The notes below the pieces were generated by a model. That model saw nothing but the letters and a program-made list of their open reading frames with translations. It ran no database searches and was not told the DNA's origin. A DNA stretch of 64,000 bases, from the NCBI GenBank assembly GCA_009797885.1, contig WNKP01000001.1, forward strand, positions 620,001-684,000, read 5' to 3'. Position numbers and translations under genes: made by a program. This document shows, piece by piece, positions 1 through 64,000 of this stretch (positions are counted from its first letter, which is position 1; every line of letters starts with the position of its first letter). Origin of the DNA: Flavobacteriaceae bacterium GF1 (GTDB lineage: Bacteria; Bacteroidota; Bacteroidia; Flavobacteriales; Flavobacteriaceae).

Positions 1-2003
1 TTAAAGAGGGCGGGGCCAATGGTGTTCTTGAGGAAAAATACAGCGCGGTCATCAGTGCTCCCTTCGCTTCCAAATATTTTGGCACTACCCCAGCTTTGGG
101 CAAGCAATTGCAATTAGGTTTTGACGATGTTTTTTTTACCATTACCGGGGTTGTTGATATTCCTGGGAACTCCTCCGTAACATTTGACATCGTAACTTCT
201 TATGAAACCGGGGGGACCCTCTCGCCTTGGATCAAAGACGTCCATGATTGGTACAATACCTTTTCAGAGACCTATGTGGTGCTTCAAGATGGTGTGCGTC
301 CGTCCCAAATTGGGAATAAGCTGGACAATATTGTTAAGGAGAACTTCCTTCCCGCAGGGGAAAACAAGACCAAAATAAATCTGATTCCTTTTTCTGAATA
401 CCATGCTGCCGAGGAATCCAACCAAACATTGATTATAATTTTGGCCATCATCGCCATGGGCATTCTCAGTATAGCCCTTGTAAATTTTATCAATTTAACC
501 ATAGTAAATGCGCTGTCAAGAACTCGTGAAATTGGTGTCAAAAAGGTACATGGCGCCTTAAAAAAGCACATTGTAAAACAAATTATGGTCGAGTCCCTTG
601 CTACAGGATTTATAGCATTACTTCTTGGTCTGGTGGTTTTTAGCGCAATTTTACTTCCTACCTTCAATTCCTTGTTTGGTATGGAGTTGGCACTTCAATC
701 CCTAAACCCTTATTTTTTGGGGGCGCTCCTTCTTGGCCTTTGGATTTTTACGGGACTATTTTCCGGTATGGTGCCTTCCGTGCTGTGGTCAAGAAGCAAA
801 TTGATCGAGAACCTCCAGGGGAAAATCACAGCGACGAACAAATCCGGTTTTGCCAAACACTCCTCGGTCATTGTACAATTTGTAATCGCAATTGTTTTGA
901 TTTCCGGAACCATTACCGTGAGAAGGCAAATCGATTTTATGATCGGCAAAAACCCGAAGTTTGATAACGAAAATGTCATTGTTGCCCAAACCGATTTTTG
1001 GAAACATAAGGATAGTGAGGTCGCCTCTAGAAAACTTGACGTGATTTCCAAGGAACTTTTGAATAGTCCTTTCATCTCCTCCGTGAATTTTACAGGGAGT
1101 GTCCCCGGGGATTATGATGAAAACTACAATACTTTTTATCCCATTGGCGAAAGCATTTTGCCCAACATAGCGCTTAGGAAATCTTACGTTGGCAAGGATT
1201 ATTTTAAAACACTGGGAATTGATTTATTGAGTGGGCACGGGTTCGATAAAGAACCGACCAGCCTAAAAAACACGGTGGTCCTGAACAAAACTGCCATGGA
1301 CCAACTGGGTTTTTCCACCGCCGAAGGCCAAATCCTGGTTGAAGGGAGGAAAGGCGGAACACAATATCGTGTGATTGGGGCCATCGATGATTTTAGCTAT
1401 CAGGGGGTACAGCGCCCAACCGAGCCATTGGCCCATTTTTTTGCGGACATGGAAAATCTAATGGATTGGGATTATCTCACCATTCGATCGGAAAAAGGAG
1501 CCACTTCCCAGGCTATCGCCCTTTTGCGGGAAAAATGGAGCGTTTTATTTCCGGATGCCCCTTTGACCTACTTTTTTACCGATGAAAAACTGAACATTTA
1601 TTATGAGGAATATGAACGTGTAAATACCCTGATCACATGGTTTTCCCTATTGGCCATTATGCTTTCCTGTATGGGATTGTTTGCTTTGGCCTCCAACACC
1701 ATGGCGCGCAGAACGAAAGAAATTGGAATACGAAAAGTGAACGGTGCCACTATTGCCCAAATTCTTGCCCTTCTCAACAAGGATTTTGTGAAATGGATCG
1801 GGTTGGCCTTTCTCATTGCCGTCCCCATTTCATGGTTCGCCATGAGTCAATGGCTTGAAGGTTTTGCCCATAAAACAACACTTAGTTGGTGGGTTTTTGC
1901 TTCGGCAGGAGCAGCAGCGCTTGTGATTGCCTTGGCCACGGTGAGCTGGCAAAGTTTTAAAGCCGCCGTTGTAAACCCCGTTGAGGTATTGCGGGACGAA
2001 TAA
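1..2003 (+). CDS. ABC transporter permease, MacB/FtsX type (5' end outside window)
   Basis: The frame is open from the left edge (codons start at position 3), so the N-terminus is missing. The visible part begins in a MacB-like periplasmic domain. It is followed by an FtsX membrane block with the cytoplasmic signature SRTREIGVKKVHGA, a second periplasmic domain, and a second FtsX block carrying RRTKEIGIRKVNGA. The C-terminus NPVEVLRDE is typical of these permeases. Such two-block permeases of Bacteroidota act with a MacB-like ATPase in mechanotransmission or export across the envelope; the substrate is unknown. The next permease starts 16 bp downstream and the ATPase follows, so this is one operon. 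An apparent TTG start at 96 is internal, because coding continues upstream of it. Confidence 0.93.
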   Translation, partial: KEGGANGVLEEKYSAVISAPFASKYFGTTPALGKQLQLGFDDVFFTITGVVDIPGNSSVTFDIVTSYETGGTLSPWIKDVHDWYNTFSETYVVLQDGVRPSQIGNKLDNIVKENFLPAGENKTKINLIPFSEYHAAEESNQTLIIILAIIAMGILSIALVNFINLTIVNALSRTREIGVKKVHGALKKHIVKQIMVESLATGFIALLLGLVVFSAILLPTFNSLFGMELALQSLNPYFLGALLLGLWIFTGLFSGMVPSVLWSRSKLIENLQGKITATNKSGFAKHSSVIVQFVIAIVLISGTITVRRQIDFMIGKNPKFDNENVIVAQTDFWKHKDSEVASRKLDVISKELLNSPFISSVNFTGSVPGDYDENYNTFYPIGESILPNIALRKSYVGKDYFKTLGIDLLSGHGFDKEPTSLKNTVVLNKTAMDQLGFSTAEGQILVEGRKGGTQYRVIGAIDDFSYQGVQRPTEPLAHFFADMENLMDWDYLTIRSEKGATSQAIALLREKWSVLFPDAPLTYFFTDEKLNIYYEEYERVNTLITWFSLLAIMLSCMGLFALASNTMARRTKEIGIRKVNGATIAQILALLNKDFVKWIGLAFLIAVPISWFAMSQWLEGFAHKTTLSWWVFASAGAAALVIALATVSWQSFKAAVVNPVEVLRDE

Positions 2004-2019
2004 CAAAAACACCAAAAAA

Positions 2020-4485
2020 ATGCTAAAAAACTATATAAAGGTTGCCTTTCGAAATCTTTTGAAACACAAATTGTTTTCGGTCATTAACGTTTTAGGGCTA
2101 TCGGTAAGCATGGCTACCTGTTTGTTGATCATCCTTCTGATATACAGCCAAAAAAAGGTGGATGGTTTCCATGAAAAGCAGGACAGGATCGTCCGGATTT
2201 TAAGTGTTGAGGAAAACCGTTCTTTCGCCTCAACACCATTGCCCTTAGGTAAAATGCTTTCTGAAAACTATCCTCATGTAATAGAAGATGTGGTGCAGAT
2301 AAGGTCAAGCTTTGTGGGCGGGGATGTAGTCTATGGTGACCATAGGATTCCTTTGGCCGGGCGTTACGCGGACGACCGTTTTTTTGCTGTTTTCGATTTT
2401 AACCTTGTTTCAGGGGACGCCGAAACAGTATTGCAGGAACCGTTCTCCATTGTCCTTACCAAAAAATCGGCCGTTAAACTGTTTGGGGAAACCAATCCAA
2501 TTGGCAAGTCGGTTAAACTCAATGATGTGGGTTTGAATACCATGGGCATTGATTTGATTCCCACGGAAAACAAGGAAACCCTACTGGGCGATTTTGTTGT
2601 CACTGGTATCACGGACAATACGCTACCCTCACATATCCAATTTGATTTTTTGGTCTCCATGTCCACCATCTCCTCTTTGGTAAAACAAGGAAAAAGCAAT
2701 GCTATTTTTGATGATTGGGAAAATTATTCTGATGCCTACCTCTATCTGTTGTTAAAAGAAGGTGTTTCCGATAGGGTTCTGGAACCCATTCTAAAGGATG
2801 TAGCCTCAGAAAAGTATAGTACTCTTGAAGCTATCAATATTAGGTTTGCTTCTGAAAAACTCTCCCAGATCAATGTAAGCACCTTTCATCAAAACCCCAT
2901 GAGTTTACGACTCCCCATTGAAATCATCTACGTGCTTTCCTTTTTAGGGTTAATCGTACTATTTTCTGCCTGTTTTAACTATGTAAATCTTTCGTTTGCC
3001 CGTTCGCTGACACGATCCAAGGAAATTGGGGTCAGAAAAACCATGGGCGCTTCCCGGCGTCAGGTATTCCTACAGTTTATATTGGAATCCATACTTGTTG
3101 GATTACTCTCATTGCTGATCGCTATTGGGCTACTTCAAATATTGACCAAGGTATTTTTGGATTTATGGATAAACCAATTCTTGATTTTGGATTTTAGGTT
3201 TGACATTGCCCTATTTTTGGTATTCGTTTTGTTCAGTGTTCTAGTCGGCGGTATGGCAGGAGTGTTTCCAGCTTCTTTTTTATCTTCTTTTTCACCTATA
3301 AAAACCCTTCACAATGCTACAGGCATGACCCTTGGAAAAGGCAAACGCATACATCTTAGAAAGGGATTGGTCGTAATGCAATTCTGCGCCTCCCTCTTTT
3401 TTATCATTACCACGCTTTTGATCTTTTCACAGCTAAACTATCTCACCGAGAAAGAATATGGTTTTGACCAAAGCAATGTCATCAACCTTAAACTTCAAGG
3501 TATGGATTATGAAACCCTGACCAATGAACTGATTCAAAATCCATCCATTCAAGGGATTTCTGCCTGTTCTTTTGTTCCCGGAACTGGCGGGTATAGCGGA
3601 AGTGTGCTTATTGAAAACAATAGTTCTGAAGGAGAAAGCGAGCTGACATCACACTTTATTGCCGTAGATCAAAACTTCATTCCCAATCTAAAAATACAGC
3701 TTAAAGCCGGGACAAATTTTTCTGCTGAAATGCCAAAGCACAAGGAGAAATTTGTAATTGTAAATGAGGCCGCGGCACAGTTGTTGGGTTATTTGGTACC
3801 GGAAACGGTGGTAGGGGAAACCATTCGTATAGGGGAAGAACGAACCGCTTTGACCGTAATTGGACTAACGTCCAATTTCATATTCGACCTGCTGACCGAG
3901 GCAGACCCCAAAGACCCCTTGCTTTTAAGATACTTGCCGGATAAATTTGCCTACGTGAACGTACGCCATACGCCGGCTTCGAATACAGCCTCCATTATTT
4001 CGTTTATGGAACGGCAATGGAAAAGTTTGGATAAGGTGCATTCGTTCAAATACAAGGTTTACGAAGATGAGCTCAAAGCCACCAATGCCATCTTTTCAGA
4101 TATTATTTACATCTTAGGGTTTATTTCCTTTTTAACGATTACCATATCAACCCTTGGTCTTTTGGGGATAGCGGCCTTTACGGCGGAATCAAAAAGGAAG
4201 GAAATAGGCATCCGAAAAGTACATGGAGCAAAAACAAAAAACATTACATTTCTGTTATCCAAAGGTTTTTTGCCCTTGTTCTTCATTGCTGTTTTGGTCA
4301 CAGGGCCTCTAAGTTATTTCGTAAATACGCTTTGGTTGGAAGCCTTTGCCTATAAGGTCAGTTTCAGTCCATGGATCATTGTTTTGGGGATGGGCATCAT
4401 GTTCGCAACCGGTTTTGGAACCATTTTGTCGCAAACAATAACTGCTGCCCATGATAACCCTTTAAAAAGACTAAGAGAAGAATAA
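2020..4485 (+). CDS. ABC transporter permease, MacB/FtsX type
   Basis: This is a second two-block permease of the inner membrane. I chose the ATG at 2020, 16 bp after the previous stop, because MLKNYIKVAFRNLLKHK is the standard N-terminus of this family; the longer TTG-started frame from 1981 overlaps the upstream gene. A first membrane segment at about residues 20-42 is followed by a periplasmic MacB domain. Then come an FtsX block with SRSKEIGVRKTMGASRR-type loops, another periplasmic domain, and a final FtsX block with ESKRKEIGIRKVHGAK. It resembles but does not duplicate the upstream permease. The two could form a heterodimer served by the ATPase 22 bp downstream. The exported substrate cannot be told from sequence. 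Confidence 0.93.
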   Translation: MLKNYIKVAFRNLLKHKLFSVINVLGLSVSMATCLLIILLIYSQKKVDGFHEKQDRIVRILSVEENRSFASTPLPLGKMLSENYPHVIEDVVQIRSSFVGGDVVYGDHRIPLAGRYADDRFFAVFDFNLVSGDAETVLQEPFSIVLTKKSAVKLFGETNPIGKSVKLNDVGLNTMGIDLIPTENKETLLGDFVVTGITDNTLPSHIQFDFLVSMSTISSLVKQGKSNAIFDDWENYSDAYLYLLLKEGVSDRVLEPILKDVASEKYSTLEAINIRFASEKLSQINVSTFHQNPMSLRLPIEIIYVLSFLGLIVLFSACFNYVNLSFARSLTRSKEIGVRKTMGASRRQVFLQFILESILVGLLSLLIAIGLLQILTKVFLDLWINQFLILDFRFDIALFLVFVLFSVLVGGMAGVFPASFLSSFSPIKTLHNATGMTLGKGKRIHLRKGLVVMQFCASLFFIITTLLIFSQLNYLTEKEYGFDQSNVINLKLQGMDYETLTNELIQNPSIQGISACSFVPGTGGYSGSVLIENNSSEGESELTSHFIAVDQNFIPNLKIQLKAGTNFSAEMPKHKEKFVIVNEAAAQLLGYLVPETVVGETIRIGEERTALTVIGLTSNFIFDLLTEADPKDPLLLRYLPDKFAYVNVRHTPASNTASIISFMERQWKSLDKVHSFKYKVYEDELKATNAIFSDIIYILGFISFLTITISTLGLLGIAAFTAESKRKEIGIRKVHGAKTKNITFLLSKGFLPLFFIAVLVTGPLSYFVNTLWLEAFAYKVSFSPWIIVLGMGIMFATGFGTILSQTITAAHDNPLKRLREE

Positions 4486-4507
4486 ACAAAACTCAAAAAA
4501 CAATAGT

Positions 4508-5173
4508 ATGCTTTTACAACTCAAAAACATCTTTAAATGGGTCAACTCCGGTGGCCAACGTATCTTTTTATTAAAGGACATTAACCTTCAAGTGGAAGAA
4601 GGGGAATTCATTTCCGTTATGGGGCCTTCCGGTTCCGGAAAATCCACCTTGCTCAACGTCATTGGTATGCTGGATACCTTTGATGAAGGCGAGTACCATT
4701 TTTTGGATGAATCCGTGCATACCTTGAAGGAAAAACATCGCTCCAACCTGTACAAGGAATACATTGGTTTTGTATTTCAGTCCTACCATCTATTGGATGA
4801 TCTAAAAGTGTATGAAAACCTGGAAATGCCTTTGCTCTATAAAAAATTCAAGGGCTCCGAAAGAAGGGCCATGGTAGCCGATATGCTGGATCGATTTAAC
4901 ATTGTGGGCAAAAAAGACCTCTTTCCTGCCCAATTAAGTGGGGGACAACAGCAATTGGTGGGTGTGGCCAGGGCCTTGATCGCGAACCCAAAATTGATTT
5001 TGGCCGATGAGCCTACCGGAAACCTCAACTCGCAACAGAGTGAAGAAATCATGCAACTGTTCAAAAGGTTGAATGAAGAGGATGGGGTGACCATTATTCA
5101 GGTAACCCATTCGGAGAAAAATGCCGCTTACGGGTCTCGAGTCATTAATCTATTGGACGGCAGAATGGTTTGA
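4508..5173 (+). CDS. ABC transporter ATP-binding protein, MacB/LolD family
   Basis: This cytoplasmic ATPase of 221 aa powers the two permeases just upstream. Walker A is GPSGSGKST near residue 40, the Q-loop region is FVFQSYHLLDD, the ABC signature is LSGGQQQLVGVARAL and Walker B is LILADEPTGN. The H-loop is VTHSEKNA. The signature has QQQLVG where QRVAI is usual, a mild deviation seen in stand-alone Bacteroidota MacB ATPases. The gene is 22 bp behind the second permease and ends the operon; the next gene is convergent and begins 3 bp away. No membrane-fusion or outer-membrane partner is inside the window, but one could lie to the left. Confidence 0.93.
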   Translation: MLLQLKNIFKWVNSGGQRIFLLKDINLQVEEGEFISVMGPSGSGKSTLLNVIGMLDTFDEGEYHFLDESVHTLKEKHRSNLYKEYIGFVFQSYHLLDDLKVYENLEMPLLYKKFKGSERRAMVADMLDRFNIVGKKDLFPAQLSGGQQQLVGVARALIANPKLILADEPTGNLNSQQSEEIMQLFKRLNEEDGVTIIQVTHSEKNAAYGSRVINLLDGRMV

Positions 5174-5176
5174 TGT

Positions 5177-6289
5177 CTACACCAGTTCCGCCAGTTCCTT
5201 CCCCACGGAAGTACCTATGGCAATCCCCATTCCACCAAGTCGGACACCACAATAGGTTCGGTTTGACAATTGCTCGATAATGGGTTTCTTTTGTTCTCCC
5301 ACCCCCATAATGCCACTCCAACGATGGTCTATTTCAAATGGGGTGTTGGGGAGGATTACTTTGGACAGGAGCGTTTCCAATTTGTTTTGGATCAATTCCG
5401 TTTGTCCAAACTCCTTGGTTTCCTCGGTCTTGAAATCCAAGTTTCGCCCGCCACCAAATAAAATTCGGTGGTCCATGTTCCGAAAATAGTAATAGCCCTC
5501 ATCAAAATGAAAAGTGCCTTCAACTGCTAAATTTTCAATGGGTTTGGTGATCAATACCTGTGCCCTTGCGGGACGCACATCCCTGTTCAAGAGTTGCGCT
5601 GCAAAGCCATTGGTGGTAATCAGTAATCGATTGGCGGTGAACTCAAATTTGTCCGTCTTTACGGAAACACCGCTTTGTAGCTCCTCAAACCCTTGTACCC
5701 GAACCGAATTTAAAATATGGACTCCACTGCTTAACACTAGTTTTAACAGCGTTTGCATGAGTTTTCCCGTGTGCAGCTGACCTTCCTCGGAATGGGTAAT
5801 GTAGTCATCCTGTATTCCCTGAAAACCAAAGTTATTTGAGTGGTATCCAAACACTTTTTTTCCAAAAACCGGTTCCAATAAGGTATTGATGCTGTCCAAA
5901 GAAGTCCTACAGCTGTTATAAAGGGCTTCATCTTTTTTTAGGAATAGCTCGTGGCCACCAAGCTTTAAAAAATCGATATTGGCATCCCCTAAAGTCCTTC
6001 TCAGGAGTTGAATTCCCTTAAAACGCTGGGCCACCAATTTTGAGACCTCTTCCTCCGTATGCTTCCTTAGGTCCGATACGATTTCCGAAACACTTCCAAA
6101 ACAGGCAAAACCTGCATTTTTTGTGCTTGCTCCCTGGGGCAATACCCCTTTTTCCAAAACAAGAATTTTAGCCTTGGGAAAGCGTTCCTTAAGAAATAAG
6201 GCCGTACTTAATCCAACAATACCGCTTCCCACCACCGCATAATCGATATTGGACAACCAGGTTTTGTATTCCCAATAGCTAAGTTCCAT
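5177..6289 (-). CDS. FAD-dependent oxidoreductase, DAO (glycine/D-amino acid oxidase) family
   Basis: This 370-aa cytoplasmic flavoprotein has an N-terminal Rossmann FAD motif, VVGSGIVGLSTALFL, at about residues 20-34, and an E at the end of the second strand (LVLEKG). The C-terminal GVRLGGMGIAIG segment is the FAD-contacting loop typical of the DAO fold. Family members oxidise amine or amino-acid C-N bonds; the substrate here is not evident. It is transcribed convergently with the ABC operon (3-bp gap). The ATG sits directly behind the T-tract of the accC terminator, so there is almost no room for its own leader. A start slightly downstream, or read-through translation, is possible. Confidence 0.85.
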   Translation of the reverse strand: MELSYWEYKTWLSNIDYAVVGSGIVGLSTALFLKERFPKAKILVLEKGVLPQGASTKNAGFACFGSVSEIVSDLRKHTEEEVSKLVAQRFKGIQLLRRTLGDANIDFLKLGGHELFLKKDEALYNSCRTSLDSINTLLEPVFGKKVFGYHSNNFGFQGIQDDYITHSEEGQLHTGKLMQTLLKLVLSSGVHILNSVRVQGFEELQSGVSVKTDKFEFTANRLLITTNGFAAQLLNRDVRPARAQVLITKPIENLAVEGTFHFDEGYYYFRNMDHRILFGGGRNLDFKTEETKEFGQTELIQNKLETLLSKVILPNTPFEIDHRWSGIMGVGEQKKPIIEQLSNRTYCGVRLGGMGIAIGTSVGKELAELV

Positions 6290-6297
6290 AAAAGAAA

Positions 6298-6317
6298 AAC
6301 CCCGATAAATCGGGGTT
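6298..6317 (-). terminator. Intrinsic terminator of the accBC transcript
   Basis: A perfect 9-bp stem (AACCCCGAT / ATCGGGGTT) with a 2-nt loop lies 5 bp past the accC stop. On the minus strand it is followed by a T-rich run (TTTTTCTTTT). Confidence 0.85.
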
Positions 6318-6321
6318 GGAA

Positions 6322-7674
6322 TTAATCTTGATATTTTTCATCTATTTCAAAATCCTCCATAAACTTGGTCGTATAATTTCCAGCCAGGTAATCCGGACTT
6401 TCCATTAACTGCCTATGGAACGGAATAGTGGTCTTGATGCCCTCAATGACGAATTCATCCAATGCCCTTCGCATTTTATTGATGGCCTCTTCCCTAGTTT
6501 GGGCCGTGGTAATCAGTTTGGCGATCATGGAGTCATAGTTTGGTGGAATAATATAACCGCTGTATACATGGGTATCCAAACGCACCCCATGCCCCCCAGG
6601 GGTATGCAAGGTGGTTATCCTACCGGGAGAGGGCCTAAAATCGTTATACGGGTCCTCTGCGTTGATCCGGCATTCGATGGAATGTAATTTTGGGGTGTAG
6701 TTTTTTCCTGAAATCGGTACACCCGCGGCCACCAAAATCTGTTCCCTGATCAGATCATAATCCACAACCTGTTCCGTAATGGGGTGTTCTACCTGGATAC
6801 GGGTGTTCATTTCCATAAAATAGAAGTTCCGGTGTTTATCCACCAAAAATTCCACTGTTCCAGCCCCCTCATATTTAATGTATTCTGCAGCCTTTACCGC
6901 AGCTTTTCCCATCTCATCCCTTAGCTTGTCGGTCATAAAGGGAGAAGGGGTTTCTTCGGTGAGCTTTTGGTGCCTGCGTTGTACGGAACAATCCCGCTCC
7001 GAAAGATGACATGCCTTACCAAACTGATCTCCAACAATTTGGATTTCAATATGTCTTGGCTCCTCTATCAGCTTTTCCATGTACATCCCTCCGTTGCCAA
7101 AAGCTGCTGTAGCCTCTTTTACGGCACTATCAAAACCCGACTCCAGTTCTTCTTCGTTCCAAATGGCACGCATGCCTTTTCCCCCACCTCCGGCAGTAGC
7201 TTTGATCATAACCGGATAGCCCATTTTTTCGGCCACTTTTTTTGCATGGCCCACATCCTTGAGCAACCCATCGGAACCTGGTATGGTAGGTACTCCCGCT
7301 TTTTTCATGGTTTCCTTTGCCGTGGCCTTGTCCCCCATTTTTTCTATTTGCTCGGAAGAAGCCCCAATAAATTTAATGTCGGATTCCGCACATATTTTCG
7401 AAAATTTGGCGTTTTCCGAAAGAAAGCCATATCCTGGATGAATGGCATCTGCATTGGTGATCTCCGCAGCTGCAATGATATTGGGAATTTTTAGGTACGA
7501 TTCCGAACTTGGAGCTGGGCCTATACAGACGGCTTCATCCGCAAAACGGACATGTAAGCTCTCTTCATCTGCCTTGGAATAGACAGCTACGGTCTTGATG
7601 CCCATTTCCTTACAGGTACGGATGACTCGAAGTGCAATCTCCCCCCTGTTTGCTATCAATATTTTTTTGAACAT
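6322..7674 (-). CDS. accC: Acetyl-CoA carboxylase, biotin carboxylase subunit
   Basis: AccC carboxylates the biotin carried by AccB using ATP and bicarbonate, the first half-reaction of malonyl-CoA synthesis in the cytoplasm. The ATG at 7674 gives the canonical N-terminus [19 protein letters not shown]; a frame six residues longer is less likely. The ATP-grasp glycine loop GGGGKGMR is near residue 165 and the catalytic segment [14 protein letters not shown] near residue 290. The length of 450 aa is normal. It lies 73 bp downstream of accB in the same direction and ends at a strong intrinsic terminator. Confidence 0.97.
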
Positions 7675-7747
7675 AATTCCTTGAAATTTCAACTGTCAAT
7701 TTCCAAATACCATTTTGGACCTTGGTAATTGGATTTTGGAATTGAGT

Positions 7748-8236
7748 TTATGATGGGTCGACCAAGAAAAGTGGCTGGTCAAATTCAACAGGTGAGGAAT
7801 CATCCACCAACACCTTAACAATCTTTCCGGAAACTTCGGATTCAATATCATTGAACAATTTCATTGCTTCAATGACACATAATACATCCCCTTTTTGGAT
7901 TTGACTTCCAACCTCCACAAAAGGTGGTTTGTCCGGAGAGGGTTTTCTGTAGAACGTTCCTATGATCGGCGATTTTATGGTGATGTATTCGGAATTGTCC
8001 TCTTCCGCTGCTTCCTTTGCAGGGGCCGCAGGGGCCGGTGCTTCCTGGGCAGGTGCAGGGGCTGCCGCAACAGGAGCCTGTGCTACAGGAATCTGCTGAA
8101 CAATCGTGGTCTCTGGAGTCGGAGCAACACTACCGGTTCGGATAGTGATTTTGATATCCTCCATCTCTAATTTCACTTCGCTGGCACCGGATTTGGCTAC
8201 GAACTTTATTAGACTTTGAATTTCCTTGATATCCAT
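7748..8236 (-). CDS. accB: Acetyl-CoA carboxylase, biotin carboxyl carrier protein
   Basis: This 162-aa carrier has an N-terminal MDIKEIQSLIKFVAKSGASE segment and an Ala/Pro-rich linker at about residues 50-78. The C-terminal biotinyl domain carries the biotinylation motif EAMKL, with its lysine near residue 125. It shuttles carboxybiotin between AccC and the carboxyltransferase. It lies 24 bp downstream of fabH and upstream of accC, the usual flavobacterial order. Everything matches the family; nothing is odd. Confidence 0.97.
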   Translation of the reverse strand: MDIKEIQSLIKFVAKSGASEVKLEMEDIKITIRTGSVAPTPETTIVQQIPVAQAPVAAAPAPAQEAPAPAAPAKEAAEEDNSEYITIKSPIIGTFYRKPSPDKPPFVEVGSQIQKGDVLCVIEAMKLFNDIESEVSGKIVKVLVDDSSPVEFDQPLFLVDPS

Positions 8237-8260
8237 TGAATTTGATTTAGTTAGTTGCTA

Positions 8261-9256
8261 TTATGAATTGTAGGCCCATTTTAAATAAATGGAACCCCAG
8301 GTAAATCCGCCACCAAAAGCAGCGAATACGATATTATCCCCTTTTTTCAATTGCTTTTCATAATCATGGAGCAATAAGGGCAAAGTGGCCGAAGTGGTAT
8401 TGCCATACCTATGGATATTCATCATTACCTTGGACTCCTCCAGACCCATGCGCCGGGCCGTGGCGTCAATGATCCTTTTATTGGCCTGATGCGGAACCAA
8501 CCATTGCACATCTTCATGAGTGAGCTTGTTCCGTTCCATAATTTTGGCCGAGACATCCGCCATATTGGAAACCGCAAATTTGAAAACCGACTTCCCGTCT
8601 TGAAAAACAAAATGCTGTTTGTTCTTTACCGTTTCTTCCGAAGCTGGTAACATGGAGCCTCCAGCATCTATTTTCAAAAACTGTCGTCCTACACCATCAC
8701 TTCTTAAAAGTTCATCTTGAAGGCCCAATCCTTCTTCATCCGCTTCAAAAAGAACCGCCCCGGCACCATCCCCAAAAATGATACACGTGGTCCTATCCGT
8801 ATAATCTATGATGGAGGACATCTTATCTGCGCCTATCAATAACACCTTCTTGTAACGACCGGACTCGACATAGCTGGCCGCGGTTGACATCCCGTATAAA
8901 AAACTGGAACAGGCGGCCTGCAGGTCATAGGAAAAAGCATTGGTGGCACCTATTTCCGATGCAACATAGGCCCCAGTAGCGGCGACAGGCATATCCGGTG
9001 TTGCAGTGGCCATGATAATCATGTCTATATCCTTGGGATCCAAACCCCTTTTTGCCATAAGGTCCTCCGCTGCCTTTATGGCCATAAACGAAGTTCCTTT
9101 TCCATCTTCCTTTAGGATTCTTCTCTCCTTGATTCCAGTGCGAGTGGTTATCCATTCGTCAGTGGTATCCACCATGGTTTCCAAAATCTGGTTCGTCAAC
9201 ACATATTCCGGAAGGTATGCCCCTACAGCTGTGATAGCTGCTTTAGTTTTAGCCAT
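8261..9256 (-). CDS. fabH: Beta-ketoacyl-ACP synthase III
   Basis: FabH starts fatty-acid chains by condensing an acyl-CoA with malonyl-ACP. The 331-aa protein has the catalytic triad: Cys in QAACSSFLYG, His in VPHQANKRIID, and Asn in YGNTTSATLP. The C-terminal FAAFGGGFTWGSIYLKW is characteristic. It heads the fabH-accB-accC unit, because a terminator for the upstream rpmF transcript lies in the 332-bp gap. A minus-strand box TACTTTTC just upstream could be its -7 element. No FapR or FabT operator can be recognised. Confidence 0.97.
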   Translation of the reverse strand: MAKTKAAITAVGAYLPEYVLTNQILETMVDTTDEWITTRTGIKERRILKEDGKGTSFMAIKAAEDLMAKRGLDPKDIDMIIMATATPDMPVAATGAYVASEIGATNAFSYDLQAACSSFLYGMSTAASYVESGRYKKVLLIGADKMSSIIDYTDRTTCIIFGDGAGAVLFEADEEGLGLQDELLRSDGVGRQFLKIDAGGSMLPASEETVKNKQHFVFQDGKSVFKFAVSNMADVSAKIMERNKLTHEDVQWLVPHQANKRIIDATARRMGLEESKVMMNIHRYGNTTSATLPLLLHDYEKQLKKGDNIVFAAFGGGFTWGSIYLKWAYNS

Positions 9257-9588
9257 TAAGTTTGAATTTTGTCAAAAAGCCAAAAATCGACTCAAAATCG
9301 ATGAAAAGTAGTGATTTTCTCTGATATTTTAACCAACAACCGTTGTTTTTCAATCCGCCTTACAAAGAACTCGTCTTGAGTTCGTAAAATTTGTTTCAAA
9401 ATATCTTTTGCACCCATATTTTGTCTTTTTCTTGTTCCGTAGCTATGGCTATGCAACGCGGAAAAGCCTTCATCTGGGCACAAAATCTTGTTTTTTCCCT
9501 AAACCCTACAAACTCTGGATGGGTTCAAATAAAAAACTCCCGATTTTCAAACGAAATGGGAGCTGGTATTGTCATAGGGAAAAATCCT
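9257..9588. other. 332-bp gap between fabH and rpmF
   Basis: It contains the rpmF terminator at its upstream (right) end and presumably the fabH promoter. A 41-codon minus-strand frame with an ATG at 9417 is present but has no recognisable family. I see no RNA gene or conserved leader motif. Confidence 0.5.
9531..9562 (-). terminator. Terminator of the DUF177-rpmF transcript
   Basis: On the minus strand, a CTCCC/GGGAG stem extended by TTTC/GAAA pairs is followed by TTTTTT. It lies 27 bp past the rpmF stop. Confidence 0.7.
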
Positions 9589-9789
9589 CTAAGCTGCAGT
9601 TTCTTCTTCGGTCCTATCAATAAGAACCTGGCCCCTGTAGTATAGTTTCCCTTCATGCCAATGGGCCCTGTGGTACAGGTGTAGTTCCCCAGTTGAAGAA
9701 TCCTTGGCAATGGTAGGCATACTGGCCTTGTAATGGGTCCTTCTTTTGTCCCTTCTTGTTTTTGATATTTTTCTTTTAGGATGTGCCAT
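9589..9789 (-). CDS. rpmF: 50S ribosomal protein L32
   Basis: This 66-aa basic protein begins [19 protein letters not shown], the standard L32 start, and contains the HYKASMP and [11 protein letters not shown] segments seen in Bacteroidota L32. It is a structural component of the large ribosomal subunit. The Cys4 zinc motif of some L32 proteins is absent, as in many Bacteroidota. It is 6 bp downstream of the DUF177 gene and upstream of fabH, the widely conserved YceD-rpmF-fabH arrangement. Confidence 0.97.
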
Positions 9790-9795
9790 GTTTTC

Positions 9796-10332
9796 CTATT
9801 TATTGTCCGTTAATAATTTCTTTAATCCATCCCATCTTGGGTCGGTCCTCTCATCTTTTTTGGTATTTTCCCTAGGTTGTAACTCTTCGAGTTTTTTTAG
9901 CGCATCGGACTTCAATGTGCCATCCAGTACCCCGGGATGTATTCGCTTTTGGGGAACGGCCAAAACCAACATTTCGTATAGATATTGCGCAATGTTGACC
10001 TGGTATTCGCCATGGGGAAGGATAAGGATTTCATCATCTTCATCATTATAGTCCTCCCCGAATTTGATTACCAAATGCAGGTTAGCGGAAATAGCTTGGT
10101 CGTAAGGTTCATTGGTCAAATCACAATTGACGTTGACCGTTCCTTTCGCCTCAATGTCCAACTCCATCATGCTTTCCATCTTGTTCAAAACAACCTCGGA
10201 AGTGATGTTGGAACCGTTAAATTCCGCGTAACCAAAAGATTCAAAGAACGAATTGTCAATTTTGTACCCAAAATTGTGTTTGCCCGCTTTTAACCCCTTG
10301 AAAGGAATAAAATACTCCCTTTTCTTCATCAT
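9796..10332 (-). CDS. DUF177 (YceD) family protein
   Basis: A 178-aa cytoplasmic protein with N-terminal MMKKREYFIPFKGLKAGKH and a central CDLTNEPYD segment, as in Bacteroidota DUF177 proteins. In plants and bacteria the family is tied to 23S rRNA accumulation, and it is nearly always encoded next to rpmF, as here (6-bp gap). A canonical -7 box, TATCTTTG, lies about 45 bp upstream of the ATG. Exact biochemical role unknown. Confidence 0.9.
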   Translation of the reverse strand: MMKKREYFIPFKGLKAGKHNFGYKIDNSFFESFGYAEFNGSNITSEVVLNKMESMMELDIEAKGTVNVNCDLTNEPYDQAISANLHLVIKFGEDYNDEDDEILILPHGEYQVNIAQYLYEMLVLAVPQKRIHPGVLDGTLKSDALKKLEELQPRENTKKDERTDPRWDGLKKLLTDNK

Positions 10333-10359
10333 TTGAACACTAAATGTTTGTGTACCTTT

Positions 10360-10382
10360 CCGCTAAGGCGGGTGCAAAGATA
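10360..10382 (-). promoter_or_regulatory. Promoter of the DUF177-rpmF unit
   Basis: Minus-strand -7 box TATCTTTG (10382 to 10375) followed by CACC, the classic Bacteroidota form. A short palindrome CCGC-TAAG-GCGG at 10360-10371 would sit right at the transcript 5' end. Confidence 0.7.
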
Positions 10383-10437
10383 CATTTTTTATTTATAGAA
10401 CACTTCAAAAAAACCACCAAAAAACAATTGCTGATTT

Positions 10438-11493
10438 CTAGCGTTTCGCCACTTGTTTTTTTAGTGGGTTCTTGGTAAGCTGCTGATATTCTTTCCGGTT
10501 CCTATAAATTTTTATCGCCGTGAAAACAGCCTCTTTAAATGAGGTTTCATCCGCTTGGCCCTTCCCAGCAATTTCATAGGCAGTCCCATGGTCGGGGGAC
10601 GTTCGCACCTTTGCTAATCCCGCAGTATAGTTTACCCCTTGTCCAAAGCTTAAGGTTTTAAATGGAATTAATCCTTGATCGTGATAGGCGGCCAAAACGG
10701 CATCAAAAGCCTGGTGGGACTGGGAACCAAAAAAGCTATCCGCGGAATATGGGCCATAGACCAAGAGGCCTTCGTTAAACAAATCCGCTATTGCGGGTTT
10801 CATAATGTCCTCGTCTTCCTTGCCTATGGTGCCGTTGTCACCACTATGTGGATTGATTCCCAGTAGGGCGATCTTGGGCTTTCGGATTCCGAAGTCCATC
10901 GTTAAGGATTTTGAAATGGTAAAGACCTTGTCCCTTATCAACTTGGTCGTAATGGCCGAAGCCACCTCTTTTACAGCAATATGGTCCGTTAAAAGGCCTA
11001 CCTTAACACTGTCCGTAACCATAAACATCAGGCTCTCCCCATCCAGTTCCTGCGCGAGATAGTCCGTATGTCCAGGAAACTTGAAATTCTCTGACTGAAT
11101 ATTGTTTTTATTGATGGGAGCCGTTACCAACACATCTATACTCCCTTTTTTTAATGCATCCACTGCCGCCCGAAGTGATCTTATGGCGTATTTTCCTCCA
11201 TTTGTCGTTGCTTGGCCAAACTCCAACGGAACGGGTTCTTTCCAAACGTTGACCACGTTCACTTTTCCGTCGTGAGCCTTTTCGGCTTCCCTGACCCCAT
11301 GGAACCTTAGCTCCAACCCCAAAGTCTTTAACTGTTCCGAAACTACCTTATTGGAGGCAAAAAGGACAGGCGTACAAAAATCCAGCATTCGGGCATCGGA
11401 AAACGATTTCAGTGCCACCTCACAACCAATACCATTGATGTCCCCAATGGAAATTCCCAGGCGTATTTTCTTGTTTTCATTCTTAGAATCCAT
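10438..11493 (-). CDS. pdxA: 4-hydroxythreonine-4-phosphate dehydrogenase
   Basis: PdxA oxidises 4-phospho-hydroxy-L-threonine in the DXP-dependent route to pyridoxal phosphate. The ATG at 11493 (MDSKNENKKIRLGISIGD) fits the family and the promoter; a start 22 codons earlier would overlap that promoter. The metal-binding segments GHTDYLA, AYHDQGLIPFK and TSPDHGTAYEIAGKG are all present. Length 351 aa, normal. It is separated from ribE by a 49-bp divergent promoter region and precedes the DUF177 gene by about 105 bp. Confidence 0.96.
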   Translation of the reverse strand: MDSKNENKKIRLGISIGDINGIGCEVALKSFSDARMLDFCTPVLFASNKVVSEQLKTLGLELRFHGVREAEKAHDGKVNVVNVWKEPVPLEFGQATTNGGKYAIRSLRAAVDALKKGSIDVLVTAPINKNNIQSENFKFPGHTDYLAQELDGESLMFMVTDSVKVGLLTDHIAVKEVASAITTKLIRDKVFTISKSLTMDFGIRKPKIALLGINPHSGDNGTIGKEDEDIMKPAIADLFNEGLLVYGPYSADSFFGSQSHQAFDAVLAAYHDQGLIPFKTLSFGQGVNYTAGLAKVRTSPDHGTAYEIAGKGQADETSFKEAVFTAIKIYRNRKEYQQLTKNPLKKQVAKR

Positions 11494-11517
11494 AATCGAA
11501 TCCCTAATTTTACAAAA

Positions 11518-11525
11518 CAAAGCTA
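11518..11525 (-). promoter_or_regulatory. Probable pdxA -7 promoter box
   Basis: Minus-strand TAGCTTTG matches TAnnTTTG and lies 25 bp before the pdxA ATG. Confidence 0.55.
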
Positions 11526-11542
11526 GGTAAATTATTATTGGG

Positions 11543-12133
11543 ATGTTCACAGGAATCATTGAGACTTTAGGAGAGGTAACGGCATTGAAAAGGGAAAATG
11601 AAAACCTACATATTGGGATACGATCGGCGATCTCCCATGAACTTAAAATTGATCAAAGCGTGGCACATAACGGGGTCTGCCTCACCGTGGTGGACATACG
11701 GGAAGAGGTGTATACCGTAACCGCCATCCAGGAGACCTTGGACAAATCCAGTTTAGGGGATTTGGAAGTGGGGGATTTTGTAAACCTGGAACGTGCCATG
11801 GTCCTGGGCGCCCGTTTGGATGGGCACCTGGTCCAAGGTCATGTAGACCAAACGGCAACCTGTGTGGGCATTGAAGAAAAAGAGGGAAGTTGGTTCTTTA
11901 CATTTGAGTACGATCCCTCCCAAAACAATATTACCATAGAAAAGGGGTCAATTACCGTTGATGGTGTTAGCTTGACCGTGGTGGATTCCCGAAAGAATCG
12001 ATTTAGTGTTGCCATTATTCCCTATACCTATGACCATACCCGGTTCAATTCATATAAGATGGGTTCAAAGGTCAACCTGGAGTTTGATGTGATTGGCAAA
12101 TATGTGGCCCGACTGCTCCATAATATCAATTAA
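11543..12133 (+). CDS. ribE: Riboflavin synthase, alpha subunit
   Basis: It dismutates two 6,7-dimethyl-8-ribityllumazine molecules to riboflavin. The 196-aa protein begins with the invariant MFTGIIE and consists of two lumazine-binding barrels of about 95 residues. The first contains VNLERAMVLGARLDGHLVQGH-like sequence and the second VSLTVV and VNLEFDVIGKY. It is divergent from pdxA, an arrangement common in Flavobacteriaceae. No FMN riboswitch fits in the 49-bp gap. A convergent 120-bp gap follows with no clear terminator. Confidence 0.97.
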   Translation: MFTGIIETLGEVTALKRENENLHIGIRSAISHELKIDQSVAHNGVCLTVVDIREEVYTVTAIQETLDKSSLGDLEVGDFVNLERAMVLGARLDGHLVQGHVDQTATCVGIEEKEGSWFFTFEYDPSQNNITIEKGSITVDGVSLTVVDSRKNRFSVAIIPYTYDHTRFNSYKMGSKVNLEFDVIGKYVARLLHNIN

Positions 12134-12253
12134 GGGGGCTATTTACATTAATTGGAAAGCGTGCAGTCCTCACGTACACTTCCGGTCCAACTATCGGGGC
12201 ACCAACGGAACACGATAAAAAGAAGGCGCTCCAGCCCAGTGGTTACGTGCTTA

Positions 12254-13342
12254 TCACACTTTAATGAATATTTTCTTTAGATACAGGAAATACGCCAACA
12301 GGCAATAAAAGGAAACCACCGTTAGCCCATAAAGCAGGGAGGACATTTGCATGGAAAGAAAATCATGGACATAGATTTTTTGGAACAACCATCCGTGCAA
12401 TGAGGTTTCACTGTCCACTTTTATGGAGTAAAACAGTTTTGTGACGAAGCTGGACAGGAAATACACTACAATGGCATTTGCCCCTGCGTATCTAAAGATA
12501 CTTCCGAACTGGATCTTTCGTACATCGGTCAAGTAATAGATCAACGCCAAAATAATATTTGCCCATCCGCCGGTAACCAATACAAAACTACTGGTCCATA
12601 AGGCCTTGTTTATTGGAAAAGCAAAATCCCAAAGATGTCCCAAAATCAAAAAACAACCGCCTAGGCCAAACAGGATGGTCGCCTTTTTTTCATGTTTGGA
12701 CCGCAATACCAACCCGGTAAAAATTCCCAGAAGTGAGCTCGCTATTGCAGGAATTGTACTCAATAATCCTTCAGGATCGTAATCCGGTTTATAGGTATGG
12801 GAACCCAATAGGCTCACATCCAAATAATTGGCTAAATTGTTGGGAGCCCTTTCAAATGTAGAGGCTTGCCCTTCAACGGGAACAAAGGTCATGAGCAACC
12901 AATACCCCACCAGGATACCGGCCGTAATCCAAATCAATTTTTTCCATTTAAGATTAAGAAATAGGATGGCGGCAAAAAAGAAGACCACTCCAATCCGTTG
13001 CAAAACCCCAGGAAATCGAATCTCGGCGAATTCCTTTATGAATGGAAAGCTAATGGTAAACGCTCCCAGAAACAGTCCCAATCCTATGAGTTTCAAACTT
13101 CGGACGGTAATCTTTTTATACGTTGCCTTTGAAGGGCTTTTGTTTTGATAGGCAAACACAATGGAGGTCCCCACAATGAACAGAAAGAAGGGAAATACCA
13201 AATCCGTTGGGGTGTACCCGTGCCATTCTGCATGTAGTAAAGGGGCGTACACCTTGGACCATGTCCCGGGCGTATTGACCAAGATCATTAGGACAATGGT
13301 AATCCCTCTAAAAATATCCACGGAGCGTATTCTATCCTTCAT
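12254..13342 (-). CDS. NagX-type membrane acyltransferase (DUF5009 / HGSNAT-like)
   Basis: A polytopic inner-membrane protein of 362 aa. I chose the ATG at 13342, whose ATG overlaps the TAA of the symporter gene (TAATG), because MKDRIRSVDIFRGITI is the family start; a frame 36 codons longer would run into the symporter. Motifs are RSVDIFRG, GYTPTDLVFPFFLFIVG and GVLQRIG, shared with heparan-alpha-glucosaminide N-acetyltransferase-like proteins. About ten membrane segments are visible. Family members acetylate amino sugars across the membrane. Translational coupling to a sugar-type symporter suggests uptake plus modification of a glycan breakdown product; the substrate is inferred only. Confidence 0.88.
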   Translation of the reverse strand: MKDRIRSVDIFRGITIVLMILVNTPGTWSKVYAPLLHAEWHGYTPTDLVFPFFLFIVGTSIVFAYQNKSPSKATYKKITVRSLKLIGLGLFLGAFTISFPFIKEFAEIRFPGVLQRIGVVFFFAAILFLNLKWKKLIWITAGILVGYWLLMTFVPVEGQASTFERAPNNLANYLDVSLLGSHTYKPDYDPEGLLSTIPAIASSLLGIFTGLVLRSKHEKKATILFGLGGCFLILGHLWDFAFPINKALWTSSFVLVTGGWANIILALIYYLTDVRKIQFGSIFRYAGANAIVVYFLSSFVTKLFYSIKVDSETSLHGWLFQKIYVHDFLSMQMSSLLYGLTVVSFYCLLAYFLYLKKIFIKV

Positions 13343-15153
13343 TACAGTAGGTTGTCCTTCATTTTGTTCCAAACCCTGATCAATAGGAAACCTGAAAGGG
13401 CCGCTACCATGGTTAGGATAAAAGCACTTGTTGTTTTCCCATATATCCAATGTCCTGTGGCGAACATAATGGTGTAAATGAGGATTACGCCCAAAAGCAT
13501 GGCCTTAATCCCCGAAGGCACACTCCATTTTTCATTATCGTGCACCACTGTAACGTTTTCGGCCTTGGCTTCGTCCACTACTTTTTCCCATCCTGGACCA
13601 CCAGGCTGAATTCGTTTATAAAAGTCGCGCAATACTTCGTTGGATTCGGGCTGGGTAACAAAGGTGGCCGTCAACCAGATCACCGAGGTCACCAGCATAA
13701 TAAATGGCAGTTCGCCCCAATCCGGCAGCAGTCCGGTCTCGGGTGCAAAAAGGAAGGCTCTAAGGGAGGTAGTCTCCAGCAAAATGGCCAAAATTCCGGA
13801 AGAGAACATGGCCGTTATCTCGCTCCAGGCATTAATCCGCCACCAGAACCAACGCAAGATGAAAATCAATCCCGTTCCCGCCCCAAATGACAGCAACAAA
13901 TTGAAAATGCCCATTGCATTTTGCATGGCCAGTGCCAAAAAAGCGCTTAAGACCATGAGCACCACCGTGGACAACCGGCCAACGGCAACCATCTGCTTTT
14001 CACTGGCATCTGGATTTATCTGTTGCTTGTAAAAATCATAGACAATGTAGGAGGAGCCCCAGTTCAATTGTGTGGAAATGGTACTCATATAGGCAGCGAC
14101 CAAAGAAGCGAGTACAATGCCCAACAGTCCACTGGGTAGTTTGGTCAACATTGCCGAATAGGCAAGATCGTGCCCCAACTTATCTGCCGCCACATTGGGG
14201 AAGGCTTCATGTATGCTCGCTACATCCGGGTACACCACCAAAGAGGCCAAAGCCACCAAAATCCAGGGCCAGGGACGCAGTGCATAGTGCATAATATTAA
14301 AAAAGAAGGTCGCCCCTATGGCGTGATTTTCATTTTTTGCCGCCAACATCCGTTGGGCAATATACCCTCCCCCTCCGGGTTCTCCCCCCGGATACCAGGA
14401 GCTCCACCATTGTACCGCCAAGGGAATGATAAGAATGGTTATCAGTGCTTTTTTATCACTAAAATCGGGAAGAATGCTTAGTTTGTCCTTCACATTATCA
14501 TTGTCCATAATGGCCTGTATACCGCCGACCTCCGGAAGGTTCACCAAATAATAGGCCGCACCTATAGCTCCTGCCATTGCCACAAAGAACAAAAGAAAGT
14601 CGCTATAGACCACCCCTTTAAAACCGCCCAATGCACTAAAGATTACCGTTATTAGCCCAGCGGCAACCACAGTAACCCAAGGTTCAAGCCCCAACATGAC
14701 ACCGCCTATTTTAATCGCCGCCAGGGTCACCGCGGACATGGTGATGACATTGAACAAAATCCCGAGATAAACGGCCCTAAATTTTCTTAAGAAACTTGCG
14801 GGTTTTCCGCCATAACGCAGTTCATAAAATTCCAAATCCGTTTTTACATTGGACTTTCTCCACAGCTTTGCATATACAAATACGGTAAGCATCCCCGTAA
14901 GCAGGAAACACCACCAACCCCAGTTTCCCGAGACCCCGTTGGACCTCACCAAATCGGTCACCAGATTGGGGGTGTCCGTAGAAAATGTTGTGGCCACCAT
15001 GGAAAGGCCCAACAACCACCAAGGCATGGTCCTGCCGGACAAAAAGTATTCGGACGAGCTTTTCCCCGATTTTTTTGAAACATAAACTCCTATAAAAAGT
15101 ACAATTGCGAAAAATCCAAAAATGATGAGGTAGTCAAGGGTTTGAATATCCAT
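13342..15153 (-). CDS. Sodium:solute symporter (SSS family)
   Basis: A 603-aa inner-membrane transporter with about 14 hydrophobic segments. It begins IQTLDYLIIFGFFAIVLFIGV and contains the SSS signature region SEYFLSGRTMPWWLLGLSM, with a second conserved segment at GGFKGVVYSDFLLFFVAM. It imports a solute, probably a sugar or sugar acid, with sodium. The stop codon overlaps the ATG of the NagX-like gene by 1 bp. A minus-strand -7 candidate, TATCTTTA, lies about 25 bp upstream. The C-terminal charged loop of about 60 residues before the final helices is common in Bacteroidota members. Confidence 0.92.
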   Translation of the reverse strand: MDIQTLDYLIIFGFFAIVLFIGVYVSKKSGKSSSEYFLSGRTMPWWLLGLSMVATTFSTDTPNLVTDLVRSNGVSGNWGWWCFLLTGMLTVFVYAKLWRKSNVKTDLEFYELRYGGKPASFLRKFRAVYLGILFNVITMSAVTLAAIKIGGVMLGLEPWVTVVAAGLITVIFSALGGFKGVVYSDFLLFFVAMAGAIGAAYYLVNLPEVGGIQAIMDNDNVKDKLSILPDFSDKKALITILIIPLAVQWWSSWYPGGEPGGGGYIAQRMLAAKNENHAIGATFFFNIMHYALRPWPWILVALASLVVYPDVASIHEAFPNVAADKLGHDLAYSAMLTKLPSGLLGIVLASLVAAYMSTISTQLNWGSSYIVYDFYKQQINPDASEKQMVAVGRLSTVVLMVLSAFLALAMQNAMGIFNLLLSFGAGTGLIFILRWFWWRINAWSEITAMFSSGILAILLETTSLRAFLFAPETGLLPDWGELPFIMLVTSVIWLTATFVTQPESNEVLRDFYKRIQPGGPGWEKVVDEAKAENVTVVHDNEKWSVPSGIKAMLLGVILIYTIMFATGHWIYGKTTSAFILTMVAALSGFLLIRVWNKMKDNLL

Positions 15154-15298
15154 AAGTTGGTTTTGGTTGAATCTTAAAGATATTACTTTTTTGGAATCGG
15201 CTTTTCTTTTGAAACATTAGTAGCAATAAATGACAAGATTCTACAGATTCAACGCGTTTAAGGGTATTATTGTACTGGAAGTAAAATCAATTTTATGG

Positions 15299-15306
15299 TA
15301 CTTTTG
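15299..15306 (+). promoter_or_regulatory. Probable -7 promoter box of the TSUP gene
   Basis: TACTTTTG matches TAnnTTTG and ends 16 bp before the ATG at 15323. It lies in the 169-bp divergent gap with the symporter. Confidence 0.5.
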
Positions 15307-15322
15307 ACCCAGTACCCATTAT

Positions 15323-16078
15323 ATGCTTCTTCCCCTTTTTACAGACGTTTCCGTTTCTGCCTGGATTTTGGCCTTGCTTGCCGCGTTCATGATAGGGATA
15401 TCCAAAGCAGGGCTTAAGGGGCTCTCCCTGTTCAATGTCACCCTACTTGCCCTTGCTTTTGGGGCCAAGGCATCCACTGGAATCATCATGCCCTTTCTAG
15501 TCCTTGGGGATATTGCCGCTGTACTTTATTACAACAGACATGCGCAATGGAAACCCATTTTGAAGATTTTGCCCTGGATGGCCCTGGGGATTTTGGCCGG
15601 TGTAGTCCTGGGAAAGGACATGCCCGAACGCCTTTTTAAGGTTGCCATGGTGACCATCATTTTTGTAAGCCTTGGGCTATTGGTCTTTTGGGACATTCGA
15701 AAGTCCAAAACCGTTCCCCGGCATTGGACCTTTGCCTCCGGAAGTGGAATCCTGGCGGGGCTCACCACAATGATCGGAAATATGGCCGGGCCATTTACCA
15801 ACCTTTATTTTTTGATGCTACGTCTTCCCAAAAACGAATTTGTGGGCACGGCAGCCTGGTTGTTTTTTATAACCAATCTATTTAAAGTTCCTTTTCATGT
15901 TTTTGTTTGGAAAACGATTTCTGCAGAAACCTTGGTTCTAAACCTAAAACTGTTTCCTGCCTTGTTGCTGGGATTTGTTGTTGGCGCCAAGGTATTGAAA
16001 TTCATCAACGATTCCCTTTACCGAAAATTTATACTTGTGGTAACGGCAATAGGTGCCATTGCCATTCTTTTGAAGTAA
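15323..16078 (+). CDS. TSUP-family permease (TauE/SafE type)
   Basis: A 251-aa inner-membrane protein with about eight hydrophobic helices in two related halves. The first is FMIGISKAGLKGLSLFNV and the second SGILAGLTTMIGNMAGPF, both carrying the Gly/Pro-rich TSUP loops. The family moves sulfite, sulfoacetate or other organic anions. No sulfur gene is adjacent, so the substrate is open. It is divergent from the symporter. Downstream it converges with the response-regulator gene with an 8-bp gap. Confidence 0.88.
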   Translation: MLLPLFTDVSVSAWILALLAAFMIGISKAGLKGLSLFNVTLLALAFGAKASTGIIMPFLVLGDIAAVLYYNRHAQWKPILKILPWMALGILAGVVLGKDMPERLFKVAMVTIIFVSLGLLVFWDIRKSKTVPRHWTFASGSGILAGLTTMIGNMAGPFTNLYFLMLRLPKNEFVGTAAWLFFITNLFKVPFHVFVWKTISAETLVLNLKLFPALLLGFVVGAKVLKFINDSLYRKFILVVTAIGAIAILLK

Positions 16079-16086
16079 AATGGGGA

Positions 16087-16482
16087 TTAAAGGCCCTTTT
16101 TAACTTTATCGATATCAGAATTGGTCAGTGGTTTGGTAATGTACCCATCAATAAAATCATATGTTTTGGAAAGGTTCAAATCTTCTGGGGCTATGGAGGA
16201 GGTTAAAATATGTATTTGGACCTGATTCCTAATGATTTCCGGTCCTTGTTTTAGTTCTTCCAAGAGTTCCCAGCCGTTCATAACCGGCATATTGATATCC
16301 AAAAGCATGACATCCGGTAGGTCATTGGGGCTATGCTCCAATGCGATTAGGGCGTTATAGGCCTCGAGGCCATTTGACATTTGTACCACTTCATCGGCCA
16401 GCTTATGGGTTTTGATCAGCACCTCGGCAGCAATTTTAAATATCACGTCATCATCGACCAAAAATAATTTCTTCGCCCCCAT
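16087..16482 (-). CDS. Single-domain response regulator (CheY-like)
   Basis: A 131-aa receiver domain without an output domain. The acidic pocket is VDDD at residues 9-12, the phospho-acceptor is Asp62 in MLLDINMPVMNG, the T/S switch is in HILTSS, and the lysine is in YITKPL. It lies 9 bp downstream of the PAS kinase gene and is surely co-transcribed with it. It would act as a phospho-relay carrier or by protein contact. Bacteroidota often pair such receivers with soluble PAS kinases. Confidence 0.93.
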   Translation of the reverse strand: MGAKKLFLVDDDVIFKIAAEVLIKTHKLADEVVQMSNGLEAYNALIALEHSPNDLPDVMLLDINMPVMNGWELLEELKQGPEIIRNQVQIHILTSSIAPEDLNLSKTYDFIDGYITKPLTNSDIDKVKKGL

Positions 16483-16491
16483 ATGATCCTC

Positions 16492-18288
16492 TTATTCGTT
16501 GTTATTAAAGTACAAGTAAAATGTACTGCCCTTATTGACGGTACTTCTTACTTCGATTTTTCCATTCATGGCCTCCATTTGGTTCTTTGAAATGAACAAT
16601 CCAACCCCTTTGGCATCCTCATTGTTATGAAAGGTCTTGTACATCCCGAAAAGGTTTTTGGCGTTCTTTTCCAAATCAATTCCCAAGCCGTTGTCCTCAA
16701 AACCTATTACGGTCCGATTGCCCAGAATTTCTGCCTTTATAGTAATCTTAAGTGCCCTTTGGGGAGATTTGTATTTGATGCTATTGGTCAGAAGGTTCAT
16801 GAAAATGCTTGTTAGATAGGGCTCTACACCTATTACCCTTATCGCTTTGGGCATGTCAATACAAACCTCCGCCTTGGATTCCACAATGGTGGCGTTGATA
16901 CGTTCCAAAACGTTTTCCAGTATCGGCAACACCTTCACCCCATGTAAGTCACTATACCTTGTTTCTTGAATTCTTATGATTTCATTTAGCTGGTTCAAGG
17001 TCTCTTCCAACCTTTCTGAGGAAGTGTGGATCATGTCCAGAAATTTATCCTGTTCCTTTTTCACGATATTGGACAATAGCATTCCGGACAACATGGATAT
17101 ATTACTGGAGTTGGAACGAAGGTTGTGCGATACGATCTGTGCAAAGTTCAACAGTTTTTGGTTTTGCTTTTCCGTCAAATCCAAAAGCTTGCGCAAACGT
17201 TCGTCCTTTCTTTTGAGTTTGGTAACATCGGCATTGATTCCGACCATACGGAGTGGCTTTCCGTTCCCATCCCTAAAAACCTGCGCCCTTCCCTGGATAT
17301 GTGCAATTGACCCATCCTGTTTTCGTATCCGAAACACGGTATCAAAGTCTTTCTCGCCCTCAAGGGCCAGCGCTACTTCATGGGTGGCGCGCTCCTTGTC
17401 TTCAGGGTGAAGCGCGGATTCCCAAGCTTTGTAGGCCTCTTTAAATTCATCTCGATCTATATCGAAAATGGTGAACATATTATCGTCCCAGATAAGATGG
17501 TTGTTGACCACGTCCCAATCCCAAATACCAATTTGGGCGCTCTGCACCGCAGCCCGCATACGATTGTTCAATTCCTCGTTCTTGAGCTTTTCGCGCTTGA
17601 TCTCATCAATATCCTGAAACACCCCATAAAACCCTATGGTCTTCCCATTGCTGCGCTCCGCTTCCCCAATGGACCGAACCCACTTCTCATTGCCTTTTGC
17701 GGTTACAATGATCAGTTCCACATCAAAGGGTTTTCCAGATTCTATGCACGCCGATACCGCTTCCACAATCCTTTCCCTATGCTCACCTTCTTTGTAAAAA
17801 TTGATGCCCTTTTCCAAATCAGGTTCAAAATCCGAAGGAACTTCATGAATGGTCTTGGTTATCTTGGACCAGAAAATTGAATTCTTGATCAAGTCGACCT
17901 TCCAACTTCCAATCTTTGCTATTTTTTTAGCCTCCAGCGCCAATTCATAGTGCTCCTTATCTTCGGTAACATCATCAAAAAAGACCTGAAATCCGGTGGA
18001 CCCATTGCTAAAGGGAAACAAGGAAGCCTTAATCCATCGCTGTTTCCCCTTTTTTGAAACTATGGGGATAATTTCCACATGTTCCAAATTGTTGTTTACG
18101 CATGTTTTAAGGCCTAATGGCAATTCACCAAATAGGTCGTCCAGTTTCTTGGGAACATGTGAATTTGGGAGTTCAAAAAAGTTCAATACCCCTGTAGAGA
18201 ATTGCAATATCCCATGGTCCTTATCCATAAAAACCAAAGGAATAGGAGACTCCCGCAAATCAAAATTTTCTTTTAGGTCAACCTTCAA
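16492..18288 (-). CDS. Soluble PAS-domain histidine kinase
   Basis: A 598-aa kinase with no membrane segment. Three PAS domains are readable at about residues 10-115, 125-235 and 245-360; the third contains IWDWDVVNNHLIWDDNMF. They are followed by a dimerisation helix with phospho-acceptor His388 (VSHNLRSNSSNI) and a HATPase domain with N-box NLLTNSIKYK and G-box EDNGLGID. It pairs with the receiver protein 9 bp downstream. The signal is unknown; no cysteine or histidine pattern points to a cofactor. It lies outside the operator-marked regulon. Confidence 0.92.
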   Translation of the reverse strand: MKVDLKENFDLRESPIPLVFMDKDHGILQFSTGVLNFFELPNSHVPKKLDDLFGELPLGLKTCVNNNLEHVEIIPIVSKKGKQRWIKASLFPFSNGSTGFQVFFDDVTEDKEHYELALEAKKIAKIGSWKVDLIKNSIFWSKITKTIHEVPSDFEPDLEKGINFYKEGEHRERIVEAVSACIESGKPFDVELIIVTAKGNEKWVRSIGEAERSNGKTIGFYGVFQDIDEIKREKLKNEELNNRMRAAVQSAQIGIWDWDVVNNHLIWDDNMFTIFDIDRDEFKEAYKAWESALHPEDKERATHEVALALEGEKDFDTVFRIRKQDGSIAHIQGRAQVFRDGNGKPLRMVGINADVTKLKRKDERLRKLLDLTEKQNQKLLNFAQIVSHNLRSNSSNISMLSGMLLSNIVKKEQDKFLDMIHTSSERLEETLNQLNEIIRIQETRYSDLHGVKVLPILENVLERINATIVESKAEVCIDMPKAIRVIGVEPYLTSIFMNLLTNSIKYKSPQRALKITIKAEILGNRTVIGFEDNGLGIDLEKNAKNLFGMYKTFHNNEDAKGVGLFISKNQMEAMNGKIEVRSTVNKGSTFYLYFNNNE

Positions 18289-18452
18289 ATACGTATGCTT
18301 TCTTCCATTAACGTAAGAAATTTCTTAAAATTATGGATATGCAATTATCCTGAGAAGATTTATGACGTCAAACCCCGTATTCATTGTGATTTTGATGTTA
18401 ATTTTTTCTTAAATCAAAAAAATCGTTAACTTGTCTTTAACATTTTTAAGAA

Positions 18453-18629
18453 ATGAAAACTTCCAAGGACACTTTTGGGCTCAGAATTCTTATTGGGGCT
18501 TTACTGTTAGGATCTTTCCTAATTGGATTGGCAACCTACCGAGCTTATTCTGAGGACCTCAAACAGGAATTCTCTAAAAAGGTTGTTGAGCTTCTCCCGG
18601 ATTTGGACAATAGCCTGGCCAAATTATAA
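18453..18629 (+). CDS. Small single-span membrane protein (58 aa), unknown
   Basis: ATG to TAA, 58 codons. The protein has a basic N-terminus (MKTSKDTFGLR), one hydrophobic helix at about residues 12-28 (LIGALLLGSFLIGLATY), and a charged helical tail ending in LLPDLDNSLAKL. The composition and positive-inside layout look like a real small membrane protein rather than chance. No family is recognised. It lies 132 bp upstream of cls in the same direction, but cls has its own promoter in between. No strong Shine-Dalgarno sequence is present, which is normal in Bacteroidota. Confidence 0.5.
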   Translation: MKTSKDTFGLRILIGALLLGSFLIGLATYRAYSEDLKQEFSKKVVELLPDLDNSLAKL

Positions 18630-18693
18630 GAGCCTGGATGTATCACGAGGTGTTAACCGTATTGGTTCACCATCATTCCAATTCACAACCAGC

Positions 18694-18736
18694 TGATCTA
18701 TCTCAGTAACCACTATCCTTAAATCCCATACCTTTA
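18694..18736 (+). promoter_or_regulatory. Operator and class II promoter of cls
   Basis: TGATCTATCTCA (18694-18705) matches TGAY-N4-RTCA except one base. After 23 bp comes TACCTTTA (18729-18736). The start site is predicted near 18741, 21 bp before the ATG. Confidence 0.6.
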
Positions 18737-18761
18737 TTTCCGACCCTTCCCATTTCATAAA

Positions 18762-20174
18762 ATGTTGCTATTTCTGTTCATCATTGCTTATGTGGTCATT
18801 GCTTTTGCACTGGTCATAAGCTTGCTTATCAATGGGATTAGGCCGAGTAAAACCTTGGCCTGGCTTTTGGCCATTTTTACCATCCCCCTTGGGGGAATGC
18901 TACTGTATCTTATGTTTGGAAGGAACAGGCGAAAAAACAAGCTTTTTGTACTTAGCCGGGACTTTTTGGAGCATCTTCCAGAAATAACAGCTGCCCCCAT
19001 TCCATCCGATCTAGAAGGTCACAAGGTCCAAAAACTGATTGAAAGGACCACTAAAATTCCCATTACCGCATTGAACTCTTTGGTATTGCTCAAGGATGGT
19101 AAGGAAACCTTTGAGTCCATTTTTAAAGCGTTGGAACGCGCCCAAAACCACATTCATATCCAATACTATATTTTTGAAGATGGCCTATTGGCCCAGAAAT
19201 TCCTGGAGCTATTTGAAAAAAAGAGAAGGCAAAACGTCTCCATTAAGCTAATTTATGATGGTATAGGCAGCTATTCCTTGAGTAAAGGGTACATTCAAAA
19301 GCTCAAAAATATTGGGGTGGAAGTAGAACAGTTTCTTCCATTTAGGTTGGGAAGGTTTCTGGCGGCATTGAACTATAGGAACCACAGAAAAATTATTGTG
19401 GTGGATAACCAAGTGGGGTTCACGGGCGGCATAAATATCTCGGACAAATATCTTAAGGGGGATCCGGATTTGGGAAGGTGGCACGATATCCACCTGCAAT
19501 TGAAAGGGGAAGCCGTAGCTTTTCTTAACAAGGTCTTTTTGTCGGATTGGTATCTTGCAAGTGGAAAATCCGAAGGGGGGTCCAACCTGCCCATGACCGC
19601 TTCAAAAACGATAGCCCCCAACCAAAAAACCCATTTGCAGATAGTTCCCAGTGGGCCAGATGATGATTTTGCCATAATGGAACAGGTCTATTTTACCATT
19701 ATAAACCAGGCAAAGGAATACCTGTATATTGCCAACCCCTACATCATTCCAAGTCAGGCCATTTTACAAAGCCTTAAAACGGCTTCCCTTAGTGGGGTGG
19801 ATGTAAAACTATTGCTGTCCGCAACTACGGATAGTAAAGTAGTGGACTGGTGTGTTAGGGCATATTTTGAGGCGTATTTAAAAGCAGGCATAAAAATATA
19901 CCTATATCCGTATGGGTTCTTGCATAGCAAAATGGTGATAAGTGACACCAAAATTGCCAGTATTGGTACGGCTAACCTGGATGACCGAAGTCTACAACAA
20001 AACTATGAGGTCAATGTCATTATCTATGATCCAAAAATAAGTGCCGATCTTAAGAATGATTTTCTAAATAACTGTTCAAAATCCCAGGAAGTGGACCATG
20101 ATGGGTTCCTACAACGTAGTAGGCGGGCAAAAATACGGGAAGGATCGGCAAAACTTTTGAGTCCGCTCCTATAG
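18762..20174 (+). CDS. cls: Cardiolipin synthase (phospholipase D family)
   Basis: A 470-aa inner-membrane enzyme that joins two phosphatidylglycerols into cardiolipin. Two N-terminal membrane helices (residues 1-20 and 30-50, the latter SKTLAWLLAIFTIPLGGML) precede two HKD motifs: NHRKIIVVDNQVGFTGG near residue 207 and LHSKMVISDTKIASIGTANLD near residue 390. Length and layout are normal. A near-consensus operator with 23-bp spacing to a -7 box puts it in the stress regulon, which suggests membrane remodelling under that condition. The 3' end overlaps the convergent dehydrogenase gene by 6 bp. Confidence 0.94.
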   Translation: MLLFLFIIAYVVIAFALVISLLINGIRPSKTLAWLLAIFTIPLGGMLLYLMFGRNRRKNKLFVLSRDFLEHLPEITAAPIPSDLEGHKVQKLIERTTKIPITALNSLVLLKDGKETFESIFKALERAQNHIHIQYYIFEDGLLAQKFLELFEKKRRQNVSIKLIYDGIGSYSLSKGYIQKLKNIGVEVEQFLPFRLGRFLAALNYRNHRKIIVVDNQVGFTGGINISDKYLKGDPDLGRWHDIHLQLKGEAVAFLNKVFLSDWYLASGKSEGGSNLPMTASKTIAPNQKTHLQIVPSGPDDDFAIMEQVYFTIINQAKEYLYIANPYIIPSQAILQSLKTASLSGVDVKLLLSATTDSKVVDWCVRAYFEAYLKAGIKIYLYPYGFLHSKMVISDTKIASIGTANLDDRSLQQNYEVNVIIYDPKISADLKNDFLNNCSKSQEVDHDGFLQRSRRAKIREGSAKLLSPLL

Positions 20175-21176
20175 TAGTATTTGGGTCTTATATCCCAATT
20201 CGTTCTTACAAGGCCTATTTTCTTCCCAACAGTTCAGATTATGCACCGTGGTATCCGCAATATTCCGTAAAGCTTCCTCGGTCACAAATGCCTGGTGGGG
20301 TGTTAGCAGTACATTGGGCAGTGCTATTAACTCTTTAAGCTCCGTATCTTTTATGCCAGAGGTGTTGTCCCGAAAAAAGATTCCTTTTTCGGTTTCATAA
20401 ACATCCGTGGCATACCCCGCAATGGAACCACTCTCCAAGGCGTTCAATAGGTCCTTTGTCCTCACAACGGCCCCTCTGGCCGTATTGACCAAAACAATCC
20501 CCTTCTTCATAAGTTTGAAAAGTGATTCGTTGAACATATAATGGGTGTCCTGGGTAAGGGGTACATGGATGCTGATGATATCCGCCTTTCTACATAGCGT
20601 CCGCAAATCCATGTATTTTACATTGAACTGGTTTTCCAAATAATGGTTGACCACCAAATCATTTGCAATGACCTCACAACCGAAGGCGTGGAACAGCTTT
20701 ACCAAAAGTGACCCTATCCTTCCTGTTCCCACAATGCCAACCGTTTTTCCGTTCAAGTTGGAACCCACTAGATCATCGAGCAAAAAATTGTATGCTTTTA
20801 CTTGTTCATTGGCCAATAGCAATCTTCTGTTTAAGGCCAACACTAAACAAATGGTATGTTCCGCAATGGCATGGGGGGAATAATCCGGTGCATTCGCCAC
20901 TTTGATCCCCAATCGTTTTGCGGCAGTTGTGCTTACATTGTTGTACCCGGTAGAGCGTAAGGTGAGGTACTTGACCCCAAGTTCCTTCAACATCTCCATG
21001 ACCACCGAAGAAGCATCATCACCGGAAAAAATGGAAATGGCTTCATGACCGGCAGCCAAAGTGACCGTTGTACTGTCCAACGCCTCCGATACAAACGTTA
21101 TCCTATGCCTATCTTGATTGGCGTTTTTAAGTTTTTCGACTTCAAAATCCTTTGCACTATATACCAACACTTTCAT
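20169..21176 (-). CDS. D-2-hydroxyacid dehydrogenase (D-lactate dehydrogenase-like)
   Basis: A 335-aa NAD-dependent enzyme. The Rossmann motif is GIVGTGRIG near residue 150. The catalytic Arg is in VNTARGAVV, the Glu in the YETEKG region, and the catalytic His in LTPHQAFVTEEAL. The N-terminal RSTGYNNVS loop and overall pattern resemble LdhA-type D-lactate dehydrogenases, which regenerate NAD from pyruvate under low oxygen. The start overlaps the lipoprotein gene upstream by 20 bp. It is likely the last gene of the hsp20 operon, whose promoter carries the shared operator. Other 2-hydroxyacids cannot be excluded. Confidence 0.88.
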   Translation of the reverse strand: MKVLVYSAKDFEVEKLKNANQDRHRITFVSEALDSTTVTLAAGHEAISIFSGDDASSVVMEMLKELGVKYLTLRSTGYNNVSTTAAKRLGIKVANAPDYSPHAIAEHTICLVLALNRRLLLANEQVKAYNFLLDDLVGSNLNGKTVGIVGTGRIGSLLVKLFHAFGCEVIANDLVVNHYLENQFNVKYMDLRTLCRKADIISIHVPLTQDTHYMFNESLFKLMKKGIVLVNTARGAVVRTKDLLNALESGSIAGYATDVYETEKGIFFRDNTSGIKDTELKELIALPNVLLTPHQAFVTEEALRNIADTTVHNLNCWEENRPCKNELGYKTQILL

Positions 21177-21813
21177 CCTGCAGCGGTTTTCGGAAAATGA
21201 TATCCTGTTCCCTCAAGGCAAATACCACCAATTTTATATAATCCTCTATACTCTTTTCCACATTGCGAGGGTCATTGATGTTAATATCGCCCCTCCAAAT
21301 AAGTTCCCTTTCCTTGCCCAAACAGATGCAGTATAGGGAGGTTTCCGCATGATAGACCGTATGGTTTTTATAATACCCTTCCTGGTAATAAATGGGTTGG
21401 TGGCTTAGATAGTCATCCCGGAACGAAATCATGTAGGCATCCAGGTCCTGCACTTTTCTCTTAAACGTTTTTCTATTCTCAGAACCGATTATCTTGGTGA
21501 AGAGAATGGCATCAAACCCCTTGTCCAATAATTGTTGTTCCACCTCTGAAAGTTCTTCTTCGGATTTTTCGGAGGAGGTGAATTCAATATCAAAGAGGTC
21601 AACACTTCTAAAAGCTTCTATACCTTGCTTTGTGAATTCGCTCTGGAGTTGGGTCTCGAACTTTAGCCTTGCCTCCTCATTTTGGGTCATTCCTACAACA
21701 AGCACCTTGTTGGCATCAAATATCACAATGTCCGGATTTTTCCAGTTGGTAACGAGGCTCGTTGAAGAACATCCGGCCAATAGAATTGCCAAAAAAACAA
21801 TCATTTTGCGCAT
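21157..21813 (-). CDS. Lipoprotein of unknown function
   Basis: A 218-aa protein with a lipoprotein signal: MRKMIVFLAILLAGCSS has its lipobox Cys at residue 15. The mature part contains VLVVGMTQNEEARLKFETQL and later FDAILFTKIIGSE, a layout seen in Bacteroidota lipoproteins that resemble DUF4136-like envelope proteins. It ends with an R-E-Q-D-I-I-F motif. It is probably an envelope protein of the stress operon hsp20 - 145-aa protein - this gene - dehydrogenase (gaps 54 and 30 bp, then a 20-bp overlap). No enzymatic motif is visible. Confidence 0.75.
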   Translation of the reverse strand: MRKMIVFLAILLAGCSSTSLVTNWKNPDIVIFDANKVLVVGMTQNEEARLKFETQLQSEFTKQGIEAFRSVDLFDIEFTSSEKSEEELSEVEQQLLDKGFDAILFTKIIGSENRKTFKRKVQDLDAYMISFRDDYLSHQPIYYQEGYYKNHTVYHAETSLYCICLGKERELIWRGDININDPRNVEKSIEDYIKLVVFALREQDIIFRKPLQDESVGI

Positions 21814-21843
21814 AGGTTGTTTTTTAAGGGTTAAAAGGTCTTG

Positions 21844-22281
21844 TTAATTTAATAATCTTTTTTGCTTTCTTTTCTTTAATAGGGATGATATTAACTTAAA
21901 AATCTTGGTTTTTACGGATCGATACGTTTCGAAATACGTTTCAACTTCATTGGTCAGTTCCATATGTGTTGTCAAATAGGCCTCTTCCATTTTCAATTGA
22001 TCCACATCGTCTACCATAATTTGCAATTGGTTTTCATGAAGTTGGACCTTTTTAAAGAGATTGTTCCAATCTTTCTCCATTTTCTCCAATGACGTTATTA
22101 GGGGCCTTGCCTTTTTAAACGCCTCCGAATCCACTAAGTCAAGCACATGACTTCCTATAAGATCGTTCAGGAATAGCTGTTCATCCCTGGTGAATTCCAG
22201 ATGGGAGCGCCAATTCCTGGAATCGTTGTGCAGCTCTTCCGCACTTAACCACTCCATATATTTCTTAAGTTTCGCTTTCAT
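21844..22281 (-). CDS. Coiled-coil protein, paralogue of the 22851-23264 product
   Basis: A 145-aa cytoplasmic helical protein with no named family. Residues 22-45 hold the pattern W-x-S-H-x-x-F-x-x-D-E-x-x-F, followed by L-x-x-S-x-V. Then come heptad-like helices and a basic tail (LLKKRKQKR). The same N-terminal pattern (WSSHIHFIEDEMHFINRLL) and basic tail occur in the protein encoded at 22851-23264, so the two are paralogues flanking hsp20. It lies 54 bp behind hsp20 and 30 bp before the lipoprotein gene. A structural or chaperone-adaptor role in stress is possible but only inferred from position. Confidence 0.75.
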   Translation of the reverse strand: MKAKLKKYMEWLSAEELHNDSRNWRSHLEFTRDEQLFLNDLIGSHVLDLVDSEAFKKARPLITSLEKMEKDWNNLFKKVQLHENQLQIMVDDVDQLKMEEAYLTTHMELTNEVETYFETYRSVKTKIFKLISSLLKKRKQKRLLN

Positions 22282-22335
22282 TTTCTATTTGCTCAAGCGA
22301 CAAACGGAAAACCATTCGTCGCATTTATCCCCTGT

Positions 22336-22776
22336 CTAAGACACTTCAATAACTCTTTTGGGTTTCACTTTGGCCTCTTCCATTTTTGGAAGGCCCAATC
22401 TTAAAATGCCGTTTTTATAGGCGGCCTTTACTTCTTTGGATTGATCTACCGAACCGGGCAACTGCATACTCCTTTTGAAGGAATTATAGCGAAACTCCCT
22501 TCGGGTGTAATCCTCTTCCTTTTTGGTTTCCCCAGTTTTTTTAAGGGCAGAGATTTCCAAAACACCATCATTCATAGTGATTGCAAAATCCTCTTTTTCA
22601 AATCCCGGGGCTGCCAGTTCTATCTCAAAATTGGCTTTGTGTTCTTTTATGTTCATTGAGGGCATGGCCTTTTTAAGGTTGAAAAAATCATCATTGATGA
22701 ACGCGTCTTGATGAACAAAATCAAAAAGGCTTTCGTTCCATGGAAATCGGCCTCCCTTAAATTTAATAAGTGACAT
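22336..22776 (-). CDS. Hsp20 / alpha-crystallin small heat-shock protein
   Basis: A 146-aa holdase that binds unfolding proteins without ATP. I chose the ATG at 22776 (MSLIKFKGGRFPWNESLFD), the usual start in Bacteroidota Hsp20. The alpha-crystallin domain spans about residues 38-135, with FEIELAAPGFEKEDFAITM and the C-terminal GILRLGLPK motif. It heads a four-gene stress operon. Its promoter carries the TGAY-N4-RTCA operator at the class II distance, reminiscent of Acr/HspX in the mycobacterial DosR regulon. Confidence 0.95.
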   Translation of the reverse strand: MSLIKFKGGRFPWNESLFDFVHQDAFINDDFFNLKKAMPSMNIKEHKANFEIELAAPGFEKEDFAITMNDGVLEISALKKTGETKKEEDYTRREFRYNSFKRSMQLPGSVDQSKEVKAAYKNGILRLGLPKMEEAKVKPKRVIEVS

Positions 22777-22810
22777 AAAACTATAGTTTTGAATCAATGG
22801 ATATGGAATT

Positions 22811-22853
22811 CCAATTTATATGTGAAACTGCACCGGTGAAATGATTTGCATCA
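22811..22853 (-). promoter_or_regulatory. Operator and class II promoter of the hsp20 operon
   Basis: Minus strand: TGATGCAAATCA (22853-22842), 23 bp, then TAAATTGG (22818-22811). Predicted start near 22806. The operator overlaps the stop codon of the upstream gene. Confidence 0.8.
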
Positions 22854-23264
22854 CTTTGCCGGTTTTCTCCTTTTCAGTACGGAGCCCGCATAACCATATA
22901 TCTCGGATTTGAGTAGCAGGTACTCCTCAAAATATTCGTTTATTTTCTGCTTTAGCTTCTTATGTGCCCTGCAATAGGCCAAATCACTGGTTTTAGGGGA
23001 ACATTCCAAAATACCGGCAATTTTCCCCTGATGTTCCAATATTCGTTTTTTTATCCTTTGTTTTTGTTTTTTTGACCGTTCAAAGTTTTGCTTAAAAAGT
23101 TCCAACCGTTCAAAAAGATTAGGGGTAGTCGGTTCAAAGACATAGGAATTCAGCAGCCTGTTGATAAAGTGCATCTCGTCCTCTATAAAATGGATATGGG
23201 AACTCCATTGCTGTAGTTCCAGATACAGTTCCTGCGTTCCCCTTTCTTGACCTTTTTCCTCCAA
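22851..23264 (-). CDS. Coiled-coil protein, paralogue of the 21844-22281 product
   Basis: A 137-aa helical protein with no named family. The segment LQQWSSHIHFIEDEMHF at residues 17-33 matches its paralogue two genes downstream. A strongly charged helix of about residues 60-85 (Lys/Arg/Gln-rich) and a basic C-terminus (LKRRKPAK) follow. It has its own operator-marked promoter 54 bp upstream of the ATG. It lies upstream of hsp20 in the same direction but is separated from it by another operator. Function unknown; co-regulation with chaperones is the only clue. Confidence 0.75.
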   Translation of the reverse strand: MEEKGQERGTQELYLELQQWSSHIHFIEDEMHFINRLLNSYVFEPTTPNLFERLELFKQNFERSKKQKQRIKKRILEHQGKIAGILECSPKTSDLAYCRAHKKLKQKINEYFEEYLLLKSEIYGYAGSVLKRRKPAK

Positions 23265-23286
23265 AATTTTCCTTTTACGTGGGAAA

Positions 23287-23329
23287 TGAAGGTAGCGAAC
23301 CGGGCAATTTTGTAAAATGATTTAAATCA
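23287..23329 (-). promoter_or_regulatory. Operator and class II promoter of the 137-aa protein gene
   Basis: Perfect palindrome TGATTTAAATCA (23318-23329), 23 bp, then minus-strand TACCTTCA (23294-23287). Predicted start near 23282, 18 bp before the ATG. Confidence 0.8.
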
Positions 23330-23487
23330 ATAGCATTGGTCCTGCACAAAACACAACCTTATGATGTACTGTCCACAACCTTTCCGAAGGTTATGGTTTA
23401 TTATACCATTGGCCAGGGGTTCCCCTTTAGATCGCCTGTATAAAGCTTGTATTGAAAAGGGCCAACAACCCCTAAAAGGGGAAGCTG

Positions 23488-23898
23488 TTATGTTTTGGTC
23501 CCAAAACAATTCCTGACCAATGCCTTCACCTGGTTTTCGGTCATACTATCCACCTTTTCCATGGTCTTGACTTTTTTTGCCATGTTTGGATGTTTTTCCT
23601 TGAGCGCCTTAAAGAACTTTTCGGGAGCTTCCGCAGGTCCAAAAATGGCCAATTCCCCAACCGCACCCAAGGACTGTACTATATTTTCAAAATACCTGTT
23701 CAACTGGTGTTTTTCCCGTTCCAAATATTTGCTGTCCTGAACCACGTCTTGCGGGCCCCATCGTGTTTTGGACCGCGACCCACCCTTAGGATTAAAAAAT
23801 TCCAATTCCGAAGAAACGGTTTCAAAGTATTCCTCATTTTTTTCCAAGGTTAGAATAAGGGCTTTTTCCTTATCCAACCAAATTCCTATTTTTCTCAT
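23488..23898 (-). CDS. Small protein resembling host-attachment / eRF1-domain (baeRF-like) proteins
   Basis: A 136-aa cytoplasmic protein. It starts with a strand MRKIGIWLDKEKALILTL and has a central ELAIFGPAEAPEKFFKALKEK segment, then a Lys-rich end with MTENQVKALVRNCFG. This strand-helix layout recalls the L7Ae-like last domain of archaeal/bacterial eRF1-like and host-attachment proteins, but I place it there only tentatively. It lies 9 bp downstream of a Usp gene, so it belongs to that transcript. A ribosome-linked role under stress is a guess from fold resemblance. Confidence 0.6.
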   Translation of the reverse strand: MRKIGIWLDKEKALILTLEKNEEYFETVSSELEFFNPKGGSRSKTRWGPQDVVQDSKYLEREKHQLNRYFENIVQSLGAVGELAIFGPAEAPEKFFKALKEKHPNMAKKVKTMEKVDSMTENQVKALVRNCFGTKT

Positions 23899-23907
23899 GG
23901 GTGTTTC

Positions 23908-24762
23908 TTATGGGTTATCGTTCAATTCAAGAATCGGCACTTTGGGTTCATACCCTATTTCCTTTACCAAGGGGTTGGAAAGTATGCTTCCGAAGAAGAG
24001 GTGTTTTCGGTTTAAAAAAGCCAACATATCACAATTTCTACTTTCCATGAATGCATTGATTCCCTTTACCAATTTAACGGCAGGCAAAAAATGCATCTCA
24101 TAATCCGTGCCATCCAAAATGTCCTGTAAAAGCAATCTGTTGGTCTGCTCTTCCTTATTGAGCTTTCCATCTTTGTCCCGATCAATATGGAGTACATTGA
24201 TTCTGGAATCATGCAGTTTTGCAATCTCTATGAGGTACTGCATCTCCTTTTTTTTGAAATTGGTCCTATAATCCGTTGGAAACAGGATTTCCCTTGGCGG
24301 CTGGAAAACCGGACTTTCCGGAATGGCAATAACGGGGCATGCCTTTATGGACTCCATAACCTTAACCGTATGGGTCCCAAAAATCCTGGCTTTGGACGCC
24401 GTTAATCCTTTGGTCCCCATGATAATGGTATCGATATCCTTTTTTGCCACCATTTGCCTAACGGCTTCAATAAGGCTATTAAATTCGCACCTGGTTTCAA
24501 AATGGTGTTTGGGATTGTCCGGCTCTAGATGGAGCATCCCCAATAAACGATCCATTCCCTCTTGGGACTTCCTTTTGAAGGTTTCATAAAGTTGTTCCCC
24601 CGGTTCGGGGACCATCATACTGTCCAGTGCATATCCGGATACCTGATAGGTGTTGAGCAAATAAAAATCACAACTAACATCCTTATAAAGCCGCTGTGCA
24701 TAGCGAATCGCGTTCAATGCATTTTTGGAATAGTCCGTAGGAAGTAAAATTCTCTTGTTCAT
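23908..24762 (-). CDS. Universal stress protein, tandem UspA domains
   Basis: A 284-aa protein with two Usp folds. The N-terminal domain begins MNKRILLPTDYSKNALNAIRYA and has the ATP-binding loop pattern G-2x-G-9x-G (MGTKGLTASKARIFGTH) near residue 118. The second domain, from about residue 160, begins EILFPTDYRTNF but lacks that loop and instead carries NRKHLFF. Usp proteins bind ATP or other ligands and promote survival in growth arrest. It is first gene of a two-gene unit with the eRF1-like gene. An operator-marked promoter lies just upstream. Confidence 0.93.
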   Translation of the reverse strand: MNKRILLPTDYSKNALNAIRYAQRLYKDVSCDFYLLNTYQVSGYALDSMMVPEPGEQLYETFKRKSQEGMDRLLGMLHLEPDNPKHHFETRCEFNSLIEAVRQMVAKKDIDTIIMGTKGLTASKARIFGTHTVKVMESIKACPVIAIPESPVFQPPREILFPTDYRTNFKKKEMQYLIEIAKLHDSRINVLHIDRDKDGKLNKEEQTNRLLLQDILDGTDYEMHFLPAVKLVKGINAFMESRNCDMLAFLNRKHLFFGSILSNPLVKEIGYEPKVPILELNDNP

Positions 24763-24780
24763 ATACTATTGCTTTGGCCA

Positions 24781-24823
24781 TAAAACTAGTCCGAGGCCCC
24801 TTAGTTTGCCATGATCTGAATCA
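24781..24823 (-). promoter_or_regulatory. Operator and class II promoter of the Usp gene at 23908
   Basis: Minus strand: TGATTCAGATCA (24823-24812), 23 bp, then TAGTTTTA (24788-24781). Predicted start near 24776, 14 bp before the ATG. Confidence 0.8.
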
Positions 24824-24856
24824 ATTCCCCATTTTTTAAAGTCATTGTGCTAAATC

Positions 24857-25708
24857 TTAACCGGGTTTGTTCGTATAGGGCAATACCAAAAACGGAACAA
24901 GGCTGTGCAGGCCAATATTTTTAATGATGGGCATAATGAACAAACGTTCCAAAAAGGTGTGTTTGTTCTGTACCATAGCGAGGATATCCACTTTATGTTC
25001 CTTGTGAAAATGGTCAATGGCGGCCAGTAGCTCTTGATCCGGTAAATCGTGATAAACAAAACTGGTATATTGCAAAAGCTCCTTCAACTTTTTAAGGTTA
25101 TGGAATTGGGCTTCGTCCAGGCCCTCTGGAGCAGTTAAGTGGAGTATGTGGATTTTTGCGTTCCATAATTGGGAAAGGCCAAATAAAACATTGAGTTGCG
25201 CTTGTTGAAAATCGATTTCCAGATCCGTTGGAAATAAAATCACATTTGGGGATGTAAATTGGATGTTGGAGGGAATCACCAAGACGGGCGTTGTTGCTTT
25301 TTTTATGATATGAAGGGCATTGGAGCCAAAAAACAGCTCCTTGGCCCCAGTGGCCCCTTGGGTTCCCATAATGATCAAGTCTATGTTTTCATTTTTTACC
25401 ATACGCACGGTTTCATCTGCCAATGTATTAAAGGCCGAATGCGGTATAAAAGTGTGCTTGGTATTTTTGAATTCCTTCCCCAATCTGTCCACAAATCCCC
25501 TCAGGTTCGTTTCGGCAAAATACTGATGGTCGTCCGGTAGACCCAATTGACCTGGACTTCCCATAACATAATCCACTCGATATATGGGCGGGGTATAGGT
25601 GTGCATTACATGAAATACACAGGTTTCCCCTTGCAAAAGATGAAGGCCGTAGCAGGCAGCCTCAAAGGCATTTTCAGAAAAATCCGTAGGCAAAAGAATG
25701 TTCATCAT
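24857..25708 (-). CDS. Universal stress protein, tandem UspA domains
   Basis: 283 aa. The first domain starts MNILLPTDFSENAFEAACYG and carries the intact nucleotide loop MGTQGATGAKELFFGSN near residue 120. The second domain, from about residue 155 (VILFPTDLEIDF), has lost the glycine loop and ends with NKHTFLERLF. It has its own promoter with the shared operator and is monocistronic; the next Usp gene downstream starts from another operator. It is closest to the product of 27240-28079 by its IYRVDY segment, so these two look like recent duplicates. Confidence 0.93.
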   Translation of the reverse strand: MMNILLPTDFSENAFEAACYGLHLLQGETCVFHVMHTYTPPIYRVDYVMGSPGQLGLPDDHQYFAETNLRGFVDRLGKEFKNTKHTFIPHSAFNTLADETVRMVKNENIDLIIMGTQGATGAKELFFGSNALHIIKKATTPVLVIPSNIQFTSPNVILFPTDLEIDFQQAQLNVLFGLSQLWNAKIHILHLTAPEGLDEAQFHNLKKLKELLQYTSFVYHDLPDQELLAAIDHFHKEHKVDILAMVQNKHTFLERLFIMPIIKNIGLHSLVPFLVLPYTNKPG

Positions 25709-25733
25709 AACCTAAAAACTTAAAATCATGATT

Positions 25734-25776
25734 GTAAAATAGCTTTGATCGGAACAATGTGCCATGATTTTGGTCA
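25734..25776 (-). promoter_or_regulatory. Operator and class II promoter of the Usp gene at 24857
   Basis: Minus strand: TGACCAAAATCA (25776-25765), 23 bp, then TATTTTAC (25741-25734). Predicted start near 25729. Confidence 0.75.
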
Positions 25777-25890
25777 ATTGTCGGAACTGTGCACTTTTAC
25801 AACTTCAGTACCAAAAAGGGAATACTTGATCAGGAATTATTGGGATGCCTTGCGATCAAAAAGGAGTTCCCCTCTGCACGCTACGGATAA

Positions 25891-25933
25891 TGACCCAGAT
25901 CATTTCTTAAACATGTTTGCGAACTTACCTTGC
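25891..25933 (+). promoter_or_regulatory. Operator and class II promoter of the 123-aa protein gene
   Basis: TGACCCAGATCA (25891-25902), 23 bp, then TACCTTGC (25926-25933). Predicted start near 25938, 12 bp before the ATG at 25950. This supports that ATG over the earlier TTG at 25917. Confidence 0.78.
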
Positions 25934-25949
25934 AGCCAAAGAATCCATC

Positions 25950-26321
25950 ATGGGAAAAACCAATTTCATTACCTCGGCAACCAATAGCAAAAGCACTGAC
26001 TCCCCTTTATATGTGCTACTACAAAAGCGGAAAATGATTACTTCGCTAAGGGAAAAGCTAAACGTCATTTTTGCATCCACATCTTCATTGGAACACTTGG
26101 ATGAAGTAAGGGAAATCTGTTCCTCCTTAATTGATACCGAACATCGTCTTGACCTCATGATCGGGAGGTGTGGTGAGCATATTAAAAAGGAGGACAAACC
26201 CCACCTAAAAAAAGATATCGAGTTTTTATCGCTGGAAGTTGAATTGGTCAAGAATGCTTTGGAATTATACACCAGCTATTGTGACAACAACAAAATGAAA
26301 TCGCAACGGCCCTTTCATTGA
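25950..26321 (+). CDS. Small helical protein, unknown
   Basis: A 123-aa cytoplasmic protein, hydrophilic and mostly helical. It has a Ser/Thr-rich N-terminus (MGKTNFITSATNSKSTDS), then LREKLNVIFASTSSLEHLDEV and a long helix with charged heptads around DIEFLSLEVELVKNALEL. No family recognised. The ATG at 25950 is fixed by the operator-marked promoter; the earlier TTG lies upstream of the predicted transcript start. It is the only plus-strand gene between the first two Usp blocks and converges with the Usp gene at 26375. Confidence 0.7.
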   Translation: MGKTNFITSATNSKSTDSPLYVLLQKRKMITSLREKLNVIFASTSSLEHLDEVREICSSLIDTEHRLDLMIGRCGEHIKKEDKPHLKKDIEFLSLEVELVKNALELYTSYCDNNKMKSQRPFH

Positions 26322-26374
26322 ACCCATTTTCCCAATGCAACCATTGGTCGCACCCTACATTTCTTTACTTCAAA

Positions 26375-27226
26375 TTACCCTTCAAGGTCGGGCAATACCA
26401 TAATGGGTCTACTACTTTTGAACATCATTTTCCGTACCACAGTTTCTTGGGTGATTTTTTCCAGAAACGTATGGGAATAGTTGGTCAGGACTATCAAATC
26501 TGCATTTTGCGCTTCGGAAAAATCTCGGATGGCCCTGGCCACAGTGGATTTTATGGTCACCTTATAAAAGGAGTGGGCATACCCTTTCAACCGCTTTTTT
26601 AAAATGGCTTTGTTGGCTTCCTGCTGCGCGTTCATCTTAAACTCCTGGGCAACATGAAATATCTTCACTTCGGTATCTTCCGTACCGATCAGTTCCAATA
26701 AGGGTTTAAATACAGGTTTAGGAAAGAAATGGGTATATTCTGTAGGCAGTACCACAGATTTCAATGCCTTAAAATCAAATTTTTTGGGAACGGCGATCAA
26801 GACACAGTTTTTAATTCTTTTTAATGTATTCACCGTATTACTACCCAAAAAGATGCTTTTGGCCCCTGTTGCCCCTTTAGTACCCATTACTATGGTTTCA
26901 ATATCGTACTTTGATATGCTGTTTTTGATGCCCGAGACCAAATCCCCGGAATAGGATATGGTTTCAAATTGATGATTTGGATCGGTTTGGTTTTCCTTTA
27001 CATATTGCATGATTTCTCCCAGCCCGGTCTGTGAGGTGGTTTTAAGGGCTTTGTACACCATTCCGGATCGCACCGTGCTCTTAAAGCCCCCTATATTTCG
27101 ACCTTCCAGGGCATAACAGTTTAAAACATAAAATCTACAGGCAAAGTTGGCATAGAGTTTTATAGCCGTGAAAATGGCATTCCATGCATTTTCTGAGAAG
27201 TCCGTTGGCAATAGAATATGTTTCAT
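26375..27226 (-). CDS. Universal stress protein, tandem UspA domains
   Basis: 283 aa. The N-terminal domain begins MKHILLPTDFSENAWNAIFTA and has the ATP loop MGTKGATGAKSIFLGSN near residue 118. The second domain (from about 155, VVLPTEYTHFF) lacks the loop and carries NYSHTFLEKI near residue 258. It is third gene of a transcript of three Usp genes (28935 to 26375) with gaps of 10 and 13 bp. It converges with the 123-aa gene, leaving 53 bp between stops. The basic segment KKRLKGYAHSFYKV is distinctive within the set. Confidence 0.92.
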   Translation of the reverse strand: MKHILLPTDFSENAWNAIFTAIKLYANFACRFYVLNCYALEGRNIGGFKSTVRSGMVYKALKTTSQTGLGEIMQYVKENQTDPNHQFETISYSGDLVSGIKNSISKYDIETIVMGTKGATGAKSIFLGSNTVNTLKRIKNCVLIAVPKKFDFKALKSVVLPTEYTHFFPKPVFKPLLELIGTEDTEVKIFHVAQEFKMNAQQEANKAILKKRLKGYAHSFYKVTIKSTVARAIRDFSEAQNADLIVLTNYSHTFLEKITQETVVRKMMFKSSRPIMVLPDLEG

Positions 27227-27239
27227 GTTACTACTTTTT

Positions 27240-28079
27240 TTATGAAGTATCCGGTAAAACCAAAAATGGAACAGCGCAATGGTATCCTACTTGATCAATA
27301 TTCTGCCTAAACAATAGGCGCCGAAGAAAGCTGTGCCTTTTGTTCATCATAACCACCAAATCAATCTTGTGCTTTTCTACGTAGGAGTGCACAATATTGG
27401 GCATATATCCATCGGTTACATCTTCAAAAAGACTGGGCATATGGTTTACCAGCTTTTTAAGTTGTTCCTTATTTTCCATTTGGGCAATGGCCAGTTTCTC
27501 CTCCTCTGCATGGACAATATGCAGAAGGGCACTGCCCTTTTCCATGATTTCAAATAAAGGGGCCATGTTTTCTGGATTGTACTGGCTTAAATAATCTGTT
27601 GGGAAGAGTACGGCTTCCAAATGCTTGTATGCAAAGCCTTCCGGGATGACCAATATGGGAACCCTGGTCTTCCGTATCACATGTATGGCATTGGAACCCA
27701 GGAAAATTTCCTTAGCTCCGGTAGCCCCTTTCGTGCCCATAATTATGAGATCGATACCTTCCTCCCCACAAACCCTAAGTACCTCATCCGTGAGCGTATT
27801 GAACTCTGAAATGGTTTTAAACCGATGTTTGGGGTTCGAGTACTCTTTTTTTATCTTCTCCACGGAACGCGCCAATCCCGCCAATGAAACATCAATTCCA
27901 ATATCGGGAACGGCACTTACTGCAGGACCCCCAATCAAATAATCCACCCTATAGATAACGGGTGTATAGGTATTCAACAGATAAAATAGGCACTCTTCGT
28001 CCTTTAGAAATTTCATGGCATACCCTATGGCGTTCCATGCATTTTTAGAAAAATCCGTAGGTAAGAGAATCTTTTTCAT
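27240..28079 (-). CDS. Universal stress protein, tandem UspA domains
   Basis: 279 aa. The first domain begins MKKILLPTDFSKNAWNAIGYA, with nucleotide loop MGTKGATGAKEIFLGSN near residue 121. The second domain from about residue 153 (AVLFPTDYLSQYN) lacks a glycine loop and has NKRHSFLRRLLF near residue 253. It shares the IYRVDYLIGGPA segment with the 24857-25708 product (IYRVDYVMGSPG), so these are close paralogues. Middle gene of a three-Usp transcript; no operator in the 10-bp gap upstream. Confidence 0.92.
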   Translation of the reverse strand: MKKILLPTDFSKNAWNAIGYAMKFLKDEECLFYLLNTYTPVIYRVDYLIGGPAVSAVPDIGIDVSLAGLARSVEKIKKEYSNPKHRFKTISEFNTLTDEVLRVCGEEGIDLIIMGTKGATGAKEIFLGSNAIHVIRKTRVPILVIPEGFAYKHLEAVLFPTDYLSQYNPENMAPLFEIMEKGSALLHIVHAEEEKLAIAQMENKEQLKKLVNHMPSLFEDVTDGYMPNIVHSYVEKHKIDLVVMMNKRHSFLRRLLFRQNIDQVGYHCAVPFLVLPDTS

Positions 28080-28089
28080 TGTTTTGGTA

Positions 28090-28935
28090 TTATCTCGGTA
28101 AATTTTGCATTACTAGGAACGGAATCTTGACCTTCATGCCCAATTCATCTACAGATGATCGGTATAGCATATCCTCAAAAAAGGAATGGCGGGAATTGAC
28201 CATGGTAAGCATGTCCATTTCCTTTTTAGCAATACATTCCAAAATTGCATTTACCTTATGCTGTGTTTTGGCGGTTTCAAAAAAAAGGTAGGCCTTGTCA
28301 AGCGTCCCTTTTAAAAACAGTTTATTGTCCACCTGCCGATTGCTCAGTACATCAAAATCGGATAGGTACAAAAAATGGATTTCAGATTTGAACTGTCCGG
28401 CCAACTCTCCCAAAAGTTTTAACTCCCTTCGTTTATAGGGGACCATATAATCCGTGGGAAAAAGGATTCTTTTTGGCGGCCTGAATTCTACCTTCCCGGG
28501 AATCGCCAAAACGGGGCAAACTACATATTTAAAGACCTGAATCGTATAACTGCCAAAAATGGTCTTATTATCGCTGGTCCCGCCCTTGGTACCCATGACC
28601 ACAATGTCCACATTGAGGCGGTTTACAGCATCATTGACCGCATCCACCAGACTATCGGATGATGCTATGGTTTCAAAGCTATGTTTTGGGTTTGGTGGTA
28701 ACCCTTCTGTCCGTTCGACCACTACTTTTAGGCTTTCCACGGTTCTCTTATACAACTCTTGACTTTTCCGTTTTCTATCTTTGGGGGTTGACTTTTCGGA
28801 GTTGACATATAGGTTATCGTCATAGGCATGCAGTAGGTAGAAAACCGTTCTTGTACACTTAAAGATTTCCTGGGCATAGGTAAGTGCCTGCAGTGCATTT
28901 TCCGAAAAATCCGTTGGTATAAGTACCGTTCGCAT
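28090..28935 (-). CDS. Universal stress protein, tandem UspA domains
   Basis: 281 aa from the ATG at 28935 (MRTVLIPTDFSENALQALTYA). A frame starting at 28998 would run through the promoter and is rejected. The first domain has loop MGTKGGTSDNKTIFGSY near residue 119. The second (about residue 155, ILFPTDYMVPY) lacks the loop and has NSRHSFFEDML. It heads the three-Usp transcript. The promoter has one of the best -7 boxes of the set, TACTTTTG, exactly 23 bp from the operator. Confidence 0.93.
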   Translation of the reverse strand: MRTVLIPTDFSENALQALTYAQEIFKCTRTVFYLLHAYDDNLYVNSEKSTPKDRKRKSQELYKRTVESLKVVVERTEGLPPNPKHSFETIASSDSLVDAVNDAVNRLNVDIVVMGTKGGTSDNKTIFGSYTIQVFKYVVCPVLAIPGKVEFRPPKRILFPTDYMVPYKRRELKLLGELAGQFKSEIHFLYLSDFDVLSNRQVDNKLFLKGTLDKAYLFFETAKTQHKVNAILECIAKKEMDMLTMVNSRHSFFEDMLYRSSVDELGMKVKIPFLVMQNLPR

Positions 28936-28954
28936 ATGTTTGATCCTTATTTTC

Positions 28955-28997
28955 CAAAAGTAACCGGAAGGATTTCCTTGGGAAATGATATGGGTCA
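28955..28997 (-). promoter_or_regulatory. Operator and class II promoter of the three-Usp operon
   Basis: Minus strand: TGACCCATATCA (28997-28986), 23 bp, then a consensus TACTTTTG (28962-28955). Predicted start near 28950. Confidence 0.85.
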
Positions 28998-29002
28998 ATA
29001 CC

Positions 29003-29848
29003 TCAATCGTGGATTACATAGAACGGGACCTTGGAGTGGAAACTTATTTTCTCCACAATGGAATCAAAAAGTAGTTGTTGTATGAAATTAAGGTTCTTCG
29101 CCACCATGATGATCATTTCCACATCCCGCTTTTCCACAAAACCCTCTATCGCCAATTTTACCTTTTTATTGGTGAAGGTGTGGAAACTGTAGTTGTTTGG
29201 ATGGGTCTCTTCCATAAAATCCAACAGGTATGCCTTGTTCCCCTTTTGCTCATGGCTCAACACGGCCCCTTTTCTGCCCACGTTCACTATTCTGAGACCT
29301 GCCTTGTTCAATTCAAGCATTTCGGTGATTGCGCTCAGGATATCATGGGAATAAAAAATATTGTAATCTGTGGGAAAAGCGATTTCCCTTGGCTTGGAAA
29401 GCGCTACATCATTGGGGACTACCAAGGTGTTGTGTTGTACCTTGGTTATGACATCACCCGTGTTACTTCCCACCACTTTTTCTTTTGGGCCGGAAACCCC
29501 TTTCGTGCCCATCACAATTAAATCTATTTCGCGTTCCTCCAATTGTCTTTTAATGGATTCAATAAAGAACCCGTGCTCGTATATCGCATAAAAACAATGG
29601 TCTTTATTGGTATTTCCCCGTTTTGTTTTGGTTAAAAGATCGGACAGGATCTCCTTTGCAGGTTTTGCGGTTTTCGTCCTGTTTCCCTTGTTGATTGGGG
29701 CAAAAGAGCCGTTTTGAACGTTTAATTGGCCATCTATATGTGTTAGAAAAAAATTGCATTGAAATGGCCTGTACAGATGCTGCGCATATCTAAAGGCATT
29801 TTCAGCATTCTCTGAAAAATCCGTAGGGACTAGAATATTTTTCATCAC
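29003..29848 (-). CDS. Universal stress protein, tandem UspA domains
   Basis: 281 aa. The first domain begins MKNILVPTDFSENAENAFRYA and has loop MGTKGVSGPKEKVVGSN near residue 117. The second (about residue 150, EIAFPTDYNIFYS) lacks the loop and the His: KNLNFIQQLLFDSIV replaces the H-S/T-F motif of its paralogues. It is the most divergent Usp of the main cluster. It is monocistronic behind its own operator-marked promoter, located between it and the regulator gene. Confidence 0.92.
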   Translation of the reverse strand: MMKNILVPTDFSENAENAFRYAQHLYRPFQCNFFLTHIDGQLNVQNGSFAPINKGNRTKTAKPAKEILSDLLTKTKRGNTNKDHCFYAIYEHGFFIESIKRQLEEREIDLIVMGTKGVSGPKEKVVGSNTGDVITKVQHNTLVVPNDVALSKPREIAFPTDYNIFYSHDILSAITEMLELNKAGLRIVNVGRKGAVLSHEQKGNKAYLLDFMEETHPNNYSFHTFTNKKVKLAIEGFVEKRDVEMIIMVAKNLNFIQQLLFDSIVEKISFHSKVPFYVIHD

Positions 29849-29862
29849 AAAAAATAACCATG

Positions 29863-29905
29863 CTAAATTATAGCACCGCCATGCGAATTGTAATGATAAA
29901 TATCA
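29863..29905 (-). promoter_or_regulatory. Operator and class II promoter of the Usp gene at 29003
   Basis: Minus strand: TGATATTTATCA (29905-29894), 23 bp, then TAATTTAG (29870-29863). Predicted start near 29858, 10 bp before the ATG. Confidence 0.8.
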
Positions 29906-29908
29906 ATT

Positions 29909-30958
29909 TCAGCCAATATGTTGAAGTGTTTCCGGGTCCAGAATAATAATGTTCCTATTTTCAACGGCAATCAGTCCCTCTTGCTTAAAATCCGAAAGTG
30001 TCCTTATAAGACTTTCGGTGGCCACCCCTGCAGCCCCAGCCAAGTCGCTTCTTGCAATTTTTAGGGGTTTCCCCATTTTGTTGCCCATGGCACGGGCAAA
30101 CTGTAAGAGCGTGTATGCCGTGCGCTTTCGTACAGAGCTATAGGCCATTTGTAAAAGTTGTTTTTTTATTTCGGCAATACTCTCCACCATTACCTCCAAA
30201 ACCTCCAGGGAAACATGTTGGTTTTCCTCCAAAATGGTCTTGAGCTGGGGCTTTGAAATCCCTGCGAGTTCAACATCTTCTAGGGCCACGGCAAATTCTT
30301 GATAGGGAACATAGTCCATTAATGAAGTGAAGCCCAGGAACTCATCGGTGGCATAAACCGACGTTATCAATTCCTTGCCCTGTTCGTCCAGTTTGTAGCA
30401 TTTTACGGAACCTTTAAGTATGAGGTAGATTTTATTGGAGTGGTCCCCTTCTTTATAAATGGATTCTTCCTTTTTAAAGGAAAGTATTTCCCCATGGTCG
30501 TCAAAAAAATTCTTCAACTGGTGTAATGTCCTTATTTCATTGTTCTTGACATTGTTTGTGCGCCAATCCGAAAACGCATTGTTAAGTGCCTCTGCCTTGT
30601 TCAGTCTACTATGGATGGTATTCAGTAATTCCTCCTCCTCAAAGGGCTTTGTAAGATAGTCATCCGCACCCAGGTCCATTCCTTTTCGTACATCATGCCT
30701 TTCGGTTTTGGCCGAGACGAACACAAAAGGTATTTTACAGGTTTTTGGGGAAGCCGAAAGGTGCTCCAAAACGGCATAGCCGTCCATTTCCGGCATCATT
30801 ATATCACATAATATTAAATCTGGCATTTCCTTTTTGGCCATTGCTATGGCCGCACGGCCATTGGCCACCGCACAAACGGAAAAACCGGAGAGGTCCAAAA
30901 GTTCTTCCATGTTTTCCCTCAGGGAAATATCATCTTCAACCAACAGGATCTTTTTCAT
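29909..30958 (-). CDS. Response regulator with CRP/FNR-type output domain (proposed regulator of the island)
   Basis: 349 aa in three parts. Residues 1-120 are a receiver with phospho-acceptor Asp52 (LCDIMMPEMDG) and Lys104 (YLTKPF). Residues about 145-265 are a cyclic-nucleotide-binding-type barrel (EGDHSNKIYLILKGSVK). Residues about 275-340 are a CRP helix-turn-helix whose recognition helix GVATESLIRTL keeps Glu315 and Arg319, spaced as the E-x3-R that reads TGA/TCA in CRP and FNR. The FNR cysteine cluster is absent, and the CRP cAMP pocket motif is not evident, so phosphorylation by the overlapping kinase is the likely input. The start overlaps the kinase gene by 23 bp. Surrounded by genes with TGAY-N4-RTCA operators, it is the prime candidate activator; direct binding is inferred. 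Confidence 0.9.
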   Translation of the reverse strand: MKKILLVEDDISLRENMEELLDLSGFSVCAVANGRAAIAMAKKEMPDLILCDIMMPEMDGYAVLEHLSASPKTCKIPFVFVSAKTERHDVRKGMDLGADDYLTKPFEEEELLNTIHSRLNKAEALNNAFSDWRTNNVKNNEIRTLHQLKNFFDDHGEILSFKKEESIYKEGDHSNKIYLILKGSVKCYKLDEQGKELITSVYATDEFLGFTSLMDYVPYQEFAVALEDVELAGISKPQLKTILEENQHVSLEVLEVMVESIAEIKKQLLQMAYSSVRKRTAYTLLQFARAMGNKMGKPLKIARSDLAGAAGVATESLIRTLSDFKQEGLIAVENRNIIILDPETLQHIG

Positions 30959-32465
30959 CGCGCTTTGATTTAATGGGAATCTTTAGGGTAAATGTAGAGC
31001 CACGACCAAGCTCGCTCTCAAATAAAATCTCTCCGCCCAGATTCACAATATGTTGCCGGGCAATGTTTAAACCAATTCCGGTCCCCTGGGTCGTCAAAAC
31101 ATTGCTGGCCCTGTAATATCTGTCAAAAATAAAGGGGTGGTCTTCCTTTGGTATCCCTACCCCCTGATCACGGATATGTATGAGAAGGCAATCCTTGGTT
31201 TCTTCCACCGCCAGTTCCACATTGGTCTCTTCAGAAGAATATTTTATGGCATTGAGCAAAAGATTGGACAAGGACAAGGCCATGATCTTTTCATCAAAAT
31301 TGACCATTATGCCATCTATTCCTTTGGGATATAGGATACGTTGGCCTTCCTTAAGTAAGGAGTTGGAGGTATAAATGACCTCATTGACGAGTTTGCTCAA
31401 AGGGAATGTGGTGGTATTGTACCTTACCTTTCCTGTTTCCAGTCGTTCTATGGAAAGAAAATCCGAAAGGATATTGTCCAAATATTTCACCTTGGATTTT
31501 ATGGTCTTGATGTGTTTGTCCCTTTTCTCCTGTTGATTGGAATCCGTATACTTGGACAAAAGCGTTATTGAGGTCAGGATACTGGTCAGGGGAGTTTTGA
31601 ACTCATGGGACACCAAAGAGAGGAATTTTGTCTTTAGTTCGTTCAACTCTTTTTCTTTTTTAAGTGCGTTCCTGAGTTGGAGGGTGCGTTCCTCAACGGT
31701 ATGCTCCAGCTTTTCAGTATAGTTCTTCCTATCCGTGATATCCAGTACTATGGCCACACAGACCTCTTTTTTCTCAATGTATGACAATTGTAAATGTACC
31801 TCAACAGGATAGGTAGTACCGTCCTTTCTTCTGTGGATCGTTTCAAAATCGATCTTGTCCTTTTTGTTTTTTGTTAAAGGCCAAATAAGTCTTTTTAGGC
31901 TTTCCTTGGTCAATTCCGGTTTAATATCCAAAACGGACATTTGATGGAATTCTTCTATGGTATAACCAAGATTCAGTTGGGCTCCATGGTTGATATTTAT
32001 AAATTTCAGGGTTTTGGTGTCAAATACATAGATTTCATTAAGCGACTCATTAAAAATACGGAACCAATGGCCTATGGCCTGTTCCGCCTTTTTCCGTTCG
32101 GTGATATCCACCACCAGGGCCATTACATATTTTTTTTGCAATAGCTTAAAAGGGTTGAGTCCAATTTCCAGGGGGAATTCGCTCCCATCTTGCCTTACCC
32201 CTTGCAAGTCCAGCCCAAGGCCCATATTTCTTCGTTTTCCCTTTTGCAAAAAACCATCAAAATATTTTCCATGCATGGACTGGGCACTGTTTGGCAACAA
32301 AACCTTAAGAAATTGGCCGTTCAATGTCTCCCCCGAGTAACCGAACATGTGATTGGCCACGGAATTACTGGCCACAATCTGCTGTTTGTCATTTACGATA
32401 AGAATCCCTTCGGACACCGCTTCCGACAATATTCTAAAAATATCATTTTCCTCAAATAGTTTCAT
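30936..32465 (-). CDS. PAS-PAS sensor histidine kinase, FixL-like first PAS
   Basis: 509 aa, no membrane helix. PAS1 spans residues about 10-120, PAS2 about 130-245, then a coiled linker (residues 250-280), phospho-acceptor His287 in VSHEFKTPL, and a HATPase domain with NLLLNAIKYS, RDQGVGIP and GTGIGLNIA. PAS1 aligns gap-free to the FixL haem PAS as I remember it: His65 in SMHGKYFDGF falls on the haem-ligating His200 of Bradyrhizobium FixL. The distal Arg220 position is Leu85. A haem gas sensor is therefore possible but unproven; many PAS domains share this helix. It overlaps its regulator by 23 bp. An operator of the regulon lies 23 bp upstream of its ATG. Confidence 0.9.
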   Translation of the reverse strand: MKLFEENDIFRILSEAVSEGILIVNDKQQIVASNSVANHMFGYSGETLNGQFLKVLLPNSAQSMHGKYFDGFLQKGKRRNMGLGLDLQGVRQDGSEFPLEIGLNPFKLLQKKYVMALVVDITERKKAEQAIGHWFRIFNESLNEIYVFDTKTLKFININHGAQLNLGYTIEEFHQMSVLDIKPELTKESLKRLIWPLTKNKKDKIDFETIHRRKDGTTYPVEVHLQLSYIEKKEVCVAIVLDITDRKNYTEKLEHTVEERTLQLRNALKKEKELNELKTKFLSLVSHEFKTPLTSILTSITLLSKYTDSNQQEKRDKHIKTIKSKVKYLDNILSDFLSIERLETGKVRYNTTTFPLSKLVNEVIYTSNSLLKEGQRILYPKGIDGIMVNFDEKIMALSLSNLLLNAIKYSSEETNVELAVEETKDCLLIHIRDQGVGIPKEDHPFIFDRYYRASNVLTTQGTGIGLNIARQHIVNLGGEILFESELGRGSTFTLKIPIKSKRDEKDPVG

Positions 32466-32487
32466 GGGTTGGGAATTGGGTGAACAC

Positions 32488-32530
32488 TGATTTACATCAT
32501 AGAGGGAAAGTGAATCTTTTGTTATTTTAA
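32488..32530 (+). promoter_or_regulatory. Operator and class II promoter of the TerB-like gene (also next to the kinase start)
   Basis: TGATTTACATCA (32488-32499), 23 bp, then TATTTTAA (32523-32530). Predicted start near 32535, 18 bp before the ATG at 32553. Toward the kinase, a 23-bp spacing would fall in its start codon, so the operator could only repress or tune that gene. Confidence 0.75.
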
Positions 32531-32552
32531 ACTTAGTTTAAAAGGTAAGAAA

Positions 32553-32960
32553 ATGTTGGATGCCAAGAGTAAAAAAAGCAAGGAATTCTATCAAAATCTG
32601 GGAAAGTTATTCTATGCCATAGCCATGGCCGATCGTAGCGTGCACGCCAAAGAAATGGAATGCTTAACGGAATTGGTAAGGGAGCATTGGCTACCGCTGG
32701 ATGATAGTGTGGATGAGTTTGGAACAGATGCCGCTTTCCAGATAGAGACGGTTTTTGATTGGCTATTGGAATATGAAAAGGACAGTGAAACCTGCTACGA
32801 AGACTTTGAAGCTTTTTATACGTCCAATAAAGCCCTTTTCAGCGAAGAGATCAAAAACCTGACCATGTCCACTGCAAGGGCAATAGCCGGTGCTTTTTTT
32901 GGGAGCAATAAAGCGGAGTTGGTATTGTTGGGAAGGCTACAATTGCTTTTTAGGGTTTAA
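32553..32960 (+). CDS. TerB-like protein
   Basis: A 135-aa cytoplasmic all-helical protein. LFYAIAMADRSVHAKEMECLTELV at residues 20-43 resembles the first acidic helix pair of TerB-like (tellurite/stress) domains, in which conserved acidic residues may bind metal. A second acidic stretch EYEKDSETCYEDFEAFY follows near residues 74-90. Exact function unknown. It is transcribed divergently from the kinase, from an operator-marked promoter. Its 3' end overlaps the convergent Usp gene by 24 bp, so transcripts from the two would be antisense there. Confidence 0.7.
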   Translation: MLDAKSKKSKEFYQNLGKLFYAIAMADRSVHAKEMECLTELVREHWLPLDDSVDEFGTDAAFQIETVFDWLLEYEKDSETCYEDFEAFYTSNKALFSEEIKNLTMSTARAIAGAFFGSNKAELVLLGRLQLLFRV

Positions 32961-33782
32961 TTGGGCCCTAATGGTAAGCACAGGGAGTTTTACCGTATTT
33001 GCCACGTTTTCACCTATACTTCCCAGAAAGAAATGTGCCAGGCCCTTTCTGCCCCTGGTGGACAATGCCACAATGTCTGCGTTTATGTTCATGGCATGGT
33101 TGAATATTCCATCCTCCACGGTGCTGTCATCATGTATTTCAACATCCACGATTTTCTTCAACAGTTCACTGAAAGAAACTATATCCTCCCGGATTTTGGA
33201 ATTACTTCTATAGTTGACCCCAATGGTATTCACATGAACTATGCGCAGCTCCGCATGAAACGTTTTGGCCAAGGCCTCTACTTTTCCATAGGCATAAGCA
33301 CTTTCTGGACTTAGGTCCGTTGCAAACAAAATCCTTTTGATGGGGAAACCGGAATGTTTGGACTTTATGACCAAAACCGGGATATGGGAAGTACGCACTA
33401 CCTTCTCCGTATTTGAACCCACAAAAAATGCATGAAATGTACTGGCCCCATGGGAACCCATTACCACCAAATCGGCTTGCTTCTCTTGAGCAACCATTGA
33501 CACCTCACTAAAATCCTTAAGGTTTTGGATAATGGTTTCTATTCGGAGATCTGACAAATACGATCTGTCCAAAAAAGACCTCAATTTCTTTTTGGCCAGT
33601 TGCAGGTAATACTTTACTTCCCCTTCTTCCTCCAGTTCCGATTTGGCAAACACGGATTCAGATATTCCGATCATATGAAAGAGGATGATTTTTGCATCGT
33701 GTTGTTTTGCCAAAAATGAAGCTACCTCCAAAGCATTTTGGGAATGTTCTGAAAAGTCTATGGGTACAAGTATTGTTTTCAT
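32937..33782 (-). CDS. Universal stress protein, tandem UspA domains (both loops largely kept)
   Basis: 281 aa from ATG 33782 (MKTILVPIDFSEHSQNALEVA). It differs from the other eight: the first domain has loop MGSHGASTFHAFFVGSN near residue 127, and the second domain (from about 155, RILFATDLSPESAYAY) also keeps a near-complete loop, STRGRKGLAHFFLGS. It is therefore the most canonical tandem Usp and probably the most ancient member. It shares a bidirectional operator with the DUF2267 gene and overlaps the TerB-like gene tail to tail. Confidence 0.93.
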   Translation of the reverse strand: MKTILVPIDFSEHSQNALEVASFLAKQHDAKIILFHMIGISESVFAKSELEEEGEVKYYLQLAKKKLRSFLDRSYLSDLRIETIIQNLKDFSEVSMVAQEKQADLVVMGSHGASTFHAFFVGSNTEKVVRTSHIPVLVIKSKHSGFPIKRILFATDLSPESAYAYGKVEALAKTFHAELRIVHVNTIGVNYRSNSKIREDIVSFSELLKKIVDVEIHDDSTVEDGIFNHAMNINADIVALSTRGRKGLAHFFLGSIGENVANTVKLPVLTIRAQLNPKKQL

Positions 33783-33821
33783 GATGCTGACCAAAAAAGC
33801 TTTGTCCTCTTTTTGGAATCA

Positions 33822-33895
33822 CTAAAATAGATTGCCCATAACTACTGCCCCATGATACAGGTCATTTTGTAAGCGGCCCTTGATGGCAATATTTG
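33822..33895. promoter_or_regulatory. Bidirectional operator: Usp (32937) and DUF2267 gene
   Basis: One operator, TGATACAGGTCA (33853-33864). Leftward after 23 bp comes TATTTTAG (33829-33822), start near 33817. Rightward after 23 bp comes AATATTTG (33888-33895), start near 33900. Confidence 0.75.
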
Positions 33896-33918
33896 TATGA
33901 TCTGAAATTTGAAAGTCA

Positions 33919-34371
33919 ATGGCACTAAACTTTAATCAATATGCATCAGAAGGAAATAGGTTCTTAAAAGGATATGCCAAAGCAATGAACCTTGGTAATA
34001 ATACCGATAAAGCAGGACGGATACTCATTGCCGTCCTCCACGCCTTACGCGATATTATTCCAATTCAAGAATCACTACAGCTTATCGCCCAGCTACCTAT
34101 GTTTATAAAGGGTGCATACGTTCATGGTTGGAGCGGTAAAAAGAAAAAGCTACGAATAAAACGCATGCCGGATTTTATCGATTTAGTGAGAAAGCACGAC
34201 GGTGCCGCTGCCGTGAACGACTTTGAATATAGCGAAGAGGTGGCCGAACAGTACATAAGGACCACCTTTATTTATTTGCGACAATACGTTTCCCTGGGAG
34301 AGCTCCAGGATATACGGGATTCGTTGCCAAAAGAATTAAAGAACATGGTGTATTCAAATCTCATGTTTTAA
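33919..34371 (+). CDS. DUF2267 protein
   Basis: A 150-aa cytoplasmic protein. NQYASEGNRFLKGYAKAM, the KAGRILIAVLHALRDIIP helix and QLPMFIKGAYVHGW are the hallmarks of DUF2267 (COG5502), a family often encoded near Usp and Hsp20 genes in stress or low-oxygen clusters of other phyla. The C-terminal half (VAEQYIRTTFIYLRQYVSLGELQDI) is a second DUF2267-like repeat. Biochemical function unknown. First gene of a two-gene unit with the WG-repeat gene 22 bp downstream, from a bidirectional operator. Confidence 0.88.
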   Translation: MALNFNQYASEGNRFLKGYAKAMNLGNNTDKAGRILIAVLHALRDIIPIQESLQLIAQLPMFIKGAYVHGWSGKKKKLRIKRMPDFIDLVRKHDGAAAVNDFEYSEEVAEQYIRTTFIYLRQYVSLGELQDIRDSLPKELKNMVYSNLMF

Positions 34372-34393
34372 CTAACCCTTAAAAATTAAGGTC

Positions 34394-35014
34394 ATGAAAA
34401 GAATGTTTGTATTGATGGCAGTAGTACTATGTGCCGGGGTAACCGCACAACTCCCTGAAAGCTTGGATGAAGTAACCCCCTTTCACGAAGGATTGGCTGC
34501 TATACGGCAAGGGGAGGAATGGGCATTTATTGATGATTTAGGGAACATTATCATCGATTTTAGAAACGATCTGCATTGGACCGGAAAAGAAGTGGATTCG
34601 GACAACGGTATCATGGCGATAGCGTACCCACATTTTTCCAATGGTCGTTGCATAGTGAAAAAGGTAGTGGATGATATCCCTATGTTTGGCTTCATCAATA
34701 CCAAAGGGGAATTGGTGGTACAACATGAATTCTTGAATGTGCGGCCATTTAAAGATGGGTATACCACAGGCATCTTTTTTGAAAAAATCCTTAGGGGCCA
34801 GAACGAATTTAAGCTGAACATCTATGAGTACAAATTCCATGAAGTGCTTATGGATACCGATGGGAACATCATTAAGTTTTTGAATAGGAGGTACAATATC
34901 CAAATGAAGAAAAGTCGATACAAGCTCCCCAAAATACATTCAAAACTAATGGCTCCAAAACTCGTTGCCGTCAAGAAAGAAGGAAATTGGGAATTGCAAC
35001 GATTACAGCTTTAG
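34394..35014 (+). CDS. Exported WG-repeat protein
   Basis: 206 aa with a signal peptide (MKRMFVLMAVVLCAGVTAQ). The repeats read FHEGLAAIRQGEEWAFIDDLG, then SNGRCIVKKV..FGFINTKGELVV, and finally a degenerate LVAVKKEGNWEL; these are WG/KWG beta repeats of about 35-45 residues. Such proteins are usually periplasmic or surface-located; no enzymatic role is known. It is 22 bp downstream of the DUF2267 gene and likely co-transcribed. A weak 7-bp hairpin (35044-35060) follows. Confidence 0.8.
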   Translation: MKRMFVLMAVVLCAGVTAQLPESLDEVTPFHEGLAAIRQGEEWAFIDDLGNIIIDFRNDLHWTGKEVDSDNGIMAIAYPHFSNGRCIVKKVVDDIPMFGFINTKGELVVQHEFLNVRPFKDGYTTGIFFEKILRGQNEFKLNIYEYKFHEVLMDTDGNIIKFLNRRYNIQMKKSRYKLPKIHSKLMAPKLVAVKKEGNWELQRLQL

Positions 35015-35135
35015 AAAGCACCCCACCATTTAAAAGTAGCACCTTCCTTTTAGAAAGGAAACCCACTTCCCTTTTCCTAAAATGCGGTGAGGCGAACCTT
35101 TATTCCTTTTAGGTGCATGAACCAAAGCCTGCTAC

Positions 35136-35168
35136 AAAAAGGAACAGGAGGCTGGGGCCTCCTGTTCC
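35136..35168 (-). terminator. Strong minus-strand terminator in a gene-free region
   Basis: A perfect 12-bp stem (GGAACAGGAGGC / GCCTCCTGTTCC, 35141-35168) with a 4-nt loop, followed on the minus strand only by TTTTT (35140-35136). On the plus strand no T-tract follows, so it serves leftward transcription. Confidence 0.8.
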
Positions 35169-35398
35169 CATCATGAAAAAGATAGCATCTTTCAAACCAA
35201 TCGTACGCTATCATGTTCTGTAGTCCAATACCATTCAAGCCTAGTTTCGGCCTGCTGGACCATCTTTATCATGAGCCTTGACCTAACTAATATCGTTCAA
35301 GGTGTTTTCTTGGATTCTTGACAATGCCAACAATACAACCGTCCTGCATTGCCAATAATTCCGGTTTTTATTTTACCCTTGGGAAGGGTAAAATTGTT
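35136..35398 (-). ncRNA. Candidate regulon-controlled small RNA, about 263 nt
   Basis: The ends are set by a predicted start (35398) from an operator-marked promoter and by an intrinsic terminator. At its 5' end lies a perfect 11-bp hairpin with a 3-nt loop (35394-35370; arms ATTTTACCCTT and its complement), which could protect the transcript. Two mini-ORFs of 20 and 26 codons (35349-35287, 35272-35192) lie inside, so a peptide mRNA is an alternative. No protein-coding gene explains a terminator on this strand. Existence and ends are inferred, not observed. Confidence 0.45.
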
Positions 35399-35402
35399 CG
35401 GG

Positions 35403-35445
35403 CCAATGTAAGCATGGAACATCAAAAAGAAAATGATCTGGGTCA
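35403..35445 (-). promoter_or_regulatory. Operator and class II promoter firing leftward into the gene-free region
   Basis: Minus strand: TGACCCAGATCA (35445-35434), 23 bp, then TACATTGG (35410-35403). Predicted start near 35398. In the plus direction no -7 box lies at 23 bp. Confidence 0.7.
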
Positions 35446-35504
35446 GTTTCCATCAAAGAAGCCTGTTGGTCCACCACCCTATCACAATAGGTGATGATTT
35501 GGGC

Positions 35505-35547
35505 TGATATTAATCAGCAAATTTTCAATTTAATTATTGGAGGTTTG
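35505..35547 (+). promoter_or_regulatory. Operator and class II promoter of the metallo-hydrolase/rhodanese gene
   Basis: TGATATTAATCA (35505-35516), 23 bp, then GAGGTTTG (35540-35547), which keeps A and TTTG of the -7 consensus. Predicted start near 35552, 56 bp before the ATG. Confidence 0.7.
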
Positions 35548-35607
35548 TAACCAATGTAACAGTACGGCCAACAAGAAATCAATTACTTGGCTTAAAAACA
35601 CGTCCTT

Positions 35608-37029
35608 ATGAAAGTAGAGCAACTATATACCGGTTGTCTGGCCCAAGGGGCCTATTATATAGAAAGCAATGGTGAAGCGGCGATCATAGACCCTTTGCGG
35701 GAAGTGGACCCCTACATAAAAATGGCCGAAGAGCGCAATGCCCAGATCAAATATGTATTTGAGACCCATTTTCATGCAGATTTTGTCTCGGGACATGTCG
35801 ATCTCGCTCAAAAAACAGGAGCAAAAATTGTCTATGGACCAACTGAAATGAAAACTGGATACGATTTCATTTCAGCAGCGGACGGTCAAGAGTTTAGGTT
35901 GGGAAATGTGGTAATCCGTCTGATCCATACCCCAGGGCATACCATGGAGAGCAGCTGCTATCTCTTGATTGATGAAAATGGCAGGGAAATCTCATTGTTT
36001 TCAGGAGATACCTTGTTCATTGGCGATGTAGGTCGTCCGGATTTGGCACAAAAGGTCATTGCAGAGCTGACCCAGGAAAAGTTGGCAGGGTTGTTATTTG
36101 AATCCCTTAGGAACAAAATCATGCCCTTGCCGAACGATGTCATCGTTTATCCCGGACACGGCGCCGGCAGTGCCTGTGGCAAAATGATGAGCAATGAAAC
36201 AACAGATACTTTGGGACATCAAAAAGAGACCAACTATGCCCTTGATCCCAAATTGACCAAGGAGCAATTTATCGACAGTATTTTAACAGGATTAACGCCG
36301 CCTCCCGGCTATTTCCCACAGAACGTGCTGTTGAACATAAAAGGATATCAGGCCATTGACCATGTCATTGAAAAGGGAACTACCCCACTAGGTATTGAAG
36401 CATTTGAAAGTGCTTGGGAAGAAACATCTGCCCTGCTATTGGATACCAGGGATGCCCAAAAGTTTGCGAGGGGCCATATCCCAAATTCATTCAATATTGG
36501 ACTGGATGGAAGTTTCGCCAACTGGGTGGGCACTACCATTGTTGATGTAAAAACCCCCATACTGATCATTGCGGAAGAGGGCAGGGAAGAAGAAGCAGCC
36601 ATCCGATTGGCCAGAATAGGATTTGACAATGCACTTGGTTACCTAAAAGGGGGCATGTGGGCTTGGGAACAAGCAGGAAAACCACTGCACTCTGTAAAAT
36701 CCATTAGTCCGGAAAGGTTGGCCTCCATCATGGAGGAAAAGCATGTAAACCTATTGGACGTTAGACGAAAAAGCGAATACAATACAGAACATGTCCTGCA
36801 TGCCATTAATCTACCCCTTGATTATTTCAAGAACAACCTATCGGAAATAGACAAGAACAAAATCTATTATGTCCATTGTAGAAGTGGGTATCGTTCCATG
36901 GTATTCATCTCCATTCTACGTTCCATGGGCTATGAAAACCTGGTTGATGTCAAAGGTGGTTTCAATGCAATAAAAACGAGTGGAAAATTTGATATTTCCA
37001 ATTATATGGCCCCTACCACAATGTTATAA
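35608..37029 (+). CDS. Metallo-beta-lactamase-fold hydrolase with two rhodanese domains (persulfide-dioxygenase type)
   Basis: 473 aa, cytoplasmic. The N-terminal metal domain has the ETHFHADFVSGH motif (His54, His56, Asp58, His63) and later TPGHT and SGDTLFIGDVGRPDL, as in ETHE1-like persulfide dioxygenases. From about residue 260 follow two rhodanese domains. The first lacks the active Cys (LIIAEEGREEEA), while the second has it (Cys424 in VHCRSGYRS). The protein probably handles glutathione- or thiol-persulfide and passes sulfane sulfur. Operator-driven; reactive-sulfur handling would suit a low-oxygen regulon. The G-C-rich repeat at 37082-37109 could be a terminator shared with the convergent gene. 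Confidence 0.9.
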   Translation: MKVEQLYTGCLAQGAYYIESNGEAAIIDPLREVDPYIKMAEERNAQIKYVFETHFHADFVSGHVDLAQKTGAKIVYGPTEMKTGYDFISAADGQEFRLGNVVIRLIHTPGHTMESSCYLLIDENGREISLFSGDTLFIGDVGRPDLAQKVIAELTQEKLAGLLFESLRNKIMPLPNDVIVYPGHGAGSACGKMMSNETTDTLGHQKETNYALDPKLTKEQFIDSILTGLTPPPGYFPQNVLLNIKGYQAIDHVIEKGTTPLGIEAFESAWEETSALLLDTRDAQKFARGHIPNSFNIGLDGSFANWVGTTIVDVKTPILIIAEEGREEEAAIRLARIGFDNALGYLKGGMWAWEQAGKPLHSVKSISPERLASIMEEKHVNLLDVRRKSEYNTEHVLHAINLPLDYFKNNLSEIDKNKIYYVHCRSGYRSMVFISILRSMGYENLVDVKGGFNAIKTSGKFDISNYMAPTTML

Positions 37030-37123
37030 TGACGTTACCACATCAAAACGTTGGTAGAGGGCAGGGAAGTCTGGACAAAAGAAGGGGGCGCCCTTAAAAG
37101 TCCCCCCTTTCGGAATGTCCTTT

Positions 37124-37492
37124 TTATGCTGTTTCTTTTTCCTTTTGTTTTTTAGTGGCAATACGCTCGATCAAATCCGGCACTTTCTCAAAGGCTGCCG
37201 CAAGCCCATGTGCCTTACCTGCTTCCAAAAACGAAATCTCCTCGCCTTTGGTCACCAAAAATCCAATAGGCTCGATTCCCACACCGGCACCAGCGCCAAG
37301 GCCTTCTCCTTTGCGGACTTTTCCATCTACCCCTTCGCCACCGCCGGAGCCAAAGCCCATACCTACTTTTATCACGGGCACACATTTAAATTCGCCCAAT
37401 TGAAACTGTTCCCCAACAACAGTCTCCGTTTTTGCCTCTGTCTTGATAAAATCCGTAATCTGTTTTAATAGTTCCTCAAAATGTAATTCCAT
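37124..37492 (-). CDS. GerW (YtfJ) family protein
   Basis: 122 aa from ATG 37492 (MELHFEELLKQITDFIKTEA). The core motif PVIKVGMGFGSGGGEG, then GLGAGAGVGIEPIGFLV, is diagnostic of the GerW/YtfJ family. The family is named for Bacillus spore germination but is widespread in non-spore-formers, where its role is unclear. It is 11 bp downstream of a DUF2953-like membrane protein, reproducing the Bacillus ytfI-ytfJ gene pair. It is controlled from the bidirectional operator at 38044. Confidence 0.88.
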   Translation of the reverse strand: MELHFEELLKQITDFIKTEAKTETVVGEQFQLGEFKCVPVIKVGMGFGSGGGEGVDGKVRKGEGLGAGAGVGIEPIGFLVTKGEEISFLEAGKAHGLAAAFEKVPDLIERIATKKQKEKETA

Positions 37493-37503
37493 AATAGTAT
37501 ATT

Positions 37504-38001
37504 TTATAAATGAATAAATGATTTTAATATTCTCCATGGTCTACTGCGCAAGTCACATACCAGGTAATTGTTCCCCTGATAATTCACTTTGCAATTGGCG
37601 AAGTAATGGTTCACCAAACCAAAAACCGGATAAAGCTTGGCATTGGTCACATAATCTCCAGTATCCAAGTTCAATTCAAATTTCCTGATGCTAAATGCCT
37701 TCAGTATTTGAATAAACCAACGGCCTCCGGGTTTTTTCCTTCTGGATTTCTTTCGGGGGGAACCCTTTTTCCTTTGGTCCTTTTTCCACCTTAAGGGATA
37801 AAGGAAGAAACGATGCCCGAGGATTTGCATCTTAACCCGTAGTATTTCCGCTTCATCACCTTGCAAAGATGCCTTTGCCACATAACCCATTTGGGCAAAA
37901 TATTGGTTGGAGTCCGTATTGATGTACAGCTGTAGCGGGAGTAGCAGAAACAATACCATCAGAAGCAGTACAACTCCAAAAATAGTGAGGCCCCAAACCA
38001 T
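37504..38001 (-). CDS. DUF2953-like membrane-anchored protein
   Basis: 165 aa from ATG 38001 (MVWGLTIFGVVLLLMVLFLL). A longer frame would need TTG at 38043 and would overlap the operator and promoter. One N-terminal membrane helix is followed by a beta-rich segment (LYINTDSNQYFAQMGYVAKAS), a strongly basic stretch RKKGSPRKKSRRKKPGG, and FELNLDTGDYVTNAKLYPVFGLVN, which fits the DUF2953 (YtfI) pattern. Partner of the GerW-family protein in other bacteria. The ATG is only about 7 bp from the predicted transcript start. Confidence 0.7.
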   Translation of the reverse strand: MVWGLTIFGVVLLLMVLFLLLPLQLYINTDSNQYFAQMGYVAKASLQGDEAEILRVKMQILGHRFFLYPLRWKKDQRKKGSPRKKSRRKKPGGRWFIQILKAFSIRKFELNLDTGDYVTNAKLYPVFGLVNHYFANCKVNYQGNNYLVCDLRSRPWRILKSFIHL

Positions 38002-38012
38002 TCTTTTTGGGA

Positions 38013-38086
38013 CAAAAGAAAAGAGGGTTCTGCATCTGGGCAATGACCTGAATCATTTTGAAGGTGTGACCCCTGGAATACTTTTG
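38013..38086. promoter_or_regulatory. Bidirectional operator: DUF2953-GerW unit and ABC exporter operon
   Basis: Operator TGACCTGAATCA (38044-38055). Rightward after 23 bp comes consensus TACTTTTG (38079-38086), start near 38091. Leftward after 23 bp comes TTCTTTTG (38020-38013), start near 38008. Confidence 0.85.
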
Positions 38087-38110
38087 TCCGAAATCCTAAA
38101 CTGAAACCCT

Positions 38111-38581
38111 ATGATACGTTTGTTCGCTTTTTTGGTCATGACCGTCTTGCTTGCAATACCCCTAACAGCACAGAAAACCATCGGCAAGGAAGCTGCCGGC
38201 CAGAAGAAAGAAAGAAAATTCAATCCCGAAACCATTGAAAGCGTAACTGGTGAAATTCAAAAAATCCTTCAGATTTCAACCCGAAAAAACATGGCTTTTG
38301 GAACCCATATCATCATCAAGACCCATCAAGAAAAACTGCCTGTCCATATTGGGCCTTCATGGTACCTCAAAGAATTGGAAATTGATTTTGAAAAGGGTGA
38401 CCTTGTTGAAATCAAGGGATCAAGGATTGAATTTGAGGGACAACCCACCATTATTGCCATGGTCCTCAAAAAAGAGGGCAAAGAATTCGTCCTTAGGGAT
38501 CAAAATGGCCTTCCCCATTGGAGGGGAATGGGAAAGAAGAAAATGGGGGGTGGAAATGGTCATTATAAATCAAGAACCTAA
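38111..38581 (+). CDS. Exported small protein, probable OB-fold
   Basis: 156 aa with a signal peptide (MIRLFAFLVMTVLLAIPLTAQ). The mature part has the pattern PVHIGPSWYL ... FEKGDLVEIKGSRIEF ... PTIIAMVLKKEGKEFVLRDQNG ... WRG, which fits short periplasmic OB-fold proteins found with c-type or metal-handling proteins. No cofactor motif is visible. It leads an operon: its stop directly abuts the ATG of the adaptor gene (no intervening base). Promoter with consensus -7 box. A role in cargo or metal binding for the exporter is only inferred. Confidence 0.7.
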   Translation: MIRLFAFLVMTVLLAIPLTAQKTIGKEAAGQKKERKFNPETIESVTGEIQKILQISTRKNMAFGTHIIIKTHQEKLPVHIGPSWYLKELEIDFEKGDLVEIKGSRIEFEGQPTIIAMVLKKEGKEFVLRDQNGLPHWRGMGKKKMGGGNGHYKSRT

Positions 38582-39715
38582 ATGCTGTTAAAAATGCTTT
38601 TACACAAGCTAAGGGGGACCTGTGCCATACTTACCAATGCCTTTATGGTTTTGTTGATTTGGAGCACCCTATTTTCCTGCATGCACAACGGGGAAAAAAT
38701 ATATCCGCAAAAGCTTAGCTTGACCGAATCCGTCTATGCCTCCGCCATTGTACAACCAGACAGCCTCTACCAGGCCTATTCTGCCGTTACGGGTATCCTA
38801 GACAAAAACCTATGTGAAGAGGGGGATTTGGTGACCAAAGGACAGGGAATTGTACAGATCATCAATACGTCCCCTAAACTGAGCCTGGACAATGCCAAGC
38901 TTTCATGGGAACTGGCCCGGGAGAACTTTTCGGGCAGTGCTGCCATCCTAAAAGCCATTCAAGAAGAGATTTTGGCGGCGGAACTAAGGCTCAAAAATGA
39001 TTCCATCAACTTTTTTAGACAAAAAAACCTTTGGAGACAGAATATCGGTTCAAAAGTGGAATATGATAACCGCGAATTGGACTATCAGCTCTCACAAAAC
39101 AACCTAAGGCTTTTAAAAAGTGAATATACGCGCACCAAAAAGGAATTACGGACCCAGGTCCGACAAGCGGAGAACAATTACAAGACCTCCCAAACACTTT
39201 CGAAGGATTTTACGGTCACCAGCAAAATTGATGGAAAAGTATATGCCCTGTACAAAAATCCAGGTGAAATTATAACAACAATGGAGCCCGTTGCCGCCGT
39301 TGGCCATAGTGACCTGTTTATTGTTGAATTATTGGTGGACGAAGTTGATATTGTGAAACTAAATCTGGGGCAACCCATCTTAATTACCTTGGATGCCTAT
39401 GCCGATAATGTGTTCGAGGCAACATTGCACAAGATTTATCCCAGAAAGGACGAGCGTTCACAAACCTTTAAAGTGGAAGCCCTTTTTGTTTCCCCTCCCC
39501 ACAGGCTCTATCCCGGACTCTCCGGCGAGGGGAACATTATCATAGCAGAAAAAGAAGATGCCCTCACCTTGCCAAAGGAATATGTGATAGGGAAATCCAA
39601 AGTACTAACCGAGGACGGTGAGGTGGAGATAACCATAGGGCTACAGAATATGGATCGTATTGAGGTGTTAAGCGGTATTGATGAAAATACGGGTATACTA
39701 AAACCAAGGCAATGA
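38582..39715 (+). CDS. Lipoprotein periplasmic adaptor (HlyD/MacA type)
   Basis: 377 aa. A basic N-terminus and hydrophobic stretch end in a lipobox-like TLFSC (Cys34), so it is probably an inner-membrane lipoprotein. A barrel-sandwich half-motif (GILDKNLCEEGDLVTKGQGIVQI) is followed by a helical hairpin of about residues 95-205, the second lipoyl half (KIDGKVYALYKNPGEIITTMEPV), and a beta-barrel (GQPILITLDAYADNVFEATL). It links an inner-membrane ABC pump to an outer-membrane exit. It overlaps the permease gene by ATGA. Part of the 38111-41709 operon. Confidence 0.88.
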   Translation: MLLKMLLHKLRGTCAILTNAFMVLLIWSTLFSCMHNGEKIYPQKLSLTESVYASAIVQPDSLYQAYSAVTGILDKNLCEEGDLVTKGQGIVQIINTSPKLSLDNAKLSWELARENFSGSAAILKAIQEEILAAELRLKNDSINFFRQKNLWRQNIGSKVEYDNRELDYQLSQNNLRLLKSEYTRTKKELRTQVRQAENNYKTSQTLSKDFTVTSKIDGKVYALYKNPGEIITTMEPVAAVGHSDLFIVELLVDEVDIVKLNLGQPILITLDAYADNVFEATLHKIYPRKDERSQTFKVEALFVSPPHRLYPGLSGEGNIIIAEKEDALTLPKEYVIGKSKVLTEDGEVEITIGLQNMDRIEVLSGIDENTGILKPRQ

Positions 39716-40974
39716 CGAATTGGATCGTAATATTGGGCATTGCCAAAACCCATTTGGTCACCAAAATGAAGTCAACGATTACGGCATCATTAGGGGTCAC
39801 TTTTGGCATTGGCGCCTATATTACCCTGGTAAGCTTTATGACCGGCCTCAATAAAATGTTGGATGATCTTATCGTTAACCAAACCCCCCATATACACCTG
39901 TACAATGAGATCGCCCCTTCTGAAAAGCAGCCGGTTGCCCTTTACGCGGATTTTAAGGATGCCTTTAATATTGTACACTCCATAAAACCCAAACACAGTC
40001 AAAAGAAAATACATAATGCCCTTCCCATTTTAAACCATCTTAAAAGAAATCCTGAGGTTAGGGGCGCAACACCACAGGTGCGGGCACAGGTGTTCTATTT
40101 GTCCGGTTCCATAGAACTGGGCGGAAACTTGATAGGGGTCGATATTATGGAGGAGAACCGGCTTTCCAACATCCAGGATTACATATTTGAAGGCAGTCCC
40201 CAAGCATTACAGAATAGTGACAATGGCATTTTATTGGGCGCCGGGCTAGCCAAAAAAATGTCCCTTTCCGTGGGTGACCGGTTACAGGTTTCTACGGTAA
40301 AGGGAACCGTATTTCCGTTAAAGATCGTTGGATTCTATCAAAGTGGAATAGCCGATATTGATGACACACAAAGCTATGTCAACCTAAAGACGGTGCAGAA
40401 TATTTTGGGGGAAGCGGCAAACTATATCACCGATATCAACATAAAACTGCACCAACTCAAAAATGCCCCCCTAATGGCCCAAAAGTTATCACGGCAGTTC
40501 AACATTAAAGCTATTGACATCAATGAGGCCAACGCACAATTTGAAACAGGCACTACCATACGTAACCTCATAACCTATGCCGTTTCCATTACCTTACTCA
40601 TTGTAGCCGGGTTTGGAATCTATAATATTCTGAATATGCTCATTTATGAAAAAATGAACGATATCGCCATATTGAAAGCCACAGGCTTTTCAGGCATTGA
40701 TGTCCAACTCATTTTTATGAGTCAGGCCATAATCATAGGTTTTGTAGGAGGCATTTTGGGACTGTTAATAGGCTATTCCTTATCCGTAATGATTGATAAT
40801 GTTGCTTTTGAGACCGAAGCCCTGCCCACTATTACGACCTATCCGGTAAATTTTAACCCTTGGTTCTATGTCATTGGGATCACCTTTGCCCTGTTGTCCA
40901 CTTTTATAGCCGGTTACCTGCCTTCAAACAAGGCAAAACGCATTGACCCGGTACGTATTATTAGAGGAAGTTAA
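39712..40974 (+). CDS. ABC transporter permease, FtsX/LolC type
   Basis: A 420-aa inner-membrane protein. N-terminal helix 20-42 precedes a large periplasmic domain (about 45-280). Then come three helices with the FtsX loop YEKMNDIAILKATGFSG near residue 320 and the C-terminal NKAKRIDPVRIIRGS. It has four helices in total, the LolC/MacB layout. It starts within the stop of the adaptor gene (ATGA) and is 9 bp from the ATPase gene. With the adaptor lipoprotein it most likely forms a DevC-like or MacB-like exporter; substrate unknown. Confidence 0.9.
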   Translation: MTNWIVILGIAKTHLVTKMKSTITASLGVTFGIGAYITLVSFMTGLNKMLDDLIVNQTPHIHLYNEIAPSEKQPVALYADFKDAFNIVHSIKPKHSQKKIHNALPILNHLKRNPEVRGATPQVRAQVFYLSGSIELGGNLIGVDIMEENRLSNIQDYIFEGSPQALQNSDNGILLGAGLAKKMSLSVGDRLQVSTVKGTVFPLKIVGFYQSGIADIDDTQSYVNLKTVQNILGEAANYITDINIKLHQLKNAPLMAQKLSRQFNIKAIDINEANAQFETGTTIRNLITYAVSITLLIVAGFGIYNILNMLIYEKMNDIAILKATGFSGIDVQLIFMSQAIIIGFVGGILGLLIGYSLSVMIDNVAFETEALPTITTYPVNFNPWFYVIGITFALLSTFIAGYLPSNKAKRIDPVRIIRGS

Positions 40975-40983
40975 GCCCGCATC

Positions 40984-41709
40984 ATGAAAAAGGTTTTAGA
41001 AGCAAAACATATCAACAAGTACTTTAGAAAACCTGTACTGTTCCATGTGCTAAAGCATATCACATTTGAAGTGCAACAAGGTGAATTCGCCTCAATTATG
41101 GGGAAATCCGGCTCGGGGAAATCCACCTTGCTCTATATTTTGTCCACCATGGACACCGACTACGAGGGGAGTTTGTACCTCAATCAAGAATTGATCACGG
41201 GAAAGTCCGGTCCAGAACTTTCACAACTACGCAATGGGCACATTGGTTTTGTGTTTCAATTTCATTACTTACTTTCGGAATTCAGTGTGTTGGAGAACGT
41301 AATGCTTCCCGCAAAAAAACTGGCAAGAAAGAGCCGTTCAGAAATTGAGCATGATGCCATTCAGAAGCTAAAGATGCTCAATATTGAACATTTGGCCAGG
41401 AAACGTGCCCATAGGATCTCTGGTGGGGAAAAACAACGTGTGGCCATTGCTCGCGCACTGATCAACGATCCGGACATTTTAATGGGCGATGAGCCTACAG
41501 GAAACCTGGATAGTTTTAATGCCGAGAACGTATTTCAAATCTTTAAACAATTGAAGGAAGAACAGGGGCTTTCACTCTTGGTGGTCACCCACGATATTGA
41601 CTTTGCCAAACGAACCGACCGTATCATCCAAATGGAAGATGGCTGCATTGTAAATACCAACGCAAAACCTATTTTAGGGTCCATAAATGAAGGGAAGCCA
41701 CAGCTTTAA
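40984..41709 (+). CDS. ABC transporter ATP-binding protein, LolD/MacB family
   Basis: A 241-aa ATPase. Walker A is GKSGSGKST, the Q-loop region [11 protein letters not shown], the signature [15 protein letters not shown], Walker [11 protein letters not shown] and the H-loop VTHD. It is complete and canonical, unlike the ATPase at 4508. It is the last gene of the operon; a 13-bp inverted repeat with a 27-nt loop (41721-41773) follows in the convergent gap to the next Usp gene. Confidence 0.93.
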
Positions 41710-41720
41710 CAACAAACAAA

Positions 41721-41773
41721 CCCGTTGTGCATTTTGTTTATAAATAACTATGTCCGCTTCAATGCACAACGGG
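41721..41773. repeat. Long inverted repeat between convergent genes
   Basis: Perfect 13-bp arms (CCCGTTGTGCATT, 41721-41733, and its complement, 41761-41773) around a 27-nt loop. It probably acts as a bidirectional terminator or stabilising 3' stem. No clear T-tract. Confidence 0.6.
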
Positions 41774-41825
41774 TATAAATGGCCTAATGGATGACCTATA
41801 TCCTAGAAAATTGATTTCATACGCT

Positions 41826-42719
41826 TTAAACCCATTGCATGCGCAAGCTATCAGTGGGTTCCTCGGTAAGTTTTGCCTGAATGCCCTTTTTGTTGAAAAC
41901 CAACAGTGGTATCGAAATCTCTCCTTCCATGGTCTTGACCATATCCCTGTAAAAAAACCTATCCAAAAAAGAGGGGTGTTCCCGCTCCATCATAACCAGC
42001 ATCTCCGGCATATCCTTGGATACATGATCAAGTATTCCGGATTCCACATCTTCGGCCCGTTCCGCCGAAAACACAATTTCCGGATAGGCTATCCGCTGGG
42101 CAAGGGTCTGTTTAAACCATCTCGCTTTCCTTTCAAAATTGAGTTCTTTTGCCCTTGGGACATGGATAATCTTGATCAGGGCACCATAGGGTTCCGCGAA
42201 AGCCACCAAACTTTCTATGGCATAAAAATCCGTTTCTTCAAAATCAGTCGCATAAAGTAGGGTGGAAAGTCCGTGGTAATCAAAATCTTCCGGAAGGATC
42301 AACAATGGGCATTCCAAAACCCCCATGAGATCATTTCCAATATTACCGGTAAACACACCCCTAAGGGTGTTTGGGCTTTTAATACCCACCAAGACCAAAT
42401 CGGCATTTATCTTCCGTACAACTTCTGCGATTCCCCTGGTCACCGAACTATTTCTAACCACATGAAAAAAAGGCTTTTGGGAGCCAAGTTCATATTTTAA
42501 CTGCTCCCTGCAATAGTTAAATAAACTGATGTGCCGATCTTTGAAATAGTTCCTTTCCAAGATACTCCTGGACCTCACCGCAGCTGTAGTGAAGGGCATT
42601 AGATCATAAACATGCACCACATGTAACTCTGCCTTTAAAATCGTGCTAATTCTATAAGCATATCTCAGAGCAGTGGCCTTTTTGGGGTCGCAATCGGTAG
42701 CGTACAGAATTGTTTTCAT
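41826..42719 (-). CDS. Universal stress protein, tandem UspA domains, degenerate loops
   Basis: 297 aa, beginning MKTILYATDCDPKKATALRYA. The first domain's nucleotide loop is degraded: GIKSPNTLRGVFTGN lacks the second glycine at its usual place. The second domain (from about residue 152, TLLYATDFEETDF) has MEREHPSFLDRFFYRDMV instead of a loop. With the product of 45724-46572 it shares the ATD(F/C)EE..I.AL pattern, forming a subgroup apart from the main cluster. Monocistronic; its operator is the GC-rich palindrome TGACGCGCGTCA. Confidence 0.9.
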   Translation of the reverse strand: MKTILYATDCDPKKATALRYAYRISTILKAELHVVHVYDLMPFTTAAVRSRSILERNYFKDRHISLFNYCREQLKYELGSQKPFFHVVRNSSVTRGIAEVVRKINADLVLVGIKSPNTLRGVFTGNIGNDLMGVLECPLLILPEDFDYHGLSTLLYATDFEETDFYAIESLVAFAEPYGALIKIIHVPRAKELNFERKARWFKQTLAQRIAYPEIVFSAERAEDVESGILDHVSKDMPEMLVMMEREHPSFLDRFFYRDMVKTMEGEISIPLLVFNKKGIQAKLTEEPTDSLRMQWV

Positions 42720-42740
42720 GGTATTCTTGTTTTATGTAGA

Positions 42741-42783
42741 TAAAGTTACCTTCAACAAATGCAATGGTAAATGACGCGCGTCA
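42741..42783 (-). promoter_or_regulatory. Operator and class II promoter of the Usp gene at 41826
   Basis: Perfect palindrome TGACGCGCGTCA (42772-42783), 23 bp, then minus-strand TAACTTTA (42748-42741). Predicted start near 42736. Confidence 0.82.
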
Positions 42784-42875
42784 TCAGGCTTGTGATTTAA
42801 CAAATTTTGGGTGTTTATTGGCGTACGGTCATTATATAAAAAAGCATGGGTTCTTTGTTAAAACAGTTTTGTAGG

Positions 42876-44390
42876 CTAGGGAATGGCCTTATCGGAAGTA
42901 TCCCATTCCTTTTTGAAAAACCTTAACCCGATAAAAACCAGCATCGCAACAACGCATAACCAACCCAATACATCGCCAAGAACCGGATACAACACCTTGA
43001 TACCGCTAACGGGAACATTGGAATACAGTATTCCTTCCCCGGTCTCATCCCAAACCATGTGGGCCAATTCATTTCCGTGATAATCCGCAGCATAGGAATA
43101 TCCATTATAGGTTGGTCGGACAAATGAAAATCCATTTTCTATTGTACTGGTAAGATACCATGGAGCCGGACTTTTGGGCCAGTCATAGGAGGGGGAAAGC
43201 ATAATGTCAACATCACTTTTTGCTGCCTGTCTTAAGTAAGAAGGGAAACCCATATCCCTGCAAATCGTAATTCCTATTTTGCCATAAGGGGTTTCTGTGG
43301 ATTGAATGGTTTCCGGGCCTTTGTTAAAAACTCCGGATTCACCAAATGGTCCCATCCCTAGTAGGTACCTTTTTGTATAATCCAAAAGTATTTTGCCGTT
43401 TCCATTAATAAGAAGATGCTTGTTGGCCCCTTTTCCTTCCTTAGGGAAATAGGCATAAGTGATGCTTAAAAAAATGTTGTTTTCCTTAGCAATTTCCTTG
43501 TACTTTTCCCGTAACCTGTCCTCTTCTTCTTCCTCTATAACCATGGCGTATTCTTGAAAAGAGACAATTTTTGCTTCATTTTCCGCTGCTTCTTTGGTCA
43601 ATTCCGAGATCTGCGTCATTGTTTTTTCAAAAGGCGAAGTTGTTCTTGAATTAAAAATGGAGGACATTGGGACGACTTCCCCATCTTCAGGAATTAGCAC
43701 AACCGCCGCAATTTTTACCGTATCTGGTTTGGGGCTGAAGTAAGAAGTGGTTTTCACCGCACCAAACAAAAAAACCAACAGCAAAACACCGGCATATATT
43801 GTGGCCAACTTCCGGGTTTTTTCCCATTTGAACCGATTTTCCCATAGATAGTTGACAATGGAGAACAACCAGGAATGAATGAAAACCAGTATCCAAACCC
43901 CAAATAAGGAGCGGACCTGTATAAACTCAAATGTCCCATAACCAAAAGAGCTTATGGTTCCTGCTCCATCATCAAACGGGCCTTCTAAAGTGGACAAAAA
44001 GAAAATGGCCGTTGTTAGGATTGGGAAAATCAATGTAGACCATACGCCAAAATTCTTGAATTTTGGATATATCAATCGATCTAGCATAAAGGGCAAAAAC
44101 CAAATGATTGCCAATAGCGTGCTTCTAATAAGGCCAAAAGAAATGGTCATCCAAGCTTCATCCAACTCAAACAGTCCCCAAAGCGCAATGTTCATACTTA
44201 GAACAAATCCGAGCAGTGTCAGCCAAATCCCCTTTTTAGCAGGTTGGGTCCTTATAAACCTAAGAATGAAAATTGGCGCTATCAGTATTGCCATTCCAAT
44301 TGAGGGGAAGAGCTTGCTCAGCCTGGTAAACATAAAAATGCCGAAACCCAGAAAGAAGTAAAGTATTGGTACGTGTTTATTGGAAATCAT
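42876..44390 (-). CDS. Lnt-like membrane CN hydrolase
   Basis: 504 aa. The N-terminal half has about six to seven membrane helices. From about residue 225 follows a periplasmic nitrilase-fold domain with the catalytic triad Glu (SFQEYAMV), Lys (DYTKRYLLG) and Cys (ITICRDMGFPSY). This is the layout of apolipoprotein N-acyltransferase, but sequence around the motifs is atypical and length is close to family norm. It may acylate or modify a lipoprotein or amine under stress rather than being the housekeeping Lnt. It is transcribed alone from an operator-marked promoter with a 70-nt leader. Confidence 0.82.
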   Translation of the reverse strand: MISNKHVPILYFFLGFGIFMFTRLSKLFPSIGMAILIAPIFILRFIRTQPAKKGIWLTLLGFVLSMNIALWGLFELDEAWMTISFGLIRSTLLAIIWFLPFMLDRLIYPKFKNFGVWSTLIFPILTTAIFFLSTLEGPFDDGAGTISSFGYGTFEFIQVRSLFGVWILVFIHSWLFSIVNYLWENRFKWEKTRKLATIYAGVLLLVFLFGAVKTTSYFSPKPDTVKIAAVVLIPEDGEVVPMSSIFNSRTTSPFEKTMTQISELTKEAAENEAKIVSFQEYAMVIEEEEEDRLREKYKEIAKENNIFLSITYAYFPKEGKGANKHLLINGNGKILLDYTKRYLLGMGPFGESGVFNKGPETIQSTETPYGKIGITICRDMGFPSYLRQAAKSDVDIMLSPSYDWPKSPAPWYLTSTIENGFSFVRPTYNGYSYAADYHGNELAHMVWDETGEGILYSNVPVSGIKVLYPVLGDVLGWLCVVAMLVFIGLRFFKKEWDTSDKAIP

Positions 44391-44464
44391 ATGTAAAAGG
44401 GTTCAGAAGAACAACATTTGAATACTTGTTTTTTGATGGTACCAAGATTCTTATGGTTCAAAAG

Positions 44465-44507
44465 CGAAGTTAGTGGGGGTCATGAGCCTGCACAATGATC
44501 CCGATCA
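44465..44507 (-). promoter_or_regulatory. Operator and class II promoter of the Lnt-like gene
   Basis: Minus strand: TGATCGGGATCA (44507-44496), 23 bp, then TAACTTCG (44472-44465). Predicted start near 44460. Confidence 0.8.
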
Positions 44508-44551
44508 TGAGTAAAAACACCAAGGACGCATAAATTCCTGAAGTGAAGTCA

Positions 44552-45724
44552 CTACTTTACCATAGCTGGCAAAATATAGCGCTCCAAAATCTTGAACGGC
44601 TTTGGTTTTGAAGTGTAATTCCCCCCTGTAAATACAACAACGGTTTCCAATTTGGGAATGACAATAATTTTTTGACCACCCCATCCACTGGCATGGAATG
44701 TGGATATGGGCATGCCCGAAACCTCAAATTCATCCAACCACCAGGAATAGGAATAGCCCGTTTCGTCCATGTCTTCCCCAGGAACCTGAATATTCATGTT
44801 ATGACCAAAGGGAATCTTACTTTTCCCAACCCATTCCTTGGAAAGGATGCGGTTGCCCTTCCATGTGCCCCCATTTAGATAGACAATCCCAATCTTAAGC
44901 ATGTCCCGTGGTTTTAGGCGCAATGCTCCGGCCGATTCATAGACCCCATTCCCAAATTGCAAGGACCAATCAAAATCTGCTATCCCCAAAGGTCCAAACA
45001 AATATTTTTGGGAAAACTCGGCAATGGTCATTTGGGAAGCGTTCCTGATGATTTCCCCCAAAAGAATCTGGCTGCCCCCATAATAGGAGAAGGAACTGCC
45101 AGGCTCATGGACCAACTCCCCTTCCAAAATATAACTGACCGGGTCTTTTTTAGCATACCAAATCGCAATCATTGGATTACTACGGCTACTGTATGGAGCA
45201 TTCCACTCGGCCCAATTCAGTCCAGAGGTCATGGTCAACAAATGTTCAATTGTAATGCCTTCCTTCTCTAGGGTCCTTAGGTGTTGGTGCTCTGGCAAAA
45301 AGTCAAAAATGGACTGATCCACACTTTTAATGAATCCCTTCTCCACGGCCAAACCCACAAGGGCGGAAGTAACGCTCTTGGTCACGGACATTACACTATG
45401 CAACTCATTGCGGTTCCAATGCACAACCGTGTCATGATGGGACGGTGCGTCCCAATGATAGCGGTGTCCTGGGAAGTACTCCTCCAAAACCAGTCGTCCA
45501 TTTTTATGGATGAGTACCGAATGTATTTCATTAAAATTCCCTTTTTGGATTTTTCGCAATGCCTTAAAAATCCGAGTTGAATCAACACCAACATCTTGCA
45601 GTGTTCCAATGGCAATCCCATCTTCCAATTGTTGTGGTACCTGATACGGATATTGTCCGGAGGTATCATTTCGACAACACAACAAAAACAGGAGACACCA
45701 TGGGACAAGGATGCGTTTTACCAT
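44552..45724 (-). CDS. Serine hydrolase, class C beta-lactamase fold, lipoprotein
   Basis: 390 aa with a signal ending in a lipobox-like LLFLLCC (Cys16/17). The nucleophile motif S-x-x-K is MSVTKSVTSAL, the second motif YYGGS stands for Y-x-N, and the third is H-x-G in HASGWGG. It contains the GLNWAEW and EPGSSFSYYGG segments of the beta-lactamase/esterase-type (EstB-like) family. Periplasmic or envelope esterase/peptidase; substrate unknown. Its start overlaps the stop of the upstream Usp gene by 1 bp, so it is translated from that operator-driven transcript. Confidence 0.9.
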   Translation of the reverse strand: MVKRILVPWCLLFLLCCRNDTSGQYPYQVPQQLEDGIAIGTLQDVGVDSTRIFKALRKIQKGNFNEIHSVLIHKNGRLVLEEYFPGHRYHWDAPSHHDTVVHWNRNELHSVMSVTKSVTSALVGLAVEKGFIKSVDQSIFDFLPEHQHLRTLEKEGITIEHLLTMTSGLNWAEWNAPYSSRSNPMIAIWYAKKDPVSYILEGELVHEPGSSFSYYGGSQILLGEIIRNASQMTIAEFSQKYLFGPLGIADFDWSLQFGNGVYESAGALRLKPRDMLKIGIVYLNGGTWKGNRILSKEWVGKSKIPFGHNMNIQVPGEDMDETGYSYSWWLDEFEVSGMPISTFHASGWGGQKIIVIPKLETVVVFTGGNYTSKPKPFKILERYILPAMVK

Positions 45725-46572
45725 TATATCCGCTTTTTATTAATGCTAAGAAGTGGAATATCCCCTTTGGAGGACATCCGCTTTACTTTGTCAATGTCGG
45801 TAAATACTTCCAGAAATCCCCTATGCCCGCGTTCCAACATGACCAAAAGATGGTTTTTGCTTTTTTTTAGGTAATTGCGTAGTCCTTTGAAGACATTGTC
45901 GTTTTTAATAAAATGAAACTTGATTTTCCTGTAATCCACTTTCTGTTGCAGCATTTCTTTGAACCATTCCATTTGGTCCCTGGCATCATTCCCTTCATCC
46001 GTGACAATATGGACCACATTTATTTTTGCTTTTAATGGTTTTGCCAAGGTAGTTGTGACCCAATCCAATGCGTGGATATCGCTTTCCTCAAAATCTGTGG
46101 CATAAGAAATACTATTGACCTCAAAATTGTCCAAAATGGGGGGAACGGCAATTAGGGGACAGGTACTCTTGGTTATCATGCTCTTTGTGCTACTGCCCAT
46201 AATGGCATCCTTGAGGGCACTTTTTCCCTTCATTCCCATGATCAGGAGCCGGGCATCAAAACTATGGATGGCATCAATCAATTCTTCCTCAAAAATGGCA
46301 TTTTCCCTGACTACAACGCTCAATTGCCCTTTTTTGGGAAGTACGCCCAAATGTGTCTTACAGAAGTCGGACAATTTTTGCAGCTCGTCTTCAAAAGCCT
46401 TTTTCTGCAACTTGGCAAAAGTCATGCTCATAGGGGTTACCAATCCTATATTGATATCGAAAACATGGAGTACGACCAATTTTAACCCGAGCTTTCTACC
46501 CAGGGCATAACCAAATTTGAGCGTGGGAATGGCATTTTTGGAATAATCTATTGCGCAGAGTACAGTTTTCAT
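45724..46572 (-). CDS. Universal stress protein, tandem UspA domains
   Basis: 282 aa, beginning MKTVLCAIDYSKNAIPTLKFG. The first domain has an intact loop MGMKGKSALKDAIMGSS near residue 133. The second (about residue 160, SISYATDFEESDIHAL) lacks it and has LERGHRGFLEVF near residue 252. It is coupled by a 1-bp overlap to the serine hydrolase gene. The predicted transcript start is only about 4 bp before the ATG, so the message may be almost leaderless. Confidence 0.92.
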   Translation of the reverse strand: MKTVLCAIDYSKNAIPTLKFGYALGRKLGLKLVVLHVFDINIGLVTPMSMTFAKLQKKAFEDELQKLSDFCKTHLGVLPKKGQLSVVVRENAIFEEELIDAIHSFDARLLIMGMKGKSALKDAIMGSSTKSMITKSTCPLIAVPPILDNFEVNSISYATDFEESDIHALDWVTTTLAKPLKAKINVVHIVTDEGNDARDQMEWFKEMLQQKVDYRKIKFHFIKNDNVFKGLRNYLKKSKNHLLVMLERGHRGFLEVFTDIDKVKRMSSKGDIPLLSINKKRI

Positions 46573-46580
46573 TTTTGGGA

Positions 46581-46623
46581 CTAAGCTAGGTGTACTGGCA
46601 AATCGAGGAAATGACCTATATCA
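46581..46623 (-). promoter_or_regulatory. Operator and class II promoter of the Usp-hydrolase unit
   Basis: Minus strand: TGATATAGGTCA (46623-46612), 23 bp, then TAGCTTAG (46588-46581). Predicted start near 46576. Confidence 0.78.
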
Positions 46624-46640
46624 GTTAACCACGCTATGGT

Positions 46641-46683
46641 TGACCCAGGTCATTTTGAAGCATAAGAAAAACAATTAAATTCC
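46641..46683 (+). promoter_or_regulatory. Operator and class II promoter of the 84-aa protein gene
   Basis: TGACCCAGGTCA (46641-46652), 23 bp, then TAAATTCC (46676-46683). Predicted start near 46688. This divergent region has a separate operator for each direction, 17 bp apart. Confidence 0.72.
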
Positions 46684-46706
46684 GAGTCTGTTTTTACGTA
46701 CTGCCA

Positions 46707-46961
46707 ATGCTTCGTATTAGTTTAAAAGTAATAAATCTGGAAGATTCCCCTCGGGCGGGGAAAATTGTCAAACGTCTCAATAGGGTTGGTTATGTGGAAA
46801 AGACCACGATTGATCTGGACAACAAAACCCTAAGTTTTGAATATGCCTCGTATCGCGATATGGACGGTGCCATAATGGAGTTGAGAAAAATGGGGGTGAA
46901 GTACATCCGAACGATGGATTCCAAAAGAATGGTGGACGAAAAGACCAACACCTCAGTATAA
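46707..46961 (+). CDS. Small HMA-like (ferredoxin-fold) protein without metal cysteines
   Basis: 84 aa. The pattern ISLKVINLEDSPRAGKIVKRL..VGYVEKTTIDLDNKTLSFEY..MDGAIMELRKMG matches the beta-alpha-beta-beta-alpha-beta layout of heavy-metal-associated domains. The CxxC is replaced by EDSPRAG, so copper binding as in CopZ is unlikely. A protein-interaction or regulatory role is possible. It has its own operator-marked promoter and faces the convergent CbpM gene with a 13-bp gap. Confidence 0.65.
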   Translation: MLRISLKVINLEDSPRAGKIVKRLNRVGYVEKTTIDLDNKTLSFEYASYRDMDGAIMELRKMGVKYIRTMDSKRMVDEKTNTSV

Positions 46962-46974
46962 ATTCGTCTTTCCA

Positions 46975-47274
46975 CTACCGATAAAAATCCAAATTGCGCA
47001 ACTTCCTTTGGAGCAGTTCCACTTCTTGTTCCAATGTATAAATCTGTTGTAGTAGTTGATGAATTGCATGCAGCCCTTCCGGGTTGATATCCAATTCCTT
47101 GTGTAACCGCACCATTTTTTCCAGTATTGGCAATGCTTCAAGGGCTACAACAGCTTCTTTGTTTTGTTTCTCAATCGTTAAAATATCATACTCATTCAGC
47201 ACTTGAACAAAAGATTCATCCACCCTATTGATCTTGCAAAATGTTTTGATTGAAATATACATCTCGGAATTCAT
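46975..47274 (-). CDS. cbpM: Chaperone modulator CbpM
   Basis: 99 aa. A MerR-like N-terminus (YISIKTFCKINRVDESFVQVL) is followed by LPILEKMVRLHKELDINPEGLHAI and a C-terminal coiled coil (LLQQIYTLEQEVELLQRKLR). This is the CbpM family, which binds the J-domain of CbpA and inhibits it. It lies 6 bp downstream of the CbpA gene. Last gene of the operon 48954-46975. Confidence 0.9.
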   Translation of the reverse strand: MNSEMYISIKTFCKINRVDESFVQVLNEYDILTIEKQNKEAVVALEALPILEKMVRLHKELDINPEGLHAIHQLLQQIYTLEQEVELLQRKLRNLDFYR

Positions 47275-47280
47275 GAACCG

Positions 47281-48162
47281 TTATACATTAGTTTTCCTGA
47301 GTGCCTCAAATAGCCTTTTCTGTTCCTGGGTAAGGGTCTGGGGCAGGTCCACCTGATAGGTCAAAAACAGATCTCCGCGTTCCGTTTCCCTTTTGTATTT
47401 TGGGAATCCCTTACCCTTAAGTTTTACCTTGGCCCCATTTTTTGTGCCTGGTTTAATGTGAAGCCTTACTCTTCCAGATAAGGTATCCACCTTGACCTCG
47501 CCGCCCAGTACCGCTATAGTGAGCGGTATCCGTACCGATTTATAAAGGTTTGCCCCGTCTCTTTTGTAATCGGTATTATTTACAATGGCAAATGTGATGT
47601 AAAGATCACCGGATGGGCCGCCGTTGGTTCCTGGACCCCCATACCCCTTGATTTTAATGGTCTGCCCATCCTCAATTCCCACTGGGATGGCAATTCGTAT
47701 TTTCTTGCCGTTGATCGTTAAGGTTTGCTTTTGTGCGGTTTGGACATCCGTGAGTTGCAGCTGGAGTTCCGCATTATAGTCCGCGCCCCTGAATTGTACC
47801 GTTCTTTGGCGACCGCTAAATCCACGACCACCAAACATGGCCTCAAAGAAATCCGAAAAATCCCTGCTTTGGTCCGTATAGGTATACGCCCCTTGTCCGC
47901 GCCCCCTTTCCCGCTTTGCTTTTTCAAATTCATCCGCATATTGCCAGTCCTTTCCATATTCATCGTACTTCTTTCTTTTCTTTGGATCCGACAATACTTC
48001 GTGGGCCTCGTTTATTTGTTTAAACTTCTTTTCTGCTTCGGCATTCTTGGGGTTCAAATCCGGGTGGTATTTCCGGGCCAGTTTTCGATAGCTTTTTTTA
48101 ATGGCTTCAGCACTGGCGTTTTTAGGAACCCCCAACACCTTATAATAGTCTATGAAATCCAT
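47281..48162 (-). CDS. cbpA: DnaJ-family co-chaperone CbpA
   Basis: 293 aa. The J-domain (residues 1-70) has the HPD motif in [11 protein letters not shown] Gly/Arg/Phe-rich linker (about 75-125, with [11 protein letters not shown]) is followed by two C-terminal substrate-binding barrels ([38 protein letters not shown]). There is no zinc-finger domain, so it is of the CbpA and not the DnaJ type. It stimulates DnaK in stress or stationary phase. It abuts the DUF6544-like gene upstream and CbpM downstream, under one operator. Confidence 0.94.
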
Positions 48163-48954
48163 TCAATCAATTCTATAGTCTATAATCTCGCCGTTGAAAT
48201 ATTCAAAATCACCTTCATCCAAATTCCAAATGGCCGTCATTTTCGTTGGCACATAAAGACCCTCCAGGGTTTCGTAATTTTCCAGTTTGCCCGTAAACCG
48301 CTCCAATAGATCCCCTTTGTATCGTATGGACTCAAAACGCTCTATAAGTCCCTGGTCATTAAAAAAGAATGTTCCTTCCGTTTGGGTACTCCCGAGGCTA
48401 ATTTTGGCCCTCACCGATTTCCCATCCAATTCCTCCCAACGAATTGCCGGACTCAAAAAACCCACTGGGTAGAGCGGAAGCTCGGCAAGACACCTGTTCA
48501 GGGCACTTTCATTGATTTCTTTGGATAGTTGTACTCCCATGGCCCTTAGTCCCAAAAAACTGACCCTGACCTCTCCCTGACCGTTAATACATTTGTCCTT
48601 CACAAAAATGGGGAAACTTCTAGCCGCCCATACAAAGCCCGGGGGTCCGGAGGTCATGACCTGTTTTGCAGTAAAATCCAGCCAGTTGCCCCCTTCTTTT
48701 TGCCGTATTCTCCCCCTTTGCTTCATGCTAAGATGACAATCCCTGCACTTTCCCACGACCTTTGCCTTGACCAAATACGCCCTGACAATTTTTGGCAGTA
48801 CCTTTAGTTCTTCCCTGGTCACCGGTTGCTCCGTATTCCCTGATAGATTAAAAAGTGTGTCCCTATCCTTTTCGGTCATATGGTAAAAACGGTAGTGCCC
48901 AGCAAAAAGGGATAGTATTAAAAGGAAGATTACCGCAACGATCAGAAGCTCCAT
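48163..48954 (-). CDS. DUF6544-like membrane-anchored protein
   Basis: 263 aa with one N-terminal helix (LLIVAVIFLLILSLFAGHY) and a soluble part. It contains LPKIVRAYLVKAKVVGK, MKQRGRIRQKEGGNWLDFTAKQVM, PLYPVGFLSPAIRWEELD and the C-terminal VPTKMTAIWNLDEGDFEYF. This is the pattern of the DUF6544 (formerly DUF6920) family of unknown function, whose fold resembles lipid-binding outer-membrane carrier domains. First gene of the cbpA-cbpM operon; its stop abuts the cbpA ATG. Promoter with a consensus -7 box. Confidence 0.78.
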   Translation of the reverse strand: MELLIVAVIFLLILSLFAGHYRFYHMTEKDRDTLFNLSGNTEQPVTREELKVLPKIVRAYLVKAKVVGKCRDCHLSMKQRGRIRQKEGGNWLDFTAKQVMTSGPPGFVWAARSFPIFVKDKCINGQGEVRVSFLGLRAMGVQLSKEINESALNRCLAELPLYPVGFLSPAIRWEELDGKSVRAKISLGSTQTEGTFFFNDQGLIERFESIRYKGDLLERFTGKLENYETLEGLYVPTKMTAIWNLDEGDFEYFNGEIIDYRID

Positions 48955-48973
48955 AGTGACGTTGTTGAAAAGT

Positions 48974-49016
48974 CAAAATTAAAATACAGGTCAAAATCGG
49001 GTTATGATACAAGTCA
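48974..49016 (-). promoter_or_regulatory. Operator and class II promoter of the DUF6544-cbpA-cbpM operon
   Basis: Minus strand: TGACTTGTATCA (49016-49005), 23 bp, then consensus TAATTTTG (48981-48974). Predicted start near 48969, 15 bp before the ATG. Confidence 0.85.
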
Positions 49017-49079
49017 GTTGGTTCAAAATCCTTTCCCTTCTCCCTGTCCTACCTTCTCTATTACTACACGGATTCACTT

Positions 49080-50384
49080 TCAAATCAACTTGCCCATTAA
49101 TTGCAAGAGGTTGATTTCGGCAATCTTTAAATCAAATTTCGATTTGGAAGCATTGTTTGAAGCATTGAAGAAATTGATTTGGGCCTGTCGAAATTCCACA
49201 GCGGTAATCTGTCGGAGATTATATTGTTTCTGACTCCGCATAAAGTTAAGCCTATTGGTCTCCAAGTTTTTATGTTCGGCTTCCATTTTGTAGCGTGCCA
49301 GGGTGTATGTTTCAAAAGCGTTGAGCACATCGGTCTGTATCTGGTATCGTAGCCGGGCGAGCTCGATCTCCCTATTCTTTTTAGTGATTTTTGCCTTTTT
49401 TACCCGTGCAACATTACTATCATTAAAAATGTTCCATGAAAGGTTTAATCCCAGGTTTACCCCATACGCTTCATTGCTCAATGCAAAGGACGTGGGCGGA
49501 TTCTGGTTTTCGTTCCATCTGTAGGAACCACTACCACTGATCTTGGGCAGAAACTGCGCTTTGTTTATTTTAATATCTATTTCACTGAGAAGAATATTCT
49601 GTTGGGCCAGAACCATTTGAACATTATGTTCGTTGGCCTGTTCCAATACCTCGGCCTCCTGTAACTCCGAAGCAAAAACAACGGTGGTATCCGCAATGTA
49701 ATCCGTATGGACTTCCCTGCCCAAAATTAAATTTAAATTGCGTTTTAGGTTTTTTAAATCTTTTATGGCTTCCCTGTAATTAATGCTATCGGTATTTAAA
49801 TCCACTTGGGCATTTAGCTCGTCCAGATAGGTGCCCTGGCCGTACTTTAGATTGTTTTTGGCACGGATAAAACGATCCTGTGAATTTTCCATGTTCACCT
49901 TGAGATTCTCCACCACTTGTTGCTGAAAGGCCACGTTAAAAAAGCCATCATAAATGGAGGTAATGGTGTTTTCCACTTGTTGGCGTTCCTGTAGCTGCTT
50001 TAGATCAAAGTTCGCCCGGTTGCTATCTTGGGTAAATTTCCTGACCAAACCATCAAAAATGAGATATTCAGCAGTTATGGAAGCGTTGTAGGATTCGGTA
50101 ACGGCACCATCTATGGCCGCAGAATTTCCATCTGAAAAGGTGACATTTTGATTCTCATTGGAATAACTTATCCCTCCACTTGCACTTAAACTGGGCAGAT
50201 AACCACTGTTTAACAAACTCGCATCCACTTCCGCAATTTTGGTATTGTTCCTTGCCACCTGAAGATCATGGTTGTTCTTGACCGCTATGGCAATGGCCTC
50301 TTCCATGGTCAATACCTTTTGGGCCATGGCAGTGGCCATCAACAGGAAACAACCGATCAACAAACTAAACTTCAACATTTTCAA
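49080..50384 (-). CDS. TolC-family outer-membrane efflux protein
   Basis: 434 aa with a signal peptide (MKMLKFSLLIGCFLLMATAMAQ). Two long helical repeats are seen. One is AIAVKNNHDLQVARNNTKIAEVDASLL in the N-terminal half; the other is marked by INKAQFLPKISGSGSYRWNE in the C-terminal half. The family forms trimeric channels across outer membrane and periplasm. It is the last gene of the RND operon and overlaps the pump gene by 20 bp. No regulon operator is present in this operon. Confidence 0.93.
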   Translation of the reverse strand: MKMLKFSLLIGCFLLMATAMAQKVLTMEEAIAIAVKNNHDLQVARNNTKIAEVDASLLNSGYLPSLSASGGISYSNENQNVTFSDGNSAAIDGAVTESYNASITAEYLIFDGLVRKFTQDSNRANFDLKQLQERQQVENTITSIYDGFFNVAFQQQVVENLKVNMENSQDRFIRAKNNLKYGQGTYLDELNAQVDLNTDSINYREAIKDLKNLKRNLNLILGREVHTDYIADTTVVFASELQEAEVLEQANEHNVQMVLAQQNILLSEIDIKINKAQFLPKISGSGSYRWNENQNPPTSFALSNEAYGVNLGLNLSWNIFNDSNVARVKKAKITKKNREIELARLRYQIQTDVLNAFETYTLARYKMEAEHKNLETNRLNFMRSQKQYNLRQITAVEFRQAQINFFNASNNASKSKFDLKIAEINLLQLMGKLI

Positions 50385-53300
50385 CTTTTAGTTCTTTAAT
50401 GGCACGTTCCACTTCTTCCCTAGTTGGTTTTTTTCCTGTGGTCAATTGTTTAAGGGATACTTTTAATCCGTTGACCGTGGAAAGGAAAATGGGCAAGAGA
50501 AATAGTGTAAGAACGGTAGCAACTGCTATCCCATAGGCTATGGATATGGCCATTGGAATTAAAAACTGGGCCTGTAAGCTGCGTTCCAACATCAATGGTG
50601 CGAGACCGGCAATGGTAGTTATGGAGGTAAGGAATATCGCCCTAAACCGTGCCCTGCCCGTTTCATAAAGCGCCTCATTAAAGGGTAATCCCGTTTTTAG
50701 GAACGAATTAAATTTATTGGTAAATACCAGGCCATCATTGACCACTATTCCTATAAGCCCAATAATGCCCAGATAGGAAAGGATACTCATGGAAAATCCA
50801 TGCAAATAGTGCCCCCAGGCCACACCAATAAGGGAAAAGGGCACAAGGGCCAAAAGGACAAAGGGCTGGCTAAAACTTCTAAAAGCAAAGACAATGACCA
50901 CATAAATCAGGAAGAGTATCCCCGGGAAAATGGCTGCCACGGAATCGGTGATTTTTGTTGCTTCCCTATTTTGTCCTTCCGTGGATAGGGTCACTTCGGG
51001 ATATTTGGAGGCAATCCCTTTGGCCACCCTGGTGCTGAGGTCTTGCATTATTTCGGTGGTGCTCACCTTAGGATTTGCGATATCCGCTTCAATGGTAACT
51101 TCCCTGAGACCGTCCAAATGATTGATGGCCGTTTCTCCCCGTTCTATGGTATAGGTAGCCACTTGTGATAAGGGTACCCTTCCCTTGGCGGTCTTTATTT
51201 CAATAGTACTGATATCGTTGATCGTTGAACGGTTTTCCTTTTGGTAGCGTACCCAAATTTTAACTTCGTCCTGACCGCGTTGTACCCGTTGTACTTCGTT
51301 TCCATAAAAAGCGTTCCGGACCTGCCCCATAAGGCTGGAATAGCTTAAGCCAAGTAATTGTGCATTCTCCTTTAGTTTCAGGTTGATTTCCTTTATTCCC
51401 TTTGGACTGGAATCCGTAATATCCTTTACGTTCGGATTCTTTTTGAGTTCCCTAAAGACCATTTCCTTGGCACCATTGATCTTTTCGATATCCGTACCCT
51501 GCAGCGAAACCGAAATGGGAGCGCCACCAACATTGGCACCGGAATTAAAGGTCATTTTTTCAACCATTGCCTGGTTGCCCACCGCTTCGCGTATCCTATC
51601 GGTTATTTGTACCGAGGAAATGGAACGGGTTTCACTTGGGGAAAGGTTAACCGTGATACTACTGGAAGAACTGGTCGGGCCCAGGCGCTTAATGGTTCCC
51701 GTGATATGGGAATCCCCTACTTCATTGGGGCCCAAGTCCCTATTGACTTTCCAAACTTTATCCTCCACAAAAGAGGCTAGGGAATCCGTAATCTGCTCAC
51801 TGGTGCCCTTTGGGGTATCAATGGAGGCCACTATTTGGTCACTGGCATTGGTAGGAAAGAATGTTAGCTTAATCAGGCCACTTGATATTGCACCAAGGGT
51901 AACGAGAAATAGAAAAAGTAAAATGGAAAAGGAAAGAAACTTGTTCTGGAGGGTTTTTTTATAAAGGGGACTATATATCCTGTCCCTTAAATAGTCCATA
52001 AACCGTTCGCCATAGGTATTGAACCTGCTCAATTTATTGATGTCCTTCAAATCCCTGGAATGGGCCAGGTGTGAAGGCAATATGAGCAAGGCCTCTATTA
52101 GGGAAACGAGGAGGGTAAGGGTGATGACCAAGGCAATATCCTCAAAAAAGTCACCAATTTGACCATCCAGAAAAAAGAAAATGGAAAAGGCCAGAATTGT
52201 AGTGGCAATGGCCGATAGAATAGGCTTTAACACCTCTATGGTTCCCATAACGGCTGCTTTAATTGGGGAATCCCCTTGTTCCGCTCGGCTATAAATGTTT
52301 TCGGCGATCACAATACCGTCATCCACCAGAATTCCAATGACCAGTATCATCCCAAACATGGACAGCATGTTAAGGGTAACCCCATAGTTTGGCAATAGGA
52401 TAAACATCCCGAAGAAGGAAATAGGTAATCCAAAGGCCACCCAAAAAGCAACCGTAGGCCTTAAAAAGAAGGACAGAATAATAAGGACCAAAAGCATCCC
52501 TACCAAAGCATTTTCCAGCAATAGCGAAATCCTGTCCTGCACCAAATCCGCCGTGTTGAAGGTTTCCTTTAATCGAATATTGTCATGTTGTGAATTAAAA
52601 TCGGCTATATATTCCTTTACGGCGGCAACACTGCCGATAAGGTCTTCCGAGTTTGTGTTTTTTAAATCAATTTGAATGGCCTGTTCCCCATTATAAAAAA
52701 TGGCATTCGGGTTTTCATCAAAGGAATCCTTAAGGGAGGCAATATCCTTGAGATAAACTTTGCTTCCCGTAATGGTGGACTTGACCACAATATCCTGTAA
52801 TTCGCTCGCGATATACCCTTTATTGTCCGCACGTATTAAAAACTCTTCGTCAATGGTTTTAATGGCACCTCCGGACAGAATGATATTTGCTTCTGCTACG
52901 GATTGGGCCACTTCTTCAAAAGTTAGGTCATATCCCCTCATTTTATCCTCGGCAATGGCCACTTCTATTTCCTCTTCGGGAAAACCATTTAGGGTAACCT
53001 GGGAAATGCCTTCCATTCGCAATAGATCATCTTCAATTTCCTGGGCATACTTCTTTAAAATACGAAGTGGAATATCATCCCCGGTAACAATAAATGAGAT
53101 TGCTGGCCGGGTGGGCAATACGGACTCTATGACCGGCGGCTCAATAGTCTTGGGGAAAGAGGGGATTCTATCAACCGCATTTTTTACTTCATCCAAGATG
53201 ACATTAATGTCAAAATCCGACAGTGTTTCTATGATGATTGAGGCGCTGTTTTCCTGGGAAACCGAACTGACCCGGTCAATCCCGGATATTCCTTTGAGGT

Positions 53301-53514
53301 TTCGTTCTATTTTTTCCACTATACCTTCCTCCACTTCCTCGGGAGCGGCCCCTGGATAAGCAACCGTTATCTGGATGGTTCTGGCGTCCGCCAATGGGAA
53401 GAATGAGGAATTCATCCTTTGATATCCCAAAAATCCAAATATCAAAAAGCCCACGATAAAAATGTTTACCGCGACGGGGTATTTGATAAAATAGCCTATG
53501 AACCTTTTCATCAA
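50365..53514 (-). CDS. RND-family efflux pump, inner-membrane subunit
   Basis: 1049 aa, full RND length. N-terminal TM1 (FIKYPVAVNIFIVGFLIFGFLG) is followed by a large periplasmic porter domain starting RTIQITVAYPGAAPEEVE. TM4 carries the proton-relay Asp pair in GILVDDGIVIAENIY. The second half repeats the layout, with IGLIGIVVNDGLVFTNKF in TM10. It belongs to the HAE1/AcrB group rather than the metal CzcA group, since acidic metal residues in TM4 are not apparent. It exports drugs, lipids or other small molecules with the adaptor and TolC proteins encoded on either side. Confidence 0.95.
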   Translation of the reverse strand: MMKRFIGYFIKYPVAVNIFIVGFLIFGFLGYQRMNSSFFPLADARTIQITVAYPGAAPEEVEEGIVEKIERNLKGISGIDRVSSVSQENSASIIIETLSDFDINVILDEVKNAVDRIPSFPKTIEPPVIESVLPTRPAISFIVTGDDIPLRILKKYAQEIEDDLLRMEGISQVTLNGFPEEEIEVAIAEDKMRGYDLTFEEVAQSVAEANIILSGGAIKTIDEEFLIRADNKGYIASELQDIVVKSTITGSKVYLKDIASLKDSFDENPNAIFYNGEQAIQIDLKNTNSEDLIGSVAAVKEYIADFNSQHDNIRLKETFNTADLVQDRISLLLENALVGMLLVLIILSFFLRPTVAFWVAFGLPISFFGMFILLPNYGVTLNMLSMFGMILVIGILVDDGIVIAENIYSRAEQGDSPIKAAVMGTIEVLKPILSAIATTILAFSIFFFLDGQIGDFFEDIALVITLTLLVSLIEALLILPSHLAHSRDLKDINKLSRFNTYGERFMDYLRDRIYSPLYKKTLQNKFLSFSILLFLFLVTLGAISSGLIKLTFFPTNASDQIVASIDTPKGTSEQITDSLASFVEDKVWKVNRDLGPNEVGDSHITGTIKRLGPTSSSSSITVNLSPSETRSISSVQITDRIREAVGNQAMVEKMTFNSGANVGGAPISVSLQGTDIEKINGAKEMVFRELKKNPNVKDITDSSPKGIKEINLKLKENAQLLGLSYSSLMGQVRNAFYGNEVQRVQRGQDEVKIWVRYQKENRSTINDISTIEIKTAKGRVPLSQVATYTIERGETAINHLDGLREVTIEADIANPKVSTTEIMQDLSTRVAKGIASKYPEVTLSTEGQNREATKITDSVAAIFPGILFLIYVVIVFAFRSFSQPFVLLALVPFSLIGVAWGHYLHGFSMSILSYLGIIGLIGIVVNDGLVFTNKFNSFLKTGLPFNEALYETGRARFRAIFLTSITTIAGLAPLMLERSLQAQFLIPMAISIAYGIAVATVLTLFLLPIFLSTVNGLKVSLKQLTTGKKPTREEVERAIKELKVENVEV

Positions 53515-53520
53515 ACCGTT

Positions 53521-54621
53521 TTAATAATTCACCTTCATTCCAGGATATGCGTTGGCCAACACCTCATCCAATACAATCATATGGTTGCTTAATCCCTTGA
53601 CCACCACACTATCCCGATAATAATTTACAGGCCTCACTTTTTGAAGCGCCAATGCACTATCCTTAATAATATACACGTAGTCGTTTTCCAATATGAGGTT
53701 CCCTTTTATCCGTATCACATCATCAATCTCCGTCCCTTTAATTGTGGCCGATAGATACTGGCCGTCCTTCAAATCCTTGTGCGACACTTCAACAATGGCA
53801 CCAACGGTCTGGGTCCCCTGATCCACTTTATCATTTATGCGACTGAGCTCCCCCATAAACTCTTGATCATCATCCAGGGTTGACAACTTTACTTTTTTAC
53901 CCACTTTGATGTATCTATTGGCCGTTGCCGGTATGGCCAATTGAAGCTCAAATACTGATGGGTCAATGAATTCCCCCAATTTTTGACCACTGCGTACCAA
54001 GGTTCCGGGATTGACATTGGATTCGGTTACCGTTCCCGTAAATGGTGCTTTAATGGTGTATTTTAAAGCCCGTTCCTGTTGATTTTTTACATTGTAATAC
54101 GTCTGGAAAACCCCCTTGCCCATTAAAAAGAATTTTTCGAGATCGGATGAAGTTTCCGGTAAAACTTCCAATGGGCCATCCATTTCAAAAGTCTTGAGGT
54201 AGTGCTCCCATTTTTTGGATGCTTCGGGAAATTCCATTTCCATATCGGGCAACATGGCCGCTATCTGACTTACCAGACTACTTTTGTTGGATAGCAGTTG
54301 CGCCCGGTATTCCCGGTCATCCAGTTGTAGTAATGTTTCATTTCCATAAAACGTATTTCCTTCCTTGAATGGGGTTTTACCGGCCAATAAAACCCCTTGG
54401 ACCTCACTATAAACTTCAACTTTGTGTTTGGCATTTACCGTTCCCGTCACTTCTATACTGTACGAAATGGATTTGGGTTCTGCCAAAGCGGTTGCTACCA
54501 ATGGCGGGGCGCTTTTTTTCGGCGGTTCCATTGCTGTTTCCTTTTTGCCCATTAGGACAAACACAAAAACCCCAAAAGCCATAATCCCAATGCCCATAAC
54601 TATTTTTACCAGTTTCTTCAT
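53521..54621 (-). CDS. RND periplasmic adaptor (HlyD/AcrA type)
   Basis: 366 aa with an N-terminal membrane anchor (VMGIGIMAFGVFVFVLMG). The lipoyl half-motifs are VTGTVNAKHKVEVYSEVQGVL and KAPFTGTVTESNVNPGTLVRSG. The helical hairpin between them is very short and partly replaced by a Pro/Glu-rich stretch (MELPD-like region, residues about 115-170), giving a reduced tip. It links pump and TolC protein. It lies 6 bp before the pump gene and 4 bp after the Spy-like gene. Confidence 0.93.
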   Translation of the reverse strand: MKKLVKIVMGIGIMAFGVFVFVLMGKKETAMEPPKKSAPPLVATALAEPKSISYSIEVTGTVNAKHKVEVYSEVQGVLLAGKTPFKEGNTFYGNETLLQLDDREYRAQLLSNKSSLVSQIAAMLPDMEMEFPEASKKWEHYLKTFEMDGPLEVLPETSSDLEKFFLMGKGVFQTYYNVKNQQERALKYTIKAPFTGTVTESNVNPGTLVRSGQKLGEFIDPSVFELQLAIPATANRYIKVGKKVKLSTLDDDQEFMGELSRINDKVDQGTQTVGAIVEVSHKDLKDGQYLSATIKGTEIDDVIRIKGNLILENDYVYIIKDSALALQKVRPVNYYRDSVVVKGLSNHMIVLDEVLANAYPGMKVNY

Positions 54622-54625
54622 TCCA

Positions 54626-54982
54626 TTAACTCCCCCTTTGCCTTTTCATTTGTTTCCGCATCTCCGGTTCTATCTCATTTTCAAAAATCTCCATTTGCGC
54701 TTTGGACAGTACTTCTTCCAGTTCCTCATTTTTTGCTTTTTTGATCTTCTTCATATCCCCCATTTTACTGAACATGGAACCTTCCTTGTTCAGCAATGCT
54801 GCCTGTTTCTTGGAGTACTTAAGGTTTATGGCTTTAACCTGTTCCTTTTGGGAATCGCTCAGATCGAGCTGTTCAATCATTATGGTGTTTTGATAATCGG
54901 CCATTTTATTGGGGTCCATTTCCTGCCCCATGGCCAGTTGCACAAACAAAATGGCCGTGGCCATACTTAGTTTAGTTTTCAT
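54626..54982 (-). CDS. Spy/CpxP-like periplasmic protein
   Basis: 118 aa with a signal peptide (MKTKLSMATAILFVQLAMGQ). The mature part is helical with LDLSDSQKEQVKAINLKYSKKQ and LEEVLSKAQMEIFENEIEPEM, an LTxxQ-like pattern typical of Bacteroidota Spy-like (DUF4890-type) proteins that sense or buffer misfolded envelope proteins. It overlaps the DUF6268 gene by 11 bp and precedes the adaptor by 4 bp, so it belongs to the efflux operon. It may monitor envelope stress. Confidence 0.8.
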   Translation of the reverse strand: MKTKLSMATAILFVQLAMGQEMDPNKMADYQNTIMIEQLDLSDSQKEQVKAINLKYSKKQAALLNKEGSMFSKMGDMKKIKKAKNEELEEVLSKAQMEIFENEIEPEMRKQMKRQRGS

Positions 54983-55940
54983 TACGCGCTTTTTTTACAT
55001 CGATATTTTTTGGTCTTTGAACTACAAATCGCAACCCTGCGTTGACGTACGAACCACTATCAGGGTCCAAATCAAGAATTTCATTATTGTCATTATCAAG
55101 CACCTTTAACACGGCATTGGGGACAAAACCCCCTTCTACAAAAACTGCCAGGTGCCTGGTGAACCTGTATTGATACAAAAGACGTGTATTGATTCCGTTG
55201 AATTGAAGTTTGGTGTTGGTGAGAAGCCTATCCCCGTCAACAGGCAAGGTTTTGGAATTATTCCCGAATAGCCCCTGCGGAGAGGCCAAAAGGGAAAATC
55301 TATGCCTGTTGTTGGGCCTGTAGGTAATACCCGTTGTTGGGATACCAAGGGAGTAACTCCAATACTGGTTCAATTTCTGGCTTAAGGACACTGCTGGCAA
55401 CAGCCTGGGCTCACCAAATTGGGTGCCATAAAGTGCTCCTATAAAAAGTGTTGTATTCCTGTTATCGTTCCCCCACTTTTTTATGGCCCCTACAATGGCA
55501 TTAAAGACAAAATCCTCCGATGTAATGCCACTTTCCAAATTGGACATCAGTGCTGTACCTCCAGAGACCATTAGGTTTAGGGAGTTCTTTAATGGTTTAA
55601 TGAACGAAACATTTGCCCTGACCAAATCTATGTTCTCAAAGGAGGAAAGGTCGATGAGGTTGGTGGACTCATTAAAACTAAAATCGAAATTTTGGTAGCT
55701 CAACGAGAACCCTACCATACTTTTCCTTAGTGGAATCCCAAAATTGAGATTAAGGCCATAATTGGTTACCTCCGTTCCCCCTAAATTTGGAATGGAGGAA
55801 AAATTGATCGCTGCCAGGCTTACCTCTTCCGAATCACCGCCCATCAACCCCCCTTGAGCATGGGAATACAGGCCGGATACCAAGACGATATGGAGTATTG
55901 CTTTTCTCAACTTTACATTTCTGAAATTAGAGGGAGTCAT
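54972..55940 (-). CDS. DUF6268 outer-membrane beta-barrel protein
   Basis: 322 aa with a signal peptide (KAILHIVLVSGLYSHAQG). Alternating beta-strand segments run to the C-terminus, including FIGALYGTQFGEPRLLPAVSLSQ and TTGITYRPNNRHRFSLLASPQ, ending NAGLRFVVQRP. The same segments (NTLFGEPTITPFLSYAKKI, FAFDQRHKLTVSALLQG) occur in the product of 58838-59731, a paralogue. It heads the RND efflux operon. A barrel in such an operon could assist secretion or be a passive passenger. Confidence 0.8.
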   Translation of the reverse strand: MTPSNFRNVKLRKAILHIVLVSGLYSHAQGGLMGGDSEEVSLAAINFSSIPNLGGTEVTNYGLNLNFGIPLRKSMVGFSLSYQNFDFSFNESTNLIDLSSFENIDLVRANVSFIKPLKNSLNLMVSGGTALMSNLESGITSEDFVFNAIVGAIKKWGNDNRNTTLFIGALYGTQFGEPRLLPAVSLSQKLNQYWSYSLGIPTTGITYRPNNRHRFSLLASPQGLFGNNSKTLPVDGDRLLTNTKLQFNGINTRLLYQYRFTRHLAVFVEGGFVPNAVLKVLDNDNNEILDLDPDSGSYVNAGLRFVVQRPKNIDVKKARNEN

Positions 55941-56058
55941 TAGTACATAAAAAAGTTTTAGACCTGTGGGTTAAAATTCCATACCTGTCCTGCTTTATAT
56001 CGCATGAATCGGGAAACTCGATTTGGTAGACAAAATCCGTCCATTTGTACATACTTCC

Positions 56059-57318
56059 TTAGTCAATCTTTCTTTTCACAAACCATATATCCCTAAGACT
56101 GAAGTTTATGTTCACGGTATGGATATTTTCTTCAATTAAAATCCCCGTGGTAGCGCCCCTATTTGAAAAACCGTACGAAATATTGAGATGGGAAAGGGAA
56201 CGAAGTCCCAATGGAATTCCTATTCCCGCGGTTATATTATAGGCCTCCACAGGATTTTGGTTGATCTCCAAATAGCCCGTGTTATAATTGAACCCAGCCC
56301 TGTACTTTATTTTTTTGGCATAGCGGTAGCTGTTGGGGTCCGCCACATATTGTAGACCTATAGAATAATTGTGTTCATCGACAAAAACGCCAACATTGTC
56401 CCTTTGCCCAGTCTCGTTCCATAATCTAATGCTGTAATCCAAAGAGATGTCCAATCCTGAAAAGGGTTTGTACAAAATACCACTGTTAATGGAGGTTGGC
56501 AGTTCGAAGGGGTCAATTTTTTCGTCGTTTTCCTCCTCCACCGTCGAGGGAATAAAGTCCAATGTTTTTTGCACGGTACGGTCCCTTCTTGCCGAAAGTG
56601 AGGTTCCCAAATCCAAGGACCCCCCCAAGGTCAATTTTGGGAAGATATCGTATTGCAGGCCGAAGCCAAGCTGTAGCCCTCGGTAAACATTGCGTTCAAG
56701 AATATTTAATGTGCTCTCATTGGCAATTTCCTGACTGGCATCAATACGTTCACGTTCTTCTATTGCGCCAAATAGGTAGGAGGCATAAAACCCGGCCCTA
56801 AAGCTATCGGTCAGTGACGTTCCATAAGAAAGCCGTAAGTCGTTAAGGGCACCTGTCCCAAATATATTACTGCTGAACGTATCAAAAGAACCTTCAATAT
56901 TACTGTCTATCCCAATCACCGAATACCCAACATCACTATAGGGATTAATGGACAGTCCAAAAGCACTTTTTGGCCCAATAGTGGAAGCAATGGCAATATT
57001 GGAAAAATTGCCGGCTATCCTGTTTTCCGTTGCATTACCGCTATCTATTTCGCTTACTTCCGCCAAAAACCCAAAATCGAACAAAAAATTCCGTTCCCCC
57101 AATTTCCCATAGGATGCGGGATTGAGGTTATTGATAAATGAGTCCCCGGAAATGGCGTATCCCCCATTGCCCAAAGAATTGTTTATCCCAACGTTTGAGC
57201 TACTGGAAATCCCCAGACCAAACAGGGAATACGGTGACCCGGTCAGATTATTGGTTTGGGCCCCTACATTGAATCCCAGAAAACCCAATACTATAATATG
57301 GCAGGCCCTACTCATCAT
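56059..57318 (-). CDS. Outer-membrane barrel protein, unknown (PorV/FadL-like layout)
   Basis: 419 aa from the ATG at 57318 (MMSRACHIIVLGFLGFNVGAQ, a good signal peptide). The start at 57339 would place charged-free MSLPMPF before it and overlap more. After the signal comes SPYSLFGLGISSSSNVGINNSLGNGG and NNLNPASYGKL, the opening of Bacteroidota lipid-transport-type barrels, followed by repeated beta strands and C-terminal VNINFSLRDIWFVKRKID. It overlaps the DUF4270 gene by 11 bp, so the two form an operon. Confidence 0.78.
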   Translation of the reverse strand: MMSRACHIIVLGFLGFNVGAQTNNLTGSPYSLFGLGISSSSNVGINNSLGNGGYAISGDSFINNLNPASYGKLGERNFLFDFGFLAEVSEIDSGNATENRIAGNFSNIAIASTIGPKSAFGLSINPYSDVGYSVIGIDSNIEGSFDTFSSNIFGTGALNDLRLSYGTSLTDSFRAGFYASYLFGAIEERERIDASQEIANESTLNILERNVYRGLQLGFGLQYDIFPKLTLGGSLDLGTSLSARRDRTVQKTLDFIPSTVEEENDEKIDPFELPTSINSGILYKPFSGLDISLDYSIRLWNETGQRDNVGVFVDEHNYSIGLQYVADPNSYRYAKKIKYRAGFNYNTGYLEINQNPVEAYNITAGIGIPLGLRSLSHLNISYGFSNRGATTGILIEENIHTVNINFSLRDIWFVKRKID

Positions 57319-58642
57319 AAATGGCATAGGTAAGGACAATTCTCGCCCTAAAATCTTCCGCTGTCTCTCCCTGTAAAACCAGACGGTTCACGGTTTCGTT
57401 AAAATTCTCATTAAAAAGGACCAGCGCGTTTTCGGTTTCCGGGCTTTCATTTAATTTTTGATCTAAAAAGATTCCTATGGGAACTTCATAAATTACGGTC
57501 CCAAATTCTTCCCCTTCACCTACAAGCACCCCTTGAACCAGTCCCGTGCCCGTTCTAATTTCCTCAATGATCACATTATTGACATCAATGACCGCAGTAC
57601 TCAAAGAATCCCGTAAAGGGGTATCATCGGTTACGGCTTCCCCAAGTGGTTTAATTTGTAGTTGCGCACTCAGTAGGGTGCCGGTTCCCGGTATATCAAA
57701 TAGGGTTTTTATGTTTGGGAAGGTCACCTTTGTCGCAAATCCCGTCGCAGATTGAATAAAGGTCAAATCCCCTGATGCCGTGGAGGGCAATTCCGTTTCC
57801 TGATCGTCCAGCATATCCAATCCATTTTGCCCGGAAAAGGATTGTACATTATGAAAGGCCGTTGGAGTACTCGAGAATGGATTGATAACCAAATCCAGGA
57901 CTTCCTCAGTATCGTCAAACTCTTCAGGGATCGAATAGAAAAAACGCAGGTAGGTGTCCTCTTGATTTCTGGAGAAGCCAATGACACTTCCATTATCATC
58001 CGCTCCCGGAACAAGGACAAATCCCGGTAGATTGTCCCTTAATTCCGAATTGTTATTGATTTCATTGTCCAGGATTTTGTCAAATAAATCCTGCCCGAAT
58101 TCATTTGGCAATGAAACATGAAGTGAATCCTCGTCCAATGGTTCCGGTAGAAATGCCTTTACAGTTAAAGGGATACTGTCAAAGGACAAGGAACTCGTAT
58201 TGTAAAAGACACCCTCTTCAGGAACCACTTCTTCCAATAGCTTATGCACATTAAGCTGTATTACCTTGGTGGTATCCTGATAGAAATAGTCATCATAGCC
58301 CAGGATTAGGGCAACACTGTCCAATTCCGCATCGGAAGAAATATCATAGGCATTGCTATCTGATGCTGCGTCAGACGAAACGAGCTCAAAAAAAGCCCTG
58401 GACTCCACCGTTCCGAAATAGTCGTCCAAGAATTTACCGAACAACAATCGATTGCTGCTCGAAGTATTGATGCTGTCAAACTTAAACGTGCTCATGGTCA
58501 ATTCAAAGGTGTCCAGTACAATCAATCGAACATTGGAGTCAACGAAATCCTGTCCGACTTCCAATGTTGGTATTTCGCCTGAGTCAAAGGAACAGGCGAC
58601 CACGCAAAAAAATAGTATGACACAAAGAGAGAGCTTTCCCAT
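57308..58642 (-). CDS. DUF4270 lipoprotein
   Basis: 444 aa from ATG 58642 (MGKLSLCVILFFCVVACS), a lipoprotein signal with lipobox Cys17. The mature protein contains VGQDFVDSNVRLIVLDTFELTMST and LFGKFLDDYFGTVESRAFFEL, the hallmarks of DUF4270, and ends RARIVLTYAIYDE. DUF4270 proteins are abundant Bacteroidota envelope lipoproteins of unknown function. Co-transcribed with the barrel gene downstream. A 16-bp palindrome (58741-58756) lies in the divergent region upstream and could be an operator. Confidence 0.88.
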   Translation of the reverse strand: MGKLSLCVILFFCVVACSFDSGEIPTLEVGQDFVDSNVRLIVLDTFELTMSTFKFDSINTSSSNRLLFGKFLDDYFGTVESRAFFELVSSDAASDSNAYDISSDAELDSVALILGYDDYFYQDTTKVIQLNVHKLLEEVVPEEGVFYNTSSLSFDSIPLTVKAFLPEPLDEDSLHVSLPNEFGQDLFDKILDNEINNNSELRDNLPGFVLVPGADDNGSVIGFSRNQEDTYLRFFYSIPEEFDDTEEVLDLVINPFSSTPTAFHNVQSFSGQNGLDMLDDQETELPSTASGDLTFIQSATGFATKVTFPNIKTLFDIPGTGTLLSAQLQIKPLGEAVTDDTPLRDSLSTAVIDVNNVIIEEIRTGTGLVQGVLVGEGEEFGTVIYEVPIGIFLDQKLNESPETENALVLFNENFNETVNRLVLQGETAEDFRARIVLTYAIYDE

Positions 58643-58740
58643 TTTTGGGGCAAAGAAACCATTTGAAGAAAAATGCAAAGAAGTATTTATACCGATAGGG
58701 AAGTTCTCTCGACCAGAACATCTTTTTCATCTACAAAGAT

Positions 58741-58756
58741 GGATGGGCTCCCATCC
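58741..58756. promoter_or_regulatory. Palindrome in the divergent DUF4270 / DUF6268 region
   Basis: GGATGGG-CT-CCCATCC, perfect 7-bp arms. It lies about 99 bp upstream of the DUF4270 ATG. Operator or small hairpin; no regulator assigned. Confidence 0.35.
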
Positions 58757-58837
58757 GTAGTGAAAAAGTCAAAATTGGTCATAACAAATTGATCCCCTGT
58801 ATAATATTTTTAGTTGGGCTGGGCCTGAACTCTAGAT

Positions 58838-59731
58838 TTGGGAAAAAATAATGCGTTGAAACAGACGTGGATAAAAAGTATTACCCTTCTAGTTTTCATT
58901 CAAGTGAACGGTCAGCTAAAGGAATATGGCAACGAAATAGGATTTCAATATGGTGTGGCTCCAAGTTTGGGGAAACACCAATTGGAAACCTATCACTACA
59001 CCTTTCGGAACAGGTCAAAAGTCTGGAATGTGGCCTCCCTTTTTGAGATTGAATATTTGAACACCAGGTTTGCATATTTTGAGGTTCCCGGGGAATTAAA
59101 TTTGGAAGAATATGAGCGTTTGCACCTGGTGAACTTGAAATTGGAAGGTGTAAAGGCGATTTCCCGCCAATGGGACGTGCTCTTTCAATTTAATCCCCAG
59201 TTGTCCTCCAATTTTTCGAGTGGCCTGAGTTTCGATGACAGTATTCTGGGATTTAAGATTGGGATGGTCAAAAATTGGAAGGAATCCAGCTTCTCCATAG
59301 GAATAGCCAGGAACACTTTATTTGGAGAACCCACGATTACCCCGTTTTTGAGCTATGCGAAGAAAATCAATGAGCAATTCCATTTTCAGTTGGGGTTTCC
59401 CCAAACACTCATGGGATTTGCCTTTGATCAGCGGCACAAATTAACGGTAAGTGCCCTTTTACAGGGGAGCTCCTATAATATTACCGGAAGTGATTCCTTC
59501 CTGGAATTGGGCGCCATTTCCAGGACCAGGCTGAATTTTACCGCTTACAACCTTTCCCTTACGCACGCGTATAGAATTCAACCCCATATTACAACGGTCA
59601 CGCAGTTGGGGCTGCTCGCAGGGAATACGCTTGAGGTAGAAAATACCGGTGGTGATTCCTTATACCAGTTCAATACGAATCAATCCCTGTATTTCTCCAT
59701 GGGGCTTCAATATAAACTAAACAGGAACTAA
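58838..59731 (+). CDS. DUF6268 outer-membrane beta-barrel protein
   Basis: 297 aa. There is no in-frame ATG near the 5' end: the frame after the stop at 58826 offers TTG at 58838 and at 58856. Either start keeps a signal-like segment WIKSITLLVFIQVNGQ. The beta-strand pattern and segments NTLFGEPTITPFLSYAKK and QLGFPQTLMGFAFDQRHK match the product of 54972-55940. It ends in a strand YFSMGLQYKLNRN. The kelch lipoprotein gene begins 1 bp after its stop. First gene of a run leading to the LytS/LytTR pair. Confidence 0.78.
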   Translation: MGKNNALKQTWIKSITLLVFIQVNGQLKEYGNEIGFQYGVAPSLGKHQLETYHYTFRNRSKVWNVASLFEIEYLNTRFAYFEVPGELNLEEYERLHLVNLKLEGVKAISRQWDVLFQFNPQLSSNFSSGLSFDDSILGFKIGMVKNWKESSFSIGIARNTLFGEPTITPFLSYAKKINEQFHFQLGFPQTLMGFAFDQRHKLTVSALLQGSSYNITGSDSFLELGAISRTRLNFTAYNLSLTHAYRIQPHITTVTQLGLLAGNTLEVENTGGDSLYQFNTNQSLYFSMGLQYKLNRN

Positions 59732-59732
59732 A

Positions 59733-60749
59733 ATGATTGACAAATTGTACGATAGAAAGACAAGTATCCTAACAAAGGCATTTGCTATAGGAATCCTATT
59801 CATTGGCATGGTATCGTGCTCCAATGACGATGATGATGATGAAAATATTGGAAACTGGGTGGACCGATCCATCTTTGATGGTACCCCACGTAGTGGTGCT
59901 TTCGCCTTTACCCTCGGGAACTTCGGATACATGGGAACAGGTTTTGATGGTGATGACCGTTTATCGGATGTTTGGGTCTTTGATATGGAAGGGAATTTCT
60001 GGGCGCAACTGGCCGACTTTCCGGGTACCCCAAGAAGTTCTGCAATAGCATTTGCATTGAACGGCAATGGATACGTTGGCCTCGGCTATGATGGGGACGA
60101 TGAACTGGGGGATTTTTACAGCTACAATATTGCCAATAACACCTGGGCAAGTATAGGTGATTTTGCCGGGACCCCAAGGCGCGGTGCAATTGCCTTTAAT
60201 TCCACAACAAATGGGTACGTAGGTACTGGTTTTGATGGGGACAATGACAAAAAGGACTTTTGGCGTTTTAACCCTGCGGACAACAGTTGGGAAGAACTTG
60301 TGGGTTTTGGCGGCAACAAACGTAGGGAAGCCACCACATTTTCCATTGGGAATAGGGTCTATATGGGGACCGGTGTTTCAAACGGACAGTTTCAGACCGA
60401 TTTTTGGGTATTTGATCTCGATACCGAACAGTGGAGTGCGCTGTTGGATTTGGACGATGATGAAGACAACTTTATCATTAGGAACAATGCCGTTGGATTT
60501 AGCATTGGAGATAGGGGATACTTCGCCACCGGAGATAATGGTTTTGGGGCTTCGACAAGTGTCTGGGAGTACAACCCGGCAACAGACCTATGGGAGGAAA
60601 AAACGGAATATGAAGGTATCACAAGGCAAGGAGCAATAGCTTTTTACAATGGGACAAGGGCCTTTCTTGCCCTTGGCCGAAGTGGAAACCTTTACTTGGA
60701 TGACAATCGTGAATTTTTTCCCAACGAAGAAGAAGATGAAGACGACTAA
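59733..60749 (+). CDS. Kelch-repeat lipoprotein
   Basis: 338 aa. A lipoprotein signal ends in IGMVSC, followed by an acidic SNDDDDDEN spacer, as in exposed Bacteroidota lipoproteins. Then come about six kelch repeats of about 48 residues, each with the pattern TPRSGAFAF..GYMGTGFDGD..LSDVWVFD, predicting a beta-propeller. Acidic tail EEEDEDD. Probably a surface or periplasmic binding protein; no galactose-oxidase active-site residues are seen. It starts directly behind the DUF6268 gene and ends before a hairpin (60793-60823). Confidence 0.85.
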   Translation: MIDKLYDRKTSILTKAFAIGILFIGMVSCSNDDDDDENIGNWVDRSIFDGTPRSGAFAFTLGNFGYMGTGFDGDDRLSDVWVFDMEGNFWAQLADFPGTPRSSAIAFALNGNGYVGLGYDGDDELGDFYSYNIANNTWASIGDFAGTPRRGAIAFNSTTNGYVGTGFDGDNDKKDFWRFNPADNSWEELVGFGGNKRREATTFSIGNRVYMGTGVSNGQFQTDFWVFDLDTEQWSALLDLDDDEDNFIIRNNAVGFSIGDRGYFATGDNGFGASTSVWEYNPATDLWEEKTEYEGITRQGAIAFYNGTRAFLALGRSGNLYLDDNREFFPNEEEDEDD

Positions 60750-60792
60750 TAGCAATACATTTTTAGTATTTTTTTCATAATCCATTAGTAAT

Positions 60793-60823
60793 AAACCGTA
60801 TTCCTGAAAATGGAATACGGTTT
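60793..60823 (+). terminator. Hairpin behind the kelch gene
   Basis: Perfect 12-bp arms (AAACCGTATTCC / GGAATACGGTTT) with a 7-nt loop. It is followed by AAAAATG rather than T, so termination may be partial. Confidence 0.55.
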
Positions 60824-60838
60824 AAAAATGATAACTTG

Positions 60839-61162
60839 ATGAACCATAGGGCATTGTTTTGGATAATAGCGGTAATCATCCTAATTTTTGGGATGACATC
60901 CGTTGAATTTTTACGGACAAAACCAAACAATGGGTATGAACTACAAGTTGAAGAAATTGGCACAGGATGGATGTACCGTATTTATGAAAAGGGGAAATTA
61001 GTGATACAACAGCAGACCATTCCCGGAGTTTCCGAAAGAAAACCCTTTGCGACAAGAAAGGACGCGGAAAAAGTGGGTTCCTTGGTAATCCGTAGATTGG
61101 AAAAGAATCGTTCTCCCCGAATTTCCAAGGCCGATTTGGAACAAAATGAAATAGCTTATTAA
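60839..61162 (+). CDS. DUF4907 protein
   Basis: 107 aa from ATG 60839. A single N-terminal helix (LFWIIAVIILIFGMTSV) is followed by NNGYELQVEEIGTGWMYRIYEKGKLVIQQQTIPG and FATRKDAEKVGSLVI, the core of DUF4907. The family is periplasmic, Bacteroidota-specific and usually next to kelch proteins, as here. Function unknown. It lies 8 bp before the LytS-like gene. Confidence 0.85.
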   Translation: MNHRALFWIIAVIILIFGMTSVEFLRTKPNNGYELQVEEIGTGWMYRIYEKGKLVIQQQTIPGVSERKPFATRKDAEKVGSLVIRRLEKNRSPRISKADLEQNEIAY

Positions 61163-61170
61163 ACGTTGGA

Positions 61171-62241
61171 TTGTACACGAACAAAGGGAAATTGAAAAGG
61201 ACCATTAAAATAAAGGAGGTTTGGATTCATGTCATCGTTTGGATATGTTTTTTTTCATTGCCCATTGGCATGAGTTTTTCACAGCTTGGAAAAATCGATC
61301 CCAACTTTTTGCCTAGGGCCATAATCAATCCGCTGGTATTGGTGTATGTCAACTACCTTATTTTGGTGCCCAAGCTTTTGCTTAAGAAAAGACTGCTTCT
61401 TTATATTGTCATCTCCATCCTTTTTATTTTGACATTTAATTTCATTATTACCGAGTATTTTTTTCCGGCACCGTTCAAAAGATTTTTGGAACTAACGGAT
61501 ACCATACCCTTTGACGAAAGAAGGCGAATGGCCCCTATACAACAGTTACCCTATGCCGTGTCCTTTATCTTTTCCCTGGCATTTTACCTATTGGGGGGTA
61601 TTTTGGCGTTGGTGAAGGATTTTTATAGAAAGGATCAGGTCAATCAGGAAATCAAGGTACAAAGCAAGGAAACCGAATTACAGTTCTTAAGGGCGCAGTT
61701 AAACCCCCACTTTCTATTTAATTCCTTGAACAGTATCTATTCCCTGGTACGGAATAAATCCCAGGAAGCCCCGGAAGCGGTCATTACACTTTCTGAGCTT
61801 ATGCGGTATATGCTTTATGAGGCCAGGGAAGAGATGGTTCCCATATCAAAGGAAATCAACTACATTAAAAATTTTATGGAACTTCAACGGTTTCGATTGC
61901 AAGACAGTAGTGGTCTTCACCTTAAAATTGTTGGAGAGTACCAGGACAAAAGGATTCCCCCATTATTGCTCATTCCATTTGTGGAGAATGCATTTAAATA
62001 TGGAACGGATTTCAACGGTAAGACGGATGTGAGCATTAAAATGGAGATTATTGAGGATGATTTCTTTTTTGAGGTCAAAAATAAGATCGGAAACCACCGT
62101 AAGGATAAAATAAATTCCGGTATCGGATTGAGCAACATAGAAAACAGGTTGCGTTTGATCTATCCGGAAAACCATATGTTGCGAATAAACAAAAATGACG
62201 GAATCTACTCTGTTCAATTGGAACTAAATCTTGCCTCATGA
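61171..62241 (+). CDS. LytS-type sensor histidine kinase
   Basis: 356 aa. No in-frame ATG lies near the start; TTG at 61171 is the best candidate. Four membrane helices are visible (IHVIVWICFFSLPIGMS, PLVLVYVNYLILVPKLL, LYIVISILFILTFNF, AVSFIFSLAFYLLGGIL). A short coiled linker and the His_kinase domain with NPHFLFNSLNSIYSLV (phospho-His) follow, then a HATPase domain with LLIPFVENAFKYG and SGIGLSNIENRL. It overlaps the LytTR gene by ATGA. It senses an envelope signal, perhaps through the neighbouring lipoproteins. Confidence 0.9.
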   Translation: MYTNKGKLKRTIKIKEVWIHVIVWICFFSLPIGMSFSQLGKIDPNFLPRAIINPLVLVYVNYLILVPKLLLKKRLLLYIVISILFILTFNFIITEYFFPAPFKRFLELTDTIPFDERRRMAPIQQLPYAVSFIFSLAFYLLGGILALVKDFYRKDQVNQEIKVQSKETELQFLRAQLNPHFLFNSLNSIYSLVRNKSQEAPEAVITLSELMRYMLYEAREEMVPISKEINYIKNFMELQRFRLQDSSGLHLKIVGEYQDKRIPPLLLIPFVENAFKYGTDFNGKTDVSIKMEIIEDDFFFEVKNKIGNHRKDKINSGIGLSNIENRLRLIYPENHMLRINKNDGIYSVQLELNLAS

Positions 62242-62966
62242 ACTGTATTATCATAGATGATGAGCCTTTAGCAATTGGTATTCTTAAGTCGTATTGCGAG
62301 GATGTTGGTGGATTGAGCTTAATTGAAACGTTTACCAACCCTTTGGATAGTATTGCCTTGATTCAAACCAAAGAAATTGATCTGGTGTTCCTGGATATTG
62401 AAATGCCACAAATCTCAGGGATTGAATTTGTGAAATCCATGGATAAAAAGCCCCTTTTCCTATTTACGACCGCCTATCCCGAATTTGCTTTGGATGGTTT
62501 TGAGCTTAATGCCGTTGATTATCTGGTCAAACCCATTCCCTTTCCACGCTTTGTTACCGCAATCAATAGGGCAAAGGAACTTATGGCATTACGCAGGGCA
62601 AGGGGAAAAATCGAAAATGTTTCCTCCGCCAGTGGTGTGGGTTTGGACACCAATCAATTCATTTTTGTAAAATCCGATTATGGCAATGTCAAAATCAAAC
62701 TAGAGAACATTACCCACATACAAGGGCTTAAGGACTACTTGAAAATTCATATCGACAATGAAAAAAAGCCAATTCTTACCTTGATGAATTTCAAGGATAT
62801 TGATGCAAAATTGGCCAACAATAATTTTATTCGGGTACATCGATCCTTTATTGTAAACATCAATAAAATTCGTGCCGTGCAAAAAAGCAAAATCATAATC
62901 CATGATATCAGGATTCCAATAGGCGATAGCTATAAAGTGGATTTTTTTAATCGAATTGGACTGTGA
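62238..62966 (+). CDS. LytTR-family response regulator
   Basis: 242 aa. The receiver (residues 1-115) has IIIDDEP, phospho-Asp in LVFLDIEMPQISG near residue 55 and Lys in YLVKPIPF. The LytTR DNA-binding domain (about 140-240) has IFVKSDYGNVKIKLENITHIQGLKDYLKI and NNFIRVHRSFIVNINKI. It is the partner of the LytS-like kinase by a 4-bp overlap. Target promoters cannot be told; the DUF4270/kelch genes nearby are candidates. Confidence 0.93.
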   Translation: MNCIIIDDEPLAIGILKSYCEDVGGLSLIETFTNPLDSIALIQTKEIDLVFLDIEMPQISGIEFVKSMDKKPLFLFTTAYPEFALDGFELNAVDYLVKPIPFPRFVTAINRAKELMALRRARGKIENVSSASGVGLDTNQFIFVKSDYGNVKIKLENITHIQGLKDYLKIHIDNEKKPILTLMNFKDIDAKLANNNFIRVHRSFIVNINKIRAVQKSKIIIHDIRIPIGDSYKVDFFNRIGL

Positions 62967-62992
62967 TCATAAATCATGAGGTTCCAATAGAA

Positions 62993-64000
62993 TCATTGAT
63001 TTCCACCATAAAACTCCAGGGAATTCAACAATGGGGAAATCACTTGTTGTAATATCAAGGTATGATTTTCCTTTTTGGATGTGATTTCGAAGTGTATGGG
63101 TATGTTGCTCATTTCATTATAAAAGAGGGTATGCACCTCCTCTCCATGGCTACCCGACCTAACCGAACTTTGGTGTTTCCAGACATACTGCCCTTCCCTT
63201 ATGCTAAACCAGGGGCTTTCATTGGATGTCCGCTTGGAAACCTTAGCAATGGCATCTTCCACTTTTTTCCTGGAACCCTTTACAAATCCCCGTAACCGCG
63301 TACTGGAATCGTTGGGATCATTGGCCGTAAAGCCATCGGGCAGTTTTTGCAATGACCAGTCCTTGGGGAGCAAAAAGCCCAAATGGGACCCGGGTTCCAC
63401 TTTTTTATACTGCTCTAGGCGCAGTTTATTCTCACGGATATATTCCACTCCCCCGCAAAAGAGCCCCTTCACCTTGCCATCCGGAGTCAACTTAAATTGG
63501 AACCTTTGCGGTATCCCCATATTACGCCCGATGGCCAGGGAAGGCGTGGCAAAATCCAATTCAAAATGATTGATCGTATTCTTACCTCTGGTCATCATGG
63601 CCTCAAGGCCCTTATCTCCCCGCTTTATCTCCATTGAAAGTCCAAAATACACCCAAAAATCACCCCCTTTTATTTGAACAAATTCACCAACGTACTTTTC
63701 CATACGTTCTTCGACTAGATCAAAATCGTTTAATGACGGATCGGATATGGTAGGGCGTCCAAATTCGGTGATCGGTTCCCCGGCCGCTATATGTAGAATG
63801 TTATTGACCAAATTAAATATGGTGGGGTACTGATATTGATCGATAAAGGTTAAATCTAGATTGGCCAATAAAGTGGCTGCCCTGTTATTGGTCAAATCAA
63901 TCATGGTCATGGAGGACATCTTTCCCGTACTTCCCCCATGATGAACAATTTTTCTGCCTTCAATTTCAGATATCATCCACCCCAAACCGTACTGTATAGG
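62993..64000 (-). CDS. Serine hydrolase, beta-lactamase family (5' end outside window)
   Basis: The frame stays open through the right edge, so the N-terminus with the S-x-x-K motif is missing. The visible part begins PIQYGLGWMISEIEGRKIVHHGGSTGKM, which contains the third catalytic motif (H-x-G, in HHGGSTG) of class C beta-lactamase-like hydrolases. It is followed by a C-terminal domain with VEERMEKYVGEFVQIKGGDFWVYFG, and ends in strands on small helices. Probably an exported esterase or peptidase. Convergent with the LytTR gene (26-bp gap). Confidence 0.85.
   Translation of the reverse strand, partial: PIQYGLGWMISEIEGRKIVHHGGSTGKMSSMTMIDLTNNRAATLLANLDLTFIDQYQYPTIFNLVNNILHIAAGEPITEFGRPTISDPSLNDFDLVEERMEKYVGEFVQIKGGDFWVYFGLSMEIKRGDKGLEAMMTRGKNTINHFELDFATPSLAIGRNMGIPQRFQFKLTPDGKVKGLFCGGVEYIRENKLRLEQYKKVEPGSHLGFLLPKDWSLQKLPDGFTANDPNDSSTRLRGFVKGSRKKVEDAIAKVSKRTSNESPWFSIREGQYVWKHQSSVRSGSHGEEVHTLFYNEMSNIPIHFEITSKKENHTLILQQVISPLLNSLEFYGGNQ

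Follow-up and report, generated by a model that had tools for sequence, protein, structure and literature searches.

A predicted low-oxygen regulon with class II promoter geometry in Flavobacteriaceae bacterium GF1

The 64,000-nucleotide stretch of the genome of the marine Flavobacteriaceae bacterium GF1 analysed here (hereafter the window) contains an island in which a short palindrome is repeatedly followed, at a fixed distance of 23 bp, by a sigma-A-like promoter box. Direct computation established the motif and its spacing, that it lies before genes and is conserved, and which domains and conserved residues occur in a kinase and a regulator encoded in the island. We consider it likely, with a probability of roughly 0.7, that the sites belong to a low-oxygen or dormancy-type stress regulon of Flavobacteriaceae, in which a FixL-like kinase acts through a receiver-CRP protein (RR-Crp) on class II promoters whose code is common with that of an FNR-like protein.

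Palindromes and boxes in the window and genome

A first-pass annotation had reported 17 exact TGAYN4RTCA palindromes and one near match between 18694 and 49016, and all of these were present on recounting. For the 17 in this interval, base composition predicts 2.3; the whole window holds 20 exact palindromes, with 4.9 predicted (about four had been estimated). The near match, TGATCTATCTCA at 18694(+), has one mismatch and is followed by the box TACCTTTA. Defining a composite as TGAYN4RTCA-N23-TAnnTT (palindrome, 23 bp, then sigma-A-like box), we found 17 in the window, all within 22813–49016. Shuffled sequence did not reproduce this frequency, as 100 dinucleotide shuffles gave a mean of 0.06 composites and never more than 1. 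The spacing was as fixed as claimed, with 17 TAnnTT boxes at gap 23 and 0–2 at every other gap from 0 to 59. TAnnTT flanks at least one side of 16 of the 17 island palindromes, and both sides of one (44496/44507); the palindrome at 35505(+) has only GAGGTTTG as its box. Boxes with TTTG only occur, as described before, at 33853(+), 35505(+) and 38055(-); with these three and the near match, the island has 21 candidate promoters rather than 20. The predicted operator/promoter sites, exact composites unless stated otherwise, are listed with the genes they precede:

18694..18736 (+): near-match operator (one mismatch) and box TACCTTTA, 25 bp ahead of a PLD-type gene (PLD domains)
22813..22853 (-): HSP20 gene 22336-22797
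23289..23329 (-): 137-aa gene without assigned function; TTG 22 bp away, first ATG 112 bp away
24783..24823 (-): USP 23908-24762
25736..25776 (-): USP 24857-25708
25891..25931 (+): gene 25950-26321, without assigned function
28957..28997 (-): USP ending at 28090, start downstream of the TTG at 28998
29865..29905 (-): gene 29003-29848, putative USP by likeness to its neighbours
32488..32528 (+): 135-aa gene 32553-32960, without assigned function, divergent from the kinase gene
33824..33864 (-): USP 32937-33794
33853 (+): opposite side of the preceding site, AATATTTG ahead of DUF2267 gene 33919-34371; TTTG-only box
35405..35445 (-): composite without a convincing ORF downstream (frames of at most 53 aa)
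35505..35547 (+): palindrome and GAGGTTTG, 60 bp ahead of MBL-rhodanese gene 35608-37029; TTTG-only box
38044..38084 (+): 38111-41709, a gene without assigned function, HlyD, FtsX permease and ABC ATPase; a putative operon, judging by spacing
38055 (-): opposite side of the preceding site, TTCTTTTG ahead of the gene ending at 37504(-); TTTG-only box
42743..42783 (-): USP 41826-42719
44467..44507 (-): CN_hydrolase gene 42876-44390, 74 bp away
44496..44536 (+): other side of the preceding palindrome, without a convincing ORF downstream on this strand
46583..46623 (-): USP 45724-46572, then beta-lactamase-fold gene 44552-45724; a putative operon
46641..46681 (+): 84-aa ORF 46707-46961
48976..49016 (-): DUF6544 gene 48163-48954

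Close behind the DUF6544 gene, on the same strand, lie a DnaJ gene (47281) and a MerR_2 gene (46975).

The sites had been described as lying in short upstream regions, and 15 of the 17 exact composites do lead into an ORF. The box lies 8–39 bp from the ORF in 13 of these 15; the exceptions are 44507(-), at 74 bp, and 23329(-), at 22 bp from a TTG or 112 bp from the first ATG. The composites at 35445(-), with frames of at most 53 aa on its strand, and at 44496(+), with one 22-aa frame and 66–68-aa frames antisense to another gene, have no convincing ORF; these two of 17 are a point against the regulon reading.

The window's remaining three exact palindromes, at 13276, 52338 and 56732, lie beyond the island, and neither flank of any of them carries a TAnnTT 23 bp away, as the first-pass annotation implied. 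The genome is another matter: scanned throughout, it contains 61 composites (3 for a backward control pattern), with 61 places at 23 bp compared to 6 at 22 bp, and 44 of the 61 fall outside the window, so a regulon confined to the island was rejected. Among the sites are three clusters, the window island and two further ones. Genes behind sites in this genome are those for cbb3 CcoNO, the NosZ region, HemN, PFL (pyruvate formate-lyase), PPDK, NadA, HPF and cytochrome c assembly, and, in the island, USPs and HSP20. Oxygen limitation in Flavobacterium psychrophilum induces cbb3 and heme synthesis (PMC9723704, in part). These results support the regulon reading of the first-pass annotation, which had missed the regulator inside the island, the two further clusters and the low-oxygen content.

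Kinase and candidate regulator encoded in the island

Two adjacent genes on the same strand encode candidate signaling proteins:

30936..32465 (-): histidine kinase with two PAS domains, PAS1 FixL-like; proposed oxygen sensor, directly upstream of RR-Crp
29909..30958 (-): RR-Crp, 349 aa, receiver, cNMP-binding-type domain and HTH_Crp_2; proposed from Pfam and conserved residues as the DNA-binding regulator of the sites

RR-Crp has the features of a response regulator: a receiver whose phospho-acceptor, Asp52, is present in 81/81 sequences, and a kinase gene directly upstream on the same strand in all 80 related loci kept. Pfam assigns Response_reg (9.1e-31), cNMP_binding (3e-18) and HTH_Crp_2 (3.6e-14), making the output CRP-like and not of the LuxR/FixJ type. 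Pfam and the best fold matches (CRP, GlxR, NtcA and FNR) place the protein in the CRP/FNR superfamily fold with a C-terminal HTH; the whole-protein model (pLDDT 77.5, pTM 0.41), in which the domain arrangement is unreliable, was used for domain folds only. In its recognition helix E315 and R319, at the two positions with which CRP and FNR read TGA, are invariant (81/81), as is the helix E-S-L-I-R (81/81). FNR-family proteins carry an E-x-x-S-R recognition helix and read a TTGAT half-site; RR-Crp departs from both, with E-S-L-I-R in its helix and mostly T after RTCA at its proposed sites. The only cysteine conserved in more than 70% of the 81 sequences is Cys51, in the receiver beside Asp52, and none of a cysteine set for an Fe-S cluster was found in them; we therefore rejected RR-Crp as a simple FNR. 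CRP binds cAMP through E72/R82/S83. The corresponding cassette, compared with these residues by eye, reads GFTS...E221-[SYF] in RR-Crp, and a cAMP-CRP regulon is disfavoured because these residues appear to differ and because the sites lack the TGTGA form.

PAS1 of the kinase matched the FixL heme domain 1d06 (E 1.2e-11), with H65 aligned to the heme-ligand His and kept in 80/80 relatives amid variable neighbours. Each of the 14 PDB sequence matches was to FixL, to DosP/DOS or to the heme PAS 10jx. When the PAS1 model was compared by fold, heme PAS domains (FixL, FG214 (10jx) and DosP/DOS) took 27 of the top 29 places. These matches fit heme binding by PAS1, probably through His65.

We infer that oxygen is the signal, that phosphorylation carries it and that RR-Crp is the protein at the sites. 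Low oxygen would be sensed by the kinase, probably via heme on His65; the kinase would phosphorylate Asp52 in the RR-Crp receiver; and RR-Crp, via its CRP/FNR-type output half, would bind TGAY-N4-RTCA.

The same wiring could carry a signal other than oxygen, with PAS1 sensing nitric oxide, carbon monoxide or redox state, or binding no heme at all. FixL has a distal Arg; at the equivalent position the window kinase has Leu85, and its relatives have R (44/80), L (28/80) or else V, K or S, so ligand or affinity may differ. The fold matches also contain flavin-binding LOV domains, starting with the blue-light LOV-FixL chimera 4gcz (ranks 23 and 28, the other 2 of the top 29) and continuing with other LOV domains from rank 30. 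The heme PAS matches, the invariance of His65 and the low-oxygen genes among the targets make such a signal unlikely.

Related genomes and promoter geometry

Four HTH_Crp_2 proteins score above 50 bits in the genome, all encoded within the three site clusters; a fifth, which passes the cut-off with 36 bits, is encoded elsewhere, as are three weaker matches. The strong set includes an FNR-like protein (L041:4667-5359), encoded near cbb3 oxidase genes with the same promoter layout, and two RR-Crp, and these three share the recognition helix A-T-E-x-x-I-R. The FNR-like protein and the second RR-Crp may use a promoter code identical to that of the island; of the kinases in the two RR-Crp islands, the heme-PAS evidence covers that of the window.

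Composites were present in 80/80 related loci kept, which include loci from Flagellimonas, Allomuricauda, Maribacter and Aquimarina species. The box followed the palindrome at 23 bp 480 times, compared to 3–28 times at other gaps of 10–59 bp, and lay a median of 25 bp from the ATG (IQR 21–31; 464/480 sites with a downstream frame). Among 12 half-site words tested in these relatives, TGA gave 480 of 1254 strand-counted palindromes with a box at 23 bp, and the other eleven 0–4.4%. The base after RTCA was T in 93–97% of sites, and a gene resembling the 135-aa gene 32553-32960 came after a site in 73/80.

These data bear on a rival arrangement, in which the FNR-like protein alone drives all three clusters and RR-Crp is a modulator or controls few sites. 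Its shared helix and its place near cbb3 genes fit this, as does the persistence of composites in family genomes in which no RR-Crp was found (n=11; 178 composites versus 44 for the control). However, composites lie close by in all 80 RR-Crp loci, and family genomes with RR-Crp have more of them (median 26, n=15, own genome excluded, versus 17, n=11; p=7e-4). The N4 core also differs, with 59/112 G+C in the two RR-Crp islands and 2/40 in the FNR-like island; regional G+C, compared over whole regions, is 0.42–0.43 throughout and gives no support to regional composition as the cause, so the sites recognised by the regulators may differ in part. We regard the FNR-like protein acting alone as rather improbable. 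In the rest of the order and class, composites were 3.67-fold over control with RR-Crp and 4.0-fold without (n=22 and 12), and RR-Crp presence as a full explanation of site number was rejected outside the family. Some absences may be misses, as scoring was limited to no more than 8 first-look candidates in each genome. With composites above control without RR-Crp and no RR-Crp effect beyond the family, many sites must be due to FNR-like proteins, which counts against RR-Crp as sole regulator.

In Flavobacteriaceae, including F. psychrophilum, the sigma-A box TAnnTTTG lies at -12 to -5, with short leaders (PMC9723704, in part). With a 23-bp gap between palindrome and box, this published position puts the computed palindrome centre at -41.5, the class II position, in line with the class II CRP/FNR activation proposed by the first-pass annotation. 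The spacer logo shows no -33-like TTG, only T-richness adjoining the palindrome, which fits the further proposal that the operator replaces the -33 element. The fixed spacing, the sites before start codons, their presence in 80/80 loci and this centre support a real regulon with predicted class II geometry, at which RR-Crp would act as a class II activator. The palindromes would activate rather than repress. Were they repressor operators, a bound protein would block the sigma-A promoters until stress removed it. A palindrome does lie 13–24 bp ahead of the kinase start codon in 42/79 relatives, which suits repression of the kinase operon alone, but a repressor would tolerate varied positions, and the fixed 23 bp, the -41.5 centre and the lack of a -33 element are activator features; general repression is very unlikely. 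Chance or base composition has negligible probability: we found no point in its favour, and it is contradicted by the shuffles and the backward control, by the results for other gaps and half-site words, and by the conservation of the motif.

We give somewhat better than even odds to a broader form of the RR-Crp reading. Across Flavobacteriaceae and the wider Bacteroidia, a FixL-like kinase would phosphorylate a fusion of FixJ receiver and FixK-CRP output, a phosphorylation-gated activator at strictly class II promoters, in a phylum whose sigma-A code is its own; it would serve a dormancy-like USP/chaperone island, and a parallel FNR-like protein would use an identical code to control cbb3, HemN and PFL.

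Comparison with known systems

The first-pass annotation knew of no described Bacteroidota regulon with this layout. Searches of a PMC open-access library found no account of it, nor of a FixL-like kinase paired with a receiver-CRP regulator, which is weak evidence of absence as subscription papers were outside scope; neither Crp nor Fnr occurs in the main text of PMC9723704.

The code of operator, 23 bp and TAnnTT is testable and recognisable by sequence across many family genomes; it would tie genes without assigned function to low oxygen, and the regulon predicts how these bacteria prepare for oxygen lack. Few Bacteroidota regulons are known to follow so exact a promoter rule. If the wiring is true, one protein here takes the place of the FixJ-FixK cascade, phosphorylation controls a CRP/FNR protein, and the system would show how class II activation works with divergent Bacteroidota sigma-A promoters.

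FixJ of rhizobia has a LuxR-type output, absent here. The FixL-FixJ-FixK system resembles ours in its heme-PAS-type kinase and CRP/FNR-type final activator (PMC4999443, in part), and cbb3 and HemN are among the genes behind the motif in GF1. It differs in that receiver and CRP/FNR output here form one protein, with no separate fixK gene step, and in that the distal Arg is Leu and the phylum and sigma-A box are others.

FNR/ANR regulons of Proteobacteria include USP, HemN and cbb3 genes, the same functions found behind our sites. They share the TGAY-N4-RTCA core, and a gonococcal FNR site is centred at -41.5 (PMC1802743, in part), the position computed for ours. Unlike them, the GF1 system has T after RTCA and not the A of TTGAT-N4-ATCAA, lacks Fe-S cysteines in RR-Crp, and uses the -7 box TAnnTTTG instead of TATAAT.

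In the DosR regulon, a two-component system controls many USPs under low oxygen, as proposed here, but DosR belongs to the NarL type and binds other sites, whereas the GF1 regulator is CRP-type. The low-oxygen-activated (lxa) locus of Burkholderia cenocepacia is also a large island with six USPs, for which an ANR-type regulator was proposed (PMC6127331, which also names the DosR dormancy regulon of Mycobacterium, and PMC9104464); its host is distant, and the sections of these papers drawn on here mention no receiver-CRP regulator. NmpRSTU of Myxococcus xanthus has a heme-dependent kinase, as predicted here, and its regulator controls cbb3 and HemN genes, but its heme domain is globin-type, its regulator NtrC-like, and its pathway of several steps (PMC11841059, in part). 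Finally, the GF1 sites share with Flavobacteriaceae sigma-A promoters the TAnnTTTG box at -12 to -5 and short leaders, and differ in having an operator, at fixed spacing, in the place of the -33 element (PMC9723704, in part).

A fixed-spacing promoter motif in the window and the genome

The palindrome TGAYN4RTCA, which the first-pass annotation had proposed as the mark of a regulon in 18694-49016, is enriched in that island, with 17 exact copies against 2.3 predicted from base composition (20 in the whole window). The composite of this palindrome, a 23-bp gap and a sigma-A-type TAnnTT box occurs 17 times in the window, all within 22813-49016, compared to a mean of 0.06 and a maximum of 1 in 100 dinucleotide shuffles. 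The spacing was also fixed, as proposed: TAnnTT stands 17 times at gap 23 and 0–2 times at any other gap from 0 to 59. The regulon had been counted at 20 promoters; we found 21 candidates, the 17 exact composites and the following four.

18694, near match
33853 (+), TTTG-only box
35505 (+), TTTG-only box
38055 (-), TTTG-only box

An ORF lies downstream of 15 of the 17 exact composites, and for 13 the start codon is 8–39 bp past the end of the 8-bp box. The exceptions are 44507(-), with a box-to-start distance of 74 bp, and 23329(-), where the first ATG is 112 bp from the box and an upstream TTG is at 22 bp. Our window ORF check found no convincing ORF downstream of the composites at 35445(-) and 44496(+), which span 35405-35445 and 44496-44536; the former faces a 390-bp gap and could be the start of a small RNA. 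One composite precedes an 84-aa ORF (46707-46961, +) that was shorter than the length cut of our first ORF list.

Scanning the whole assembly (5.28 Mb), the check that the first-pass annotation had proposed, gave 61 composites versus 3 for a backward control, and the pattern with a 22-bp spacer was found 6 times (control 1). Three clusters contain 38 of the 61: the window, at C11:620001-684000 (17), C11:88-128k (11) and C22:374-414k (10). All four proteins of the genome that match HTH_Crp_2 at >50 bits lie within these clusters, an FNR-like protein and a further Crp-type protein in the C22 cluster and, in each C11 cluster, a receiver-Crp fusion (RR-Crp). Outside the clusters there are four weaker matches, one of them above the family cut-off (36.4 bits, internal stop). 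The RR-Crp of the window and the kinase next to it are as follows.

29909-30958 (-), RR-Crp, 349 aa, with a receiver, a cNMP-binding-type domain and HTH_Crp_2
30936-32465 (-), kinase with two PAS domains, HisKA and HATPase, overlapping the start of the RR-Crp gene

Elsewhere in the genome, L039:10059-13733 encodes the second RR-Crp and an 851-aa kinase, within another site cluster that has HSP20, FtsH, BON and P-type ATPase genes. The FNR-like protein at L041:4667-5359, inspected by eye, opens with a CxxC and has a Cys close to where FNR has C122, but lacks a third N-terminal Cys spaced as in E. coli; its 117.6 bits against Fnr fall short of the 228-bit cut-off.

Related loci and promoter geometry

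A scan of GTDB genomes returned at least 526 stretches encoding an RR-Crp relative at E<=1e-3, the weaker of which may share just a single domain with it, and we kept the best 80, mainly from Croceivirga, Allomuricauda/Flagellimonas, Maribacter and Aquimarina. One of them, L059, shares 99% identity and could belong to the same species; we included it in the gap, box-to-ATG, kinase and half-site tallies and left it out of the logo. In all 80 loci the kinase lies directly upstream of RR-Crp on the same strand, and at least one composite is present. TAnnTT follows at gap 23 for 480 of 1254 strand-counted palindromes, versus 3–28 at each other gap from 10 to 59 and 68 at gap 0, and 458 of 627 palindromes distant from locus ends have a box on at least one side. 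Among half-site words, TGA has a box at 23 bp in 38% of cases and eleven others in 0–4.4%; ACTYN4RAGT palindromes (12/274) stand above the remaining control words. For the 464 of 480 sites having a downstream frame, the median box-to-ATG distance is 25 (IQR 21–31, 87% at 5–60). The most constant target is a 135-aa gene divergent from the kinase (73/80 loci), followed by universal stress protein (USP) genes, and 94 of the 480 sites precede frames unmatched in our own-genome reference set.

Class II activators bind at sites centered at -41.5. The F. psychrophilum sigma-A box TAnnTTTG is placed at -12 to -5 in PMC9723704. With TA at -12, the 23-bp gap would put the palindrome at -47 to -36, its center at -41.5, in agreement with the class II position first proposed; PMC1802743 lists a gonococcal FNR site at 41.5. 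The spacer logo contains no -33-like TTG, and is T-rich beside the palindrome only. The base 3' of RTCA is T in 93% of own-genome sites (57/61 sites gathered) and 97% of 463 distinct sites from 79 relatives, whereas the FNR site TTGAT-N4-ATCAA has A there. The operator is asymmetric: in sites pooled from the window, L039-L058 and L060-L138, the promoter-proximal half is followed by T in 455 of 468 relatives' sites, and the promoter-distal flank, in the same reading direction, is G in 223, T in 156, A in 57 and C in 32.

RR-Crp and the adjacent FixL-like kinase

In a PDB sequence search, the first PAS domain of the kinase (PAS1) matched the FixL heme domain (1d06, E 1.2e-11), BjFixL and DosP; the 14 distinct sequences at E<=0.001 comprise FixL (7), DosP/DOS (6) and the sensor protein 10jx, described as a heme-binding PAS in the title of its entry. 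As predicted by AlphaFold (pLDDT 84), its fold would be closest to FixL, FG214 (10jx) and DosP/DOS heme PAS domains, which take 27 of the first 29 places; 4gcz, a chimera of a blue-light photoreceptor with FixL, accounts for the remaining two, and LOV domains appear from rank 30. Kinase His65 aligns with the proximal histidine of FixL and is His in 80/80 related kinases, with variable flanking positions (59–64 and 66–71). The distal column is Arg in 44/80 and Leu in 28/80 relatives, and is Leu in the window kinase. Because alignments to the window kinase split around the PAS2 region in 24/80 relatives, and 27/80 kinases are only 380–424 aa, PAS1, not PAS2, is the domain always kept.

When the window RR-Crp is aligned with those of the 80 relatives (81 proteins in all), receiver Asp52 and recognition-helix residues E315, S316, L317, I318 and R319 are invariant, and the sole conserved cysteine is Cys51, in the receiver. 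CRP and FNR read the TGA core through the Glu and Arg at these helix positions. FNR has Ser at the position of Ile318, a difference that fits T, not A, after RTCA in the site logo.

We infer that, most likely, low oxygen would release the kinase, by analogy with FixL, that Asp52 would then be phosphorylated, and that RR-Crp dimers would bind and activate class II promoters. In 42 of 79 relatives a palindrome, scored regardless of box, stands 13–24 bp ahead of the start codon of the kinase gene, which suggests feedback on the kinase-regulator operon. In the window (32465-32499), the palindrome common to the kinase and the 135-aa gene lies 22 bp before the kinase start, with no box on the kinase side; feedback there may be repression.

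Probable readers of the sites, candidate targets and known systems

At least one composite is present in 210 of 247 genomes of the phylum, and RR-Crp (E<=1e-40, among at most eight candidates scored per genome) in 38 of 247. Composites exceed the backward control in the family (26 genomes, our own left out; 662 vs 108) and in the order and class (34 genomes; 350 vs 93). Family genomes with RR-Crp have more (median 26 vs 17, p=7e-4). Since those without it still exceed control, and its presence makes no difference in the 34 order and class genomes, we take the promoter code to be shared, with FNR-like proteins probably among its readers. In our genome, G+C in the N4 core is 59/112 in the RR-Crp islands vs 2/40 in the FNR-like island (p=1.7e-8) at equal regional G+C, hinting that the regulators are partly separate in specificity.

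Predicted window targets are USPs, HSP20, DUF2267, MBL-rhodanese, an ABC export operon, CN-hydrolase and DUF6544, the last followed on the same strand by DnaJ and MerR_2-type genes. In this adjoining pair (46975-48162, -), the MerR_2-type protein and the DnaJ/DnaJ_C protein resemble the CbpM-CbpA pair. Individual assignments outside the window are tentative, because our loose rule (any start codon <=250 bp away, 60 aa) gives a frame at 41 of 42 sites. In the C22 cluster they are cbb3 CcoNO (site 215 bp before the ATG), HemN (20 bp), a set of genes that leads up to NosZ, and genes that look USP-like by eye. Sites in C11:88-128k precede HSP20, BON, FtsH, flavin reductase, MlaE and YkuD genes, and the stretch also has P-type cation ATPase, archease and RtcB genes. 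Single sites elsewhere, for which Pfam was applied to ten target proteins, precede pyruvate formate-lyase, PPDK, NadA, HPF (Ribosomal_S30AE), cytochrome c assembly, cytochrome c, thioredoxin-like, amino-acid permease, acetyltransferase-like and DoxX genes.

In searches of an open-access library we found no account of a receiver-CRP fusion under a FixL-like kinase, nor of the promoter code, in line with the earlier remark that no Bacteroidota regulon with this layout was known to have been described. Every ingredient has precedent in other phyla: FixL kinases (PMC4999443), heme kinases over cbb3 and HemN (PMC11841059), hypoxia islands rich in USPs, of which lxa is one (PMC6127331, PMC9104464), and also CRP/FNR class II activation.
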